A stretch of 64,000 bases of DNA, taken from positions 1,302,001 to 1,366,000 of the forward strand of contig NZ_CP115670.1 of the NCBI RefSeq assembly GCF_027886475.1. The letters are read 5' to 3'. A program made the position numbers and the translations under genes. Shown here piece by piece: positions 1 through 64,000 of the stretch. The stretch is from Corynebacterium sp. SCR221107 (lineage in GTDB: Bacteria; Actinomycetota; Actinomycetes; Mycobacteriales; Mycobacteriaceae). The notes beneath the pieces are model-generated. The model made no database searches and was not told where the DNA came from. It saw only the letters and a list, made by a program, of their open reading frames with translations. Within the stretch, counting starts at the first letter, position 1. Every line of letters starts with the position of its first letter.

Positions 1-2
1 GT

Positions 3-1082
<1,080 letters not shown>

Positions 1083-1095
1083 GGGAGGCACGAGC

Positions 1096-1467
1096 ATGGC
1101 TGACATCACCGTAGAACTCGTCTCCGTAGATCGCATGCTGTGGACCGGACAGGCCAGCATTGTCACTGCGCAGACCACCGAAGGTGAGATCGGCGTGCTG
1201 CCCGGCCACGAGCCGATGCTCGGCCAGTTGGTCGACAACGGTGTCGTGACCATCTGTCCGATCGGCGACGACAAGCTGGTCGCCGCTGTCCAGGGTGGCT
1301 TCCTCTCCGTCTCTAAGGAGAAGGTCTCCATCCTTGCAGAGTATGCAGTCTGGTCGACCGAGGTTAATACCTCCGAGGCCGAGGCTTCCTTGCAGGCAGA
1401 TGATGAAGTGTCGAAGGCACGTGCCGAGGCTGAGCTGAAGGCCGTGCGTCGTAGCGCGGAGAAGTAA
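1096..1467 (+). CDS. atpC: F1Fo ATP synthase epsilon subunit
   Basis: This small subunit belongs to the central stalk and restrains ATP hydrolysis. The 123-residue protein has the N-terminal beta-sandwich signature ([31 protein letters not shown]) and a short C-terminal helical part rich in Ala, Glu and Lys. The ATG is preceded by GGGGAGG at a good distance and lies 13 bp after atpD, so the two are co-transcribed. A strong hairpin follows, closing the atp operon. Confidence 0.97.
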
Positions 1468-1514
1468 TCCCACGATCGCTTTTCCACGGTAGCTACTGCA
1501 CAATTTCAGTCGAC

Positions 1515-1551
1515 AAAGCGCCACTTGATCCAAGTGATCGAGTGGCGCTTT
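1515..1551 (+). terminator. rho-independent terminator of the atp operon
   Basis: Inverted repeat AAAGCGCCACT / AGTGGCGCTTT with perfectly paired 11-bp arms, starting 47 bp after atpC. The right arm ends in TTT. Confidence 0.8.
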
Positions 1552-1825
1552 CGCCATTGTGAAGGTAGAGACGAAACAACATCCTCCCCGCCAAAGTGCC
1601 CCCATGTGCTCACAAAACCCCGCTTGATGGGGAAAAACTTGCGCTTTTTTGCGGAAGCCTTTGTTCGGACAACAACGGCAGTGCGGTGTTTTTCTTAGTT
1701 CTGGCTTGGCGAGTAGTATCTTTAATCATTAAGCACAGGTTTTCCCTTGCTTGATCGGAGTTGGGGAAACTGCCTTTTACTTGGTTACTTGATCTGTCAC
1801 TTTGGCGAAAAGGACGTTGTTTACG

Positions 1826-2281
1826 GTGGAGTACGTTTTCATTACTTGCGGCGTCGTCATCGCGCTCGCCATCGTCTTGGCAGCTTGGCGCTTCTTTACT
1901 CTCAGGTCCAACGGCACCCCTGTCATCTTGCGCCGTCTACCCGCCGAGGGTGGCCATGGTTGGCGCCACGGGGTGTTTCGCTATCATGGGGACGAGATTA
2001 AGTACTACATGCTTCGTTCGCTTGCGCCTACCGCGGACGTTGTGTTTAACCGTACCCAGGTAAGTATTCGGGGCCCACGTGAGCTTACGGCTCATGAGGG
2101 CTCTTTTTTGTCGGCTCAGCGCGCCTTGCGTTTTGACTACAAGGACGTCCATTACGAGATGGTGTGTAGCGCGCACGCGGAGATGGCGTTTACCGCCTGG
2201 GTGGAAGCCGCCCCGGATTCCCGCATGGCTCGACTAGACCCAAAGGAATTGCGCCGTCGCATGCGCAATGACAAAAACTAA
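1826..2281 (+). CDS. DUF2550 family membrane-anchored protein
   Basis: A protein of about 151 residues with one N-terminal membrane helix (FITCGVVIALAIVLAAW) and then a compact hydrophilic domain. The segment TLRSNGTPVILRRLP with HGWRHGVFRYHGDEIKYY is what I recognise as the DUF2550 family, which sits directly after atpC in corynebacteria and mycobacteria. Function is unknown. I chose the GTG at 1826 (MEYVFITC) because AAAAGGA precedes it and relatives start with a similar short MEx segment before the helix; an upstream TTG at 1802 would add eight residues without a ribosome binding site. Confidence 0.8.
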   Translation: MEYVFITCGVVIALAIVLAAWRFFTLRSNGTPVILRRLPAEGGHGWRHGVFRYHGDEIKYYMLRSLAPTADVVFNRTQVSIRGPRELTAHEGSFLSAQRALRFDYKDVHYEMVCSAHAEMAFTAWVEAAPDSRMARLDPKELRRRMRNDKN

Positions 2282-2607
2282 CTGCTAACAAGGCTCATCC
2301 GACCTCATTTGCATGGCATGAGAAACTGACGGTATGTGAGGGTATGGCCACCGATTCCCGGACATGGTGATCTGGCAATTCATAAGTAGGACGTTGCGCC
2401 GCTGTACCTGTTTCCGGGGTCGGCCGATTTCTTTTTGCTTATTCAACGATTCTGACGCGTTCTTGCCTGATGCGGACGTAACGTGAGCACTAGGCGCCTG
2501 GCATCGAGGCGCGCTCGCCTTTGGGATGTGCGGCCTGTCACGGATACACACATAGCGGGGTGGGGTCGAGGCCTCTATTGTGGCCGTGGTGAGTTAATGT
2601 GGAGCAC
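2282..2607. other. intergenic region upstream of nucS
   Basis: About 325 bp with no supportable gene. Open frames here on both strands have no ribosome binding site or recognisable domain. It presumably carries the nucS promoter, but no clear -35/-10 pair stands out. Confidence 0.5.
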
Positions 2608-3294
2608 ATGCGTCTTGTCATTGCCCGCTGTAGCGTTGATTATGTTGGTCGTCTTGAGGCACACCTGCCCTTGGCCGACCGCCTGCTGATGATCAAGGCG
2701 GATGGTTCGGTATCCATCCACGCCGATGATCGGGCCTATAAGCCGCTAAACTGGATGACTCCGCCCTGTACGCTTACCGAAGAAGAGCTCAAAGGGGAGT
2801 CCGGAGATCCGGTTGCACTGTGGACGGTGGAAAACAAGAAGGGCGAGCAGCTCCGCATCACCCTCGAGGCTATCCACAGTGACCTCAGCTATGAGCTCGG
2901 GGAGGATCCCGGTCTTGTCAAGGATGGTGTCGAGGCACACCTGCAGGAGCTGTTGGCCGAACACATCGATGTGTTGGGCGAAGGGCATGAGCTCATTCGC
3001 CGCGAGTATCCCACACCCATCGGCCCAGTGGATATTTTGTGCAAGACCCAGGATGGAACCACCATCGCCGTGGAGGTCAAGCGCCGTGGCGGAATCGACG
3101 GCGTCGAGCAACTGACCCGCTATCTTGATCTGCTTAACCGAGACTTGTTGCTTGCCCCGGTGGAGGGCGTATTCGCGGCGCAGGAGATTAAACCGCAGGC
3201 GCGCACGCTGGCTGAGGACCGTGGCATCCGCTGCGTGACCCTCGATTATGATGCCCTGCGCGGGGTGGAGTCCACCGAGCTGCGCCTTTTCTAG
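2608..3294 (+). CDS. nucS: mismatch-specific endonuclease NucS/EndoMS
   Basis: NucS replaces MutS/MutL mismatch repair in actinobacteria by cutting both strands at mismatches. The protein starts [16 protein letters not shown], has an N-terminal beta-rich dimer and DNA-binding domain, and a C-terminal RecB-like nuclease domain with the motif GPVDILC...VEVKRRGG that supplies the catalytic Asp, Glu and Lys. The end ELRLF resembles the C-terminal sliding-clamp binding tail of the family. The ATG at 2608 is preceded by GGAG; a GTG nine bases upstream is possible but less likely. The length (228 aa) is normal. Confidence 0.95.
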
Positions 3295-3307
3295 GGGGGC
3301 GACGTTC

Positions 3308-3592
3308 ATGGGACGCAAGAATCGGAGGCACAGCCCGGATGTGCGGGCGCTGCCCAAGGACGGCGCCGTCTTCTACGGGACCCAGGCAGTCGAGGGGCCG
3401 TCGTGGACCAACGGCGAAATCTACCTCATGCGGCACATGGGTTCGCACGCGGCGGTCAAATATTATATTTGCCCAGGCTGTAATCAAAATATCCCTCCGG
3501 GGATCGCCCACATCGTTGCGTGGCCGAGGGATTATGGACACGGTGCCGAGGACAGACGGCATTGGCACCGTGCGTGCTGGGAACGTCGTTAA
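3308..3592 (+). CDS. small conserved protein with CxxC...HxxC zinc-type motif
   Basis: A basic protein of 94 residues that starts 13 bp after nucS. It carries ICPGCNQNIPPGIAHIVAW and ends in HWHRACWERR, so CxxC, H and HxxC residues could bind one zinc and give an HNH-like fold. The N-terminus MGRKNRRHSPDVRALP is strongly positive. Orthologs follow nucS in other corynebacteria and mycobacteria and are often annotated vaguely as ATP/GTP-binding, for which I see no support: there is no P-loop. Its steady link to nucS suggests a role near DNA, but that is inference only. Confidence 0.75.
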   Translation: MGRKNRRHSPDVRALPKDGAVFYGTQAVEGPSWTNGEIYLMRHMGSHAAVKYYICPGCNQNIPPGIAHIVAWPRDYGHGAEDRRHWHRACWERR

Positions 3593-3610
3593 GCGCACAA
3601 GGCACAAACA

Positions 3611-3639
3611 AAGGCCACCGCAACGATTGCGATGGCCTT
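3611..3639. terminator. bidirectional terminator
   Basis: Hairpin AAGGCCACCGCAA / TTGCGATGGCCTT with a 3-nt loop and one mismatch lies between the convergent nucS cluster and the epimerase gene. Confidence 0.75.
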
Positions 3640-3653
3640 GCGCTGTGGCTACC

Positions 3654-4112
3654 TTAGGCGACTGGCTGGGTCAGCTCGAGCAAAACGCCGCCGGCATCCT
3701 TCGGGTGAACGAAGTTGATCTTGGCTCCACCGGTGCCCACCTTCGGGGCGGGGTACAGCAGGCGAATGCCCTGGTCGGTCAGGTGCTTGGACAGCGCCTC
3801 AATGTCGGAGGTGCGCAGGCACATCTGCTGCAGGCCGGGGCCCTTCTTGTCGATGAACTTAGCGATGGTGGAGTTCTCGTTCAAAGGAGCCAGCAACTGG
3901 ATCATGCCGTCGGTTTCCTTGAGACCCTTCGGGCCGATCATGGCCTCGGTCACGCCTTGCTCCTCGTTGACCTCTGTGTGGTGGTTGACCCAGCCGAAGG
4001 CGGAGCGGTAGAACTCAACTGCGGCGTCCAGATCTGGGACGGCGATGCCTACGTGGTCGAGGCAGATGACGAGCTCGTGCGGGATATCAATAGAAGAGAT
4101 GTCATTACTCAT
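3654..4112 (-). CDS. mce: methylmalonyl-CoA epimerase (glyoxalase/VOC family)
   Basis: The enzyme interconverts (R)- and (S)-methylmalonyl-CoA in the propionate/odd-chain route. The 152-residue protein is a two-module VOC fold: LDHVGIAVPDLDAAVEFYRSAFGW near the start, GPGLQQMCLRTSDIEAL in the middle, and the second metal-binding strand near NFVHPKDAGGVLLELTQP. The metal ligands His, Gln/His and Glu are visible at these places. The ATG at 4112 has GGAG upstream (TTGGAGTT) and defines the start; longer frames upstream lack support. It is a single-gene unit facing away from the next gene. Confidence 0.88.
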   Translation of the reverse strand: MSNDISSIDIPHELVICLDHVGIAVPDLDAAVEFYRSAFGWVNHHTEVNEEQGVTEAMIGPKGLKETDGMIQLLAPLNENSTIAKFIDKKGPGLQQMCLRTSDIEALSKHLTDQGIRLLYPAPKVGTGGAKINFVHPKDAGGVLLELTQPVA

Positions 4113-4211
4113 AACTCCAAAGTGTAGTCCCGCCGCACACATCGCGCAGTCAAATGTGACCGAACGAATGCAAATCACACGCCCGAACAAAACAAAACAC
4201 ACATTCGCATT

Positions 4212-4222
4212 GCTTTCCGACG
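4212..4222 (+). repeat. dispersed GCTTTCCGACG motif, copy 1
   Basis: Exact core in the divergent spacer between the epimerase gene and the thiamine-binding-type gene. It is part of a longer repeat shared with the copy at 22866 (CACATTCGC before it, TACCGC after it). Confidence 0.7.
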
Positions 4223-4278
4223 CCTACCGCACGCAATCAACCACCGGCTTTCACCCAAAATATTCGTCCCACACGGCC

Positions 4279-4284
4279 TACAAT
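4279..4284 (+). promoter_or_regulatory. -10 box TACAAT for leaderless gene
   Basis: TACAAT ends 7 nt before the ATG at 4292, so transcription should start at or next to the start codon. Confidence 0.6.
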
Positions 4285-4291
4285 GGGCCTC

Positions 4292-4600
4292 ATGATTATT
4301 GCTTTTTCCGTCGCCCCCACCGAGACCCCCAACGCGGAAGCCGAAATGGCCGATGCGGTCACCGAGGCCGTGCGGGTGGTACGCGAATCCGGCCTGCCCA
4401 ATGAAACCAATGCCATGTTTACGCTGATCGAGGGCGAATGGGATGAGGTGATGGACGTGGTCAAGCGCGCAACCGAGGCGGTGGTGGCCGTCTCCCCGCG
4501 CGTGAGCCTTGTGCTCAAGGCGGATATCCGCCCTGGGCACATAGGCCAGATCACCTCTAAGGTGGAAGCCGTCGAGCGTCGTTTGGCAAGAAACGATTAG
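4292..4600 (+). CDS. MTH1187/YkoF-type thiamine-binding family protein
   Basis: A 102-residue protein MIIAFSVAPTETPNAEAEMADAV... of the MTH1187 (former DUF77) family, which has a ferredoxin-like fold; some members bind thiamine. The second half SPRVSLVLKADIRPGH matches the family strand that precedes the C-terminal helix. The ATG at 4292 is preferred over 4283 because the TACAAT box overlaps the upstream ATG and sets a leaderless start at 4292. The substrate here is not shown by the sequence. Confidence 0.75.
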   Translation: MIIAFSVAPTETPNAEAEMADAVTEAVRVVRESGLPNETNAMFTLIEGEWDEVMDVVKRATEAVVAVSPRVSLVLKADIRPGHIGQITSKVEAVERRLARND

Positions 4601-5250
4601 CAGCTGCAGCCAGCAGGAACGCTGATCGAGCCTCGCGAAGGAATAGCACTGCAGTGCGCCCCTTCCTTGCCAGCTCTGGCCGCAACCGGGCAGCTGCATC
4701 CACAAGCAGTCGGGATTGCGCAGGAGTAGCCGGGGAGGGCAATAACTGCGGTGCCTGATGCCTGCCGTCGAGTCGGGGCAGGGAAAGCGGTGTCCGGGCA
4801 ACGCAGCGCACGGGGGCCGGCCGCATAAGGCCTGAGATTACAGTCTTAGCTCTCGCACTCTTACGCTCTTACGCTAAGGCCTCAGGCCAAAGACGCGCTC
4901 AGAAGCCTCCTCCACAAGGCTTCTTCAAAAGCCCCAGGCAAGGCGCTGAGTAGGCTTTTGAACTCGATGGTCCCAGACGCTCGCACATCAGTGCCCGGCC
5001 ACAGGCAAGGAACCCTCCTCATTGCTAGGCTCGGGGCTGCCGGGAACAAAATCCTTGCCGACAAACGTTGAAACTAGGCGAAAAAAATCAGCGAAAGAGG
5101 CAACGACGATTTCTGCGAAATGCTCAGCGGGCTCGACGACATGCACTTACGCCCGCCTCGGCGCGGGACTGGAAAGCTCGTTGAGGCTGCGTCGGCGTGC
5201 CCGTTGGAATCCCCGTTTTACTCTGAATAAAGAAAGAGACCACATAAGCC
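4601..5250. other. 650-bp intergenic region
   Basis: No gene I can support. A minus-strand frame across 4557-4826 is Ala/Arg/Pro rich and has no domain or ribosome binding site, so I read it as a shadow of GC-rich DNA. A weak hairpin AGAAGCC/GGCTTCT lies at 4901-4924, and CTCTTACG is tandemly repeated near 4857-4874. A degenerate CCTTGCCGAC resembles the dispersed motif near 5053. Confidence 0.5.
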
Positions 5251-6201
5251 GTGACTACTCCACATCGCTACGTATCCGGTGCCATCGATCTCAGTGAAGT
5301 CAAGGCCCGTGCAGAGGCCAAGGCGCAGGCTCAGGCGGCTGCTGCCCAGGCCGGGGGTACCGGAGGTGAGACTCCGGGCGTGCAGCTGGCCCTCCAGCTG
5401 ACGATGGACAACGTCGAGGCCGAGCTCATCAAGCGTTCCGCACAGGTTCCGGTCATCGTGCTCATCGGTACCCAACGCAGCCCGGAGTCGGAGCAACTTC
5501 TCTCGGATTTCACGAACCTGGCGTTGTCAGGTGCGGGCAAGTGGGTGTTTCGTTATATCGACGCCGACACCGACCCACAGGTGGCGCAGATGTTTGGTAT
5601 CCAGGGCCTTCCGACCACGGTGGCGCTGGCATCCGGTCAGCCGATAGCCAACTTCGAGGGCGGCCAGCCGGCCGATGCCATTGAAGGATGGATCGGGGCG
5701 ATTATTAACGCGGTAGGCGACCAACTTCCCGGCATTCCGGCCGAGGAACTCTCCGGTGCCGGTGAGGTAGCCCCTGCTGAGGATCCCCGATTCGAACCGG
5801 CTACCGAGGCGCTTAACCGTGGTGATTTTGAGGCCGCAATCGCCGTGTACGAAGATATCTTGCGCAGCGAGCCAGCCAACAAGGAAGCCAAGGCTGCTCG
5901 CGATAATGCCCGCCTGTTGGGGCGCCTGCAGGAGCTCGGCGGGGATCATTCGGCAGTCATTGCCACGGCAAAGGACAACCCCGGTGATCTAGACGCCGTG
6001 GAAAAGGCCGCCGATGCCTTCATCGCCCTCGGTCAGCCGGAAGAGGCATTCGACATGCTCATTGCGCTGATCGCCGCGGCCACCGATGCGAAGCTCAAGA
6101 CGAACGCACGCACGCGCCTGCTGGAGCTCTTTGAGATTTTTGAACCCACCGACGCCCGAGTGATCGCCGCCCGCACCAAGCTGGCTTCGGCACTGTACTA
6201 G
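5251..6201 (+). CDS. YbbN-like co-chaperone: degenerate thioredoxin domain plus TPR
   Basis: A 316-residue protein. After an Ala-rich, Gln/Glu-rich N-terminal stretch, residues about 47-150 form a thioredoxin fold (VPVIVLIGTQRSPESEQL, FRYIDADTDPQVAQMFGIQGLPTTVAL, with the cis-Pro LPT). The usual CxxC active site is replaced by TQRSP, so it cannot act as a disulfide reductase. The second half holds TPR-like helices (ALNRGDFEAAIAVYEDILRSEP, FIALGQPEEAFDMLI). This matches E. coli YbbN (CnoX) and the actinobacterial thioredoxin-like protein located before glgB. A chaperone-like holdase role is inferred from the family. The start is GTG at 5251, with AAAGAAAGAG upstream. Confidence 0.82.
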   Translation: MTTPHRYVSGAIDLSEVKARAEAKAQAQAAAAQAGGTGGETPGVQLALQLTMDNVEAELIKRSAQVPVIVLIGTQRSPESEQLLSDFTNLALSGAGKWVFRYIDADTDPQVAQMFGIQGLPTTVALASGQPIANFEGGQPADAIEGWIGAIINAVGDQLPGIPAEELSGAGEVAPAEDPRFEPATEALNRGDFEAAIAVYEDILRSEPANKEAKAARDNARLLGRLQELGGDHSAVIATAKDNPGDLDAVEKAADAFIALGQPEEAFDMLIALIAAATDAKLKTNARTRLLELFEIFEPTDARVIAARTKLASALY

Positions 6202-6254
6202 GTCCTATCCACAGTCTTGGTATGAGGCTGGCAGAAGCTGGTCACCAATGCGAA

Positions 6255-6289
6255 AAGCGCCTGCCCCCGGTCAACGGAGGCAGGCGCTT
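6255..6289. terminator. bidirectional terminator
   Basis: AAGCGCCTGCC / GGCAGGCGCTT, an 11-bp perfect stem with a 13-nt loop, between the convergent ybbN-like gene and glgB. Confidence 0.8.
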
Positions 6290-6302
6290 GAGCGCATGAG
6301 GA

Positions 6303-8498
6303 TTAACCCACCCAGCGGTAGAACTGCGCGCTCATTGCCGGGATGTGCAAGGTGATGGAGTGTGGATAACCGTCCCAGCCGGTATCCCACGCGGTCACGG
6401 ATTCCTCCAGCGGGTTGTTCGCACCCTCGTACACACCGGCGTCGGTGTTGAAGATGCACTCCCAGTTGCCGCCTTCTGGCACGCCCAGCTTGTAAGAGGG
6501 CTGGCTGGTTCCGCCTAAGTTGAAGGCGCAGAGGATCTTCTCACCGTCGGTGCCATAACGGACGAAGGAGAGGATGTTGTTGGCAGCGTCATCGGACTTT
6601 GTCCAGCTAAAGCCAGCCGGGTCGTTATCTTGAGTGAAAAGGGCGGGGGACTTTTTGTACAAGGCATTGAGGTCTTTGATCATCGTGGCGATCGCCTCGT
6701 GATACTCGCCCTCCCAGCCGACGGTGTCATCCCAATCGAGGGAGCGGCCTTCGCTCCACTCCATGACCTGGCCGAACTCCTGCCCTTGGAACAGGAGCTT
6801 CTTGCCTGGATGCGCGTACATGAAGGCATAGAGCGTGCGCAGGCCGGCGGCCTTGTTCCACGCATCACCCGGCATCCGGTTCCACAGGGAGCCCTTGCCG
6901 TGGACCACTTCGTCGTGGCTAAACGGCAGGATGTAGTGCTCGGAGTAGGCGTAGACCATCGAGAAGGTGATCTCGTTGTGGTGATAGGAACGGTGCACCG
7001 GGTCGAGGGAGAAGTATTCGAGGGTATCGTTCATCCAACCCATGTTCCACTTCATGTTGAACCCTAGGCCGCCGTCGGAGGTCATCGCGGTCACGCCCGG
7101 CCACGAGGTGGACTCCTCGGCGATGGTGAGGATTCCAGGATGGTTGCGGTGAACCGTGGCGTTCATTTCCTGCAGGAACTGCACGGCCTCGAGGTTCTCG
7201 CGGCCACCATAGATGTTGGGCTCCCACTCGCCGTCATTGCGGGAATAATCGAGGTAGAGCATGGAGGCCACAGCATCGACGCGCAGGCCGTCGACATGGA
7301 ACTCCTCGAGCCAGTACAAGGCGTTGGCCACGAGGAAGTTGCGTACCTCATTGCGTCCGAAGTCGAAGACGTAGGTGCCCCAGTCCTTTTGTTCGCCGCG
7401 GCGCCAGTCGGGGTGCTCGTAGACAGCTTGGCCGTCGAAACGACCCAATGCGAAGTCATCCTTCGGGAAGTGAGCCGGCACCCAGTCGACGATAACGCCG
7501 ATGCCGGCGTTGTGGAAGGCATCGATGAGCGCGCGAAGCTCGTCCGGAGTGCCCCAGCGAGCGGTCGGCGCGTAGTAGCCGGAAACCTGGTAGCCCCAGG
7601 AACCACCGAAGGGGTGCTCGGCCACGGGCATGAACTCGACGTGGGTGTAGCCCAAAGCCTTCACGTAGTCGACGAGTTCGGTGGCCAGCTCTTTGTAACC
7701 CAAGCCCATGCGCCAGGAGCCGAGGTGAACCTCGTACACACTTATGGCGGCGTTGGCGTGGTCGGTGTCTGCGCGCTGGGCAAGCCACGCGTCATCCTTC
7801 CACTTGTAGGTGGAGGCGGTGATGACCGATCCGGTTGCTGGCGGCGCCTCCGTCGCGCGCGCCAGCGGATCGGCCTTGTCGAGGCGGTAGCCTTCCTTCG
7901 TGTGGATGGCGAACTTATACACATCGCCTTCGCCGATGTTCGGTACGAACAGCTCCCACACTCCGGAAGATCCCAGGGAGCGCATGGGGAACTGGTTCGG
8001 ATTCCAACCACAGAAATCGCCGATGACGGCGACACCACGGGCATTGGGGGCCCACACGGCGAACGTGGTGCCGCGTACCTCACCTAGCTCGGTCTCCAGG
8101 GTGACCACATGCGCGCCGAGGACATCCCAGAGGCGCTCGTGGCGGCCCTCGCGGATGAGATGGATGTCCAGCTCACCTAGGGTGGGGAGGAAGTGATAAG
8201 GATCCGCGGTCTCGGTGGTCACACCGTTGGGCCAAGTGACCTCAAGGCGGTAGTCGATCGGGGCGCCGGTATCAAGGACCACGCCGAAGATGTCATCGGT
8301 GAGCGCTTCCAGCGCGACGCTGCCGTCGGCGGTCTTGAGTGTTACTGCTTCGGCACCGAGCTGGCGGGTGCGGACGATACTGTGGCCATCGTCGATCTTG
8401 TGCCAGCCGTAGAAGGCGTGCGGATCGTGATGCTGACATTGGGTAAGGCGAGTGAGATCATCACTCGGAATGGTCAGCGGGCCGAAGTTCTCAGACAT
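6303..8498 (-). CDS. glgB: 1,4-alpha-glucan branching enzyme
   Basis: GlgB (GH13) introduces alpha-1,6 branches into glycogen or alpha-glucan in the cytosol. The 731-residue protein has an N-terminal CBM48 module, then the TIM barrel with EFMPVAEHPFGGSWGYQ, the nucleophile region DGLRVDAVASMLY, the acid/base region TIAEEST and the FSHDEVVHGK region. Length is normal for the family. Of two close ATGs (8504 and 8498) I prefer 8498 (MSENFGPL), because AAAGGA sits about 5 nt upstream of it. The gene lies downstream of glgE on the same strand, but a terminator separates them. Confidence 0.96.
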   Translation of the reverse strand: MSENFGPLTIPSDDLTRLTQCQHHDPHAFYGWHKIDDGHSIVRTRQLGAEAVTLKTADGSVALEALTDDIFGVVLDTGAPIDYRLEVTWPNGVTTETADPYHFLPTLGELDIHLIREGRHERLWDVLGAHVVTLETELGEVRGTTFAVWAPNARGVAVIGDFCGWNPNQFPMRSLGSSGVWELFVPNIGEGDVYKFAIHTKEGYRLDKADPLARATEAPPATGSVITASTYKWKDDAWLAQRADTDHANAAISVYEVHLGSWRMGLGYKELATELVDYVKALGYTHVEFMPVAEHPFGGSWGYQVSGYYAPTARWGTPDELRALIDAFHNAGIGVIVDWVPAHFPKDDFALGRFDGQAVYEHPDWRRGEQKDWGTYVFDFGRNEVRNFLVANALYWLEEFHVDGLRVDAVASMLYLDYSRNDGEWEPNIYGGRENLEAVQFLQEMNATVHRNHPGILTIAEESTSWPGVTAMTSDGGLGFNMKWNMGWMNDTLEYFSLDPVHRSYHHNEITFSMVYAYSEHYILPFSHDEVVHGKGSLWNRMPGDAWNKAAGLRTLYAFMYAHPGKKLLFQGQEFGQVMEWSEGRSLDWDDTVGWEGEYHEAIATMIKDLNALYKKSPALFTQDNDPAGFSWTKSDDAANNILSFVRYGTDGEKILCAFNLGGTSQPSYKLGVPEGGNWECIFNTDAGVYEGANNPLEESVTAWDTGWDGYPHSITLHIPAMSAQFYRWVG

Positions 8499-9103
8499 GG
8501 GCATCCTTTGATTGATCTGGGTTTCACCCCGCCACCTTTTGTGACACCGAATCGGATTGTGTTGACCTCTGGCAGTTCAGCCTTGTACTGGGCTTTTCGT
8601 GCTACAAGTCGCTGTGCGAAGCCTTGCGGCCCTGCACAGAAAAAGCCGGTGTTTGCGCCAGAAAATGGGTGAGACCCATGGGCAGTGGGCAACAGGTTGC
8701 GACACATGATGACTCAAGGCGGTGGGATTGAAGTTATGCTCTCGTTCGACGCTACCTGAGGTTGGGCACTATGGCAGGGCAAATAGACAGTGAACTTAAG
8801 TACAGCGCTGAAAAGGTGCCCATTTTTGGGAAAATGCACCCGTGCTTTGCAGCAAAAACTTCACGCAGGCTAGGTTGTGTCCCAAACCTCCAAAAAGGGG
8901 TGCCCTGCCCCGATTATCTCTTTCTACAGGCGCTTATATTGCCCGCTTGGCGTCTTCGTTGATCGGCGCGAGCCTTGCTTTCTTACGCAAGCTACGGGGT
9001 ATTGGGCTCATGCCCGCCCCAAAGCACAAGTCCATAAGCGCGTGCGTTCCCGAGGCAGGTCTTGAACGTGCATACGGCCGAAGGCGCGAGTCGGAAAAAG
9101 ATA
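8499..9103. other. intergenic region between glgE terminator and glgB
   Basis: About 600 bp with no supportable gene; it must hold the glgB promoter because a terminator follows glgE. Short frames on both strands are without domain or ribosome binding site. Confidence 0.5.
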
Positions 9104-9139
9104 AGGCCCAGCCCCACGTGGTGCGCTGGGGCTGGGCCT
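9104..9139 (-). terminator. terminator of glgE
   Basis: AGGCCCAGCCCCA / TGGGGCTGGGCCT, a 13-bp perfect stem. On the minus strand it is followed by TATCTTTTT, a good intrinsic terminator. Confidence 0.85.
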
Positions 9140-9192
9140 AGGTGTCAGAGCTGTGTCTGCTGCACCTAGTGCAGGCTGTGGCTGAACAATCC

Positions 9193-11223
9193 CTAGTTGT
9201 GGTAATCGACTTCCGTGCGCTGGTGAAGGCCTGCACGCAGTTGCTCAGGCACCGTCGGCAGGATGAGGATGTGGGCAACATCGCGGTGTGGATCCAGGCG
9301 CACGAAGTTGCGCTTGGACCAGTTAAAGTCCGCGCCGGTGACCTCATCGTGAACCACGAATTCGGAGTCCTCGCGCAGGCCGAGTACTCGCATGTCCAGG
9401 GTCACAGTTGTTTCCTGGGCATACTCGGGATCGAGGTTGACGATGCTCAAGACGGTGTTGCCGGTAATGGGATCGGACTTGGAGTAGGCCACGATCTTGT
9501 CGTTGCCGGCGTCATGGAAGTGGATATTGCGCAGCTGCTGCAGCGCAGGGTTGTCGCGGCGGATCTTGTTGAGTAGGGCGATGAAAGGCTCGAGGGAATC
9601 GCCGGATGCGAGGGCCCCGGCGAAGTCGCGGGGGCGCAACTCGTATTTTTCGGAGTTGAGGTATTCCTCGCTGCCTGGCTTGACTGCCTCGTGCTCGTAG
9701 AGCTCATAGCCGGAGTACACGCCCCAGAGCGGAGACATGGTAGCCGCGAGCGCCGCGCGGATGGCGAACATGGCTCGACCGCCGTACTGGAGCGAGGCAT
9801 GAAGGATATCCGGGGTGTTGACGAACAGGTTCGGACGGAAGACATCGGCCATGGAGGCGATCTCAAGGGCGAACTCGGTCAGCTCGCTCTTCGAGGTCTT
9901 CCACGTGAAGTAGGTGTAGGACTGGGTAAAGCCCACCTTTGCCAGTCCATACAGGCGAGCCGGGCGGGTAAAGGCCTCGGCGAGGAACAAAACCTCAGGG
10001 TGAGTCTTATGAACCTCGGCGATGAGCCACTCCCAGAAATTGGCGGGCTTGGTGTGCGGGTTGTCCACTCGGAAAGTGGTGATCCCGCGATCGACCCAGA
10101 ACAGCACCACGCGCAGCAATTCCTTATAGATAGCGCGTGGGTTGTTATCGAAGTTCAGGGGGTAGATGTCTTGGTACTTCTTCGGCGGGTTTTCGGCGTA
10201 GGCGATGGTACCGTCGGCCAGCACCGTGAAGAACTCCTCGTGGGTGGTTGCCCACGGGTGATCCGGGGCGGCCTGAAGCGCGAGGTCGAGCGCGATTTCG
10301 AGTCCTAGCGACTGGGCCTTGGCCACCAGTGAGTCGAAGTCCTCGAGGGTGCCCAAGCGCGGGTGAACCGCGTCATGACCACCGTCTTTGGAACCAATGG
10401 CCCACGGGGAGCCGACGTCGGTGGGCTCCGGGGTCAAGGTGTTGTTGCGCCCCTTGCGGTTGACCTCTCCGATCGGGTGGATCGGTGGGAAGTAGACGGT
10501 GTCAAACCCCATTGCGGCCACGCGGTCGAGTGCATCGGCGGTGGTGGCGAAGGTACCGTGAATGGGCTGGCCATTTTCATCCCAGCCGCCGGTGGAGCGT
10601 GGGAAAAGCTCGTACCAGGAGCTAAACAGTGCCTTGGTGCGGTCGACCCGCACGGTGTGCTCGCGCCCGCGAGTCAGCAGCTCGCGCAGCGGGTGTGCCA
10701 CCATGATGGCGCTTATCTCCGCAGACAGTGCGGGAGCGACTCGGGTGCGCAAGGGATCGTCGGTACGCAATGCCTCCGCAACGGTCAGCAACGCCTCGCG
10801 CTCGTTGGCGCCGGGAACCCCACCTGCGGCCTTCTCGAAAAGCTGCGCGCCATGTTCAAGATCATTGGCGAGCTCCTCGGCGGACTGCCCGGCCTCGATC
10901 TTGGTTGTCACGGCGTGCTTCCAGGTGGCCAAAGGATCCGACCACGCATCGACCTGGAAGGTCCAATCACCGGGCACATCCGGCACGAAGGCCCCATGCA
11001 TCTTGTCCTGATCCATCAGATCGCGGGTCATGGTGATGCGGACCCCAGATTCGAAGGTCGACCCCTTCGGGCCTTGGACGTTCAATGTCGCGTTAATGGC
11101 ATCGTGTCCCTCGCGCCAGACGAGGGCGCTAATCGGAAGGTATTCGCCAACAACTGCTTTGGAAGGATAACCTCCCCCCGCGATCAAGGGGCGGACATCT
11201 TCGATGGCAAGTCTTCCGGTCAC
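9193..11223 (-). CDS. glgE: alpha-1,4-glucan:maltose-1-phosphate maltosyltransferase
   Basis: GlgE (GH13_3) extends alpha-1,4-glucan from maltose-1-phosphate, the route used by mycobacteria and corynebacteria for glycogen and capsular glucan. The 676-residue protein has the N-terminal domain ([32 protein letters not shown]), the barrel motifs [19 protein letters not shown], the nucleophile segment [16 protein letters not shown] and the acid/base segment FLAEAFTRP. The start is GTG at 11223, with AGGAG seven bases upstream. glgB on the same strand supplies the branching step of the same pathway. Confidence 0.96.
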
Positions 11224-11351
11224 AGTTTTACTCCTGGTGCTTGAGGCTCAAGCGGATGGGGAATCGGCAGCTTCTGGCTGTATTTCACTACCTGTCCGCC
11301 GTATCGCTTGGGGGTTTACATGGGCACAGTCTTACCCCACAAAGCCTAGTC

Positions 11352-11374
11352 AAGCTGTGTCACTTCCACAGCTT
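11352..11374. promoter_or_regulatory. palindrome in the glgE/ABC divergent spacer
   Basis: AAGCTGTG-N7-CACAGCTT with perfect 8-bp arms, between the divergently transcribed glgE and ABC ATPase genes. It resembles a CRP/GlxR-type half-site pair (TGTG...CACA) but the spacing is one base short of TGTGA-N6-TCACA, so the binder is unknown. Confidence 0.4.
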
Positions 11375-11401
11375 GAGTGAGAAATCCGTCATGATGGTTC
11401 T

Positions 11402-12253
11402 ATGACTGCTCTAGCAAGTGGCATTGCCCCAGAAACGCGCGACCCAGACCTGCTCGTCGACTTTGAGGACGTCAGTTTTATCCGCGATGGAAAGACCCTG
11501 CTCGGTCCGATTACCTGGCAGGTTGAATTGGACGAGCGGTGGGTGATCGTCGGACCCAACGGCGCCGGAAAGACCACCCTCATTCGCCTTGCTGCGGCCG
11601 AGGAGTTTCCTTCCTCCGGCAAGGCGTGGATCATGGGCGAACGGGTCGGCAAGACCGATATGCGCGATCTCCGCACGATGATCGGCGTGTCCTCTTCCGC
11701 GCTTGGCAACCGCATACCTCCGAATGAAAAGGTCGCTGACCTCGTAGTTTCTGCAGGCTATGCCATCTTGGGTCGCTGGCGGGAGGAATATGAGGAATTG
11801 GATCTGGATCAGGCCACGGAGATCCTCGAGCAGGTCGGCGCCTTGCACCTTGCTGAGCGCACGTGGGGCACCTTAAGTGAGGGTGAGCGCAAGCGCGTGC
11901 TGGTTGCCCGCGCCTTGATGACCAACCCTGAGCTGCTGCTTCTCGACGAACCCAGCGCGGGCATGGATCTCGGCGGCCGCGAGGATCTCGTTGGATACCT
12001 AGGCGAGCTTGCGATGGACGCGGATGCCCCGGCGATTGTCATGATTACCCACCACGTGGAAGAAATCCCCGATGGTTTCACCCACGCCTTGCTGCTGGAT
12101 GAAGGGTCCGTCGTGGCGCAGGGGCTCATCGATGACGTGTTGACCAGTGAGAACCTCTCGCGCGCCTTCCATCAATCCATCAGCATCGATAAGATCGACG
12201 GTCGCTATTTTGCCCGCCGTTCCCGCGCCTCTCGCGGCGCCCACCGCGCCTAG
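11402..12253 (+). CDS. ABC transporter ATP-binding protein
   Basis: A 283-residue stand-alone nucleotide-binding domain with Walker A GPNGAGKTT, signature LSEGERKR, Walker B LLLLDEPSAGMD and the switch His in MITHHVEE. The arrangement resembles the iron/molybdate-type or YlmA/ModF group of ABC ATPases. No permease gene is adjacent, so the transported substrate is unknown and an orphan or non-transport role is possible. A basic tail (ARRSRASRGAHRA) ends the protein. The ATG at 11402 is close behind CATGAT, compatible with a leaderless start. Confidence 0.88.
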   Translation: MTALASGIAPETRDPDLLVDFEDVSFIRDGKTLLGPITWQVELDERWVIVGPNGAGKTTLIRLAAAEEFPSSGKAWIMGERVGKTDMRDLRTMIGVSSSALGNRIPPNEKVADLVVSAGYAILGRWREEYEELDLDQATEILEQVGALHLAERTWGTLSEGERKRVLVARALMTNPELLLLDEPSAGMDLGGREDLVGYLGELAMDADAPAIVMITHHVEEIPDGFTHALLLDEGSVVAQGLIDDVLTSENLSRAFHQSISIDKIDGRYFARRSRASRGAHRA

Positions 12254-12262
12254 CCCGCTAAA

Positions 12263-12294
12263 AAGGCGGCGCCCCCGCGTGCCCGTGCCGCCTT
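12263..12294 (+). terminator. terminator of the ABC ATPase gene
   Basis: AAGGCGGC / GCCGCCTT, an 8-bp stem with a GC-rich loop, 10 bp after the stop codon. Confidence 0.65.
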
Positions 12295-12389
12295 ATCCAT
12301 TTCCCGCTCGGGCCAAACTGGGGGTGAAACCGGTGGGCTGCAGGCTCATACACGTGGGTTGTGGGGGTACTCAAAACTGGCTTGCCCTT

Positions 12390-12400
12390 GCTTTCCGACG
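12390..12400 (+). repeat. dispersed GCTTTCCGACG motif, copy 2
   Basis: Exact core in the spacer between the ABC ATPase and NUDIX genes, preceded by TT and followed by TTCACAGG. Confidence 0.7.
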
Positions 12401-12626
12401 TTCACAGGTTCCCTTTTCCCAACGCCGTGACCTGCTAAGACGAGCTTTGTGGTTGGGGGAGGTGGCGGCCGGCGTTGTGGCTGTATTGCCGAGGCTTCAG
12501 CGCCAAAAGGTACACTTGTTAAGGAAAGTGACCCACGGTACCGAAACGAGGCGGCTCCACGAATCGGCGCCCGGGTCGCGCAGTGGTTAGAACAGCTCGT
12601 ACGACAGTTCTTTAAAAAGGTGGTGA

Positions 12627-13430
12627 ATGGCGGTGTCGTCATTCGTGGAAGGCATGGGAGGCCGCAAGCTCGCGGTGACGGTCTTGATGATTAGGGACAC
12701 CGCCGCCGGTCTTGAGGTCTACGTGCAAGAGCGCGTGTCCTCCATGCCCACCTATCCCAACGCCACGGTTTTTCCCGGAGGTGGCGTTGACCCCCGGGAT
12801 TTGGAGCCGCCCGCCGATCAAACCGCTGAGACGATGGCCGGCCCCGATCTTGCCACCTGGTCGCATCGCCTCCAAGTGCCTGAATCCACGGCCCGCGGCT
12901 TGCTTTTCGGCGCCGGAAGGGAACTGTTTGAGGAAACGGGGACGCTGCTGGCCAGCCACAAGAATGGTGCCCTTGTTCGCGATGCCTCCCCATTCCACAG
13001 CCAACGGCTGGCGCTGGAAAGCCACAGGCTCTCGCTCTCTCAGGTTCTTGCGCGCAATGAGCTAGTTCTACGAACGGATCTTTTGCGTCCATTCGTTCGC
13101 TGGGTCTCCGACCCCAGCGAAGATCACCAGTTTGATGTGTTTAGCTTCATCGCCATCGCCCCGCGTGGCCAAGAGCCGGACGGCAACACGCGGGAGGCGG
13201 CATCTACCGGATGGTTCCCGCCCGGATTGATCCTCGACGGGTGGCGCGCTGGGCTCTTGCGCCTGGTCGTACCTACGTGGGTGCAGCTGTGGCATCTGTC
13301 CAGATACACCTGTGTGGAAGATGTACTCGAGTCCGTGCGCGGCAAGATCCTCTCACCGCAGCTTGGTGATCCGGTCGACGATCCACGATACGAGGAGCTA
13401 TTTTCTTTTATTCCGCCCAAGCGCTTTTAG
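12627..13430 (+). CDS. NUDIX hydrolase
   Basis: A 267-residue protein with the fold start LAVTVLMIRDTAAGLEVYVQER, PNATVFPGGGVD, and a Nudix-type helix GAGRELFEETGTLL that supplies the RExxEE core metal ligands. About 50 residues are inserted between the PGGG turn and that helix, as in the larger actinobacterial/NUDT19-like group that acts on CoA or related nucleotides; the exact substrate is not shown. AGGTGG lies upstream of the ATG at 12627. The gene ends with FSFIPPKRF. Confidence 0.85.
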   Translation: MAVSSFVEGMGGRKLAVTVLMIRDTAAGLEVYVQERVSSMPTYPNATVFPGGGVDPRDLEPPADQTAETMAGPDLATWSHRLQVPESTARGLLFGAGRELFEETGTLLASHKNGALVRDASPFHSQRLALESHRLSLSQVLARNELVLRTDLLRPFVRWVSDPSEDHQFDVFSFIAIAPRGQEPDGNTREAASTGWFPPGLILDGWRAGLLRLVVPTWVQLWHLSRYTCVEDVLESVRGKILSPQLGDPVDDPRYEELFSFIPPKRF

Positions 13431-13441
13431 CGCCTTACATG

Positions 13442-13475
13442 CGGACGACCTTCAGACAAACCGGACGACCTCCAG
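13442..13475 (+). repeat. short direct repeat after the NUDIX gene
   Basis: CGGACGACCTTCAG and CGGACGACCTCCAG, 20 bp apart, one mismatch. Significance unknown. Confidence 0.4.
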
Positions 13476-13697
13476 TCGATGGGCTCAACCACGGATCTCG
13501 ACGATTGCGTCAGCGGCGAACCCGGGATTGTTGAGAATGCATGCTCGAGTGAGTGCACATACACAAAGGCGAATTCGTGGGCATTGGTCGGATACAGTAA
13601 CAAGTTTTAGTGCCCGTCTAAGTTTTCTTCGTCTTGCTTGGAAGGAGCACGAGGACTGCACGACAATGGGCAACGAGTAATAAGGACAACGAACGCA

Positions 13698-14942
13698 GTG
13701 AGCTATACCCGTGATGAGCTGAACTTCTTTGGCTGCAACAAAGAAGAAATCGACAGCGTCTGCGCACAGCTGGGTCTTCGCAAGTCGTCGGCTGTGGCAG
13801 ACGGGGCGCTCGTCCGCGAGGCCTTCGGTTCCTACGGCCGTGCCGTCATCGAGCTTGCCACCGCGCGTTCGTCCACCACCGGAAAGCTTCCGCAACAGTG
13901 GTGGATGTGCCATGATTCCGCGCAGCAGGCGACCCCGCTGGCCGTGGCCTACCAGCGTGCCCTGCGCATCGGGAAGCTGCTGGGAGCAGGGGAAGCACCG
14001 GCGGTGGCGGGCAGTGGCGGGGTCGGCCTCGTCTACGATGCCACCTGTTCGATCGGTACCGAAGGCTATGCTTTGCAGGCAGCGGGCGTGGGCTATGTGG
14101 GCGGCGACCTGGATGATTCGCGCCTGCGGATGGCCCGCCACAATCTTGGCGACGATGCCAGGCTCGTGCGCGCGGATGCGGTGAACCCTGCGATCACAGA
14201 TGCCGCGGTGGTTGTCGCGGATCCCGGCCGGCGGGCCGGCGGGCGTCGCATTATCAAGCCCGAAGACCTGATTCCACCGCTGCCCGCCGTGATCGAGACC
14301 TGGGGACGATCGGCGGAGCTTGCCATCAAGTGCGCCCCGGGGCTGGACTTTAGTGCTTGGGAAGGGCTGGTCAGTGTGGCCAGCGTGGACGGCGGGGTAA
14401 AAGAGGCATGCCTGTATTCCGAGGGATTATCCGCCGGTAGGCGTCGGGAAGCGATCATGCTCAAGGCCCACGCGCACGGTGAGGTCGTGCCCGGGCTAAG
14501 CCAGCGCTATGCCTGCGACAGGGTCGATGACTCGATGCCCGATGACGCAGGAGTCGGGGAGGTAGGCACCTACATCCTCGACCCGGACGGGGCGGTGGTG
14601 CGCGCCGGGCTGGTGCGCCACTACGCCTGCCGGGAGGGGCTCTGGATGCTCGACGAGCACATCGCCTACCTCACCGGGGACCACCTGCCGGAGGGGACAA
14701 GTGGATTTAGATTCATCGAGATGGTTCCTGTGAAAAAGCTCAAACAAGCCCTGCGGGCGCACGATGCCGGCTCGGTGGAAATACTGGTTCGCGGGGTGGA
14801 TGTGGATCCCGATCAGCTACGCAAGAAACTGAGCCTAAAGGGGAAAGCCCAGCTAGCGGTGGTCATTGCCCGCATCGGCAGTCAGGCGCAGGCCTATATC
14901 TGCCACAAGCGCGAGTTCGCCACTGCACGCCAGGGGTACTAA
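13698..14942 (+). CDS. THUMP-like domain SAM-dependent methyltransferase
   Basis: A 414-residue protein conserved in actinobacteria. The middle holds a Rossmann methyltransferase core: VYDATCSIGTEGYAL, VGGDLDDSRLRMARHNL, DARLVRADAVNP and VVVADPGRRAGGRR, a DPxR variant of motif IV. The C-terminal 70 residues (FRFIEMVPVKKLKQALRAHDAGSVEILVRGVDVD...) match the THUMP-like domain found in RNA methyltransferase relatives. An RNA target is inferred, not shown. I use the GTG at 13698 (MSYTRDELNFFG) rather than the upstream ATG at 13638; AAGGAC lies about a dozen bases upstream. Confidence 0.78.
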   Translation: MSYTRDELNFFGCNKEEIDSVCAQLGLRKSSAVADGALVREAFGSYGRAVIELATARSSTTGKLPQQWWMCHDSAQQATPLAVAYQRALRIGKLLGAGEAPAVAGSGGVGLVYDATCSIGTEGYALQAAGVGYVGGDLDDSRLRMARHNLGDDARLVRADAVNPAITDAAVVVADPGRRAGGRRIIKPEDLIPPLPAVIETWGRSAELAIKCAPGLDFSAWEGLVSVASVDGGVKEACLYSEGLSAGRRREAIMLKAHAHGEVVPGLSQRYACDRVDDSMPDDAGVGEVGTYILDPDGAVVRAGLVRHYACREGLWMLDEHIAYLTGDHLPEGTSGFRFIEMVPVKKLKQALRAHDAGSVEILVRGVDVDPDQLRKKLSLKGKAQLAVVIARIGSQAQAYICHKREFATARQGY

Positions 14943-15339
14943 GACACCCAGCTCAATGTCGTCAGCGGGACGCGGTGTCGGCGAAGCTTCGGGCGCTGGT
15001 GCTTCCCGGTGCGTGAGGTGACATCCCAGCTCAGGCCGTGTGTTCTGGCTTGAGCCAATCGGCGGGAGCTCCCAGGCGCTCGGGCACCGGCAAATAGGGG
15101 GATACGGGTTGGTGCATTAAGCTAGTGGCCATGCGTGCATGCCGCACTTGCACATCCGACCCATTCCCATCCCGCAAGTTGGTTGCGAGGATTTCTGGTT
15201 GCTTGTGCAGCGAGACGGCAATTTATGCACGGAGTAAGGTGAGGGTAACCCCCCAGGGACGTGCGTGCCATCGCCGTGCCCGCTACGTCGTCGAAGAAAA
15301 CTCTTCGTGGAACTTATTGGAAAGGTAAACGTTAAGCAG
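14943..15339. other. intergenic region before etfB
   Basis: About 400 bp; no supportable gene. It should contain the etfBA promoter. Part of it (15044-15090) is rich in inverted GC segments without T tracts. Confidence 0.5.
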
Positions 15340-16134
15340 ATGCCTGCAATCGTTGTGCTGGTCAAGAACGTGCCAGATACGTGGTCGACCCGAACGCTGA
15401 ACCCGGACTTCACGCTCAACCGTGAAGGCGTCGATGAGGTCATCGACGAAGTAAACGAATTTGCCGTCGAGCAGGCACTGCGCTTGCGCGATGAGAACCC
15501 GGATGCGGGCTACAGCGTCGTAGCTTTAAGCGCTGGCCCAGAATCCGCCGAGGAGGCGCTGCGCAAGGCGCTGGCTATGGGCGCAGATTCCGCCGTGTTG
15601 CTCCATGATGCAGCCCTGTCCGGATCCGACATCCTGGGAACTGCATGGGCGCTGACCAATGCGCTAAACACCATCCCGGACGTGGCCTTGGTTGTGGCCG
15701 GTTCGGCTTCCTCGGACGGTGCGATGGGCGCGCTGCCAGGTATCTTGAGCGAGTACCGTCAGCAGCCGGCCCTGACCAACCTCAAGAAGGTTGCCCTCGA
15801 AGGGGGAATTGTCAAGGCTGTGCGTGAGACTAACGATGGCGACTACGAGATCGAGGCACCGCTGCCTGCCATCATTTCCGTTACAGACAAGGCCGACAAG
15901 CCACGCTTCCCGAACTTCAAGGGAATCATGGCTGCGAAGAAGGCGGAAATTACTCGCCTGGATCTTGCCTCCATCGGTGTCGCAGCCGAACAGGTTGGCT
16001 TGGCTCACGCGGCAACCGCTGTTACCGCTGCATCTCCGCGCCCGGCCCGCGCCGGTGGCGAGGTCATCCGTGGTACCGCATCCGATGTCGCCGCCAAGAT
16101 CGCGGACTTCATCGCGGCCGAAAAGCTCATCTAA
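15340..16134 (+). CDS. etfB: electron transfer flavoprotein beta subunit
   Basis: EtfB (FixA) forms the AMP-binding half of the ETF heterodimer that carries electrons from acyl-CoA and other dehydrogenases. The protein begins MPAIVVLVKNVPDTW, contains NEFAVEQALRLRDEN and the adenosine-binding segment VVAGSASSDGAMGALPGILSE, and ends in IAAEKLI. GGAAAGG lies about 12 bp upstream of the ATG at 15340. etfA follows after 26 bp, so the two form one operon. Confidence 0.93.
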   Translation: MPAIVVLVKNVPDTWSTRTLNPDFTLNREGVDEVIDEVNEFAVEQALRLRDENPDAGYSVVALSAGPESAEEALRKALAMGADSAVLLHDAALSGSDILGTAWALTNALNTIPDVALVVAGSASSDGAMGALPGILSEYRQQPALTNLKKVALEGGIVKAVRETNDGDYEIEAPLPAIISVTDKADKPRFPNFKGIMAAKKAEITRLDLASIGVAAEQVGLAHAATAVTAASPRPARAGGEVIRGTASDVAAKIADFIAAEKLI

Positions 16135-16160
16135 GACTCGAAGGTTAAAAGGAAAAGAAA

Positions 16161-17114
16161 TTGACTAACAGCTATGTTTTGGTTGAGCACGCTGACGGCA
16201 AGCTCCTTCCTGCAACCGGGGAACTGATCACCGCCGCACGCGTTTTCGGTGAGGTCACCGCCGTGGTTGTTGGCACCCCTGGTGTCGAGGCTGCCCTGGC
16301 TCCTGCCCTCGGTGAGCTCGGTGCCTCCGTGGTCTACGCCGCCTACAGCGCTGATGCCAACGAGCGCATCGTATTGCCAGCTACCGACGCCTTGCACATG
16401 CTAGCCGCATCCAACCCGGCTCCCATCCTCATCGATGCCGGCGCTCACGGCAATGAGATTGCCGGGCGCCTGGCTGCCCGCTTGGCCTCAGGTGTCTTGT
16501 GCGACGTGGTCGGTGTCAATGCCGACCGCACCGCGAACATGTCCATCTTCGGCGACACCATCGAGGTCACCGCCGCGGTGGGCGGCAACAGCCCCATCTA
16601 CACCCTGCGCCCCGGCGCAGTCGATGCGGTGCCGGCGCCCACGACCCCTGCCGTGCAGGCCTTCGAGCTGCCTGCAGCCGGCGTCAAGGATGTTAAGGTT
16701 ACCTCCTTTACTCCTTCCGCCAAGGGGGATCGCCCCGACTTGGCACAGGCCAAGGTGGTCATCGCCGGTGGCCGTGGCGTGGAGTCCGCTGAGAACTTCG
16801 GTTCCCTCGTCGAGTCGCTTGCCGACGCGCTGGGCGGTGCCGTGGGCGCTACCCGTGACGCGGTGGATCTGGGCTACTACCCGCCGCAATTCCAGGTAGG
16901 TCAGACCGGCGTTACCATCTCCCCGGATCTCTACATCGGTCTGGGCATCTCCGGTGCCATCCAGCATGTCTCCGGCATGCAGACCTCCAAGAAGATCATC
17001 GTCATCAACAACGATGAGGACGCGCCTTTCTTTCAGATTGCAGACCTCGGTGTTGTCGGCGACCTCCACGAGATCGCCCCACTGCTGGTGGAAGAAATCA
17101 ACAAGCGCAAATAG
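16161..17114 (+). CDS. etfA: electron transfer flavoprotein alpha subunit
   Basis: EtfA (FixB) binds FAD and pairs with EtfB. The 317-residue protein shows the FAD-binding C-terminal domain: VVIAGGRGVESAENF, LGGAVGATRDAVDLGYYPPQFQVGQTGV, PDLYIGLGISGAIQH and VINNDEDAPFFQIADLGVVGDLHEIAPLL. It starts with TTG at 16161, with AAAAGGAAAAG upstream. No acyl-CoA dehydrogenase or ETF dehydrogenase gene is adjacent. Confidence 0.94.
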   Translation: MTNSYVLVEHADGKLLPATGELITAARVFGEVTAVVVGTPGVEAALAPALGELGASVVYAAYSADANERIVLPATDALHMLAASNPAPILIDAGAHGNEIAGRLAARLASGVLCDVVGVNADRTANMSIFGDTIEVTAAVGGNSPIYTLRPGAVDAVPAPTTPAVQAFELPAAGVKDVKVTSFTPSAKGDRPDLAQAKVVIAGGRGVESAENFGSLVESLADALGGAVGATRDAVDLGYYPPQFQVGQTGVTISPDLYIGLGISGAIQHVSGMQTSKKIIVINNDEDAPFFQIADLGVVGDLHEIAPLLVEEINKRK

Positions 17115-17210
17115 GACCCGCCACTCCGATGTGTGGCACGGGGATGACCGAGTCCGTAAGTCCCGGTGGTGCTCGCCCACGCATCGTGGCATCCCATCAT
17201 GATGGCGGCT

Positions 17211-17250
17211 AACCTGTAGCCCACGCGAATAATCGTGTGGGCTACAGGTT
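17211..17250 (+). terminator. terminator of etfBA
   Basis: Perfect 14-bp inverted repeat AACCTGTAGCCCAC / GTGGGCTACAGGTT with a 12-nt loop, ending in TTTGTT. Confidence 0.85.
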
Positions 17251-17343
17251 TGTTCAGGTGCGGGTGCTCAGCGTGGAGCACAGGGGTGGCAATGGTGATA
17301 GGGCAACGGACTATACTTGGCGGGTTGAGTCGGCCGGGGAGTG

Positions 17344-17354
17344 CGTCGGCAAGC
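17344..17354 (-). repeat. dispersed motif, GCTTGCCGACG variant, copy 3
   Basis: Minus-strand copy of the G variant in the leader region of the desulfurase gene, about 100 bp upstream of its start. Confidence 0.55.
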
Positions 17355-17450
17355 AATGCCTGAGAGGCGCAAGGAGCAGATCTTATTGCATGACCGCGCC
17401 AAACAAAGCCACAACCGTGGCTAACATGCTGAGAAGAAAGCGAGTAAAAC

Positions 17451-18584
17451 GTGGCAATCTACCTCGATCATGCGGCAACATCGCCGATGCGGGAGGTGGC
17501 AAAACAAGCATGGCTTGAGGCCGCGAGTGCCACCAACCCGGCAAGCCAATACGCCTCGGGGCGAAGGTCGCGCTCCTTGCTCGATCAGGCTCGCGAGAAG
17601 GTGGCGGAGCTTTTGGGTTGTGAGCCCATTGAGGTCATCTTTACCGCCTCCGGCACCGAAGCCGACAACATTGGCATCATAGGGCAGTGGCGTGCCCGCA
17701 GCGGTGGCCAGGGCGGGCGCGTGGTCGTCAGCGCGGTCGAACACCCTGCGGTGCTGGAGGCTGCGAAGTTCACCGGCAGCTATGGGGCTGCGCTGGACTA
17801 CCTTCCGGTAGGCCCGGACGGGATCGTTTGTGACCTGACAGCGCTGGATACTCCTGCCAGCGTGGCCTCGTGCATGTGGGCCAACAATGAAACCGGTGCT
17901 TTCCAACCCGTAGAAGAGGTCATCGCGGCAGCCCAGGCCACCGGGACACCCGTTCATATCGATGCCGTCCAGGTAGTCGGAAAGATCCCGATTGACTTCC
18001 ACACCCTGGGTGCTACCACGCTCGCAGCCAGCGCCCACAAGTTCGGCGGGCCGCGGGGAGTGGGGCTATTGCTGGCTCAGCGCTCACCGGCGCCCGCGCC
18101 CGTCATCGTCGGCGGTGGGCAAGAACGCGGGATCCGGTCTGGCACAGTCGACACCGCCGGCGCCTATGCGCTGGCGGCGGCCCTCGAGCAGGCCTGCGCC
18201 GACATGTCCGAGGAAAACGCAAGGCTCAAGGAATTCAAGCGCCTGCTTCTGGGCGGAATCCGCAGCAAGATCGACGACGTTGTGGTTCACACCCCGGAGC
18301 AGTCCCTGCCCAGCCACCTCTACGTCTCCTTTCCCGGCGCGGAATCCGACAGTCTCATCATGCTCCTGGATGCGCAAGGAATCGAGGCTTCGGCGGGCTC
18401 TGCCTGCCACAACGGAGTCAACCGGGCCAGCGAAACGCTGTTGGCCGCAGGCGTGGATGAGGCCACGGCACGCTCGACCGTGCGCTTTAGTTTGGGGCCT
18501 ACCACCACCCGCGCCGACGTTGAGACAGTCCTAGCGGCGCTGCCGGAGGTTGTACGCCGTGCCCGGCTCGCGGGAATGGCTTAG
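17451..18584 (+). CDS. nifS: cysteine desulfurase (NifS/IscS type)
   Basis: This PLP enzyme takes sulfur from cysteine for Fe-S clusters or tRNA thiolation. The 377-residue protein has MAIYLDHAATSPM at the start, FTASGTEADNIGI, the PLP-binding SAHKFGGPRGVGLL with the Schiff-base Lys, and the loop SAGSACHNGVNRASE with the reactive Cys. It starts with GTG at 17451. In corynebacteria this desulfurase lies between etfA and mnmA, which suggests that it feeds sulfur to the tRNA 2-thiouridylase MnmA about 8 kb downstream; this is inference. Confidence 0.92.
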   Translation: MAIYLDHAATSPMREVAKQAWLEAASATNPASQYASGRRSRSLLDQAREKVAELLGCEPIEVIFTASGTEADNIGIIGQWRARSGGQGGRVVVSAVEHPAVLEAAKFTGSYGAALDYLPVGPDGIVCDLTALDTPASVASCMWANNETGAFQPVEEVIAAAQATGTPVHIDAVQVVGKIPIDFHTLGATTLAASAHKFGGPRGVGLLLAQRSPAPAPVIVGGGQERGIRSGTVDTAGAYALAAALEQACADMSEENARLKEFKRLLLGGIRSKIDDVVVHTPEQSLPSHLYVSFPGAESDSLIMLLDAQGIEASAGSACHNGVNRASETLLAAGVDEATARSTVRFSLGPTTTRADVETVLAALPEVVRRARLAGMA

Positions 18585-18710
18585 GTCCTTAACCGTTAGC
18601 TTCCTCGTACGCGGGTGGAGTGTTTTTCCATAAGCGTGTGAGAGGCCAGCATAGATACCCAACCATCGTGTGGCCTGTTCACAGGCAGCACACAGGTTTG
18701 CGGTTTAGCG

Positions 18711-19970
18711 TTGAACAACGTGAATGTCATTCGTGATATCCCGCTCGTTGGCACAGCTCCGGTGGCGGTGATGGTGGCCATTCTCGTGGTAGCTACTGCG
18801 GCGGCCTTATTCATGGGTGCGATCAGGCGGATCGTCATCGCAGCAATAGCTGCGGCGATAACTACCGGAATCGTCTGGGTCGTGCTGTCCAAGGTGTGGA
18901 AACCATTTCCCGATGCGATCCCCGCTTACCTGTACATAGCAGGGTGGGTAGCGGTGTTTATCCTTGTGCGCGCGCTCATCGTTCGCGGCCATCGCGTGGT
19001 GTGGATGGCGGTGTTCGTTGTGGCGGCCTTGTGCGCCAGCGGACTGGTGAATAACCAATTCAATGTGTATCGCGCTATTGGAGATTTTGATCCCAAGCCG
19101 GTAACGGCCACTGTGAGCTACGAACAGTTTCAAGCAATGACCGCGCCCGCCCAATTGGACGGGCGCGACGTCGGTGTGGAGCTTAACGTTGCGCTGGAGG
19201 CCACCGTCAGCGGTTTCCATCCCCGCGACGCTGTGGCCTATGTCCCACCTGCGTATTGGACACATGCGGCGGAGAAATTCCCGGTCATCGTTTTAATGGC
19301 TGGCAATCCTGGAAACCCGAATGATTGGTTCAAGACGGGGATCGTCCAGAAGATCGCCGACGAATTTCAAAAAAGTCATGATGGGCAAAGTCCGATTGTC
19401 ATCAGCGTCGACGGCACAGGGGGCTACGCTGATAACCCGGCTTGCGTCGACGGTGCGCGCGGAAACGTTCAAACCTACCTTGCAACCGATGTGCCTGCGG
19501 CAATCAAGGCTAGATTCCGGGTGACCGACGACCAAAAAACGTGGACCATAGGCGGGCTTAGCTACGGCGGCACCTGCTCGTTGCAGGTTATGAGCAACGC
19601 CCCGAGCGCCTACGGCAGTTTCCTTGATTTCAGTGGTCAGGCCGAACCGACCCTCGGTAATCACGGAGACACGGTCAATAAGCTTTTCGCTGGCAACGAG
19701 GCTTCCTTCGAAGCCGTCGATCCCGCGCACATACTCCAGACGGCCGCCGCCAACGGAGGTACCCAGTTTGAGGGGATCGAAGGCAAATTTGTGGCAGGCA
19801 CCCGCGATCAAGAATCGCAAAGGGCACTTTCAACTCTCAATGACCTTGCCACGAAAGCGGGGATGACCACCGAGTACACCACTGTGTACGGCGGGCATGA
19901 TTTCGGCACGTGGCGCACGGCATTGGATGAGAACTTCGCCTGGGCAGCAGCCCGCGGCGGGCTGACCTAG
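18711..19970 (+). CDS. membrane-anchored esterase of the mycolyltransferase/esterase D fold
   Basis: A 419-residue protein with about four N-terminal membrane helices (VAVMVAILVVATAAALFMGA, IVIAAIAAAITTGIVWVVL, LYIAGWVAVFILVRALI, VVWMAVFVVAALCASGLV) and then an extracytoplasmic alpha/beta-hydrolase domain. The nucleophile elbow is GLSYGGTCS, the acid probably lies in the following 100 residues, and the His is in VYGGHDFGTW. The gene sits directly before an MprF-like aminoacyl-lipid synthase. Pairs of such a synthase and an esterase are known for alanylated lipids of C. glutamicum, so removal of amino acids from lipids is a fair guess. The start is TTG 18711 or GTG 18720 (TAGCGT lies 8 nt before the latter). 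Confidence 0.75.
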   Translation: MNNVNVIRDIPLVGTAPVAVMVAILVVATAAALFMGAIRRIVIAAIAAAITTGIVWVVLSKVWKPFPDAIPAYLYIAGWVAVFILVRALIVRGHRVVWMAVFVVAALCASGLVNNQFNVYRAIGDFDPKPVTATVSYEQFQAMTAPAQLDGRDVGVELNVALEATVSGFHPRDAVAYVPPAYWTHAAEKFPVIVLMAGNPGNPNDWFKTGIVQKIADEFQKSHDGQSPIVISVDGTGGYADNPACVDGARGNVQTYLATDVPAAIKARFRVTDDQKTWTIGGLSYGGTCSLQVMSNAPSAYGSFLDFSGQAEPTLGNHGDTVNKLFAGNEASFEAVDPAHILQTAAANGGTQFEGIEGKFVAGTRDQESQRALSTLNDLATKAGMTTEYTTVYGGHDFGTWRTALDENFAWAAARGGLT

Positions 19971-20173
19971 CGCCGAAGGCACCATTGCGTGGGGCTGGAC
20001 CACCGGACTGCTTGCAGACCAGGTCAAGCTGCCTGTTTCAGAAAGGCTGTGAACCCCCGTCGCGGGACAGCTGCTTTAAACAAGATGGTGGTACACCTTT
20101 CTTCTCATTCCGGCCCCTATTTTCCTCCTTTTCACATTTCTTCATCTCCCAATTCATAAGGTGGCGAGCGTCC

Positions 20174-22786
20174 TTGAGTACAGATTCCCCCGAGAAGCCC
20201 ACGATGGCGGATCAACAGGCGGGTACAGGGCAGCACGAGGTGGTAGCGCAGGCGGCCGCCAACGAGACCCCCGCGGCCAGGGTAGGAGTGCGGAAGACCG
20301 TGGCCAGTTATCTGTCAAGCATCACGGGCTGGCTCGAACCGATGTGGCAGGTGACCCGGCATGGACCGGTGAGTTTTGGGCTCCTCGCGTTGATGTGGAT
20401 TCTATTTTTCGCAGGAGGCAATAGCGCCGAGGGACGCCGGGCTGCATTCGGGATTGAGCAGCACGGGCACCTGCTGAGCCACCGGCTCGTGACCTGTGGA
20501 TTAACTGTCGGTACTTTTAGCGGTTTGATTATCGCCACCATTGCCGTGATCTTCTTGGCGCTACCGGCCGAAAAGCTGTTGGGCAGCGTCCGCTTTGTCA
20601 TCGTGGCTGTGGTCGCGCAGGTGATCACAGTTCCCTTGGTGTTTGGCCTCGCCAAGCTGATGGTGGCGTTGCCCATCGATCAGTGGACCGACGAGCTGGC
20701 TATGGAACGCTTCTTAAGCCCCGTGGTCTGGATGAGCGCCACCCTTGCGTTTGCTTCCTCCTACGCGCCGATCCTGTGGCAACGACGAATCCGCATCTTC
20801 CTGCTTAGTTTGTCGGTGACGTTGGTGTTGTACTCCGGATCCATCAGCGATGTCGCCTTCCTCGTGGCTACCTTGTTAGCGATGCTGGCGGGGGCGGTTG
20901 TTCACCACCGAGGGGGAATGCGCTACAGCCAGGGTCTTTCGCAGCGTGAGTCGCGCGTGATCGTGGCCATTTGTATTTCTGCGGTGGCGCTGGGTCCGGT
21001 GTTGGCCTTTTTTAATCAGCACGCTGCCGGGCCACTGTCGGGGCTGGCGCGGCTGATGTGGGAGCCGACGCTGTCGGCTCAGGAGTATTCCTATTTGTGC
21101 CATGTGGATGCCGATTCCGAAAGCTGTCGGGAGGCGATTGCTGCCACCCGCCGCGGGGTTGGGCCGATGGTAGCCAATCTCGTACCATTGGCACTCCAGC
21201 TCGTGCTCATGGCAGGACTGGTTCGTGGGCGCCGTTTCGCCTGGTGGGCAACGCTGTTCGTGCAGATTCTCAGCGCGATGGGCATATGGTTGGAAACCCA
21301 CATCGTGCAATTGGAATTTGGTTCTTCCATCACGGGGCATCTGTCGTCGACCACCGCGATGCTTCCATGGATCTTTAGCATTGGCGTGCTTGTATGGAAC
21401 CGCCGCCGATTTCAGGTGCGGACAACGGCCAATAAGATTGCGCGTTTCTGGGCGGTCACCGCCATTGCTTGGGTCTCCTCGGCAGTAGCGTGGCTCCTGG
21501 GTGGCTATCTGCTTCGCAATAGTTTCGTATCGGCCTTGAGCTGGGGTACCTTGCTCGGGGAGCTTCCGCTGCGCTACCTGCCCCCGCCGTTGGCGGTGGC
21601 GATGGGCATTGAGTTTATCCCGCAGACGTCCGTGGCCTGGTTTGTGTTTGAATGGGTCAGCGAATTGTTCTGGTTCCCGCTCTTGTGGGCGCTGTGGACG
21701 GTGCTGATGACCACCCCCGATGCGCGGGTCGAGGCCGACCGAACTCGTGCCCACTCGATCCTTATTGGTGGCACGGGCGACCACCTGTCGTGGATGACCT
21801 TGTGGAATGGCAACCGATATTGGTTTGATGAGCCTTCTGGGGGAAGCTACGTAGCCTACCGGGTGCGCAATGGCATAGCGCTGACCCTAGGTGGGCCGGT
21901 CTTATCAGCGCAGGCCTCCCCGAATGAGCTTGGGGAGGTTGCCAATCGCTTTGAGGCCTTCGCCGACTCCCAAGGATTGATTACCGCCTGGTATTCGGTC
22001 GGTGAGGAGTTTGCGTGCACGCGCACCCACCGTGGCTGGCACAAGCAGCACGTCGCCGAGGAATCCGTGCTGGATTCTTCCCTGCATGAATTCCGTGGCA
22101 AAAAGTTCCAAAACGTGCGCACCGCCCGTAATCATGCTCGAAAGGAAGGCATCACGGCGGTATGGACCACGTGGGAGCATGCTAGTCCCATGCTGCGTCA
22201 GAAGATGATGATGCTGTCTGAACAATGGCTTTCAGACAAGGCGCTTCCGGAAATGGGCTTTACCCTCGGCACGCTCTCCGAGCTCAATGACCCCGATACA
22301 CAGATCTTGCTTGCGGTGGATGGCGATGGGCGAGTCCATGGTATGACAAGCTGGTTGCCCGCGTATCACGGTGGGCGCATCGCAGGCATCGTCTTGGACG
22401 TGATGCGCCGAGACGCAAGCGGGTTTCGGCCGGTGATCGAGTACTTGATTTCAGAGGCGATGATCGAGGCACACCAACGTGGGTGGGACTGGATCTCTTT
22501 GTCCGGCGCGCCGTTGGCCCGCAGCGAGATGGGTGAGCCAACGATCCTGGATACTGCGCTGGACAAGGTCGGCGAGCACATGGAGCCGCTCTATGGCTTC
22601 CGCGCCTTGGCTGCCTCGAAGAACAAGTTCCAACCGGTTCATCACCCGTGGTATCTGTGCTTCAAAGACGAACTCAGCCTTCCAAGTATCGGGCTTGCAG
22701 TCGCCGGTGCCTACCTTCCACAGCTAGGCGCTGCCGACGCCGCTGCCGTTGTGCGCGCCTGGGCCAAAGCACAACAAGCAGCCTAG
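20174..22786 (+). CDS. MprF-like aminoacyl-lipid synthase with DUF2156 domain
   Basis: An 870-residue membrane enzyme. The N-terminal half holds about twelve hydrophobic segments (for example GPVSFGLLALMWILFFAGG and LIIATIAVIFLALPAE). The C-terminal part from about residue 540 is a DUF2156/GNAT-like catalytic domain that takes an aminoacyl-tRNA: GGPVLSAQASPNELGEVANRF, AWYSVGEEFACTR, EFRGKKFQNVRTARNHARKEGI, GRIAGIVLDVMRRDASGF, DWISLSGAPLAR. Such enzymes add Lys or Ala to phosphatidylglycerol or diacylglycerol and change surface charge. I chose TTG at 20174 (LSTDSPEKPT) because AAGGTGG lies 9 nt upstream; the ATG at 20204 has no ribosome binding site. The esterase gene upstream is likely its partner. 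Confidence 0.85.
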   Translation: MSTDSPEKPTMADQQAGTGQHEVVAQAAANETPAARVGVRKTVASYLSSITGWLEPMWQVTRHGPVSFGLLALMWILFFAGGNSAEGRRAAFGIEQHGHLLSHRLVTCGLTVGTFSGLIIATIAVIFLALPAEKLLGSVRFVIVAVVAQVITVPLVFGLAKLMVALPIDQWTDELAMERFLSPVVWMSATLAFASSYAPILWQRRIRIFLLSLSVTLVLYSGSISDVAFLVATLLAMLAGAVVHHRGGMRYSQGLSQRESRVIVAICISAVALGPVLAFFNQHAAGPLSGLARLMWEPTLSAQEYSYLCHVDADSESCREAIAATRRGVGPMVANLVPLALQLVLMAGLVRGRRFAWWATLFVQILSAMGIWLETHIVQLEFGSSITGHLSSTTAMLPWIFSIGVLVWNRRRFQVRTTANKIARFWAVTAIAWVSSAVAWLLGGYLLRNSFVSALSWGTLLGELPLRYLPPPLAVAMGIEFIPQTSVAWFVFEWVSELFWFPLLWALWTVLMTTPDARVEADRTRAHSILIGGTGDHLSWMTLWNGNRYWFDEPSGGSYVAYRVRNGIALTLGGPVLSAQASPNELGEVANRFEAFADSQGLITAWYSVGEEFACTRTHRGWHKQHVAEESVLDSSLHEFRGKKFQNVRTARNHARKEGITAVWTTWEHASPMLRQKMMMLSEQWLSDKALPEMGFTLGTLSELNDPDTQILLAVDGDGRVHGMTSWLPAYHGGRIAGIVLDVMRRDASGFRPVIEYLISEAMIEAHQRGWDWISLSGAPLARSEMGEPTILDTALDKVGEHMEPLYGFRALAASKNKFQPVHHPWYLCFKDELSLPSIGLAVAGAYLPQLGAADAAAVVRAWAKAQQAA

Positions 22787-22865
22787 CTACTCCACACACC
22801 GATCCACCCCCGTTCCCTCCAGCGCCGTGGCCCTGAATGCGGACTGTTCGCACATTCGCGGTGTT

Positions 22866-22876
22866 GCTTTCCGACG
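22866..22876 (+). repeat. dispersed GCTTTCCGACG motif, copy 4
   Basis: Exact core after the MprF-like gene. Context CACATTCGC before and TACCGC after matches copy 1. Confidence 0.7.
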
Positions 22877-22944
22877 CTTACCGCGCCGAGGCGTTCAACC
22901 AGGGCAACCCCACGATTTCCCATGGCTTCAAACACAAAAAGAAT

Positions 22945-22993
22945 GAGCCCCCTCGTACAGCGTCAACAACGTCGACACCGTACAGGGGGGCTC
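22945..22993. terminator. bidirectional terminator
   Basis: GAGCCCCC ... GGGGGGCTC with an additional inner GTAC/GTAC pairing, between the convergent MprF-like and mycolyltransferase genes. Confidence 0.75.
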
Positions 22994-23013
22994 ACGCTCA
23001 ATTTAGAGAGACT

Positions 23014-24108
23014 TTAAGAAATCTCGAGTCCGCGGGAAATGGTTGGCCAAGAGTCGATGAGATCCTGATTCCAGTAGGTCCAGGTGTGAACACCGGTGGG
23101 GCGGAAGTTGAAGTCCGCCGCGATGCCCTCACGATCCAGCTTGGCCTTGAGGTTGTGGGTGCACACGTTCGTCGCGCCCTCGATGAGGCCACCCTCGACG
23201 GTGATGACAGCGGAGTTCAAGAACGCATCGCTGGCGTTCAGGTTGTACTGACGTGCCAGGTAGGAGGAGGTCTCACGGTCGGAGGACAGGCCGGATGCGT
23301 TGGAAACGTAAATAGCCTTGCCGCGCAGGCCCTCGGAGTTGAGGAGGGCGTCATTGTAGCGGTTGACTTCGCCGCCGAGCGGGCCCCACATGGTCTCCGG
23401 CTGCTGATCACCGCGGTTGACGGTCACACGCAAAAATTCCCACGTGATCGGGTCGGAGGTGGATGCACAACCGGAGAAAGATCCCACGGCGTGGTACAGG
23501 TCGCCGGAGTGCTCAGCCAAAAGCAGGGAGGAGGTCGCGGACATCGACATACCCAAAACCGCGCGACGGCCGCTGGCGCCGAGGTAATCTTCGACCGGTC
23601 CTGGCAGCTCCTTGGTCAGGAAGGTCTCCCACTTCTGCGGGCCCTTAAGGTAGTAGCTCGGGGCCGGATCGTTGACCCAGTCGGTGTAGTAGGAGAAGGC
23701 GCCGCGCATCGGGATAACCACGTTGACGTTCTTATCTAGGTAGAACTGGATGGCGTCGGTCTGCTGGATCCAGTTCTGGCGCTGCTCGCCACCGCCTGCA
23801 CCATTGAGCAGGTAGATGGTGGGGCGCGGTCCTGCGGACTGATCAGCCTTGATGAGGACGACAGGGATATCGCGGTTCATCGACGGGGAGTAGGCAGTGA
23901 TCTCGGTGACGCGATCGTTGTTGAAGCCAGCAATCTTGGCGCGCCATTCCTTGTCGTAGTACTCGGCAGGGACGAGCGAATCCTTGATGGTGGCCTGGTT
24001 CACGCCTGCCTCGACCGCTACTGCAGGGGCTGCAGTAACGACTGGAGCGACGGCTGTTGTGGCACCGATCGCTGCTGCGAGCGCGATCCCCGCTGTGAAC
24101 TTGCGCAT
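23014..24108 (-). CDS. secreted corynomycolyltransferase (antigen 85/Cmt family)
   Basis: Mycolyltransferases move corynomycolic acids between trehalose and arabinogalactan in the outer envelope. The 364-residue precursor has a clear signal peptide (MRKFTAGIALAAAIGATTAV...) ending near VTAAPAVAVEA. The mature part shows RDIPVVLIKADQ, PTIYLLNGAGGG, NVVIPMRGAFSYYTDW, the nucleophile elbow GMSMSATSSLLLAEHSG, and THNLK...GVHTWTYW with the catalytic His. The Gly-Met-Ser elbow is typical of corynebacterial Cmt proteins. GGAGG lies 6 nt upstream of the ATG. Which of the several Cmt paralogs it is cannot be told here. Confidence 0.92.
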   Translation of the reverse strand: MRKFTAGIALAAAIGATTAVAPVVTAAPAVAVEAGVNQATIKDSLVPAEYYDKEWRAKIAGFNNDRVTEITAYSPSMNRDIPVVLIKADQSAGPRPTIYLLNGAGGGEQRQNWIQQTDAIQFYLDKNVNVVIPMRGAFSYYTDWVNDPAPSYYLKGPQKWETFLTKELPGPVEDYLGASGRRAVLGMSMSATSSLLLAEHSGDLYHAVGSFSGCASTSDPITWEFLRVTVNRGDQQPETMWGPLGGEVNRYNDALLNSEGLRGKAIYVSNASGLSSDRETSSYLARQYNLNASDAFLNSAVITVEGGLIEGATNVCTHNLKAKLDREGIAADFNFRPTGVHTWTYWNQDLIDSWPTISRGLEIS

Positions 24109-24451
24109 GTAATCCTCCGAATCGGGAAAGTTTTCAACCGAAGCTCATGGCCGAGCATTATCCGCCCGCGGATGATGAAGCACCGGTGAGTCAGAATCAA
24201 GCCCAAACTTTATCAAAAGTTTCTGAGCCTCGTATGTGTGATCGCTGGATTCCTATGAAAGCGTTACACATCAAATAGGGAAAGCTTGTGAATGCGCAGG
24301 ACAGGCCGGTGAAAATAACTTTCCCATTCAGACCCGCGCCGAGAGCCGGGCCGATAGCGCATCACCTATGTTGCTTCCGGCGCAGGCTATGCCGATTCAG
24401 GATCGATTGCGTTGGATAAAGGACGGGGCCAGCCGACTGCAACGCGTTAAA

Positions 24452-24462
24452 CGTCGGAAAGC
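24452..24462 (-). repeat. dispersed GCTTTCCGACG motif, copy 5
   Basis: Minus-strand copy abutting the short palindrome AGCAGTCTGCT (24460-24470). Confidence 0.7.
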
Positions 24463-24568
24463 AGTCTGCTGGAGGCAGATGCTCTTCCCTCCCACCATTT
24501 CTTGCGACTTCATCCTCAACGGACATTGCGCGGTCGTGGCTGAGTGCGCCGTGTCATCTTTTGGCACT

Positions 24569-24608
24569 AACTTTTGAGGTGATGTCTCAACTTCTGAGCT
24601 GATGTTTC
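24569..24608 (+). repeat. two imperfect 20-bp tandem repeats
   Basis: AACTTTTGAGGTGATGTCTC is followed at once by AACTTCTGAGCTGATGTTTC; 17 of 20 positions agree. Tandem boxes of this kind occur at ends of some insertion sequences, but no transposase is visible. Confidence 0.6.
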
Positions 24609-24700
24609 GTCGCAGAATCTGGGAAGGAGAATCTTGCGGCGAAGACGGCGCGGCGGGGATCAGGGGACCTGGGTTTGGCGACTATTGCTTCGCGTTTGTT

Positions 24701-24711
24701 GCTTGCCGACG
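24701..24711 (+). repeat. dispersed motif, GCTTGCCGACG variant, copy 6
   Basis: G variant about 240 bp from copy 5, on the opposite strand, 38 bp beyond the 3' end of the spermidine-synthase-like gene. Confidence 0.55.
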
Positions 24712-24748
24712 CCCACCCGCGCGCATTTCGCGAGGTGGAATGCAGCAG

Positions 24749-25663
24749 TTACTCTTGGCTGTCGTGCATGCCGTGACCCGACGAAGCCCACTTCCTCGTC
24801 CATTCCAGGCCATGGTACTGGGCCGGCACCCCACCGCCAAGCAATGACCTGCCCAACTGTGCCACGGAATCGGTGCCGAATGGCTCCACATCACAACCCA
24901 ACAAAATGATGTTGCCGTAGCGCCGGCCCTTCAACATCGGCGGATCCGCAATGACCGCAACATGAGCAAACACCTCCTGCATCCCGGCGAGCTCATTGCG
25001 GGCGAGGCGCAGCTCCTTATGATCGCCACAATTGGCGATGTAGAGCCCCTGCGGGGACAAAGCCTTGTGGCATTGGGCATAAAACTCGACAGTGGTGAGT
25101 GAATCCGGGGTGATGCTACCTGCAAAAACATCTCGAATGATCACATCCCTGCTACCCGGGACGAAAGTATCCGTCACCTTCCTGGCATCGCCGGCACGGA
25201 TCTTCAATGCCGGCGCCTTGGGCAAATCTAACCAGGTGCGGGCAAGGGTTGCCAGCGTGTCATCGATTTCCACCACCGTATTTCGCGAACGCGGGAACCG
25301 CGCCACCATATACCGGGGAAGCGAACACGCACCCCCTCCTAGATGGGTAATCCGCAGCGTCGTTGGATCCAGATGATCGTCGACATACAGGCTCACGGCC
25401 TGTGCAATCCAGCGCATGTATTCATAACTGAGCTCGAGGGGGTCGACATTGATGTGGCTCGACGGCACGCCGTTGACATACACCTCAAACGCGCCGGGTG
25501 TATACGGGTCAATCCGTAATTCAACCTCGCCGCTGGCGGTAGGATACATTCCCGGTACTGGCCCGAGTCCTGAATCAGGCGCGTTGCCAGCTTTCTTGTT
25601 CGATGCTATGCCCGCGCCCTGCACGCGATCGCGCGTGTGGTGCCTCGACCTTTTTCTTCCCAT
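24749..25663 (-). CDS. spermidine synthase-like SAM-binding protein
   Basis: A 304-residue protein with a class I methyltransferase/spermidine synthase fold: ELSYEYMRWIAQAV, the glycine-rich loop THLGGGACSLPRYMV, VVEIDDTLATLARTW (acidic end of beta2) and RAGDARKVTD...DVIIRDVFAGSITP. The arrangement resembles the actinobacterial family annotated as fused or truncated spermidine synthase. There are no polyamine genes nearby and the gatekeeper residues are not obvious, so the substrate is open. The start ATG at 25663 (MGRKRSRHHT) follows TAGGTT by 8 nt, suggesting a leaderless message; a longer upstream frame has no support. Confidence 0.75.
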   Translation of the reverse strand: MGRKRSRHHTRDRVQGAGIASNKKAGNAPDSGLGPVPGMYPTASGEVELRIDPYTPGAFEVYVNGVPSSHINVDPLELSYEYMRWIAQAVSLYVDDHLDPTTLRITHLGGGACSLPRYMVARFPRSRNTVVEIDDTLATLARTWLDLPKAPALKIRAGDARKVTDTFVPGSRDVIIRDVFAGSITPDSLTTVEFYAQCHKALSPQGLYIANCGDHKELRLARNELAGMQEVFAHVAVIADPPMLKGRRYGNIILLGCDVEPFGTDSVAQLGRSLLGGGVPAQYHGLEWTRKWASSGHGMHDSQE

Positions 25664-26052
25664 ATGAGTTAAACCTAGCGCGTCCGGGCCCACCTCCAAG
25701 CCTGCGCCCGGCAAAGTCCCACAATGGATGGGATAGAGGTGCCCCACGCACCACTCCTCGATGGTTGCGCCGATAGTGGGGAATAGGCGCAGGTATCGCG
25801 CGCGTTGTAGTCTTGGCACGACAAACGTTTAAGAAGCAACAACTGAAGCTGGCCGGGTGAATCCTCAGGCGGGCACGCAGCCTCAACTTTGGTGAAGGTG
25901 TCCGCTTCGTTGGGGTTCGCTCTTCCACGTGGTGCGTTCCCGCGAACCTAGGGGGAGAGCGAAAAACGCCAGCGCTTTTGTTGGTCTGTATTAATAGTCG
26001 CTAAAAGTCCTCATTTTCTTATCGTAGGTAGTTGAAGGAGCTCAGAAACAAC

Positions 26053-27162
26053 ATGCGCGTTCTTGCGGCAATGAGTGGCGGCGTGGACTCAGCGGTAGCG
26101 GCGGCGCGCGCCGTCGCCGCCGGGCACGACGTAGTCGGCGTACACCTGGCCTTATCCCAGGATCCGCAGGCGGTGCGTGAATCCTCCCGGGGCTGCTGTT
26201 CTTTGGAGGACTCCGCCGATGCCCGTCGAGTGTGCGACAAGTTGGGCATTCCCTTCTACGTGTGGGACTTTTCCGACCGCTTCAAAGAAGACGTCATCGA
26301 CGACTTCGTGGATTCCTATGCCCGCGGCGAGACCCCCAATCCGTGCCTGCGATGTAATGAAAAGATCAAGTTCGCGGCACTGCTCGAGCGCGGCATCGCC
26401 TTGGGCTTCGATGCGGTAGTCACCGGTCATTATGCCCGCCTGGTCCAGCCCAGCGAGGGCGGCGACGGCTACCTGCGCCGAGGAGTAGACCCCAACAAGG
26501 ATCAGTCCTACGTTCTTGGCGTGCTCGGTGCACACGAGATCGCCCACTGCATGTTCCCGGTGGGGGACACGATCAAGCCGAAGATCCGCGAAGAGGCAGC
26601 CGAGCAGGGCTTCTCCGTGGCTAAGAAGCCCGACTCCTACGACATCTGCTTTATTCCGGACGGCAACACCCAGGCGTTTTTGGGCAAGCGCATCGGCCTG
26701 CGTCCGGGGATGATCGTGGACACCGAAGGCCATGAACTCAAAGAGCACGACGGCGCCTGGAACTATACCGTTGGTCAACGCAAAGGGCTTGACATCAAGC
26801 AGCCTGCGGCCGACGGCGCCCCCCGATACGTCACCGACATCGACGCCAGCACTGGTACCGTGACCGTAGGATCGCGTGCTGACCTGGAAGTGCGCACAAT
26901 CACGGCCGATCGGCTGAAGTTCCTGCACCCGCGCATGGACGGCACCTTTGAAGCAGAAGTTCAGGTGCGCGCGCACGGTTCCGTGGTGCCGTGCACCGTC
27001 ACCGTCGACAGGGGCGCCGACCGCATGGAGCTCAATCTCCACAAGCCACTGTCCGGTGTTGCTCGCGGCCAGGCGGCCGTCATCTACCTGCCCGATGCCG
27101 CAGGCGACATCGTTGCAGGCTCCGGCACCATCATCGGCACCTCCAGCCACTCACCGCGATGA
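26053..27162 (+). CDS. mnmA: tRNA 2-thiouridylase MnmA
   Basis: MnmA (TrmU) places sulfur on U34 of Lys, Glu and Gln tRNAs. The 369-residue protein begins [17 protein letters not shown] with the PP-loop motif SGGVDS. The first catalytic Cys is in [12 protein letters not shown] and the second in [12 protein letters not shown]. The C-terminal beta-barrel ([11 protein letters not shown] ... [10 protein letters not shown]) is complete. The ATG at 26053 is set by AAGGAG 11 nt upstream. The sulfur donor is probably the desulfurase at 17451-18584. Confidence 0.96.
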
Positions 27163-27352
27163 AACCTGGCTTAGCTGCTGCTCGTAGCCGCTGATGGCAT
27201 AAGCTTCGAATACCACAGCTTCAGTCATAACCGGCGTTCCTGCTCCGCTGGTGTGCCTTATCATCGACGCAGGAAGGTTGTGCTCTAGCGATCGAGCGAT
27301 AAAGAGATGGAGGCATGGAGGCATAGTGCGACACAGCAGCACGTGCTTTTTT

Positions 27353-27363
27353 GCTTGCCGACG
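27353..27363 (+). repeat. dispersed motif, GCTTGCCGACG variant, copy 7
   Basis: G variant preceded by a run of six T and followed at once by AAAGGAAA, the probable ribosome binding site of the next gene. Confidence 0.55.
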
Positions 27364-27381
27364 AAAGGAAACCGCACTCTC

Positions 27382-28383
27382 GTGAATGGGACCAGCTACA
27401 ACCTGGGGGATCTGCCAGGTCAAAGCCTGCAAGAGGCCGCCGATGTGATCGCCAGCGAAACGCCCCTGCGCACCATCCCACGCCTACCAGGCCGCGGCCT
27501 CGGCAGCGACGCGATCGCTACTACCTTGTCCATGATCCCCGAATTGCCAATTGAAAAGGGACCCCGCTCCTGGCGGCTCACGCCGCGCCCGCAGATCCTT
27601 TCGCGACGGGTCTGGGATCGTCGCACGCGTGACCTTGACACGATCGAAGAACTCTGGGGCCAATCACCACAGGTGCAATTCGTTGCGGTTGGGCCTTTCA
27701 GCCTTGCCACCCGGATCGAGCTGTCCGGCGGTCACCTTGCTGTCACTGACCCCGGCGCCCTCCGAGACCTGTGCGAGGCCTATATCGAGGGGCTTGTTAC
27801 CCATGCCACCGACATCCAACGACGGCTGGGCGCAGACGTTGCGCTCATCCTCGAAGAGCCGGATCTCAATTCCCTGGCACAAGGAACTATCAAGGGCACC
27901 AGTGACTTTGACGTGATCCCGAAGATTTTCCCCACCACCCTCGGCGAAAGGCTGCACGGCGTGATTGCGGCCTTGCATGAAGGCGGGATGGGAATAATCC
28001 GACTCAACCAGCTGGGTTCCACACCCCGGGTCGATATTGCCCGCATCGCGGTTCCGGATGTGATCTTGCTTAGCCGCGCAGCCATTCGCGGAACGGGTCT
28101 GCTTGATGACGTTGGCCAAGCTATCAGCGAGGGAATCGGTGTGGGGATTGGCAGTATCGGAAGCAGAGACTTCCTGGATGAACAGCGCGAGAATCCCCGG
28201 CGCCACGCGGTAGCGGCTGCGCGGTTATTCGATGAACTCGCCATCAGCCGCGAAGACCTGAGCAAAGCGGAGATCATCCCCGGCGCCCCTTTGACAGACA
28301 CTAGTTTGCTCGCTGCCGCGCGCGCATTGGCCTGCGCCCGCGTGGCCAATGAGATGCTTGCCAAAGATGCGGGGGATCTCTAG
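27382..28383 (+). CDS. MetE C-terminal-like (cobalamin-independent methionine synthase family) protein
   Basis: A 333-residue protein that matches the actinobacterial protein found after mnmA and usually called vitamin-B12-independent methionine synthase family. It has a UROD/MetE-like barrel with LRTIPRLPGRG, VQFVAVGPFSLATRIEL, DVALILEEPDL and GVGIGSIGSRDF. It is half the length of true MetE and the zinc ligands (His-x-Cys ... Cys) are not visible, so it is unlikely to make methionine. A tRNA-thiolation or methyl-transfer link is suggested only by position. GTG at 27382 follows AAAGGAAA. Confidence 0.7.
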   Translation: MNGTSYNLGDLPGQSLQEAADVIASETPLRTIPRLPGRGLGSDAIATTLSMIPELPIEKGPRSWRLTPRPQILSRRVWDRRTRDLDTIEELWGQSPQVQFVAVGPFSLATRIELSGGHLAVTDPGALRDLCEAYIEGLVTHATDIQRRLGADVALILEEPDLNSLAQGTIKGTSDFDVIPKIFPTTLGERLHGVIAALHEGGMGIIRLNQLGSTPRVDIARIAVPDVILLSRAAIRGTGLLDDVGQAISEGIGVGIGSIGSRDFLDEQRENPRRHAVAAARLFDELAISREDLSKAEIIPGAPLTDTSLLAAARALACARVANEMLAKDAGDL

Positions 28384-28423
28384 TTTCCTCAACCTTCCGA
28401 ACCCCGCCACAGCGGTGGCCCCC

Positions 28424-29131
28424 TTAACCGCGCGCGCTTTGCAAAGGCCACGAGGTATTGACTGAGGAGGCATCCCGCCCCTGCCCCTCAAGGTAGCTCT
28501 TCAGGCTCGTTTGGGACTTGAAGTACTCCACCGCTTGGTACTCCATGAGTTCATTGAGGGACTTTTCCTCGATGTCGGTGACGTAGTGTTTCTTAGCTTG
28601 GACCCAGGCGATGCGCGCGGCTGCGAGGGCATCCGAGGTGGCCTCGTGCGCATTATCAATACGCACGCCATAGTGCTGGCACTGATCACTCAGGGTGCGC
28701 TTGCCGCGGCGATAAGGGTCAAGAGCCTTGTCGATGACGTAGGGATCAAAGACTGGTCCGGTGACAAGGAAGTCACCGGAGAGCTCGCGCACAACGGTGA
28801 GATCATAGGCTGCGTTAAAGACAATAAGTGTCAGCCCGTCTTCCCAGGCCTTTCTAATGATGCTGACCGTTTCTGCCAAGACTTCATCATGGGGGCGGCC
28901 GTGCGCGCGGGCATACTCGGTGGTGATGCCATGAACCCTGGTTGCCTCCTCGGGGATGTCCACTCCTGGATCGGCGAGCATCTCATAAGGGTGGACGCCC
29001 GAGGCATCGATGCGCACGAGTGCAGAGGTAACGATGCGGGCGCGGAACGGATCACTGTGCGTGGTCTCCAAATCGAAGCTCAGCACGGCCTGAGGATTAA
29101 AGCGAGCGGTTGCTGGATCAACGGAAGTCAT
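28424..29131 (-). CDS. DnaQ-like 3'-5' exonuclease (DNA polymerase III epsilon-type)
   Basis: A 235-residue DEDDh exonuclease: ExoI motif LSFDLETTHSDP, ExoII around TLIVFNAAYDLTVV, and ExoIII HEATSDALAAARI, with the His of the DEDDh type in HEATSD. The C-terminal part (YFKSQTSLKSYLEGQ) is outside the nuclease core. It can be a proofreading subunit or a stand-alone repair nuclease. TAGTGT ends 7 nt before the ATG at 29131, so the mRNA is probably leaderless. It is convergent with the MetE-like gene and divergent from ligA. Confidence 0.85.
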   Translation of the reverse strand: MTSVDPATARFNPQAVLSFDLETTHSDPFRARIVTSALVRIDASGVHPYEMLADPGVDIPEEATRVHGITTEYARAHGRPHDEVLAETVSIIRKAWEDGLTLIVFNAAYDLTVVRELSGDFLVTGPVFDPYVIDKALDPYRRGKRTLSDQCQHYGVRIDNAHEATSDALAAARIAWVQAKKHYVTDIEEKSLNELMEYQAVEYFKSQTSLKSYLEGQGRDASSVNTSWPLQSARG

Positions 29132-31718
<2,587 letters not shown>

Positions 31719-31727
31719 GAAGTTCAG

Positions 31728-31772
31728 CACCCTCGGGGAAGGCGGATTTGTGGTGCCTTAGCCCGAGGGGTG
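31728..31772. terminator. bidirectional terminator
   Basis: CACCCTCGGG ... CCCGAGGGGTG with an inner AAGGC/GCCTT stem, between convergent ligA and the ACT gene. Confidence 0.75.
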
Positions 31773-31788
31773 TCGCTGTGCTTTCGGC

Positions 31789-32454
31789 TTAGCTATCCAT
31801 GAGCTTGCCAAGGATGGTTGCGAGATTGCCGAAGTGCTCGACCTCGCTGGGCTGGTAATCGGGGCCACCGACACGGCCTAGGATAAGCAGCTCGTTGCGA
31901 TTATGCAGTGGGGCGGCGGTCAGCGCGGTGTCCAGCAGCGCCCACGACTCCGGGATCCATTTCTCGGTGTCGGGGCGAAGGACTCGCGCGGTGTCGATCT
32001 CGGGTACGTCCGGGGTGGTGCCATCGTCCTCAGGGGCAGCCGGGGAAGCGGTAACCCGGTGCAACTTGCCGTCTCCTGTGGCCAACAGGATCGCCCAGGT
32101 TGAGGTCAACACTCGGGGAATATTGTCGATGAGGTGCGCAAGCGAGTTTGCTTGGTTGCGGGCGCTGGCGACGTCGGCAAGCATGCGAATCTGGCCGCGC
32201 CGATCAACCGTCCCGCTGAAGGGCCGGATGGAATCAACCTCCACACCTTCCACATCATGCGCGGCGGTGATCAGCGCATCTGCCATGACTCCGTTGGGAA
32301 GGCTGACGACCATATCATCCATGACGGTGCCGTCGGGGAAGGCTTCGACCACGTCCACCGATTGGATATCGCCGCCGGTGCTGCCGATCGCCTCTGCTAA
32401 ATGTCCCAAGCTACCGGGGCGATCGGGCAAAAGGATGCGGATCAAGTACGACAT
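31789..32454 (-). CDS. ACT domain-containing protein
   Basis: A 221-residue protein starting with an ACT domain (YLIRILLPDRPGSLGHLAEAIGSTGGDIQSVDVVE), the fold that senses amino acids. The rest (SLAHLIDNIPRVLTSTWAILLATG ... LHNRNELLILGRVGGPDYQPSEVEHFGNLATILGKL) resembles a GAF-like sensory domain. It is conserved in this position between ligA and gatC in corynebacteria; function unknown, regulation by amino acids is likely. AGAGGT precedes the ATG at 32454. Confidence 0.78.
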   Translation of the reverse strand: MSYLIRILLPDRPGSLGHLAEAIGSTGGDIQSVDVVEAFPDGTVMDDMVVSLPNGVMADALITAAHDVEGVEVDSIRPFSGTVDRRGQIRMLADVASARNQANSLAHLIDNIPRVLTSTWAILLATGDGKLHRVTASPAAPEDDGTTPDVPEIDTARVLRPDTEKWIPESWALLDTALTAAPLHNRNELLILGRVGGPDYQPSEVEHFGNLATILGKLMDS

Positions 32455-33254
32455 GGGGATACCTCTGTAATTCTTCTATATCTATCGGGGACGTAAATCT
32501 GCTAAAGCTATGCCCGGACGTGGGAAAAGGATGGTTTTCCCAGGCGTGGACGTGGATAGAGATTTTCTTTTGTGGAACCCATCTTAGGAGCCGGGGCTGG
32601 TTATTTCGAGAGTGCAACACTCATGAGTGGCCGCCTTCGCTGGTTCTTTTGTTGAAACGTTCGGGGTCTGCAAAAGTTTCCCACCCCACCCCCGGCGCAG
32701 AATATATTCGGACCGGGCGCGAGTAAAAAATTCACTTAAAGCGAGAAACTGTGGCGCGGTCATGGTGCCCCCACACCGGCCTGGGGGAAGTGCTCCGGCG
32801 CGCATTTTTTATGCTTAACGACGTTGACCGCGCCGAATGTGACAGGTTCCACTGCGTGGCACGTCTTTTTGTGAATGCAATTGGTGCCAGAAGGAAAAGT
32901 CCATAAGCTAGGACATTCTATGTACCCGGCGGCAACTATGTCCAAGCGTTAGGCAGCGAGAAAGTTCATCCCCGGCGACAAGGCGGGGACAAGGCGACCA
33001 CGGCGATGGTTGCAAGGACAGCAGCGCAAGGCTGGGTGTCAAAAAAGAATAGGAAACAGGAAGTTATTGAGAAGTTGCAGAAATGCCAGATGCAAGAGAT
33101 TGTGGGGTGGGTGTTAAAGCCTTTGCCTGCCCTGTGAAGTACTATTGCCACTAGCACCCTGCCATAAAGCACCCATCTGCTTTTTAGCCGGGGAGTATGC
33201 GCGCGAGGGCGCGCACCAATAAACGTTGCAAAACACGTGTAAAGGATCTTTTCA
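32455..33254. other. 800-bp intergenic region before gatC
   Basis: The longest gene-free stretch of the window. It is less GC-rich than its surroundings in places (32640-32760, 33040-33180). No coding frame with ribosome binding site or domain was found and no tRNA, RNase P or tmRNA fold was recognised. TACTAT near 33139 could be a -10 box for gatC with a long leader. Confidence 0.5.
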
Positions 33255-33557
33255 GTGCCTGAGATTTCGCGCGATGAAGTCGCACACCTGGCCAAGTTGG
33301 CTCGTTTGGCCTTAACCGATGAGGAGCTCGATCGTTTCGCAGAACAGATCGACGGCATCATTGGCAACGTCAGCGCAGTTCAAAAAGTTGCCGCTGAAGG
33401 TGTCGAACCGATGAGCCACCCACACTCCATCAAGACCACCATGCGTGAGGACGTGGTCGAACAGTTGCTGACCCCGGAGCAGGCACTCGACCAGGCGCCG
33501 GCCGTCGAAGAGCAGCGATTCGTCGTTCCCCAGATCCTCGGGGAGGCAAGCGAATAA
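33255..33557 (+). CDS. gatC: Asp-tRNA(Asn)/Glu-tRNA(Gln) amidotransferase subunit C
   Basis: GatC stabilises the GatA-GatB complex that converts Glu-tRNA(Gln) to Gln-tRNA(Gln). The 100-residue protein shows [22 protein letters not shown] and the C-terminal VPQIL segment. The start is GTG at 33255, with AAAGGA 8 nt upstream. It overlaps gatA by one base (TAATGA), so they are translationally coupled. Confidence 0.96.
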
Positions 33558-35041
33558 TGAGCAACTACCTGGTTCCGGAATCCGGACTGACCTCGCTGAC
33601 TGCCGCCGAGCTGGCAGAAAAGATCCACTCCCGCGAAGTCTCCTCCCGTGAGGTCACCCAGGCGCACCTCGACCGCATCGCTGAGGTCGATGGGGATCTG
33701 CATGCTTTCTTGCACGTCGGCGCCGATAAGGCCCTGGCCGCCGCCGACGCTGTGGACAAGGCTCTGGATGCCGGCGAGGCTCCTGCCTCCGCGCTCGCTG
33801 GTGTTCCGCTGGCGCTCAAGGACGTCTTCGTGACCACCGACGCGCCCACCACTTGCGCGTCGAAGATCCTGGAGGGCTACCGCTCTCCTTATGATGCGAC
33901 CGTAACCAAGCGCATCCGCGAGGCAGGCATCCCGATCTTGGGTAAGACCAACATGGACGAGTTTGCCATGGGTTCTTCCACGGAAAACTCCGCCTATGGT
34001 CCCACCCTGAACCCGTGGGATGTCGAGCGCACCCCGGGCGGGTCTGGCGGCGGCACCTCAGCCGCGCTGGCTTCCGGCGAGGCTCCGCTGGGTATCGGCA
34101 CGGACACGGGCGGATCGATCCGCCAGCCAGCTGCTTTGACCAACACCGTGGGCGTGAAGCCGACCTATGGTACCGTGTCGCGCTATGGCCTCGTTGCCTG
34201 CGCTTCCTCCCTCGACCAGGGCGGCCCCACCGCCCGCACGGTGCTTGACACCGCGCTGCTGCACGAGGTCATCGCAGGATATGACAAGTACGATGCCACC
34301 AGCGTCAACCGTCCGGTTGCACCGGTGGTCGAGGCTGCCCGCGAGGGCGCCAACGGAGATCTCAAGGGCATGCGCATCGGCGTGGTCAAGCAGTTCGACC
34401 GTGAGGGCTACCAGCCTGGCGTGCTCGGGCAGTTCCACAAGGCCGTTGACCAGCTCACTGAGCAGGGCGCGGAAATCGTCGAGGTCGACTGCCCGCACTT
34501 CGATGATGCGCTGGCTGCTTACTATCTCATCCTCCCGTGTGAGGTGTCCTCCAACCTCGCGCGCTTCGACGGCATGCGCTACGGCCTTCGCGTCGGCGAC
34601 GATGGCACCCACTCAGCCGAGGAAGTTATGGCGCTCACGCGTGCTGCGGGCTTTGGCCCGGAGGTCAAGCGCCGCATCATCTTGGGCACGTATGCTTTGT
34701 CTGTGGGCTACTACGACGCCTACTACCTGCAGGCGCAGCGTGTGCGCACGCTCATCGCGCAGGACTTCGCCAAGGCATATGAGTCCGCGGATGTGCTGAT
34801 TTCTCCCACCACCCCGACCACAGCGTTCAAGCTGGGGGAGAAGGTTTCCGACCCGCTGGCGATGTACAACTTCGACCTGTGCACCCTGCCGCTGAACCTT
34901 GCTGGGTTGTGTGGCATGTCGCTGCCTGCAGGACTTGCACCGGATACGCAGCTGCCTACCGGCTTGCAGATCATGGCGCCGGCCTTCCAGGACGACCGCC
35001 TCTACAAGGTGGGTGCCGCCTTCGAGGCAGGTCGGAAGTAG
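33557..35041 (+). CDS. gatA: Asp-tRNA(Asn)/Glu-tRNA(Gln) amidotransferase subunit A
   Basis: GatA is the amidase that frees ammonia from glutamine. The 494-residue protein has the amidase signature with catalytic Lys in ALKDVF, the cis-Ser segment [14 protein letters not shown] and the nucleophile Ser in [13 protein letters not shown]. It overlaps gatC by one base. gatB lies about 8.7 kb downstream, after pfkA, as in other corynebacteria. Confidence 0.97.
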
Positions 35042-35071
35042 GGCAGACCGCCTAGTTTGAAAAATTTGTAC

Positions 35072-35130
35072 GAAACCGCTTGAGAAGGCGAGGCCTAAGC
35101 CCGCGTGCTCGGGCGGTTTCCTGCTTTTTT
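35072..35130 (+). terminator. terminator of gatCA
   Basis: GAAACCGC ... GCGGTTTC with an inner CCCG/CGGG stem, followed by CTGCTTTTTT. Confidence 0.7.
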
Positions 35131-35201
35131 CAACGACCATCGCGGCAGCGCCATTGGACTGCAAAAGGGGCTGTTGGGGAGTGGAATAGCAGGCTGCCGC
35201 C

Positions 35202-35227
35202 TTGACGTTGGTAGATGCATCTACAAT
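35202..35227 (+). promoter_or_regulatory. promoter with palindromic operator for the MFS exporter
   Basis: TTGACG (35202-35207) and TACAAT (35222-35227) flank a perfect 14-bp palindrome GTAGATGCATCTAC (35211-35224) that overlaps the -10 box. The 14-bp spacer is short for sigma-A. This layout is typical of a TetR- or MarR-type repressor site for a drug exporter. No regulator gene is adjacent. Confidence 0.6.
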
Positions 35228-35286
35228 CGTCCACGCAAAGCTACGCCGCGCACACGCCGCCCACCTAGAGCGGTGGCGACGGTGGA

Positions 35287-35297
35287 CGTCGGAAAGC
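35287..35297 (-). repeat. dispersed GCTTTCCGACG motif, copy 8
   Basis: Minus-strand copy in the 5' leader of the MFS gene, 28 bp upstream of its start codon. Confidence 0.7.
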
Positions 35298-35324
35298 ACA
35301 ATCTTGAATAAGGAGCGAAGTCGA

Positions 35325-36755
35325 ATGGCCGGGCTGTTTACACGGCGCGAAAAAGTACACGCAACACAGCTGCCCCTGCCTGAATCGCAGGCGTGGCCAG
35401 CGCTGATCGCCCTGTGCGTGGGCTTTTTCATGATCTTGCTGGACCAGACCATCGTCTCGGTCGCGACACCGGCCCTGCGCGAAAACCTCAACGCGAGCTA
35501 CAATGACGTCATCTGGGTAACCTCGGCCTACCTGCTCACCTTTGCGGTGCCGTTGCTGGTGACCGGGCGCTTGGGGGATCGCTTCGGGCCTCGCACCTTG
35601 TACATGTCCGGTATGGCAGTATTCACGCTGAGCTCTCTGGCGTGTGGCCTGTCGACGTCGATGGCCGCCCTCATCATCTCTCGCGCCGTGCAAGGCTTGG
35701 GGGCTTCCATGCTCGTGCCGCAAACGATGAGTGTGATCAACCGAATCTTTGCCAAAGAACGTCGCGGTGCCGCCCTCGGCGTGTGGGGCATGACGGCCGG
35801 GCTTGCGGGGCTGACCGGGCCCATCCTCGGTGGCGTGATCACGCAGACAATCGGGTGGGAGTGGATCTTCTTCATCAACGTTCCCTTCGGGATCCTTTCG
35901 CTGCTCATGGTGTGGCGCTACGTGCCGGTGTTCCCGCGCACCCAACGCAAGGTGGATCCGGCCTCCATCGTTTTGTCTGTCATCGCGGTGTTCTTGCTGG
36001 TCTTTGGGCTGCAGCAGGGGGAGACCGTCGGCTGGGCCTGGTGGATCTGGGTGACCATCGCCTTCGGATTGGCCTTTGCGGCCGCCTTCGTCGCCCAGCA
36101 AAATCGGGCTGAGCGCAAGGGCAATGACCCGCTCATGCCCTTGGAGCTTTTCGGCTTTCACAACTTCTCGATGGGCAACATCGGCATCTTCGCAATGGGA
36201 TTCGTCGTGGCAGGCACCCCGCTGCCCATCATGCTGTACCTGCAAAATGTCCACGGCCTTTCGCCGCTGGCCGCGGGTTCGATGATGATCCCGCAGGCGA
36301 TCACCGCACTCGTGCTTTCCCCCTTCGTGGGCAGGCTTGCCGACCGCTACTCGGCCAACCGGCTCGCCGCCGGTGGATTCGCCACCACTGCAGTGTCCTA
36401 TTTCCTCTTTTTCGCCATCATGCAGTGGGATCTTCCCCTCTGGTTGGTGCTAGTGGCCATGTTCATCAACGGCCTCGGTTCGTCTTTTGTGTGGGCACCG
36501 AACTCCACCTCCACCATGCACGACCTTTCCCCGCAGCTGATGGGTGTGGGCTCGGGCGTGTACAACACCACCCGACAGCTAGGTTCGGTCTTGGGCTCCG
36601 CCGCCATTGGCGCCGTGTTGCAATGGCGGGTGGGAGCAACCGGTTTGGGCCAAGCCTACGGTCAGGCCGTCATCGCTGCTGCAATTGTCCTAGGACTTGG
36701 TGTGTGGGCTGCGCTGAGCGCCCATCAACGCTCCGCACGACAGTCTAGTCGTTAA
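35325..36755 (+). CDS. MFS drug exporter, DHA2 (14-TM) family
   Basis: A 476-residue proton-driven exporter. It starts with a short cytosolic tail, then FFMILLDQTIVSVATPAL (motif D1 of DHA2 proteins), GRLGDRFGPRTLY (motif A), SRAVQGLGASMLVPQTM and GPILGGVI (motif C). About 14 hydrophobic segments follow. EmrB/LmrB-type multidrug export is likely; the drugs are not known. The ATG at 35325 has AAGGAG 9 nt upstream. The operator in its promoter suggests induction by substrate. Confidence 0.88.
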   Translation: MAGLFTRREKVHATQLPLPESQAWPALIALCVGFFMILLDQTIVSVATPALRENLNASYNDVIWVTSAYLLTFAVPLLVTGRLGDRFGPRTLYMSGMAVFTLSSLACGLSTSMAALIISRAVQGLGASMLVPQTMSVINRIFAKERRGAALGVWGMTAGLAGLTGPILGGVITQTIGWEWIFFINVPFGILSLLMVWRYVPVFPRTQRKVDPASIVLSVIAVFLLVFGLQQGETVGWAWWIWVTIAFGLAFAAAFVAQQNRAERKGNDPLMPLELFGFHNFSMGNIGIFAMGFVVAGTPLPIMLYLQNVHGLSPLAAGSMMIPQAITALVLSPFVGRLADRYSANRLAAGGFATTAVSYFLFFAIMQWDLPLWLVLVAMFINGLGSSFVWAPNSTSTMHDLSPQLMGVGSGVYNTTRQLGSVLGSAAIGAVLQWRVGATGLGQAYGQAVIAAAIVLGLGVWAALSAHQRSARQSSR

Positions 36756-36946
36756 GCGGCTTAATAACGGTGGATCGGCGTCGCCACTGAATACCGATTA
36801 AGGGACGATTGATGAGTGCGAGAGCAGTGTCACCAAGCCTTAGCACGTGAAAACAGGCCTCAAGCCTAGATTTTCGCCAAGGGCCAATGTATTGAAAATG
36901 AGCACGTTAATCAATCTGCGGGAGACGTCCAAAAAGGGGTAGATTC

Positions 36947-37999
36947 GTGGACATGACTATTACTGTAAAGGCTTTGCAAAAGAAGTCCCCAGATTCCCCA
37001 TTCGAGGTCGTTGAAATCGAGCGCCGCGATCCACGAGCCGATGACGTGGTCATCGACATCAAGGCCGCGGGCATCTGCCACTCGGATATCCACACCATCC
37101 GTAACGAGTGGGGCCAAGCACACTTCCCGTTGACCGTTGGCCACGAAATCGCCGGAGTGGTCTCTGCGGTAGGCTCCGCCGTGACCAAGTTCAAGGTGGG
37201 CGACCGCGTAGGCGTGGGTTGCCTGGTCAATTCCTGCGGCGAGTGTGAACAGTGCCGCGCCGGCAATGAACAGGACTGTCTCAACGGTGCGGTGGGCACA
37301 TACGACTCGAAGGATGTCGACGGTACCATTACCCAGGGCGGATACTCCCAAAAGGTGGTGGTCAACGAGCGCTTCGTGTGCACCATCCCTGATGCTTTGG
37401 ACTTTGATGTGGCCGCTCCATTGTTGTGCGCTGGAATTACCACCTACTCGCCACTGGCGCGCTGGAATGTGAAACCCGGTGACAAGGTAGCCATCGTCGG
37501 CCTCGGCGGCCTGGGGCACATGGGCGTCCAGATCGCGGCCGCACGTGGCGCCGAGGTGACCGTGCTTTCGCGTTCGTTGAAGAAGGCTGAGGCAGCCGCC
37601 GAGTTAGGTGCGCACCGTACCTTGGCCACCAGCGAAGATGGCTTCTTCAGGAAGTACAAGGGCGAGTTCGACTTCATCTTGTCTACTATTTCCGCACCGT
37701 ATTCCCTGCGTGACTACCTACGTCTTTTGAAGCCCCACGGCATCATGTCTGTGGTGGGACTGCCTCCGGAGGAGATGAGTCTGCCTCTAGGATCCCTCAT
37801 CGGAGGCGGCAAAGTGCTGACTGGATCCAATATCGGTGGTATCCGCGAGACTCAAGAGATGCTCGATTTCTGTGCTGAGCATGGGCTCGGTGCCGTCATT
37901 GAAAAGATCGGCGTTGACCAGGTCGACGAGGCCTATGACAGGGTTGTCGCCGGCGATGTGAAATTCCGCTTCGTCATCGATACGGCAACCTTCGAATAA
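36947..37999 (+). CDS. zinc-dependent alcohol dehydrogenase (AdhC/cinnamyl-type)
   Basis: A 350-residue NADP-type medium-chain dehydrogenase. The catalytic zinc ligands are in AGICHSDIHT, GHEIAG and LLCAGITTYSPL, the structural zinc ligands in NSCGECEQCRAGNEQDC, and the Rossmann motif is GLGGLGHMGVQ. It matches the corynebacterial YahK/AdhC group that reduces aldehydes. Start: GTG 36947 has AAAAAGGGG about 7 nt upstream; the ATG at 36953 is the alternative. Confidence 0.9.
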   Translation: MDMTITVKALQKKSPDSPFEVVEIERRDPRADDVVIDIKAAGICHSDIHTIRNEWGQAHFPLTVGHEIAGVVSAVGSAVTKFKVGDRVGVGCLVNSCGECEQCRAGNEQDCLNGAVGTYDSKDVDGTITQGGYSQKVVVNERFVCTIPDALDFDVAAPLLCAGITTYSPLARWNVKPGDKVAIVGLGGLGHMGVQIAAARGAEVTVLSRSLKKAEAAAELGAHRTLATSEDGFFRKYKGEFDFILSTISAPYSLRDYLRLLKPHGIMSVVGLPPEEMSLPLGSLIGGGKVLTGSNIGGIRETQEMLDFCAEHGLGAVIEKIGVDQVDEAYDRVVAGDVKFRFVIDTATFE

Positions 38000-38014
38000 T
38001 CCCTCGGCTGCCTC

Positions 38015-38062
38015 AAGGCGGTTGTCACTGCGAGAGTGTGCTCGCGGCGGCAGCCGCCTTTT
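38015..38062 (+). terminator. terminator of the alcohol dehydrogenase gene
   Basis: AAGGCGGTTG / CAGCCGCCTT with a long loop, followed by TT. Confidence 0.6.
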
Positions 38063-38531
38063 GCGTACGCGCTTACCGTGCGGCGGCGACTTTATTAGTG
38101 GTAACCATGAGCACATCACCGGCCAACATTGATAAAGCGCCGGTGGTGTGGTCTATACACAGCGGTCGCAGGAGAGTGACGCGATTTTGGGAAGGTGGGA
38201 CCAGTCGCGCAGAGATAAAGTTCTGTTAATCTTTGTGGTTTTTCTTGTGAATGTGTTTCCACCTTTCTATCAGGGCTTTTACCCCGAGATCGCCAATATT
38301 CGCGCCGACGTTGTTAGTCCGTTTTGACCTATTTTTTCAACAGTTGCCGAGCGGGTTCGATATAACTCTTTTACAATGGAACGACTTTCCGGAAAGAAGT
38401 GACTTAGCTTACATGTTTTGGCAGTGGTTCGAAAGCAAAGGGATTCGTTTTTTCGACTCGTTGTCGCCCCGGCGGCCCCGGGAGTAGAGCGCGGGGTTGG
38501 ACGGGGGATTGCGAGAAGAGGAGTGGGGACA
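38063..38531. other. AT-richer intergenic region before the broken VWA gene
   Basis: About 470 bp, visibly richer in A and T between 38215 and 38400 than the flanking genes. No gene supported. It must have held the promoter of the VWA gene. Confidence 0.5.
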
Positions 38532-40590
38532 GTGTTGAATGTGCGAGATTATCGTTCGCTGCGGGTTGTTCTTGCCGTAGTGGCTGTATTGTGTTTTGTT
38601 CTCGTTGGGACGCCGCGGGTTGTGGCTCAGGCGTAGACTGCGCCTCGGGAAGAGGTTCCGTCGACCACTACCGCGAGCTCAGCGTCTGCGGCGAAGTCGA
38701 TGCTGATCGTGGACTTGTCTGGTTCTATGTTGGCTGAAGACGTGGGGGGTGGTTCCCGCCTCGATGCCGCGAAGGCTGCGGCGAGCGAATTGGTGGATTC
38801 GGTGCCCGATGACGCCCAACTCGGTTTGATGGTCTACGGACAGCAGGAGTCGAGTGCGCCGGAGAATCAAGAAGCGGGATGTAAGGACATCCAGGTGATC
38901 TCGCCGGTGGGCAAAGGTGATAAGTCGAAAATGAAGCAAGATATTGCTGGTTTTGCTGCTTCTGGCTATACCCCGATTGGAAACTCCTTGCGTTCGGCTG
39001 CCGACGAGCTGGGCAAGGAGGGGGAGCGATCCATCATCCTAGTCTCCGATGGCATTGATACCTGCGCCCCGCCGCCGGTGTGTGAGGTGGCGAAGGAGCT
39101 TGGCGGCGCGGGCTATGGCCTGACCATTCACACCGTTGGATTCAAGGTGGACGAAGCTGCCCGTGCTGAATTGGAGTGTGTTGCCCAGGCTACTGGCGGT
39201 GAATTCCGCACCGCCGGCGATGCTCGCGAACTGGCGGATTCAATGACCTTTTTGGCAACCCGCAGCCTCGTCGGGCACGAGGCTGTTGGAACGGAGTTTG
39301 AGTTCGCCGACGATCCGGCGGATGCCAAATGGCTGGGCGAGGGTCGTTATCGAACAACGGTTGTGCCAGAAATTGCCAACGATGCAGATGGTGCGAATCC
39401 GCTGTACTACCGGATTGCAATTCCAAAAGATCACAATGCAATCGTGATCCTTAAGGCGATTCCGAATCGGAACGAAGAGGGTGAAGGGGAACAAGACCTC
39501 ACCTTTGCAATTGAGGCGGACAATGATTCCAGTGAGAAGTGTCAGGATACGCGGTCAAATGAATCAATTTCTACCACGGTACCTGCCAACAACTACGAGC
39601 CGAGTTCGGGATTCTACACGGTGATTACCACTGATCCTGAGGATGGAATGGATCCGGCGTGTGATCAAACTCAGTGGAACATTGGTAATAAGGTGTTCGT
39701 CGATGGATCTGATGTCAAGGCCGAATTTAGGGATAACCCCGTGGTTGTCGAGGTGGAGGTGCAATTTGAACCTCAGGTAATGAAGCGGGATCGGGGACAA
39801 CTGCATCAGGGATGGCACCGCATGGAGAAAGAGTCAGTCCCCGAGGTCTCCTTCGGTGATGCAAGCCGAATTACCGGTGGGGCCAGCACGGCGAAGGCTA
39901 TTGAGCTCAGCAGTGGCGAGACCCATGCCGATAGCATCGTCAAAGGCGAGATGAAGTATTACAAGGTTCCCGTTGAGTGGGGTCAGCGGCCGGTGGTGGC
40001 CATCCGCACCAAGGAAAACCAGTTGGATGACGCTGTAAGACCCTCAGTGTTGTTGCTCAATCCGTTTTATGGGAAAGACTATGTGGTCGGTCGTGAGCTC
40101 CGGGAAGAAAATATTCGCACCATTGCTGTCAACCGTCCGATTGAATTTATGAATAGATCGAGCGACAGAGGTGGCGGGGATGTTGCCTATGCGGGTTACT
40201 ATATACATTGTTGTCGGAGTGTTGGAGACTGATGCGGAAAAGCTGCAAGGTACGGAGCAGGAATATGAGTTGTCCGTGCTGTTGGATGGGAAACCGACCA
40301 AGGGGCCTGACTGGCGTCCCGTAGAGGTCAACGGCCCGAAGCCTTCGGACAAGCCGATTCTGTCGGACAAGGAAACTGCAAGTGCTACGGCAAAGCCGAC
40401 CGAGTCTGCGTCGGGGGAAGCGACGACGTCCCAGGCGTCGGAAAGCGTTGAGGCGATGAATACCTCTGCGTCCGAGGACAAGCGCTCAAATCTTCCGATG
40501 AAGATTCTGGCAGCGGTCGCCGGATTCCTCATCTTGCTACTCGTGCTTGCGTTCGTGATACTGCGAATCGTAAAGGAATTGAAGAAGTAG
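38532..40590 (+). pseudogene. VWA-domain secreted, membrane-anchored protein, broken by TAG and frameshift
   Basis: The intact ancestor was a protein of about 685 residues: signal peptide (VLNVRDYRSLRVVLAVVAV... VVAQA), Ser/Thr-rich linker, von Willebrand A domain with MIDAS motif DLSGSM, GYTPIG and SDGID, a beta-rich region, a Ser/Glu-rich stalk and a C-terminal membrane helix (ILAAVAGFLILLLVLAFVI) with a basic end. An in-frame TAG at 38634-38636 follows AQA, just where signal peptidase would cut; reading continues in the same frame to MIDAS. Near 40200 (GGTTACTATATACATT) one extra base shifts the frame; removing it joins ...AGYYYIVVGVLE and restores the tail to 40590. GTG 38532 has AGAGGAG 8 nt upstream. 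Internal starts such as ATG 38700 would lack the signal peptide. Confidence 0.85.
40436..40446 (-). repeat. dispersed GCTTTCCGACG motif within the VWA pseudogene tail
   Basis: Exact minus-strand core within the Ser/Glu-rich stalk (SQASESVEA). Could be chance codon use or a true copy. Confidence 0.4.
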
Positions 40591-40679
40591 TGCGGCATGG
40601 GCCATTACGGATACGGTTGGTAAATTGGCCTCGCTGCCTCGCCGCCTTCTACTAATGGTTGTAGAGCAGTTCTAACAAA

Positions 40680-40705
40680 AAGGACTCGTCTTGTGACGGG
40701 TCCTT
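40680..40705 (+). terminator. terminator after the VWA pseudogene
   Basis: AAGGACTCGTC-TTGT-GACGGGTCCTT, an 11-bp stem with one mismatch and a 4-nt loop. Confidence 0.75.
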
Positions 40706-40752
40706 CGTTGATTTCGGTGGGGGTCCTACGTGCCCAACCCCGGCCAATTGTG

Positions 40753-40771
40753 ATAGCCTAGCCTAACCTAA
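40753..40771 (+). promoter_or_regulatory. DtxR-type iron box
   Basis: ATAGCCTAGCCTAACCTAA matches the DtxR consensus TTAGGTTAGSCTAACCTAA at 16 of 19 positions, with a perfect right half. It ends just before the ribosome binding site AAGGAGG, so DtxR with iron would block transcription of the next gene. Confidence 0.75.
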
Positions 40772-40785
40772 AGGAGGGTGAAGGA

Positions 40786-41706
40786 ATGGTAGTTGATACC
40801 CGGAAAACCGATCGCGCACACGACAAGCAAGAGGCCAGGGAGGCCGCTGCGCCGGATCGCCGACGGAAGATGGTAGCCAAGGGGGCCACGGTTGCTGGGC
40901 GCAGTCGGGTGGCCGCGAACATGGTGCGGCTGAGCTTTCGTACGGATGCTGACCTTAGTGTCGTGGACACCACGGATGCATACGTCAAGCTGCTTTTCGT
41001 GCCGGAGGAGGCCGATTATGCGTGGCCTTTCACTATGCAGGACGTGATGACGCAGCAGCCGGGCCATCTGCGTCCCATCCGGCGCACCTATACGCTGCGC
41101 AACATCGACGCCACCGCGGGAACCTTTGATATCGACTTCCTTTACCATGGCGAGAGCGGGCTTGCGGGGCGCTGGGCCGGAACTGTCGAGCCCGGCACTC
41201 ACATCGGGTTCCTCGGCCCGAGAGGTGGCTGGCGTCCAGAAGCGGAATTTTCGCACTTTGTCTTAGCCGGTGACGAGGCGGCCGCCCCGGCGATCGGCGA
41301 GGCCCTAGCGGCGTTGCCCGAGGGCGCGAGCGCGCAGGTATTCGTGGAAGTGGAATCGAGCCAGCATCGCTTCGAGCTGCTCATCGGTGAGGAGCTAGAG
41401 AAGAAACTGGGGGACAGGGTAGCGCTTTATTGGGTTGAGCGTGATGGGACAACGCCGGGCGTGAAGCTGGTGGAAGCACTGCGGACGGCACAGTATCCAG
41501 ACAAAGAAACCTCCTGGTTTGTCCACGGCGTTGCGGAAATGGTTAAGGATGTCCGTCGCTTCCTTTTCGTCGATAAGCAGGTAGCGAAAGAACGGGCCTC
41601 CATTTCCGGTTATTGGCGGTTGGGGGAAACGGAAGACGTGTGGCAGGCAACCAAGCGTACGTTGCTCGAGGAATGGGAAGCCCAAGAAAGCGCGGAAGAA
41701 AACTAG
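40786..41706 (+). CDS. siderophore-interacting protein (FAD ferric-siderophore reductase family)
   Basis: A 306-residue cytosolic flavoprotein of the SIP/ViuB family, which reduces ferric siderophores to release iron. Visible are the FAD-binding PIRRTYTLRNID, DFLYHGESGLAGRWAG, GFLGPRGGW, and the C-terminal SIP domain with HFVLAGDEAAAPAIGEAL and FVHGVAEMVKDVRRFL...ISGYWRLGETED. ATG 40786 has a double Shine-Dalgarno (AAGGAGGGTGAAGGA). The DtxR box just upstream indicates induction in low iron. No transporter genes are adjacent. Confidence 0.92.
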   Translation: MVVDTRKTDRAHDKQEAREAAAPDRRRKMVAKGATVAGRSRVAANMVRLSFRTDADLSVVDTTDAYVKLLFVPEEADYAWPFTMQDVMTQQPGHLRPIRRTYTLRNIDATAGTFDIDFLYHGESGLAGRWAGTVEPGTHIGFLGPRGGWRPEAEFSHFVLAGDEAAAPAIGEALAALPEGASAQVFVEVESSQHRFELLIGEELEKKLGDRVALYWVERDGTTPGVKLVEALRTAQYPDKETSWFVHGVAEMVKDVRRFLFVDKQVAKERASISGYWRLGETEDVWQATKRTLLEEWEAQESAEEN

Positions 41707-41776
41707 TCGAAAATGGCCATTCACAAATCCTGTGCGGCCCGCTTTATCCGACACAGGTATCAAGGCGCAGATGAAA

Positions 41777-41804
41777 GGGCCACCCGCTGAGTGCGGGTTG
41801 GCCC
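41777..41804 (+). terminator. terminator of the SIP gene
   Basis: GGGCCACCCGC / GCGGGTTGGCCC, stem with one extra base in the right arm and a 5-nt loop. Confidence 0.7.
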
Positions 41805-41831
41805 TGTCCTTGTGATGTGTCCTTGTGGAGT

Positions 41832-41855
41832 CGGGCAGCAACGAACCGCTGCCCG
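41832..41855 (-). terminator. terminator of the small membrane protein gene
   Basis: CGGGCAGC / GCTGCCCG, perfect 8-bp stem just after the stop codon of the minus-strand gene. Confidence 0.65.
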
Positions 41856-41866
41856 GAGGGGCTTTC

Positions 41867-42202
41867 TTACTTCTTCTTGAGATCGGAAAGCAGGCAAGCA
41901 GCCCCTGACACCACGGTGGTGACGGCCAAAACGGAAGGCCAAGCGCCGATCTTCTTTGCCAGCGGGTGGGAGGCGCCGAACGCGCCGAGGTAGAGTGCGC
42001 CGAGGGCGGCGGTGGTGGCGGGATTGGTCTTCTTCAGCCACGAACGCCCAGCCCACAGGCCGGCCGCACCGAGGACGGCACCACCGAGCGGACGGATCCC
42101 GGTCTCCCGGGCGGTGAGCCAGCCACCGATAAGTCCGAGGCATACAAGGGAGGCAGTGTTTACTTCGCGAGGGTCTTTGATTGTGATGGTTTTTGAACTC
42201 AT
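41867..42202 (-). CDS. small hydrophobic membrane protein
   Basis: A 111-residue protein: short N-terminus MSSKTITIKDPREVNTASL, then three or four hydrophobic segments rich in Ala and Gly (VCLGLIGGWLTA, PLGGAVLGAAGLWAG, TTAALGALYLGAFGA, SVLAVTTVVSGAACLL) and a basic end SDLKKK. I do not recognise the family; similar proteins occur near pfkA in corynebacteria. ATG at 42202. Confidence 0.65.
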   Translation of the reverse strand: MSSKTITIKDPREVNTASLVCLGLIGGWLTARETGIRPLGGAVLGAAGLWAGRSWLKKTNPATTAALGALYLGAFGASHPLAKKIGAWPSVLAVTTVVSGAACLLSDLKKK

Positions 42203-42506
42203 GCCGACGATGGTAGTCCCAAATTCACGGCTTGGAACGTGGTTTATCAAGAAGATGGGTGCAGGTGTCGCTCGTCGTATCAATGGCGTCGGTTTGGCGG
42301 GTTTTAGGGAGTGGGCGAACTGTCGTGCTGGTCGTGCCTAGTCGGGTGCAAAAACCGGTAGGAGTTTCCTCAATGGTTGCGCATTCGTCGGTGTTTGTAG
42401 TGATTGAGGGGTGTTTTTGCAGGTTAGGGCTTTACTGGAAGGAGCCCGTGCAATCTCACACTGTCCGAACGGGCATAGATGAAACTGGAGCGCTAAACTT
42501 GTCCTC
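42203..42506. other. divergent promoter region upstream of pfkA
   Basis: About 300 bp; holds TAAACT (42494-42499), 7 nt before the pfkA ATG. No gene supported. Confidence 0.5.
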
Positions 42507-43535
42507 ATGCGACTTGCAACTTTGACCTCCGGTGGTGACTGCCCGGGCCTAAACGCTGTGATCCGTGGCATCGTTCGTACGTGTTCTGAATATGGATCGA
42601 CCGTCGTCGGATATGAAGACGGCTGGGTTGGTCTGATGGAAGACAAGCGAATCCAACTGTACGACGATGAGAATATCGACCGCATCCTGCTGCGCGGTGG
42701 CACGATCCTCGGTACTGGTCGTCTGCATCCGGACAAGTTCAAGAACGGTCTCGATCAGATCAAGGCCAATCTTGAGGACGCGGGTATCGATGCCCTCATC
42801 CCGATCGGCGGCGAGGGCACTCTCAAGGGCGCCAAGTGGCTGTCGGACAATGGTATTCCGGTCGTGGGCGTGCCAAAGACCATTGACAATGACGTCAACG
42901 GCACCGACTACACCTTCGGCTTCGATACCGCGGTGTCCGTTGCTACCGACGCCATCGATCGCCTCCACACCACCGCCGAGTCCCACAATCGCGTCATGAT
43001 CGTGGAGGTCATGGGTCGCCACGTGGGTTGGATCGCCCTGCATGCGGGCATGGCTGGTGGCGCTCACTACATCGTCATCCCTGAGCAGCCCTTTGACATT
43101 GCAGAGATTTGCAAGAAGATGGAGCGGCGCTTCCAGATGGGTGAGAAGTACGGCATCATCGTCGTCGCCGAGGGCGCGCTGCCTAAGGAAGGCACGATGG
43201 AATTCGACGAGGGTGGCGTGGATCAGTTCGGCCACCAGACCTTCAACGGCATCGGTCAGGTCATCGGCGATGAGATCAAGAAGCGCCTCGGCCACGACGT
43301 GCGTACCTCGGTGCTTGGTCACATCCAGCGTGGTGGTACCCCCACCGCCTTCGACCGCGTGCTGGCAACCCGCTATGGTGTCCATGCTGCACGCGCCTGC
43401 CACAACGGTGACTTCGGAAAGATGGTTGCGCTCCACGGCGAGCACATCGAGCTCATCTCCCTCGAGGAGGCAGTCGGCTCGCTGAAGGTCGTTCCGGAAG
43501 GACGCTACGCAACCGCGCGCGCTCTGTTTGGTTAA
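42507..43535 (+). CDS. pfkA: 6-phosphofructokinase
   Basis: PfkA phosphorylates fructose-6-phosphate in glycolysis. The 342-residue protein has [25 protein letters not shown], the nucleotide loop [10 protein letters not shown], the catalytic [12 protein letters not shown] and [19 protein letters not shown] in place of GGDGS is common in actinobacterial PFKs (group III); ATP as donor is likely but not decided by sequence alone. The leaderless start follows TAAACT by 7 nt. It sits between gatA and gatB as in other corynebacteria. Confidence 0.95.
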
Positions 43536-43565
43536 ACCATCCAGTTGGCCTTTGTTTTCAGGCTT

Positions 43566-43615
43566 CCTCCTTGCAACCCCGTGCTCTCTTACATTCTTGA
43601 GGGGTTGTAAGGAGG
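43566..43615 (+). terminator. terminator of pfkA
   Basis: CCTCCTTGCAACCCC / GGGGTTGTAAGGAGG, a 15-bp stem with one mismatch, followed by ATTTTGTTTT. Confidence 0.85.
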
Positions 43616-43719
43616 ATTTTGTTTTACCCGCCCCGGGTGGGGCAGCGCCCACGACTGGGACTTCGGGTCCGGCGGGGTCTGGGGTGAGGGGTAGCTGGAC
43701 GCATAGTAGTATTGTCCGC

Positions 43720-45225
43720 ATGACTAGCGCTATGTACGACCTGATGGACTACGACGAGGTCCTTGAGAAGTATGACCCGGTAATGGGTCTTGAGGTTCAC
43801 GTCGAATTGGCAACCGAGACCAAGATGTTTTCCGCGCCCTCGGCGCATTTCGGTGCCGAGCCCAACAGCAACGTCGACCCGGTCTCCCTGGGCCTGCCGG
43901 GCGCGCTCCCGGTGGTCAACGCCAAGGGTGTGGAGTGGGCCATTAAGATCGGCCTGGCTCTCAACTGCACGATCGCGGAGTCCTCGCGTTTCGCGCGCAA
44001 GAACTACTTCTACCCGGACCAGCCGAAGAACTACCAGATTTCCCAGTACGACGAGCCGATTGCGTATGACGGCTACCTGGACGTTGTGCTTGACGACGGC
44101 ACCACGTGGCGGGTGGAGATCGAGCGTGCCCACATGGAGGAGGACACCGGCAAGCTCACCCACCTCGGTGGTGCGGACGGGCGCATCCACGGTGCCACCG
44201 CCTCGCTCGTGGACTGCAACCGCGCAGGCATCCCGCTCATCGAGATCGTGACCAAGCCCATCGAGGGCGCTGGGGAGCGCGCCCCTGAGGTTGCCCGGGC
44301 TTATGTTGCTGCGCTGCGCGACCTAGTCAAGGCCCTGGGCGTCTCCGATGCACGCATGGACCAGGGTTCCATGCGCTGCGATGCCAACCTCTCCCTGCGC
44401 CCGATCGGCCAGAAGGAATTTGGCACCCGCACCGAGACTAAGAACATTAACTCGCTCAAGTCCGTTGAGCAGGCCGTGCGCTTCGAAATGCAGCGCCAGG
44501 CACAGGTGCTCGAGGACGGCGGCGAGATCGTCCAGGAGACCCGCCACTACCAGGAGACCGATGGCACTACCTCCAAGGGGCGCCCCAAGGAGACCGCCGA
44601 GGATTATCGTTACTTCAACGACCCGGACTTGCCGCCGGTGATCGCCCCGCGCGAGTGGGTCGAAGAGATCCGTGCCACCCTGCCGGAGCTGCCGTGGGTG
44701 CGCCGCGCGCGCATCCAGTCCGAGTGGGGGCTCAAGGACGAGGAGATGCGCGACCTGGTCAACGCCGGTGCGCTCGACCTCATCGTCGAGACTGTCGAGG
44801 CGGGCGCGGAGCCCTCCGAGGCACGCTCCTGGTGGGTGGCCTATCTTTCCCAGAAGGCCAATGAGGCCGGCGTCGAGCTCGATGCTTTGTCGATCACCCC
44901 GGCCCAGGTCGCTCGCGTGGCCGCCCTGGTCAAGGAGGGCAAGCTGACCAACAAGCTGGCCCGCCAGGCCGTCGACGGCGTGCTGGCCGGCGAGGGCGAC
45001 GTGGATGAGGTCGTCAAGGCTCGTGGCCTGGAGGTCGTCCGCGACGACGGTGCGATTGAGAAGGCCGTGGATGAGGCACTCGCCGCCAACCCGGACATTG
45101 TGGAGAAGTACAAGGCCGGTAACACCAAGGTCACCGGCGCCATCGTGGGTGCGGTCATGAAGGCCACCCGCGGCAAGGCCGACCCGGCGCAGGTAAACAA
45201 GCTCATTGCTGAGAAGCTGAAGTAG
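43720..45225 (+). CDS. gatB: Asp-tRNA(Asn)/Glu-tRNA(Gln) amidotransferase subunit B
   Basis: GatB activates the tRNA-bound Glu or Asp with ATP. The 501-residue protein shows [19 protein letters not shown], the metal/kinase region [60 protein letters not shown], and the YqeY-like C-terminal tail for tRNA binding. ATG 43720 is 7 nt after TAGTAT (leaderless). It completes GatCAB with the genes at 33.3-35.0 kb but has its own promoter. Confidence 0.97.
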
Positions 45226-45258
45226 GTTCACCTTCTAGGGCGCCCCTTCGTCATCGCT

Positions 45259-45302
45259 CCCGCCACACCTTGGTGTCGACAACAAGCACCAGGTGTGGCG
45301 GG
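45259..45302 (+). terminator. terminator of gatB
   Basis: CCCGCCACACCTTGGTG / CACCAGGTGTGGCGGG, stem of about 16 bp with one bulged base, followed by TTTA. Confidence 0.8.
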
Positions 45303-45354
45303 TTTACTCATAGATAGTTGGCAATATCTGTTCCTTCGGCGCACACTGGAGGAC

Positions 45355-46464
45355 ATGAGTTATTCACGAAGCGCTGAACCCGTGTGGGTTCCACGTCCTG
45401 ACCGATATGAGTCCATGCCCTATCGTCGCCTTGGCCATTCCGGCCTGATGCTGCCCGCGATTTCGCTTGGTTTCTGGCACAATTTCGGCGACGATAAGCC
45501 GATGATGACCCAGCGAGCGATCGTTCGCTACGCCTTCGACCACGGCATCACCCACTTCGATCTGGCCAACAACTATGGCCCGCCCGCCGGGTCGGCGGAG
45601 ATCAACTTCGGCCGGATCTTCAAAGAGGACCTCGCCCGCCACCGCGATGAGATCGTGATTTCCTCCAAGGCGGGCTGGAACATGGGCGCGGGTCCATACA
45701 GCTTCGGCGGCAGCCGCAAGTACCTTTTCGACTCCCTCGATGCCTCGCTGGAACGCATGGGGCTGGACCACGTGGACATCTTCTATCACCACCGCCCGGA
45801 TCCGGATACCCCGCTGGAGGAGACGATGTACGCGCTGCGCGACATCGTGGCCTCCGGCAGGGCCCGCTACGTCGGCATTTCCTCCTACGGGCCAGATCTC
45901 ACGGCCGAGGCTGCCACGTTGATGGCGGAGGAAGGCTGCCCGCTGCTCATCCACCAGCCGAGCTACTCCATCCTCAACCGCTGGGTGGAGGAGCCCGGCG
46001 ACGCGGGTGAGTCTCTGCTGCACAGCTGCGCGAATAACGGCCTGGGCGTCATTGCCTTCTCGCCTTTGGCACAGGGCCTGCTCACCGATCGCTACCTCGA
46101 CGGCGTGCCCGCTGATTCCCGTGCGGCTGCGGGCAAGTCGCTGAGCCAGTCGATGCTCAACGAGAAGAATTTGGCGATGGTGCGGGCGCTAAACGAGATT
46201 GCCGCCCGTCGCGGTCAGTCGCTGGCACAGATGGCCATTAGCTGGGTGCTGCGTGAGCAGGGCGATTATGGTGCAGATACGGTCACCTCGGCACTCATCG
46301 GTGCCTCCAGCGTTGAACAGCTCGAGCATAACCTCGGAGCACTAGACAATCTAGAGTTTTCCATCGAGGAACTCAATGAGATCGATCGCGTCGCAAGCGA
46401 TGGCGGCATCAACATCTGGGCCGCGGCTACCGAGTCGAAAAAGCACGAGGAGTCCTTGCGCTAG
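45355..46464 (+). CDS. aldo/keto reductase (YghZ/GpR-like)
   Basis: A 369-residue NADPH-dependent reductase. The catalytic tetrad is visible: Asp and Tyr in HFDLANNYGPPAGSAE, Lys in VISSKAGWNMG, His in IFYHHRPDPDTP. The N-terminus YRRLGHSGLMLPAISLGFWHNFGD and the C-terminal ALIGASSVEQLEHNL are typical of the AKR14/YghZ group that reduces L-glyceraldehyde-3-phosphate and methylglyoxal. GGAGG lies just upstream of the ATG. Confidence 0.92.
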   Translation: MSYSRSAEPVWVPRPDRYESMPYRRLGHSGLMLPAISLGFWHNFGDDKPMMTQRAIVRYAFDHGITHFDLANNYGPPAGSAEINFGRIFKEDLARHRDEIVISSKAGWNMGAGPYSFGGSRKYLFDSLDASLERMGLDHVDIFYHHRPDPDTPLEETMYALRDIVASGRARYVGISSYGPDLTAEAATLMAEEGCPLLIHQPSYSILNRWVEEPGDAGESLLHSCANNGLGVIAFSPLAQGLLTDRYLDGVPADSRAAAGKSLSQSMLNEKNLAMVRALNEIAARRGQSLAQMAISWVLREQGDYGADTVTSALIGASSVEQLEHNLGALDNLEFSIEELNEIDRVASDGGINIWAAATESKKHEESLR

Positions 46465-46575
46465 CATCTGAACCAAGCATTGATATCGGGCAACGTTTTT
46501 GGGCCTGAGCTCGATGATGCAGGCCTTGCGGGCTTGAGGAGCCCGCTTATGCGTGTGCTTCCCCTAGGATGGGAA

Positions 46576-46645
46576 AAACCCCGCACCTTCGCTGTGCATT
46601 GCTTATTACATGGCAATGCGCATCGGGTGCGGGGTTTGCCTTTTT
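46576..46645. terminator. strong bidirectional terminator
   Basis: AAACCCCGCACC ... GGGTGCGGGGTTT with an inner GCATTGC/GCAATGC stem, followed on the plus strand by seven T. Between convergent aldo/keto reductase and lysE. Confidence 0.85.
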
Positions 46646-46647
46646 TT

Positions 46648-46658
46648 GCTTTCCGACG
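46648..46658 (+). repeat. dispersed GCTTTCCGACG motif, copy 9
   Basis: Core fused to the T tract of the terminator: seven T, then GCTTTCCGACG. Confidence 0.7.
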
Positions 46659-46746
46659 CCTAGGTGCGGATCGCTCCCACAAGCGCGGGTCAACCCGTAG
46701 AAAGCTGGCATCGGCCACACCAGGACAGCAGGGAGCGTCGGGGCTC

Positions 46747-47484
46747 TTACTGGAGGATCAACCGGATGCACATCGTTACCATGACGCAGCCGATGGCGAA
46801 GTTGATGATCTTCCAGGCAGTAGGCTTGGCCAGCACGCTGGAGAAACGTTGCGCGCCGAATCCGAGGGAGGGGAACCACAGCATGGAGGCCATGAGGGCG
46901 CCGGAGGCGAAGTACCAGCGTCCAGGGTCACCATGCTGGTTAGCGAGTCCGCCGAGCAGGACGAGGACGTCGATCCAAGCGGCCGGGTTGAGCCAGGTAA
47001 AGGCGAGCGCCAACATGACAGGTTTGACCCAGCTGGCAGAGGTCGCTTTCGGGTTTTTGGTTGCAATAGGGTTGCGAACCTTGGTCGAGCCCGTCGGCTG
47101 GGGTGAGAATTCGTCATTGCCGGAGGCCGCGTGGCTGGCATTATTCGCTCCCACGGCAACGGCAGTGCTGACCGGCTCTTGTTCCTCGACGACGAGCGCG
47201 TTGCTGTTGGAAAAGGCATCGCGGAAACATGTAAACCCGAACCATGCGAGGTAGGCAACGCCGAGCCATTTGAGGATCACCAGCGCGATGGGGGCCTGGG
47301 TGATGAGCATGCCCACACCGGCGGTGCCACCGAAGATGAGCAAGACATCGGAAATCATGCAGACGGCTAGGATGGGGACGATTCCCTCTCGCTTGATTCC
47401 CTGCTTGATAATCAAAGCATTTTGCGGACCGATCGCCATGATGATCGATAATCCAAGTAGAAAACCAGAGAACATGAGGTGCAT
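46747..47484 (-). CDS. lysE: basic amino acid exporter LysE
   Basis: LysE exports lysine and arginine when they accumulate. The protein of about 245 residues has LLGLSIIMAIGPQNALIIKQGIKREG, the family signature, then VCMISDVLLIFGG, a hydrophilic loop of about 55 residues, and TWLNPAAWIDVLVLLGG in the second half. About six hydrophobic segments are visible. ATG 47484 or 47475 can be the start. The divergent neighbour is its activator LysG, the classical arrangement in C. glutamicum. Confidence 0.93.
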   Translation of the reverse strand: MHLMFSGFLLGLSIIMAIGPQNALIIKQGIKREGIVPILAVCMISDVLLIFGGTAGVGMLITQAPIALVILKWLGVAYLAWFGFTCFRDAFSNSNALVVEEQEPVSTAVAVGANNASHAASGNDEFSPQPTGSTKVRNPIATKNPKATSASWVKPVMLALAFTWLNPAAWIDVLVLLGGLANQHGDPGRWYFASGALMASMLWFPSLGFGAQRFSSVLAKPTAWKIINFAIGCVMVTMCIRLILQ

Positions 47485-47553
47485 AGGATTAGTGTGCGCC
47501 CAGAGCGTGATTAAGTAAAATGAAATTTTGTGAACGTGGTTTAAAATTGCTTC
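47485..47553. promoter_or_regulatory. lysE-lysG control region
   Basis: Only 69 bp separate the two divergent starts. It is AT-rich and contains AAAAT-GAA-ATTTT (47517-47529), a likely LysG contact site, and TAAAAT (47542-47547) 6 nt before the lysG ATG. Confidence 0.6.
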
Positions 47554-48423
47554 ATGAACCCACTTCACCTGCAGACCTTGCTCACGATCGTCGATGAGGG
47601 CAGCTTTGAAATGGCCGCCTACGCCCTAGGGATCAGCCCCTCGGCGGTCAGCCAGCGTATCAAGGCTTTGGAAAAGTCGGCCGGTAGGGTACTGCTGCGC
47701 AGGCAGACCCCGGTGACCGTCACCGAGGCCGGGGAGGTCCTTGTCCAAGCGGCCCGTCGCATGGCGTTGTTGGAGGCCGAGACTCGGGTGCAGTTGCGGC
47801 GTAGCCTTGAGCACATCCCGCTGGCCGTTGGGGTCAACGCGGACTCCTTGTCCACCTGGTTTCGCTCGGTGCTGGCCAGCGTGTCGGCCTGGGGTGATAC
47901 CACGCTAACCATACGTATCGAGGACGAGTCGCACACCCTTGATTTGCTGCGCAAGGGGGATGTGCTGGGAGCTGTTACCCGTGAGGACGAGGCTGTCTCT
48001 GGATGCGAGGTGATCCCGCTCGGGGTAATGCGGTACTTTCCGGTGGCAACCGCCTCGCTGCTCGATCGCTTCACCGTGGATGGGGAGATCGATTGGGTCA
48101 ACCTGCCGGTGCTGCGTTTTGGTCCGCGCGACGGTCTGCAAGACCAAGACCTGGTGGCTCGAGTTGGCCACCAGATCCGCCAGCGCCGAGTTTCACAGGT
48201 CCCTTCGGCGGAGGCGTTTATGGAGGCCTCACGCGTCGGCCTGGGCTGGGCCTTGTTGCCGGAATCTCAGGCCCGTGTCTTGCTTGATGGCGGCGAAGTC
48301 GTGCTTGTCGACGACCATGTGCTCGAAGTTCCCCTGTTCTGGCAACGCTGGCGGCTGGAGTCGCCCGCGCTGGAGAAACTCACCGCCGCCGTGGTAGATG
48401 CAGCGGGGGTGCTCCATTCCTAA
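47554..48423 (+). CDS. lysG: LysR-type activator LysG
   Basis: LysG (ArgP group) activates lysE with lysine, arginine, histidine or citrulline as effector. The 289-residue protein has the winged helix-turn-helix at residues 1-60 (LQTLLTIVDEGSFEMAAYALGISPSAVSQRIKALEKSAG) and the periplasmic-binding-protein-like effector domain (AVGVNADSLSTWF, VTREDEAVSGCEVIPLG). The start appears leaderless. Confidence 0.93.
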   Translation: MNPLHLQTLLTIVDEGSFEMAAYALGISPSAVSQRIKALEKSAGRVLLRRQTPVTVTEAGEVLVQAARRMALLEAETRVQLRRSLEHIPLAVGVNADSLSTWFRSVLASVSAWGDTTLTIRIEDESHTLDLLRKGDVLGAVTREDEAVSGCEVIPLGVMRYFPVATASLLDRFTVDGEIDWVNLPVLRFGPRDGLQDQDLVARVGHQIRQRRVSQVPSAEAFMEASRVGLGWALLPESQARVLLDGGEVVLVDDHVLEVPLFWQRWRLESPALEKLTAAVVDAAGVLHS

Positions 48424-48509
48424 CCCCAGCTGAGAAAAGGCAGGACAACCCGGTTTTTCGCATAGGATCTGAATGTCTATCTTCTTCGGGGAAAGGGGTT
48501 GTACTGAGT

Positions 48510-49130
48510 ATGAAGCTGGGCTTTATCTCCTCCGGATGGCGCATCGTAGGTGCTGTGCTCCTGCTCGTTGTGGGTGTGGGTGCGGGGTGGCTGATTAGTT
48601 CTTCGCCCATATTCGGCCTTGGGGCTGTGAGCGAGGTTCACACGGAGACATCCACGCAGAAGGTGATAAACGCGGTGGAAGGCGAGGAGCAAGTTGTGCT
48701 GCTAAGCCTGGGTATATCGGGTATGAGCATGCAAGAAAAGTACAGGGACATTCTCGGCCACAACCTGCCTGGTAGCAAGCGCGTCCTCTATCTTCAGTAC
48801 ACCTACAAGGCCAAGCTCGGCATTGAGGGGGCTGATGTCACCATCAAGGAGACAGACCCAAATAAGTTCCTCATCAGCATCCCCGAGTTCATCTTTATCG
48901 GGCATTCAGATGAGAAATTCGAGACCGTATTTGAAGACAACGGTGTTCTTAGCATGGGTACGCCTGAGATCGACGAAGCGGAGCTCATCACCGACGTTCT
49001 CAATCAAGACGAGGAACAAAAGGATCTCCTCGACAACCGCGACCTACTGCAGGCGCAGGCGAAGCAGTTCTATTCCAGCATCGTCCAGGGCGTTGATCCG
49101 CAGGCGCAGGTGGAATTTGAATTCCGGTAG
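48510..49130 (+). CDS. membrane-anchored protein of unknown function (DUF4230-like)
   Basis: A 206-residue protein with one N-terminal membrane helix (IVGAVLLLVVGVGAGWLI) and an extracytoplasmic alpha/beta domain starting VSEVHTETSTQKVINAVEGEEQVVLL. The pattern resembles DUF4230 proteins, but I am not sure. AAAGGGG lies about 14 nt upstream of the ATG at 48510. It stands alone between lysG and a reductase gene. Confidence 0.6.
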   Translation: MKLGFISSGWRIVGAVLLLVVGVGAGWLISSSPIFGLGAVSEVHTETSTQKVINAVEGEEQVVLLSLGISGMSMQEKYRDILGHNLPGSKRVLYLQYTYKAKLGIEGADVTIKETDPNKFLISIPEFIFIGHSDEKFETVFEDNGVLSMGTPEIDEAELITDVLNQDEEQKDLLDNRDLLQAQAKQFYSSIVQGVDPQAQVEFEFR

Positions 49131-49156
49131 AGCCCGGCCTTGCTAGCTCATGCTTT

Positions 49157-49205
49157 CGCCCCATCCTTGAACCTTGTGCGGGAAACAGGAATGGGGCGTT
49201 TTTTT
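49157..49205. terminator. terminator
   Basis: CGCCCCAT ... ATGGGGCG followed by seven T on the plus strand; it ends the DUF4230-like gene and can serve the convergent reductase gene. Confidence 0.75.
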
Positions 49206-49214
49206 ATGGGTAAA

Positions 49215-50291
49215 CTAACGCTGCTGTGGCAGCGGATTCTTCACGCGCTCGCTTTCACGGATCTCGCCTGGCAGCGTGACTCCTTCGGCGAAGGGCGAAC
49301 CGCCAAGGGCCTCGCGACCATGCGGGGTAAACAATCCTGAAAGGTCGGGGCCTACTGGGACAACCTGATTGGGGTTAATGTCGGAATGCACGATGTAGTA
49401 GTGCTGCTTGATTTCGGTGAAATCGCAGGTGTCGCCAAAGCCAGGGGTCTGGAACAAGTCGCGCAGGTAACCCCAGAGATTGGGCATCTCGGATATCTTA
49501 TTGCGGTTGCACTTGAAGTGGCCGTGGTAGACCGCATCAAAGCGAATGAGCGTGGTGAAAAGGTAGATATCTACTAAGGTGATGTGCTCACCCATGAGAT
49601 AGCGCCGCGTGGACAGGCGCTCTTCTAGCCGGTCGAGGGCATTGAAAAGGCGCTCGTAGGCCAGGGCGTAGGCCTCTTGGTCGCCGGTGAGCCCGCAACG
49701 GTACACACCGTTGTTCACCTCGGTGAAGATGTACTTGATGAGTGGATCCATCTCCTCACGGAGGTTTTCGGGGTACAAGTCTGGGGCGCCGGGGCGCTCG
49801 TATTGCTTCCACTGATCGTTAAAGTCGCGCACCATGCTGGGGTAGTCATTGGTGATGACCTTCCCGCTGGATTCTTCGACCATGGCCGGAACCGTGATGC
49901 CACGCGGATAATCCCGGAAGCGGGCGAAATAAGCCTCTTGGAGGCGTTCGATTCCAAGGACGGGATCGACCTTGCCGGGGTCAAGGTCGAAAGTCCATGA
50001 ACGTACGTCGTGGGTAGGTCCGGTCAGTCCAAGCGAAATGACGTCCTCAAGACCCTTGAGGCGTCGTACGATCACTGCGCGATGTGCCCAGGGGCAAGCA
50101 CGCGCGGCGACGAGTCGATAAGTATGTGGCTTAGCTGGCCACAACCACGTGCCATCTTCTTGTGGGGTGGGGGTGTCAACTCCGGCGACGATGCGGTCGG
50201 CGATGTAGTTGGTATCGCGGATGAATTCGCCGTCGGGGTTGGCGTTTCGTGCGTCGCCCGCCCAGTCGGTAGGGTTCATGGAAGTTGTCAT
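49215..50291 (-). CDS. Xi-class glutathione transferase-like hydroquinone reductase
   Basis: A 358-residue protein of the ECM4/GS-hydroquinone reductase family. The catalytic Cys is in ARACPWAHRAVIVRRL, and the C-terminal helical GST domain contains GVYRCGLTGDQEAYALAYERLFNALDRLEE and GEHITLVDIYLFTTLIRFDAVYHGHFKCN. Corynebacteria use mycothiol and not glutathione, so the natural reaction is probably removal of mycothiol from quinol conjugates. TAGGCT ends 7 nt before the ATG at 50291 (leaderless); a second ATG lies 12 bp inside. Confidence 0.9.
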   Translation of the reverse strand: MTTSMNPTDWAGDARNANPDGEFIRDTNYIADRIVAGVDTPTPQEDGTWLWPAKPHTYRLVAARACPWAHRAVIVRRLKGLEDVISLGLTGPTHDVRSWTFDLDPGKVDPVLGIERLQEAYFARFRDYPRGITVPAMVEESSGKVITNDYPSMVRDFNDQWKQYERPGAPDLYPENLREEMDPLIKYIFTEVNNGVYRCGLTGDQEAYALAYERLFNALDRLEERLSTRRYLMGEHITLVDIYLFTTLIRFDAVYHGHFKCNRNKISEMPNLWGYLRDLFQTPGFGDTCDFTEIKQHYYIVHSDINPNQVVPVGPDLSGLFTPHGREALGGSPFAEGVTLPGEIRESERVKNPLPQQR

Positions 50292-50460
50292 GGCACACAG
50301 CCTAACAGATAGAAGGTTGATATATCAACTAATTTACTTTCCCCTTTTCTATACCTGGTGGATGTGGGGAGGAGAGCATGGGTAGGGGAAATGGGGCTAA
50401 ATAACGGATTGTAGCCCCGGTTCGAATGGATATTCGATAAATGTCGCAGGTTCCATTACT

Positions 50461-51375
50461 ATGTTGAGCACTATGACACCGCGCCTTTCATCCAACGCCT
50501 TTGCTAGATCCGTTTCTGCTTGTTTGCCCTCATTCCGGGCTTCGAGCCCCCGGGTTCACCGTGGTAAGCAAGGCGGTGGCGGGTTGAATGCCGCACCAAG
50601 TGCTGTGGAAAAGGCGCTCGGCCTTGCGTTGTCCACCGCAGTACTTGCCGGGTGTGCGGCTGCGGGGATGCCGGGAATTGATCCCTCTGGACTGGGTGAG
50701 GGCAGTGTCGTGCAGGGTGATGCCAACCAGAGTGCGGCCGATCCTGCGCTTACCGCTGGCACCGCGCTCGAAGGGATAGACCCCATTGTGAGCCCGCAAT
50801 TGCAAGAGCTTGCGCAGCTGGCGGTGCGTACCGATGAGCTGGGCGTACCGGATTACAACCGTGATGCCTTCGGTCAGGCCTGGAGCGATGATGTCGAGGT
50901 GGAATTAGGGCACAACGGCTGTGATACCCGCAATGACATCCTCCAGCGGGACCTTAATAACGTGACCTTCAAGCCGAAAACCCGTGACTGCGTGGTGGCA
51001 ACCGGTCACCTCACCGACGCATACTCGGGCGTTCAACTCGACTTCGTCCGTGGGCAGGGAACCAGTGAGCTCGTTCAGATCGACCATGTTGTGCCCTTGG
51101 CTGATGCCTGGGAATCCGGCGCTTGGGCTTGGGATGAAGAGTTGCGAAAACAAATCGCCAATGATCCCGCCAACCTGCAGGCCACAACAAGAGAAGAAAA
51201 CCAAGACAAGAAAGCGAAGACGGCCGACCGTTGGATGCCCAGCGATGCCAGCTATCACTGCACCTATGCCACCCGCATCGTCCACATCAAGGCCACGTAT
51301 GGCTTAAGCGTCACCGCAGCAGAGTACAAGTCCTTGGCCACCACCTTGTCCGGCTGTGCTAATCCTGCTCAATAA
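50461..51375 (+). CDS. secreted lipoprotein nuclease with DUF1524/HNH domain
   Basis: The C-terminal 200 residues form a DUF1524-type HNH domain: QIDHVVPLADAWESGAWAW, NDPANLQATTREENQDKKAKTADRW (His, Asn and Asn-Lys of the metal finger) and YHCTYATRIVHIKATYGL. A lipobox LAGC at the end of a hydrophobic stretch (ALGLALSTAVLAGC) suggests lipoprotein export. From 50461 the Cys would be residue 65, too far in; a start at TTG 50584 (LNAAPSAVEKALG) gives a normal signal peptide and has AAGG upstream. I keep the long frame as the outer limit. Similar small secreted nucleases are common in actinobacteria; the substrate (extracellular DNA) is inference. Confidence 0.78.
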   Translation: MLSTMTPRLSSNAFARSVSACLPSFRASSPRVHRGKQGGGGLNAAPSAVEKALGLALSTAVLAGCAAAGMPGIDPSGLGEGSVVQGDANQSAADPALTAGTALEGIDPIVSPQLQELAQLAVRTDELGVPDYNRDAFGQAWSDDVEVELGHNGCDTRNDILQRDLNNVTFKPKTRDCVVATGHLTDAYSGVQLDFVRGQGTSELVQIDHVVPLADAWESGAWAWDEELRKQIANDPANLQATTREENQDKKAKTADRWMPSDASYHCTYATRIVHIKATYGLSVTAAEYKSLATTLSGCANPAQ

Positions 51376-51509
51376 TCGCCAATAACCGCCGTTTGGGTGC
51401 CGAGCCGTTGGATCCGGCACAATCTGTGCCCTGCCAATCCGGTGGTTTTTGTCGGCGCGCCGAGCAAGCCAACCCCACCTCAACCTCAACTTGACCTACC
51501 CTTAGAGAT

Positions 51510-52616
51510 ATGAGCGAGAAAAACCTGCCCGATCGCGCCAGCGAATTCGATGACGAGATCCCAACCTATTCACCGAGCAAGGCCACAACGTCCAAGGACT
51601 CGGCAACGGCCAACGCCTATCAGCGCGCCGGGCGTGTAGCTCCCCAATCTATCGCCCCCGATTCCACGAAGTCGAAAAAGTCCGGCTTTGCTGGCAAGTC
51701 CGCGGCCAGCGATGCTGCCAAGCTTGAGGAGTCCGCCAAGGCAAAGGAAGCGGCGGCAAAGGCTGAGGTGGCAAAGGGGACCGCGAATTTGCCAGCCGGC
51801 GAAGCTGCGGCGCAGACGACTGCTTTCGCGGCAGCCAGGGATCATAGCGCGCCTCTGGCATCGGATGCACCCACCACGAGCTATGATCCGCCCCGTGCGC
51901 AGCGCACCGTCACCCCGGAGCAGGGCTATGCCGACGATGACTTTGCGCCATCGCTGGAAAGTGAGCCGACCACCGTGCTGCCGGCGGCGGCTGTGCAGGC
52001 GGCTGAACCGACCCAGGTTCTCGATCCGAGTGTTTCACCGGCGCCGGTAGCTGCCTCAGCCGTGGCGCCGGGGTCGTCCGAGGTCGCCCCGGTTGTCCAG
52101 ACCAAGCGTGGCACCATGGATTTTGGTCTATTGCTGCTGCGCATCGCGATGTCCGCCTACCTTTTGTTGGATTCCCTTCGGGTGTTTTTCAACCTGGGGG
52201 CCGGTGGTGGGCTCAATCAGCTCGAGCAGGACTTTTCCTCATACAATGCGCCAAACATGCTAGCTATTGGCATCCCAGCGCTCGAGCTGGCCGCGGGTGT
52301 GTTCTTGCTTTTTGGTTTGCTCACCCCCGTCGCCACGGCGGTAGGTACCGGCGCTATGACGTTCATGCTGGGGCATTTCATCTTCACGGCCGAATCCCTC
52401 GCTATTTTTGATATGCCGGAGAAGGTCTGGCTCGGCATCATGCTGGTTGCGGGAACGTTGACCCTGCAATTTACCGGTCCGGGCGTGATTTCCTTCGATA
52501 TCAGTCGCAGCTGGGCTAAGCGGCCGCTGTATAGCTCCTGGATCTTCGCCGCACTGAGCATCCTCGGCGCGGTAGCTCTCTGGTGGTTTGGTGCCGGAGT
52601 GAATCCGCTCGCCTAG
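51510..52616 (+). CDS. DoxX family membrane protein with long disordered N-terminus
   Basis: A 368-residue protein. Residues 1-205 are low in hydrophobic residues and rich in Ala, Ser, Lys and Pro, with no visible fold. Residues about 206-365 hold a DoxX-type four-helix membrane domain: FGLLLLRIAMSAYLLLDSLRVFF, LAIGIPALELAAGVFLLFGLLTPVATAVGTGAM, VWLGIMLVAGTLTLQFTGPG and a final helix. DoxX proteins take part in thiol or quinone redox work; the role here is unknown. TACCCT ends 7 nt before the ATG (leaderless). Confidence 0.8.
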   Translation: MSEKNLPDRASEFDDEIPTYSPSKATTSKDSATANAYQRAGRVAPQSIAPDSTKSKKSGFAGKSAASDAAKLEESAKAKEAAAKAEVAKGTANLPAGEAAAQTTAFAAARDHSAPLASDAPTTSYDPPRAQRTVTPEQGYADDDFAPSLESEPTTVLPAAAVQAAEPTQVLDPSVSPAPVAASAVAPGSSEVAPVVQTKRGTMDFGLLLLRIAMSAYLLLDSLRVFFNLGAGGGLNQLEQDFSSYNAPNMLAIGIPALELAAGVFLLFGLLTPVATAVGTGAMTFMLGHFIFTAESLAIFDMPEKVWLGIMLVAGTLTLQFTGPGVISFDISRSWAKRPLYSSWIFAALSILGAVALWWFGAGVNPLA

Positions 52617-52631
52617 GATCGCGTGTTCTTT

Positions 52632-52662
52632 AGCTCCTCGTCCCGAAAGGGGACGGGGAGCT
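52632..52662 (+). terminator. terminator of the DoxX gene
   Basis: AGCTCCTCGTCCC ... GGGACGGGGAGCT followed by TTCTTT. Confidence 0.75.
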
Positions 52663-52876
52663 TTCTTTATTAGGGAGGGTGTCGGGTCAAGAAGGAGGCA
52701 GGGCTGCGAAGGTATGGACGGTCGCATGGCAGTGCGTGTGGGTGTGAATTATGTATGTGATGTATGAAAAGTATGATTTGGCGGAAACTAATGAAATTGC
52801 AGAGTATGCTGGGTGGCATCGACGGCAAGACATGCCGCTGCCGCCACACAGGGCGGCAGTTGCGAAAGAGGAGATC

Positions 52877-53308
52877 ATGGTTCATCCACATGCAGGACGA
52901 TCAGAGCATTGGGCACGCAAGCGCGAAAGCTACCGCAAGCGTCGCCCAAGTATGAACTTCCTAGGAACCACCACGGTTGGGGAGCGCGGTCAGATCGTCA
53001 TTCCCGCCGAGGCCCGTCAGGAGCTCGGCATCGAGCCGGGGCAGAAATTTGTCGTCATGGCAGGCCACGGTGGTTCGCTCACCTTGATGAAGGCAGATAC
53101 CTTGTCCCGCTTCGCCGAGGCATTCCTCCAGCACTCGGAGAAGGTAGAGGCCGTGATGCGCGATATTCTCGACGAAACCGACGGTGCTGATGTGGACGCG
53201 GAAGCTGTACCCGCGGACGATCAAGCACCCGTGAGTGACCCGGCACCCGCAACTGACCAGGCCGAGGATACCTCGTCGGGGAAGAATACCACCGGAAAGC
53301 CCGACTAG
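52877..53308 (+). CDS. AbrB/SpoVT-type DNA-binding protein
   Basis: A 143-residue protein. Residues about 28-75 form a SpoVT-AbrB swapped-hairpin domain (FLGTTTVGERGQIVIPAEARQELGIEPGQKFVVM). The N-terminal 25 residues are basic and the tail is acidic, Asp/Ala/Pro rich. GAGGAG five bases before ATG 52877 (MVHPHAG) decides the start; a later ATG (MNFLGTT, 52952) has no site. The stop TAG touches the ATG of the AarF gene, so they are one operon. It may control that operon, like antitoxins of this fold, but no toxin is visible. Confidence 0.82.
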   Translation: MVHPHAGRSEHWARKRESYRKRRPSMNFLGTTTVGERGQIVIPAEARQELGIEPGQKFVVMAGHGGSLTLMKADTLSRFAEAFLQHSEKVEAVMRDILDETDGADVDAEAVPADDQAPVSDPAPATDQAEDTSSGKNTTGKPD

Positions 53309-55014
53309 ATGGCCAGGGCCAACTTGTACGATGCCCGCTACCGTGCGATCGTTGCCGCTTTTGGCGCAATGGGGGCAAAGGTCTGGGCATTCGAGAAGAC
53401 CTTCAAGCTGCAGCCACAGTCCGAGCGTGAGAAAAGGCGTGAGCAGCTGTGGTCCGGAATCGGGCGGGACTTTCGTGAGCTGGCGATGGATAAGGGCGGG
53501 CTGATCGTCAAACTGGGTCAACACTTGAGCACCCACGTCGAGGTGATCCCGCCCGCGATGATCGCGCAGATACAGGACTTGCAAGACGTCGTCGCCCCTG
53601 TGCCGACCGAGGAGATCATTACCGTCGTTGAGCAGCAGCTAGGTGCACCGATCGGGGGATCCTTCCGCGACTTTTCCCACCACTGTCTTGGCGCTGCCTC
53701 TTTGGCGCTGCCTCTTTGGCGCAGGTTCACGCGGCCACCTTGCACGACGGTAGGTCGGTGGCGGTCAAGGTGTTGCGACCTGGTATCGACGAACTCATCG
53801 AGTGCGATTTGGCGGCGATCAAGACCAGTCTGAAGATGCTCGAAAGGGGCATGAAGCTGGGCGATTTCATGGACACGGATGCGTTCATGGCTGAATTCGA
53901 GGAAACTAGCCGCAACGAGCTCGATCTAGGAATGGAACTTGCCAACGCGCGTCTTTTTAAGGACAACCTTCACGAGATCGAGAGAGTCTACGTGCCGGAG
54001 GTCTACCCAGACTACTCCGCCCAAAGGGTGTTGACCCTGGAATACGTGGAGGGAATCAAGGTCAACGACCTTAAGGGGCTGGATGCGGCGGGTGTAGATC
54101 GGGAAAAGGTCGCCAAGACTCTCATCGATATCTACGCACGCATGGTGCTCATCGATGCCTTCTTCCATGCGGATCCGCATCCCGGAAATGTGTGGGTGCG
54201 ACCAGATTCCACGGTCATTCTGTTGGACTTTGGCATGGTCGGCCGAGTCACCGAGCCGATTCGCGATGGCTTTGTTCGCTTCGCCATCGGCATGATGCTG
54301 CGCGACGGGGAAGCGATGACCGATTCGCTTCAGGAAATGGGATTCCTGCGCGCGGGTGCTAAAACCAAGCTACTCGGGCGCGCGCTTGTGGCCTTTGCCG
54401 ATGTCACCGCGGCAGGATCTAGGCAGGCGGCGATGGGAAAGGCCATGAGCTTTTCCGACGGCCTGCGTAACAACATCATCGAGCTGATGCGCTCTCAGCC
54501 ATTCCAGCTTCCCGATAACGTCACCTATTTGCTTCAGGCGCTGATGACGGTCACGGAGGCCTGCTAGCAGCTGTACCCTGAGATCGACTTGGTGGCAGAA
54601 GTGGAGCCCTATGCGCGTGATCTCGCCGACGTGCTCGGCATCGATGCTGGTGGGTGGGGCTTTTATGAGCTTATCGACGCCCTGCGCGCGCAGGGACCAC
54701 ACTATCTTTCTCTGTTGCGGCAATTGCCCACAGTGGTGGAGCAGGCTGCGCACGGGGGGACCGTCGTGCACCTGACCAGCGTGCAGGAGCGGCATCTGTT
54801 GCGCAGTAAGGCCAAGCAAACAACGCGGATTACCCGTAGCATCGCCGGTGCCACGCTTACGCTGGGTGGGATGGTGCTGATAGGAGGCAATTACCCGAAC
54901 GTCAATAAAAGCATAGCAAAGGTAACCTCGGCGATTGGCGCCGCGTTGATGCTGGCACAGACCTCGGGCAAGTATCGCGGGATCACCCCGCACGAACGCA
55001 GGCATACCAACTAA
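53309..55014 (+). pseudogene. AarF/UbiB-type ABC1 kinase, broken by 14-bp duplication and TAG
   Basis: The ancestral protein (about 560 residues) has GGLIVKLGQHLSTHVEVIPP (the KxGQ motif), SVAVKVLRPG with the ATP-binding Lys, HADPHPGN and LLDFGMVGR, then a C-terminal membrane part (ATLTLGGMVLIGG ... AIGAALMLAQ). These proteins take part in quinone or lipid handling. Two lesions are seen. At 53688-53715 a 14-bp unit is duplicated; removing one copy restores CLGAASLAQVHAATLHDG, a family signature. At 54565-54567 an in-frame TAG interrupts TEAC-QLYPEIDLVAEVEPY; reading resumes in the same frame to 55014. The downstream piece from 53716 could still be translated but lacks the N-terminal KxGQ motif. 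Confidence 0.88.
53688..53715 (+). repeat. 14-bp tandem duplication inside the AarF gene
   Basis: TTGGCGCTGCCTCT occurs twice in direct contact, then TTGGCGC again. The extra copy shifts the frame. Confidence 0.9.
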
Positions 55015-55058
55015 GTTGCTCTCTGGATGATCAAGGCTCATCGCTGGCAGACATCATT

Positions 55059-55069
55059 CGTCGGAAAGC
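55059..55069 (-). repeat. dispersed GCTTTCCGACG motif, copy 10
   Basis: On the minus strand it reads TTTTGCTTTCCGACG immediately after the ilvD terminator stem, as copy 9 does after its terminator. Confidence 0.7.
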
Positions 55070-55072
55070 AAA

Positions 55073-55118
55073 AGGCCGGGACCCACTGCCACTTTCCGTG
55101 ACGGGTAGATCCCGGCCT
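55073..55118. terminator. bidirectional terminator of ilvD
   Basis: AGGCCGGGA ... TCCCGGCCT, 9-bp perfect stem, followed on the minus strand by TTTT. Confidence 0.75.
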
Positions 55119-55145
55119 ATCTCATTGGGCCTGCGTGAGCGATCC

Positions 55146-56984
55146 TTAGTCGACCTGACGCACGGCGCCCTTGTCGGCGGAGGTCGCCATCTTGGCGTAG
55201 GCGCGCAGCGCTTTGGACACCACGCGGTTACGATTCGGGGTCCATGGGTTTTCGGACTCCTCCATCGCCTTACGGCGCGCGGCAATTTCTTCCTCCGGCA
55301 CATCCAAGGTCAAGGTGCGCTTGGACACGGAGATGGAGATCGGGTCCCCGTTTCGGATCAGGCCGATCAGTCCGCCGTGAGCGGCCTCGGGGGAGATGTG
55401 GCCGATCGACAAGCCGGAGGTGCCGCCGGAGAAGCGGCCGTCGGTGATGAGGGCGCACTTCTTGCCTAGGCCAGCGCCCTTGAGGAAGGAGGTCGGGTGC
55501 AGCATCTCCTGCATGCCGGGGCCGCCGGCGGGACCCTCGTAGCGGATGACCACGACCTCGCCCGGCTGTACCTCGCGCTTCAAGATGATGGACACGGCCT
55601 CTTCCTGGGAATCAACCACACGGGCGGGGCCGGTGAACTCCCACAGCTCCTCCTCGACACCGGCAGTCTTGAGGACAGATCCGTCAGGGGAGAGGTTGCC
55701 GCGCAGGATCACCAGGCCACCATCTGAGGAGTACGGGTGCATAACGTCGTGGATGCAGCCGTGCTCGGCGTCGGTGTCCAGGGAATCCCAGCGGGTGGAC
55801 TGGGAGAAGGCCTCGGTGGTGCGCTTGCCGCCGGGGGCGGCGTGGAAGAGCTCGATGGCCTGGTCGATGGCCTTGCCACCGCGGATATCCCAGTCGTTGA
55901 GCCAGCCGTCGACGGTGTCATAGGCGACGGTGTGGACGGACTCGTCCAACAAGCCGGCGCGGCGCAGCTCGCCCAGAATTGCCGGGATGCCGCCTGCGCG
56001 GTGGACGTCCTCGACGTGGTAGGTGCCGTTCGGGGCGACCTTGGACAGACACGGGATGCGGTGGGAAAGCTCGTCGATATCTGCCAGGGTAAAGTCGACC
56101 TCACCCTCCTGGGCGGCGGCAAGCGTGTGCAGGATGGTGTTCGTGGATCCGCCCATGGCCATATCCAGCGCCATGGCATTCATGAAGGCGTTCTTGGTGG
56201 CCACGCTGCGCGGCAGGACGGACTCGTCCTCCTCGCCGTAGTAGCGCTGGCACAGATCCACGATCATCTCGCCAGCCTTGACAAACAGCTCGCGGCGGGC
56301 GGTGTGGGTGGCAAGGGTCGTGCCGTTGCCCGGCAAAGACAACCCCAGTGCCTCGGTCAGGCAGTTCATGGAGTTGGCGGTGAACATGCCGGAGCAGGAA
56401 CCACAGGTCGGGCAGGCGGATTCCTCGATGAGCTTCAAGTTGTCATCGGAGACAGCATCGTTGGCGGAGGCTGTGATCGCGGTGATCAGGTCGGTGGGGG
56501 CGTGGGCAACACCGTCGACGGCGACGACCTTGCCGGCCTCCATCGGACCGCCGGAGACGAAGATGGTGGGGATGTTCAGGCGCATGGCGGCGTTGAGCAT
56601 GCCCGGGGTGATCTTGTCACAGTTGGAGATGCACACCATGGCGTCGGCGGTGTGCGCGTTGACCATGTACTCCACCGAGTCGGCGATGATCTCGCGAGAC
56701 GGCAGCGAGTACAGCATGCCGGAATGTCCCATGGCGATGCCATCGTCGACGGCGATGGTGTTGAACTCCTTTGGCACGCCGCCGGCGGCGCGGACGGCGT
56801 CGGCGACGATGTCACCGACGTTCTTCAAGTGAACGTGGCCCGGGACGAACTGCGTATACGAGTTGACGATCGCCACGATGGGCTTGCCGAACTCGTGCTC
56901 TTGGGTGCCAGTGGCACGCCACAGGGCGCGAGCACCCGAGGCATTGCGTCCGACGGTGGTGACTTTGGAACGGAGCGGGAACAT
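55146..56984 (-). CDS. ilvD: dihydroxy-acid dehydratase
   Basis: IlvD makes the 2-keto acids of valine and isoleucine with an Fe-S cluster. The 612-residue protein starts [22 protein letters not shown], has the first cluster Cys in [11 protein letters not shown], the second in [36 protein letters not shown], and the [15 protein letters not shown] segment. Length and motifs are normal. The ATG at 56984 has AAAGACGGA upstream; the frame continues upstream without meaning. It belongs to the same pathway as ilvBNC at the right end of the window. Confidence 0.96.
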
Positions 56985-57162
56985 GGACTGGTCCGTCTTT
57001 CTATTTTCTATGAAATTCGAATTCGGTGGGGTGTAAACGAGCCCTATGGGTAGGGCACAAGAATGAATCTGCAGCCAAAGGGTGGAGCCAAAAATCACAA
57101 AAGGGGTAGTGCTAAAAAGTTACGCCCCTTTTGTGTGTTACTGCAAGAAACGAAGGTGAGTT

Positions 57163-57837
57163 CTACTTGGCGCTGTGCTCTGGCGCGGAGCCCTCTGCGA
57201 CCGCCTGACCATCGACGCCGTGCTGATTGTCTCCTGCATCGGCGATAGCTGACTTGTGCGCCTGAGCTTCCTGAGCTTCCTGAGCTTCCTGAGCGGCCTT
57301 GTGTGCCTGAAGCTTGTCGTACTCTTCCTTAGAAATGAGCACCTCGTGGCCGTCCTTGTAAACGATGCGTACCTTGTCGTCGGCGGCGGCAAGTCCCTGG
57401 CTCAAGGCATCGGGAATGCGGCCGCGGGAGGCTTCCTCCAAGGCGGGAAGCGAGTTGAAGCTCACCCCTGGTAGGGAAAAAGTCTTCTTCTCCTTGGTTT
57501 GGACGAAGGCGCGGGCGCGACGGAAACCAATGCCGGCTACCTCTTGCCAAGGAAGGGAAACGTTTTTTCCGAAAGCGTAGTCGATATCAATGCCTTTTTC
57601 ATTGACGACGGTGCGTGAGCGCAAGACCCAGACCACGAACACAATCGGGAAGGCGAGAACCCAAAACAGGTACTGCGGTGCGGCGCCGATGGCAATCAGC
57701 AAGATGCCGAACATGATGGCGGCGCCGAGCAGGTGAGTACGATCGGGCCGAAACTCCGCAGCATTTTCTGGAGAAGATCCCTCGGATTTTCCTGCAGGGT
57801 TGGTCTTTGATGAGGACGTGGCCGTGTCTTTGCTCAT
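57163..57837 (-). CDS. PH-like domain membrane protein
   Basis: A 224-residue protein with a Ser-rich N-terminus, two close membrane helices (HLLGAAIMFGILLIAIGA, YLFWVLAFPIVFVVWVL) and a bacterial PH-like domain (SRTVVNEKGIDIDYAFGKNVSLPWQEVAGIGF...FSLPGVSFNSLPALEEASRGRIPDAL). It is the conserved gene between ilvD and mscCG in corynebacteria. The tail has three QEA repeats encoded by 9-bp tandem units. ATG 57837 is 8 nt after TACTAT (leaderless). Confidence 0.78.
   Translation of the reverse strand: MSKDTATSSSKTNPAGKSEGSSPENAAEFRPDRTHLLGAAIMFGILLIAIGAAPQYLFWVLAFPIVFVVWVLRSRTVVNEKGIDIDYAFGKNVSLPWQEVAGIGFRRARAFVQTKEKKTFSLPGVSFNSLPALEEASRGRIPDALSQGLAAADDKVRIVYKDGHEVLISKEEYDKLQAHKAAQEAQEAQEAQAHKSAIADAGDNQHGVDGQAVAEGSAPEHSAK
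57262..57288 (-). repeat. three 9-bp tandem units in the PH-like gene
   Basis: CTGAGCTTC occurs three times in a row with a degenerate fourth; codes QEA steps in the C-terminal tail. Length may vary between strains. Confidence 0.8.
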
Positions 57838-58032
57838 GAAGCACCATAGTAGTAGAAGAATCTGAGCAAGCCGACACAGGGTGATGGGGGAAGGACCACC
57901 CACGCTAAGCGGCGCGTGCCGAAAGCCGCGCTGCGCATTGAGCAACACTAGGCTGCCGGCGAATGATTGCGGATTAGCCGATGTCGTGACCACCTTCCTG
58001 CCCTTAGCCTGTAGCTGTTTTCGAACCAGCGC

Positions 58033-60021
58033 CTAGGGCGTTGAGGCCACGCTTGCCCCGGAGTTTCCTGAATTATTAGTCTCTCCGCTTTGTCCCGCGG
58101 TGCCGCCGGCGCCCGCCTCAGGGGTTGGCGCGCCAGTAGGAGTTGCCTGCGCCGGCGTTGGCGTGTTGGTGTTGAAGTAGTCAGAATCGTCGGTGTTTCG
58201 ATCCTCCCGGCCGGAGTTGCCCGTGCCGTTTCCGTTGTCGTTGGTTGCGGGGGTGTTTGTGCTTTCCGACGCCTCCGGTGCCTGTTGCCCGGGGGTGGCT
58301 TTCCCAGAGCTGGCGGTGGTAGGGGCAACCGCCTGCGTGGGGCTCGGCGTGGCCTCGGGACGCGCGGTCCCGGTGCCTGCGGGTTGCGGCGAGGAGGTAG
58401 TGGTGCGCGCCGGGGCGAGAACGCCATCCTTGCCGTCGTAGGACTCTGAGGTCTGCAGCGTGAGGCCTTTAAGAACCAGTAAGAGGATGAAGACAATCAT
58501 CAAGATCGTCGTGGACACGCGGGTCCTGCCACCGACGGTGAGGATGCGAACCAAGCCACGGCGTACACGCCCGCCGGTGGCAGCAGCGGGTGCGTTCTCG
58601 TCTTCGTCGAGGGGGGCATCCTCCTTGTCGGGGGAATCAGCTTGCGGTGCTCCCGCTTCGGGAACCGATGCCGCGGCCGCGGTCTCCGGGAACGGTTGAC
58701 TGGAGTCCTCGGGCAGTAGCGCGGGGGTGGGTTCGTTCCCGTCTGAAGGCACAGGCTTTGCCGTCGATGCTGCAAGGTGCGCATCGCTTTCGTCCTGTGG
58801 ACGCACGATGTCTTTTCGTGCCGCGGAGTTGATACCGCCCTCATCGGCCGCGGGGTCTTGGACGTGCTCGGTTGTCACTTCATTCTTTTGGTCCTTGGGG
58901 GAGGCCGAAGCGGAGTGGGTTGCGGAAGCGAAGCCATCAGGGTCTTGGCTGCGGGGCGCGGACGCCGGGGATGGCTCGGCGGGGGCTGCAGCGGCGCGGA
59001 AAACGGTGGTGGCGACGTCGGCAAGCGACGACGCGGAACCCTGGGAAACCGCCACGGTGCCATCGGGATTGAGCGGAAGGACTACCGGTTGGGCGGCGCC
59101 AGTCGCCAGTGTGGGTGCGGATGCGGCCGTGGGGGTGGCGGACACGGAATGCAAGGTGTCAGCAACCGCGCCGTTTTGCGTCGGTGCGGAACCGTATTCG
59201 GCCCAGAATTCGTCGATGAGGCTCGTGCGGATGGCGCGTTCGACCATCCATTGGCTTCCCGGCTTGACCTGGCACAAAAAACGCATGGACACAGTCCACG
59301 GGGAGCCAACGGTGGCCGGGGGATTGACCCCCACCGAATCGTGGACGGTGAGCTCGCCGAGCACCTCCTGCGCGATCTCGGGCCGGGCCAAAGCCTTGCG
59401 CGCCGCGCGCCCGCCACGGTCGATGGCTTCCTGGATGGAATGCGAACCCAGCAAAGGGATCGGCATGACGACAACGGCGCGTGACCAATAATTCGAGTTA
59501 TTAATGGACACGCCCGCCTTGGAATTGGGGATGATGACCGTCTCCTCGGCCAAGGTCCTGATGCGTGTGGCGCGCATCGTAATTTGGATAACGGTGCCCT
59601 CGACGGTGGTGGTGCCACCCTCAAAGCGCACCCAGTCGCCCACACCGTATTGTTTCTCGCTCAACACGAAGAAGCCGGCGAGGAAGTCGGCGATGATGGA
59701 CTGTGCGCCAAGACCGATGGCGGCAGAGGCCGCGGTGGCTGGGATGGCCGCCCCGGCGAGGGAGAAGCCAAGCTGTTGTAGGGCGAAGACGAAAATGATG
59801 AAGTAGGCGATCACCTGCGCCACGTAGACTGCAACGCCCGCGAACGCGAGGTGAGTTTTCGACTCATCGACGCTTTCGTCAGCGACCTGGCGCTCCACGA
59901 TGCGCATGGCAATGCGTCCGAAACGCGGCACCAGAAACGCCAACACGATGAGTAGGGCGAGAGTGAAACCGGTGTCGATGAACCAATTCCACAAGCTGTG
60001 CAGAATATACGGAAGTGGCAT
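58033..60021 (-). CDS. mscCG: mechanosensitive channel MscCG (MscS family, glutamate exporter type)
   Basis: MscCG opens under membrane tension and is the glutamate exporter of C. glutamicum. The 662-residue protein begins [36 protein letters not shown]; the pore helix is [42 protein letters not shown]. The MscS beta-domain ends near residue 285. A long disordered cytosolic linker, a fourth membrane helix ([20 protein letters not shown]) and a Thr/Pro/Asn-rich outer tail follow, the MscCG hallmark. The C. glutamicum protein is about 530 residues, so this linker and tail are longer. ATG 60021 follows TACCCT by 8 nt; a GTG/ATG upstream (60060) gives an unlikely N-terminus. Confidence 0.92.
58261..58271 (+). 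repeat. dispersed GCTTTCCGACG motif within mscCG tail
   Basis: Exact core in the disordered outer tail (coding EASES on the minus strand). Confidence 0.45.
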
Positions 60022-60454
60022 GCCACCCAAGGGTAGCCACTTTTGCCAACCGGCTGGCATGGCTGAGGCCTATCCCTGATCGTTGGTCTCGCTGCGTGGC
60101 CTCGAGAGCATGCTCGGCAGGAATGATAGATGGATCGGATCAGCCAAGATTCCCCATCCAACTTGTGTCGCCTTGTAAGTTTGTTGTCGATGCCGCCGCG
60201 CTTTCGACCGTGGGTGTTTCCTTTTCCCTTAATTTCTTCATTCTCTTTGTCTTTTGGTTTAGTGCCTTCTTGGTCGGTTTATTTTCTTACTCGTCGTGCT
60301 CGTAGTGCTCTTAGTGCTTGTTGCGCTGGTCGAGTCCGTGGTGCTCGTTGTGCTCGTCTAGTCCGTCTGGGACGGCTGGCGTGTTTTGTTCGTTCAGCTT
60401 GCTTCGCGGTTGCTTGGCTTGCTTTTTGCCTCGTGTGCCCGGATGTCTGTGTGT

Positions 60455-60465
60455 GCTTGCCGACG
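60455..60465 (+). repeat. dispersed motif, GCTTGCCGACG variant, copy 11
   Basis: G variant about 190 bp upstream of the ilv leader promoter. Confidence 0.55.
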
Positions 60466-60644
60466 GTGACAGGTCCGAAAAGGTCATCGTGGCAGGAGAG
60501 GGCAGGGAATCATGCGGTGCGGATCCCAGGCGAGGCGAGGTGTCGATGGGTGAGTGGGGGGTAAAAACCTGGCGGTTGGGGGTGAAATATAACCCCAAAG
60601 AAACACAGATAGGGGGTGGATGTGGATTTGCCCACATGAGCGTG

Positions 60645-60650
60645 TACGAT
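60645..60650 (+). promoter_or_regulatory. -10 box of the ilvB leader
   Basis: TACGAT ends 8 nt before the leader-peptide ATG. AAGGAG lies between, so either a leaderless message or a second upstream promoter is used. Confidence 0.5.
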
Positions 60651-60658
60651 AAGGAGCC

Positions 60659-60706
60659 ATGAACATTATTCGACTTGTGGTACTACCTGCGCGGCGCCTG
60701 CCGTAA
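60659..60706 (+). CDS. ilvB leader peptide
   Basis: A 15-residue open frame, MNIIRLVVLPARRLP, with two Ile, two Val and three Leu codons in the first part, followed by an intrinsic terminator and then ilvB. This is the classic layout of a transcription attenuator that senses charged branched-chain tRNAs, as known for ilvBNC of C. glutamicum. The Ile-Ile-Arg-Leu-Val-Val run is the likely stalling site. Confidence 0.85.
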   Translation: MNIIRLVVLPARRLP

Positions 60707-60735
60707 CGGCTCACCATAAGTCGTGTCGTCAAGCG

Positions 60736-60773
60736 CCCTCGTCAGCACCACAAGTGCCTGAACGAGGGTTTTT
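60736..60773 (+). terminator. attenuator terminator of ilvBN
   Basis: CCCTCGTCAG ... CTGAACGAGGG followed by TTTTT. Its loop holds ACCACAAGT (60747-60755), which is complementary to ACTTGTGGT inside the leader-peptide codons, allowing an alternative pairing that would prevent termination when the ribosome position changes. Confidence 0.8.
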
Positions 60774-61034
60774 GTCGTCATGGATCATCCAGGTTTGTGA
60801 ATCGATCGTCGGCCAGTCGGCAACCCCGGGGACGCAGGCGTTCGATACCGCTTACTTTTCACACCCCTCAATCTCACCGTGGTTGTAAGGGCAGAAGGCA
60901 CTGCGCGCGCGATATCGGATAACAACCGCCGGGATCTATCACGTCTCCCAAGCGCCGTGGTCCGCCGAGCCCTAGCAAACACCTGGGGGAGAGGGATTCT
61001 AGAATTCTCTTTTCAACCAAGGAGCACTGAAGTC

Positions 61035-62927
61035 GTGGCAGCTTCTCATCAGCCCACCCCCGCGACGGTTGCACAGCGCGCTCGTCAGGCGCAGCCAGAA
61101 CGCATCACCGGCGCACAGGCTATCGTTCGCACTCTTGAGGAACTGGGCACCGATCTCGTATTCGGCCTCCCCGGTGGTGCCGTCCTTCCTCTCTATGACG
61201 CACTGTATGCCTCTACCAAGCTTCGCCATGTGCTCGTACGCCATGAGCAGGGTGCAGGCCATGCAGCAACGGGCTACGCGCAGGCAACCGGACGCGTAGG
61301 CGTGTGTATTGCAACCTCCGGACCCGGCGCAACCAACCTGGTCACCCCGATCGCTGACGCCATGCTTGACTCCGTGCCAATGGTGGCCATCACTGGTCAG
61401 GTGGGACGCAGCCTGCTGGGTACCGACGCCTTCCAGGAGGCCGACATCCGTGGTATCACCATGCCCGTGACCAAGCACAACTTCATGGTGACCAGCCCTG
61501 AGCAGATCCCGCAGGCCATCGCCGAGGCATTCCACCTGGCATCGACTGGTCGCCCTGGTCCGGTTCTGGTTGACGTTCCCAAGGACATCCAAAACGCTGA
61601 GTTGGATTTCGTGTGGCCGCCGAAGATCGACCTGCCAGGCTATCGTCCGGTCACCACGCCGCACAATCGCCCCATCGAGCAGGCCATCAAGCTCATCGCC
61701 GAAGCCAAGCGCCCAGTGCTTTACATCGGCGGTGGCGTTATCAAGGCGAATGCTTCCGAGCAGCTGATGAAGTTTGCCGAGACCGCCGGGATTCCAGTGG
61801 TGACCACCTTGATGGCCTTGGGTGCCTTCCCGGATTCCCACCCGCTGCACATGGGCATGCCAGGCATGCACGGCTCCGTCCCCGCTGTGGGCGCCCTGCA
61901 GAAGTCTGACCTGCTGATCACCATTGGCGCTCGTTTCGACGACCGCGTCACCGGCGACACGGAGTCCTTTGCCCCCGATGCCAAGGTCATTCACGCTGAC
62001 ATTGACCCCGCCGAGATCGGCAAGATCCGTGCCGTCGACGTCCCGATCGTCGGCGATGCCGGCGAGGTCCTCACCGCCTTGTATGAGGTATTCACCCAGA
62101 AGCTGCCGCACGGCATCGATATCAGTTCCTGGAAGGACTACCTGCGCGATCTGCAGGAGCGCTTCCCGCGCGGCTATGAGGAAAGCGATGATGGCATGCT
62201 CGAGCCGCAGCACGTCATCCGTGTTTTGGCCGAGCAGGTTGGCCCTGACGCCATCTATTGTGCAGGTGTGGGCCAGCACCAGATGTGGGCCGCACAGTTC
62301 CTTGACTTTGAAAAGCCCCGCACCTGGCTCAACTCCGGTGGCGCCGGCACGATGGGTTATGCCATCCCCGCCGCCATGGGCGCCAAGGCTGGCTGCCCGG
62401 AGAAAGAAGTCTGGGCCATCGACGGCGACGGCTGCTTCCAGATGACCAACCAGGAGCTGACCACCTGCACGGTGGAAGGCTTCCCGATTAAGGTCGCCTT
62501 GATTAACAACGGCAACCTGGGCATGGTGCGCCAGTGGCAGACCCTGTTCTACGACGGTCACTACTCCAACACCAAGCTGCGCGAGCACGATGAGTACATG
62601 CCGGACTTCCTCAAGCTGTCGGAGGCCCAGGGCTGCGTGGCGATTCGCGTGACCAAGGAAGAAGAGATCATCCCGGCTATCGAAAAGGCCCGCGAGATCA
62701 ACGACCGTCCGGTGGTCATCGACTTTATCGTCGGTGAGGACGCTCAGGTCTGGCCGATGGTTGCTGCTGGCAATTCCAACTCCGAAATCCAGTACGCGCG
62801 TGGTCTGCGCCCGTTCTTCGAGTCTGATCAGTCAGCCGGCGAAGAGCCGGACACGATCGACGAGGTCATGGAGAAGGCCACCGAGACCTCCCTGGAAAAC
62901 AACGCTGCATCTCAGGCAACGAACTAG
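61035..62927 (+). CDS. ilvB: acetohydroxyacid synthase large subunit
   Basis: IlvB joins two pyruvates, or pyruvate and 2-ketobutyrate, with ThDP in the first common step of Val, Leu and Ile synthesis. The 630-residue protein has [16 protein letters not shown], the catalytic Glu in [15 protein letters not shown], the FAD/central domain, and the ThDP motif [17 protein letters not shown]...[12 protein letters not shown]. The GTG at 61035 ([14 protein letters not shown]) is set by AAGGAG 10 nt upstream. About 260 bp of leader separate it from the attenuator. ilvN follows after 15 bp. Confidence 0.96.
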
Positions 62928-62942
62928 AAAGGACGAGCAAGA

Positions 62943-63461
62943 ATGAGTCAGCAAGAAATCTCTCGCCACATCTTGAGCGTGCTCGTCGAAGACATCGACG
63001 GCATCATCTCCCGCGTGTCGGCTATGTTTACCCGCCGCAGTTTCAACTTGGTCTCCTTGGTCTCCGGCAAGACTGAGATCAAGGGAATCAACCGCATCAC
63101 CATCGTTGTCGATGCCGATGAGGTCAACATCGAGCAGATCACCAAGCAGCTCAACAAGCTGATTCCGGTCCTCAAGGTGGTGCGCTTGGAGGAGGAGACC
63201 ACCATCGCCCGCGCCCTTATGCTGGTGAAGGTCTCCGCGGATGCGTCCAACCGCCCGCAGGTGGTGGACGCGGCTAACATCTTCCGTGCCCGCGTCGTGG
63301 ACGTTGCACCGGACTCGGTTGTCATCGAGGCCACCGGTACCAAGGGCAAGCTCAACGCCCTGCTGGAGGTGCTGGAGCCGTTCGGAATCCGTGAGCTGAT
63401 TTCGTCCGGTCAGATCGCCTTGAACCGCGGTCCGAAGACGATGGCTCCCAATAATCGCTAA
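62943..63461 (+). CDS. ilvN: acetohydroxyacid synthase small (regulatory) subunit
   Basis: IlvN gives IlvB full activity and feedback control by valine. The 172-residue protein has an N-terminal ACT domain (RHILSVLVEDIDGIISRVSAMFTRRSFNLVSLVSGKTEIKGINRITIVV) and the C-terminal second domain (ALMLVKVSADASNRPQVVDAANIFRARVVDV). The Gly-Ile-Ile-Ser part around residue 20 is the Val-binding area. AAAGGACG precedes the ATG. It is in the ilvBN operon. Confidence 0.96.
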   Translation: MSQQEISRHILSVLVEDIDGIISRVSAMFTRRSFNLVSLVSGKTEIKGINRITIVVDADEVNIEQITKQLNKLIPVLKVVRLEEETTIARALMLVKVSADASNRPQVVDAANIFRARVVDVAPDSVVIEATGTKGKLNALLEVLEPFGIRELISSGQIALNRGPKTMAPNNR

Positions 63462-63476
63462 GTAAATCTCACAAAA

Positions 63477-63493
63477 TGAGACAATATGTCTCA
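63477..63493. promoter_or_regulatory. palindrome upstream of ilvC
   Basis: TGAGACA-ATA-TGTCTCA, perfect 7-bp arms, in the ilvN-ilvC spacer about 60 bp before the ilvC ATG and some 20 bp upstream of the possible -10 TAAAAAT (63512). It looks like an operator of a dimeric regulator and implies that ilvC has its own promoter. Confidence 0.6.
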
Positions 63494-63548
63494 AATTCGA
63501 CCAGACTGTGCTAAAAATAGAAGTACACAGTTGTCTAGGAAAGGCTAA

Positions 63549-64000
<452 letters not shown>

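What the first reader, a model, noticed from the sequence alone, without database searches (positions are those of the whole stretch)
4212..60465. Dispersed GCTTTCCGACG / GCTTGCCGACG motif, mostly intergenic
I find the exact core GCTTTCCGACG at 4212, 12390, 22866, 46648 and 58261 (plus strand) and at 24452, 35287, 40436 and 55059 (minus), and GCTTGCCGACG at 24701, 27353, 60455 (plus) and 17344 (minus). Eleven of these thirteen are in non-coding DNA although most of the window is coding; the other two are in disordered coding tails. A given 11-mer is expected far less than once in 64 kb. The base before the core is usually T, giving TTGCTTTCCGACG. No strand bias is seen. I know of no described corynebacterial element like it. 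Options: a chromosome-architecture or recombination site (Chi-like, FtsK-type), a transcription-factor or nucleoid-protein site, a methylation target, or a relic of a small mobile repeat.
Basis: seen in the sequence. Interest (0 to 1): 0.78.

Follow-up and report, generated by a model that had tools for sequence, protein, structure and literature searches.

The report
Likely DNA-uptake word across Corynebacterium genomes
A short DNA word is repeated hundreds to nearly two thousand times in most sampled Corynebacterium genomes, is kept in place between related species and changes spelling in step across a genome, which is how a DNA-uptake tag for bacterial sex behaves; such tags are so far known only from two other bacterial families.

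Summary
GCTTKCCGACG occurs 16 times in the window (0.14 expected) and 877 times in the genome (reversed-word control 15). The fuller word is GCTTNNCGACG with weak T-rich and CCTAC flanks: 1432 copies (control 82). Copies show no strand bias, favour intergenic DNA (convergent gaps most), and in genes mostly sit in one tolerant frame. A sampled 20-kb stretch with conjugation genes has none. Of 242 genomes of the genus, 171 carry 195-1964 copies; other genera stay near control. Related species keep copies in place above background and lose them by substitution, rarely by a gap. Other species spell it GCTTNNCGATG (17 genomes, 16 of them without the first word) or TGACGYCGCG (one genome, 1106 copies). 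Between sister genomes G106 and G001, 11 of 16 aligned sites show the same C/T difference and none is unchanged. Such concerted respelling is best explained by a DNA uptake sequence spread by biased transformation. ComEC, DprA and Tad-pilus genes are near universal. Uptake itself and the reader protein are untested, and 47 genomes have no word that I found. The search listings I saw (open PMC only, capped) showed no earlier report.

The parts
3584..3594 (-). GCTTAACGACG copy (GCTTNNCGACG word), non-coding
4212..4222 (+). GCTTTCCGACG copy, non-coding, divergent gap
11938..11948 (+). GCTTCTCGACG copy, coding
12390..12400 (+). GCTTTCCGACG copy, non-coding
14442..14452 (-). GCTTCCCGACG copy with CCTACCGG downstream, coding by my caller
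16817..16827 (+).
17344..17354 (-). GCTTGCCGACG copy, non-coding
22866..22876 (+). GCTTTCCGACG copy, non-coding by my caller (an ATG ORF 22837-23739 overlaps)
24452..24462 (-). GCTTTCCGACG copy, non-coding
24701..24711 (+). GCTTGCCGACG copy, non-coding
27353..27363 (+). GCTTGCCGACG copy after a T-tract, non-coding
32172..32182 (-).
32813..32823 (+). GCTTAACGACG copy after a T-tract, non-coding
35287..35297 (-). GCTTTCCGACG copy, non-coding
40436..40446 (-). GCTTTCCGACG copy, non-coding
41568..41578 (-). GCTTATCGACG copy, coding
44088..44098 (+). GCTTGACGACG copy, coding
46648..46658 (+). GCTTTCCGACG copy after a T-tract, non-coding, convergent gap
48303..48313 (+). GCTTGTCGACG copy, coding
54669..54679 (+). 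GCTTATCGACG copy, coding
55059..55069 (-). GCTTTCCGACG copy, non-coding, convergent gap
58261..58271 (+). GCTTTCCGACG copy, inside a minus-strand gene
59016..59026 (-).
60455..60465 (+). GCTTGCCGACG copy, non-coding, divergent gap

Best explanation
The word is a DNA uptake sequence (DUS). Cells of this genus take up free DNA through a Tad/Flp pilus - ComEA - ComEC - DprA route, and a surface-exposed part of that machine (a minor pilin such as TadE/TadF, or ComEA) binds double-stranded DNA that carries T-rich lead + GCTT-NN-CGACG + CCTAC. Fragments with the word enter more often and recombine into the chromosome, so copies that arise by point mutation spread and are kept by biased uptake, without each copy needing a function of its own. 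When the reader protein shifts its preference by a letter, the same bias rewrites hundreds of dispersed copies, giving species dialects (GCTTNNCGACG, GCTTNNCGATG, TGACGYCGCG, and a weaker T-rich + CGACGCCAC). Shown here: the word, its numbers, lack of strand bias, placement, conservation, substitution-type turnover, dialects, a one-letter difference shared by most aligned sites of a sister pair, and the presence of the uptake genes. Inferred: that the genes are used for transformation, that the word biases uptake, that the sister pair's difference is a switch driven by uptake, and which protein reads the word.
For: (1) Over-representation: 1432 copies, reversed control 82; top-ranked 9- to 11-mers of the genome sample. 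(2) Single-substitution forms are near background at most positions, apart from the two N positions; exceptions are GCGTGCCGACG (11, 1.6 expected) and GCTCNNCGACG (40, 11.1 expected). (3) No strand bias. (4) Densest in convergent gaps (1.19/kb), then tandem (0.99), then divergent (0.62); 102 of 139 coding copies lie in one frame that reads Leu-X-Asp. (5) Gaps more even than random, CV 0.89 against 1.03 +- 0.07, P = 0.01. (6) No copy in a 20-kb stretch with conjugation genes, about 10 expected from the sample mean. (7) 171 of 242 genomes of the genus with 195 copies or more, 71 with 134 or fewer; 140 genomes of 30 other genera of the family at most about 2.7 times control for GCTTNNCGAYG; 120 genomes of other genera of the order hold only 5-85 copies of the K form. 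(8) In all 18 compared pairs of word-rich genomes the fraction of aligned copies kept exceeds the background of matched windows, e.g. G106/G182 10 of 10 against 44%, G219/G182 13 of 14 against 45%, G053/G002 9 of 10 against 39%. (9) Dialects: GCTTNNCGATG at 200 or more in 17 of 242 genomes, 16 of them among the 71 that lack the ACG word; TGACGYCGCG 1106 copies in G012, control 27. (10) G106/G001: 11 of 16 aligned ACG sites read ATG, 0 read ACG. (11) Uptake genes: ComEC 241 of 242, HHH_3 242 of 242 including Tex, T2SSF 77 of 78 (74 over the curated cut-off), DprA 78 of 78; Tad locus found in the 20 genomes fetched. (12) Micrococcus luteus, also an actinobacterium, transforms with Flp/Tad pili and ComEA/ComEC (PMC6370729, passages).
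Against: No uptake experiment is known to me, and the listings I saw (capped) show no report of natural competence in this genus. The uptake genes do not track the word: of the 78 genomes tested for T2SSF and DprA, 38 are of the word-poor class and nearly all have them; ComEC and HHH_3 are as general. 47 of the 71 ACG-poor genomes have no word that I found; I sampled DNA of only a few of these. Copies rarely form close inverted pairs (4 opposite pairs under 60 bp among 219 gaps), unlike the terminator pairs known from Haemophilus. No reader protein was identified: between G106 and G001 no Tad or Com protein stands out (ComEA 71%, TadF 74%, TadC 74%, SSD 74%, ComEC 77%, Flp 92%). Absence from foreign DNA rests on one 20-kb stretch. 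The sister-pair result rests on two loci and 16 aligned sites; whole-genome counts agree with it.
Confidence: 0.8

Rival explanations
1. A binding site for a genus-specific chromosome-organising or nucleoid-associated protein, spread over the whole chromosome, whose DNA preference changes between lineages.
For: About one copy per 2 kb, both strands, intergenic preference, more even than random spacing, absent from one mobile-element stretch. Any sharp reader would give a sharp word.
Against: Hundreds of weakly selected sites would have to be rewritten one by one after each change of the protein, yet G106/G001 differ at 11 of 16 aligned sites by the same letter with none unchanged. No bias by chromosome half; an ori/ter gradient was not tested formally. 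Copy number runs from background to 1964 within the genus.
Confidence: 0.1
2. Chi-like recombination hotspot or FtsK-orienting site.
For: Many copies; recombination-related words are known to be over-represented (recalled).
Against: Such sites are oriented with replication (recalled knowledge); here 64/66 and 55/54 on the two halves. Preference for convergent gaps.
Confidence: 0.02
3. Transcription-factor or terminator/regulatory RNA element.
For: Intergenic excess; T-rich lead next to the word.
Against: Poorest in divergent (promoter) gaps and 139 of 239 copies inside genes; equal orientation in tandem gaps for the K form (21 same, 21 opposite).
Confidence: 0.03
4. Relic of a small mobile repeat.
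For: Dispersed, often intergenic.
Against: Lost sites are substitutions in 68+18 counted cases against a gap in 4+1 (pairs overlap); no extended repeat around the word beyond weak base preferences; codon-frame tuning; same-letter difference at most aligned sites of the sister pair.
Confidence: 0.01
5. Methylation or self-marking site of a defence system that rewards having the word.
For: A self/non-self mark would also be dense on the chromosome and missing on a conjugative element.
Against: Restriction normally depletes its target; no system of this kind that I know rewards a nine-base word with a loose NN (recalled). Methylation not testable here.
Confidence: 0.04

Closest known systems
DUS of Neisseriaceae and its dialects (Frye 2013, PMC3630211; abstract and outline seen)
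   Same: Very many copies, lineage dialects differing by a few letters, limited to one clade.
   Different: Actinobacterial genus with a Tad/Flp pilus, not the Neisseria pilus with ComP; bipartite word with two loose positions and a T-rich lead; close inverted pairs rare. Uptake preference not tested here.
USS of Pasteurellaceae (PMC12616744, passages)
   Same: Short sharp core plus weaker flanking preferences including T/A-rich tracts; receptor predicted but not shown by experiment in that paper; dialects.
   Different: Unrelated word (AAGTGCGGT / ACAAGCGGT in that paper), gammaproteobacteria, type IV pilus.
Flp/Tad-pilus transformation of Micrococcus luteus (PMC6370729, passages)
   Same: Actinobacterium using a Tad pilus with comEA and comEC.
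   Different: No uptake sequence for it is mentioned in the passages I saw.
Chi / KOPS
   Same: Over-represented short word.
   Different: Oriented with replication (recalled); here not.

Membership tests
DNA uptake sequence (DUS/USS) | DNA carrying the word is preferentially bound and taken up by competent cells | not testable with these tools
   Needs an uptake experiment.
DNA uptake sequence (DUS/USS) | Hundreds to thousands of copies, far above chance | tested here: met
   1432 copies, reversed control 82; 171 of 242 genomes of the genus with 195 or more.
DNA uptake sequence (DUS/USS) | One sharp word, both strands equally | tested here: met
   two near-match forms are mildly enriched.
DNA uptake sequence (DUS/USS) | Dialects with shared letters in related species | tested here: met
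   GCTTNNCGACG and GCTTNNCGATG differ by one letter; TGACGYCGCG in one genome and a T-rich + CGACGCCAC form, weaker and graded, share GACG with the ACG word.
DNA uptake sequence (DUS/USS) | Transformation genes present | tested here: met
   ComEC 241/242, HHH_3 242/242 (includes Tex), T2SSF 77/78, DprA 78/78. Presence only; expression and use unknown.
DNA uptake sequence (DUS/USS) | A surface receptor specific for the word (ComP in Neisseria) | tested here: inconclusive
   No ComP search made; ComEA compared in 17 genomes, Tad and Com proteins between G106 and G001, no outlier.
DNA uptake sequence (DUS/USS) | Sparse in mobile elements (typical, not defining) | tested here: met
   0 in 20 kb with TraG/TrbC-type genes; a single stretch.
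DNA uptake sequence (DUS/USS) | Frequent close inverted pairs at gene ends (typical, not defining) | tested here: not met
   4 opposite pairs under 60 bp among 219 gaps.
Chi / KOPS | Orientation bias by replication arm | tested here: not met
   64/66 and 55/54; arms split by position and GC skew sign.
REP/MITE-type repeat | Copies gained and lost as insertions | tested here: not met
   86 substitutions, 5 gaps at lost sites (overlapping pairs).
Promoter-bound regulator site | Concentrated upstream of genes | tested here: not met
   Divergent gaps 0.62/kb, convergent 1.19/kb.

The most novel reading that the evidence does not exclude
Corynebacterium is a naturally transforming genus with its own DNA uptake sequence, the first outside two proteobacterial families, read by a Tad-pilus component across a mycomembrane, with at least three sharp dialects and a one-letter switch caught between sister species. 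It would mean that uptake-sequence drive arose independently at least a third time.
Probability: 0.72. Interest if true: 0.93.

Novelty: new variant of a known kind. Interest (0 to 1): 0.87.

Why it matters
[quoted passage not shown] A third, actinobacterial case would show convergence and would predict that a genus of skin, mucosal and industrial bacteria (habitats recalled) takes up its kin's DNA. The sister pair with a clean one-letter difference makes a long-open question directly testable: which protein reads the word, and whether uptake bias alone can rewrite a genome.

Tried and rejected
Tried without use: a scan of genome contigs with a TadA alignment to name the species returned mostly other genera and phyla; only 2 of 80 loci were titled Corynebacterium, so no genome here has a species name. 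Literal searches for the 10-mers found 97 papers, of which the 15 listed look like chance primer hits by title. ComEC, HHH_3, T2SSF and DprA as explanations for presence or absence of the word: near universal, so rejected as discriminators. I first took the ACG-poor genomes G001, G027 and G107 for wordless, and had only a weak hint for G097: my gapped-word scan missed their word because it used only non-coding DNA and short halves (my note says so); the ortholog table and single-substitution counts showed GCTTNNCGATG. Reader search by ComEA alignment and by protein identity between G106 and G001: no candidate. Chi/KOPS, promoter site, terminator and mobile repeat were considered and rejected for the reasons above. 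Dropped or weak rows: unaligned sites are left out of the fractions, and I quote 7 of 18 word-rich pairs; the 19 pairs overlap and are counted in both directions, so the pooled counts are not independent; the printed rows contain the same site more than once, so I quote instead. Class limits were set after seeing the counts: 134 or fewer against 195 or more, and 200 for the ATG word. Several genomes of the low class still exceed their control two- to four-fold (for example G103 134 against 61, G179 127 against 35, G171 115 against 27). Outside the genus a few genomes exceed the control for the K form at small counts (13 against 2, 34 against 10, 57 against 17). For the ATG word the reversed control is too low a background: many genomes that use the ACG word hold 30-100 ATG copies with controls of 10-30, and relatives of G106 hold 118-165. 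My gene caller is home-made and leaves about 24% of bases non-coding.
Full report
THE OBSERVATION. Sixteen copies stand against 0.14 expected. In the 3.04-Mb genome there are 447 forward and 430 reverse copies; the same pattern read backwards gives 5 and 10.

THE WORD. In a 464-kb sample (window plus 20 evenly spread 20-kb stretches) the word supplies the top-ranked 9-, 10- and 11-mers. Single-substitution counts show that nine of eleven positions tolerate little, while positions 5 and 6 do; mild exceptions are GCGTGCCGACG (11, 1.6 expected) and GCTCNNCGACG (40, 11.1 expected). The general form is GCTTNNCGACG: 726 forward and 706 reverse copies, reversed control 41 and 41. Weak preferences extend it: T at -1 to -5 and C, C, T, A, C just after the word, the T among them only for the T-type, so intergenic copies can read TTTT-GCTTTCCGACG-CCTACGG (examples). 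In this genome NN is TC or GC in 80 of 98 intergenic copies and in 73 of 139 coding ones.

PLACEMENT. 98 of 239 copies are non-coding, 139 coding, 2 partial; per base the non-coding excess is 2.3-fold (my caller leaves 24% of bases non-coding, so the true excess may be larger). Densities are 1.19 per kb in convergent, 0.99 in tandem and 0.62 in divergent gaps. 102 of 139 coding copies lie on the gene's strand in the frame xxG-CTT-NNC-GAC-Gxx, Leu-X-Asp, in which NN falls in the variable codon. Chromosome halves and strands: 64/66 and 55/54. Distances between neighbours are more even than random (CV 0.89, random 1.03 +- 0.07, P = 0.01). One 20-kb stretch (genome 750-770 kb, L006) has no copy where about 10 are expected from the mean; of 8 of its proteins compared with Pfam, one is a TraG/TraD-type coupling protein, one a TrbC/VirB2-type pilin, one an M23/SLT cell-wall enzyme, one a DUF, and four had no match, which points to conjugative DNA. 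Neisseria elements were found by the same kind of gap (PMC7371117, abstract).

THE GENUS. Of 242 genomes of the genus, this one included, 171 have 195 to 1964 copies of GCTTNNCGACG and 71 have 8 to 134 (limit set after seeing the gap). Reversed controls stay at about 120 or less. In 140 genomes of 30 other genera of the family GCTTNNCGAYG is at or near its control, at most about 2.7-fold above; the K form has only 5-85 copies in 120 genomes of other genera of the order, with the largest excesses over control at small counts (13 against 2, 34 against 10, 57 against 17). No species names were obtained.

CONSERVATION. Between word-rich relatives, aligned copies are kept more often than matched background windows in all 18 pairs compared, for example G106/G182 10 of 10 (background 44%), G219/G182 13 of 14 (45%), G106/G035 9 of 10 (46%), G053/G002 9 of 10 (39%), G009/G184 8 of 12 (26% coding, 10% non-coding), G059/G184 5 of 12 (12%), G013/G217 5 of 9 (31%). 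Where a copy is missing in the relative, the alignment shows substitutions (68 between word-rich genomes, 18 towards G001) and rarely a gap (4 and 1) (pairs overlap). So copies mostly arise and vanish by point mutation.

DIALECTS. Some genomes poor in the ACG word have another. GCTTNNCGATG reaches 200 or more in 17 of 242 genomes: G001 1021, G004 1080, G024 1337, G027 736, G032 223, G097 680, G102 490, G107 1063, G129 625, G144 964, G145 983, G152 974, G157 213, G165 1184, G176 981, G185 211, G209 1074. Sixteen of these are among the 71; G024 carries both (352 ACG). Background for this word is well above its reversed control: many ACG-using genomes hold 30-100 copies, and relatives of G106 118-165. 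TGACGYCGCG has 1106 copies in G012 (control 27) and no more than 84 in the other 78 genomes tested. TCGACGCCAC, preceded by a T-rich lead in non-coding DNA, reaches 301, 218, 181, 151, 130, 127 and 96 in G049, G230, G213, G143, G007, G018 and G037 of 79 genomes tested; but counts grade down to background in others (86 in G232, 83 in G084), so this dialect is less certain. Five of these seven show both T2SSF domains in one frame, a fused TadB-TadC; three other genomes of that kind (G050, G081, G241) have only 11, 17 and 30 copies. The ACG word, TGACGYCGCG and CGACGCCAC share GACG; the ATG word shares the rest of the ACG word. The three sharp words cover 188 of 242 genomes, 195 with the weaker one; 47 remain without a word that I found, most of them not sampled.

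THE SISTER PAIR. G106 (ACG) and G001 (ATG) are sisters in a 20-genome tree of TadA, helicase, TopA and a HAD protein (G036 and G241 are short in it) with about 79% DNA identity at the com locus. In two homologous loci G106 has 19 ACG copies: 1 unaligned, 2 with a gap, 16 aligned. In G001, 11 of these 16 read GCTTNNCGATG, 5 read otherwise, none reads GCTTNNCGACG. Conversely G001 has 20 ATG copies: 3 unaligned, 17 aligned, of which 11 read ACG in G106, 1 ATG, 5 otherwise. Eight of the 11 are the synonymous GAC/GAT change in the usual frame, three lie in other frames. Which of the two is the older spelling is not settled. In the tree, ACG-poor genomes sit at several separate places among ACG genomes (G206, G001, G032/G043, G132, G012), so loss or change seems to have happened repeatedly (some nodes have low support).

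MECHANISM. A same-letter change over hundreds of dispersed sites needs one trans-acting reader and a force that acts on all copies at once. [quoted passage not shown] The machinery is there: ComEC in 241 of 242 genomes, ComEA-type HHH_3 in 242 (count includes Tex), T2SSF in 77 of 78, DprA in 78 of 78, and a Tad locus (Ssd, TadA, TadB, TadC, Flp, TadE, TadF-like; my naming by eye and T2SSF) at about 300.4-305.0 kb of this genome, found by similarity in the 20 genomes fetched, apart from the fused TadB-C form and a small pilin not matched in a few. Micrococcus luteus transforms with Flp/Tad pili, ComEA and ComEC (PMC6370729, passages). The reader protein is unknown; a Tad minor pilin or ComEA is my guess by analogy with ComP.

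LIMITS. No uptake data; the uptake genes are near universal and so do not explain which genomes lack a word; close inverted pairs, common in Haemophilus, are rare here; the conjugative stretch is a single case; the sister-pair table rests on two loci.

LITERATURE. Searches of the open PMC library showed no report of an uptake sequence, of this word or of natural transformation in Corynebacterium in the rows listed; several lists were capped (15 of 97, 15 of 109, 15 of 23, 15 of 33, 12 of 37), and subscription papers and preprints were not searched. A paper on spaced motifs ties the patterns of three Corynebacterium species to CRISPR in the passages I saw (PMC5217627). A 2025 paper calls Neisseriaceae and Pasteurellaceae the only families known to recognise such motifs (PMC12616744, passage).

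VERDICT. Observation confirmed and enlarged; most likely a DNA uptake sequence of a new lineage, not yet shown by experiment.

Noticed in passing
G000:C1:750001-770000 (L006): Conjugation-type genes (TraG/TraD coupling protein, TrbC/VirB2-type pilin, M23/SLT enzyme) and no copy of the word; a likely integrated element.
   Followed up: partly
G000:C1:1950001-1970000 (L014): 29 copies of the word in 20 kb, nearly three times the mean, in a stretch that looks like housekeeping genes by eye; dprA lies about 5 kb outside.
   Followed up: partly
L085-L088 and G037, G050, G081, G213: Genomes in which both T2SSF domains lie in one open frame of about 350-385 aa (fused TadB-TadC), all poor in GCTTNNCGACG.
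   Followed up: partly
G024: Carries both spellings, 1337 ATG and 352 ACG: possibly mid-switch or bilingual.
   Followed up: no
G036 samples (L058-L061, L071): GCGTNNCGACG is also enriched (35 copies, 2.8 expected), a further one-letter variant.
   Followed up: no
G206 samples (L043-L046, L082): Other non-coding words (GGCTNAGCC, CTGANCCGC) are enriched in this very GC-rich genome; nature unknown.
   Followed up: no
G121 samples (L031-L034, L189-L191): A GGTTTTTCACACC-like word, 8-9 copies in non-coding DNA, perhaps a local repeat.
   Followed up: no
G124 ComEC; G029 and G113 DprA: ComEC of G124 shows an in-frame TGA; DprA matches in G029 and G113 are weaker than elsewhere. All three genomes are of the word-poor class. 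Described only.
   Followed up: no
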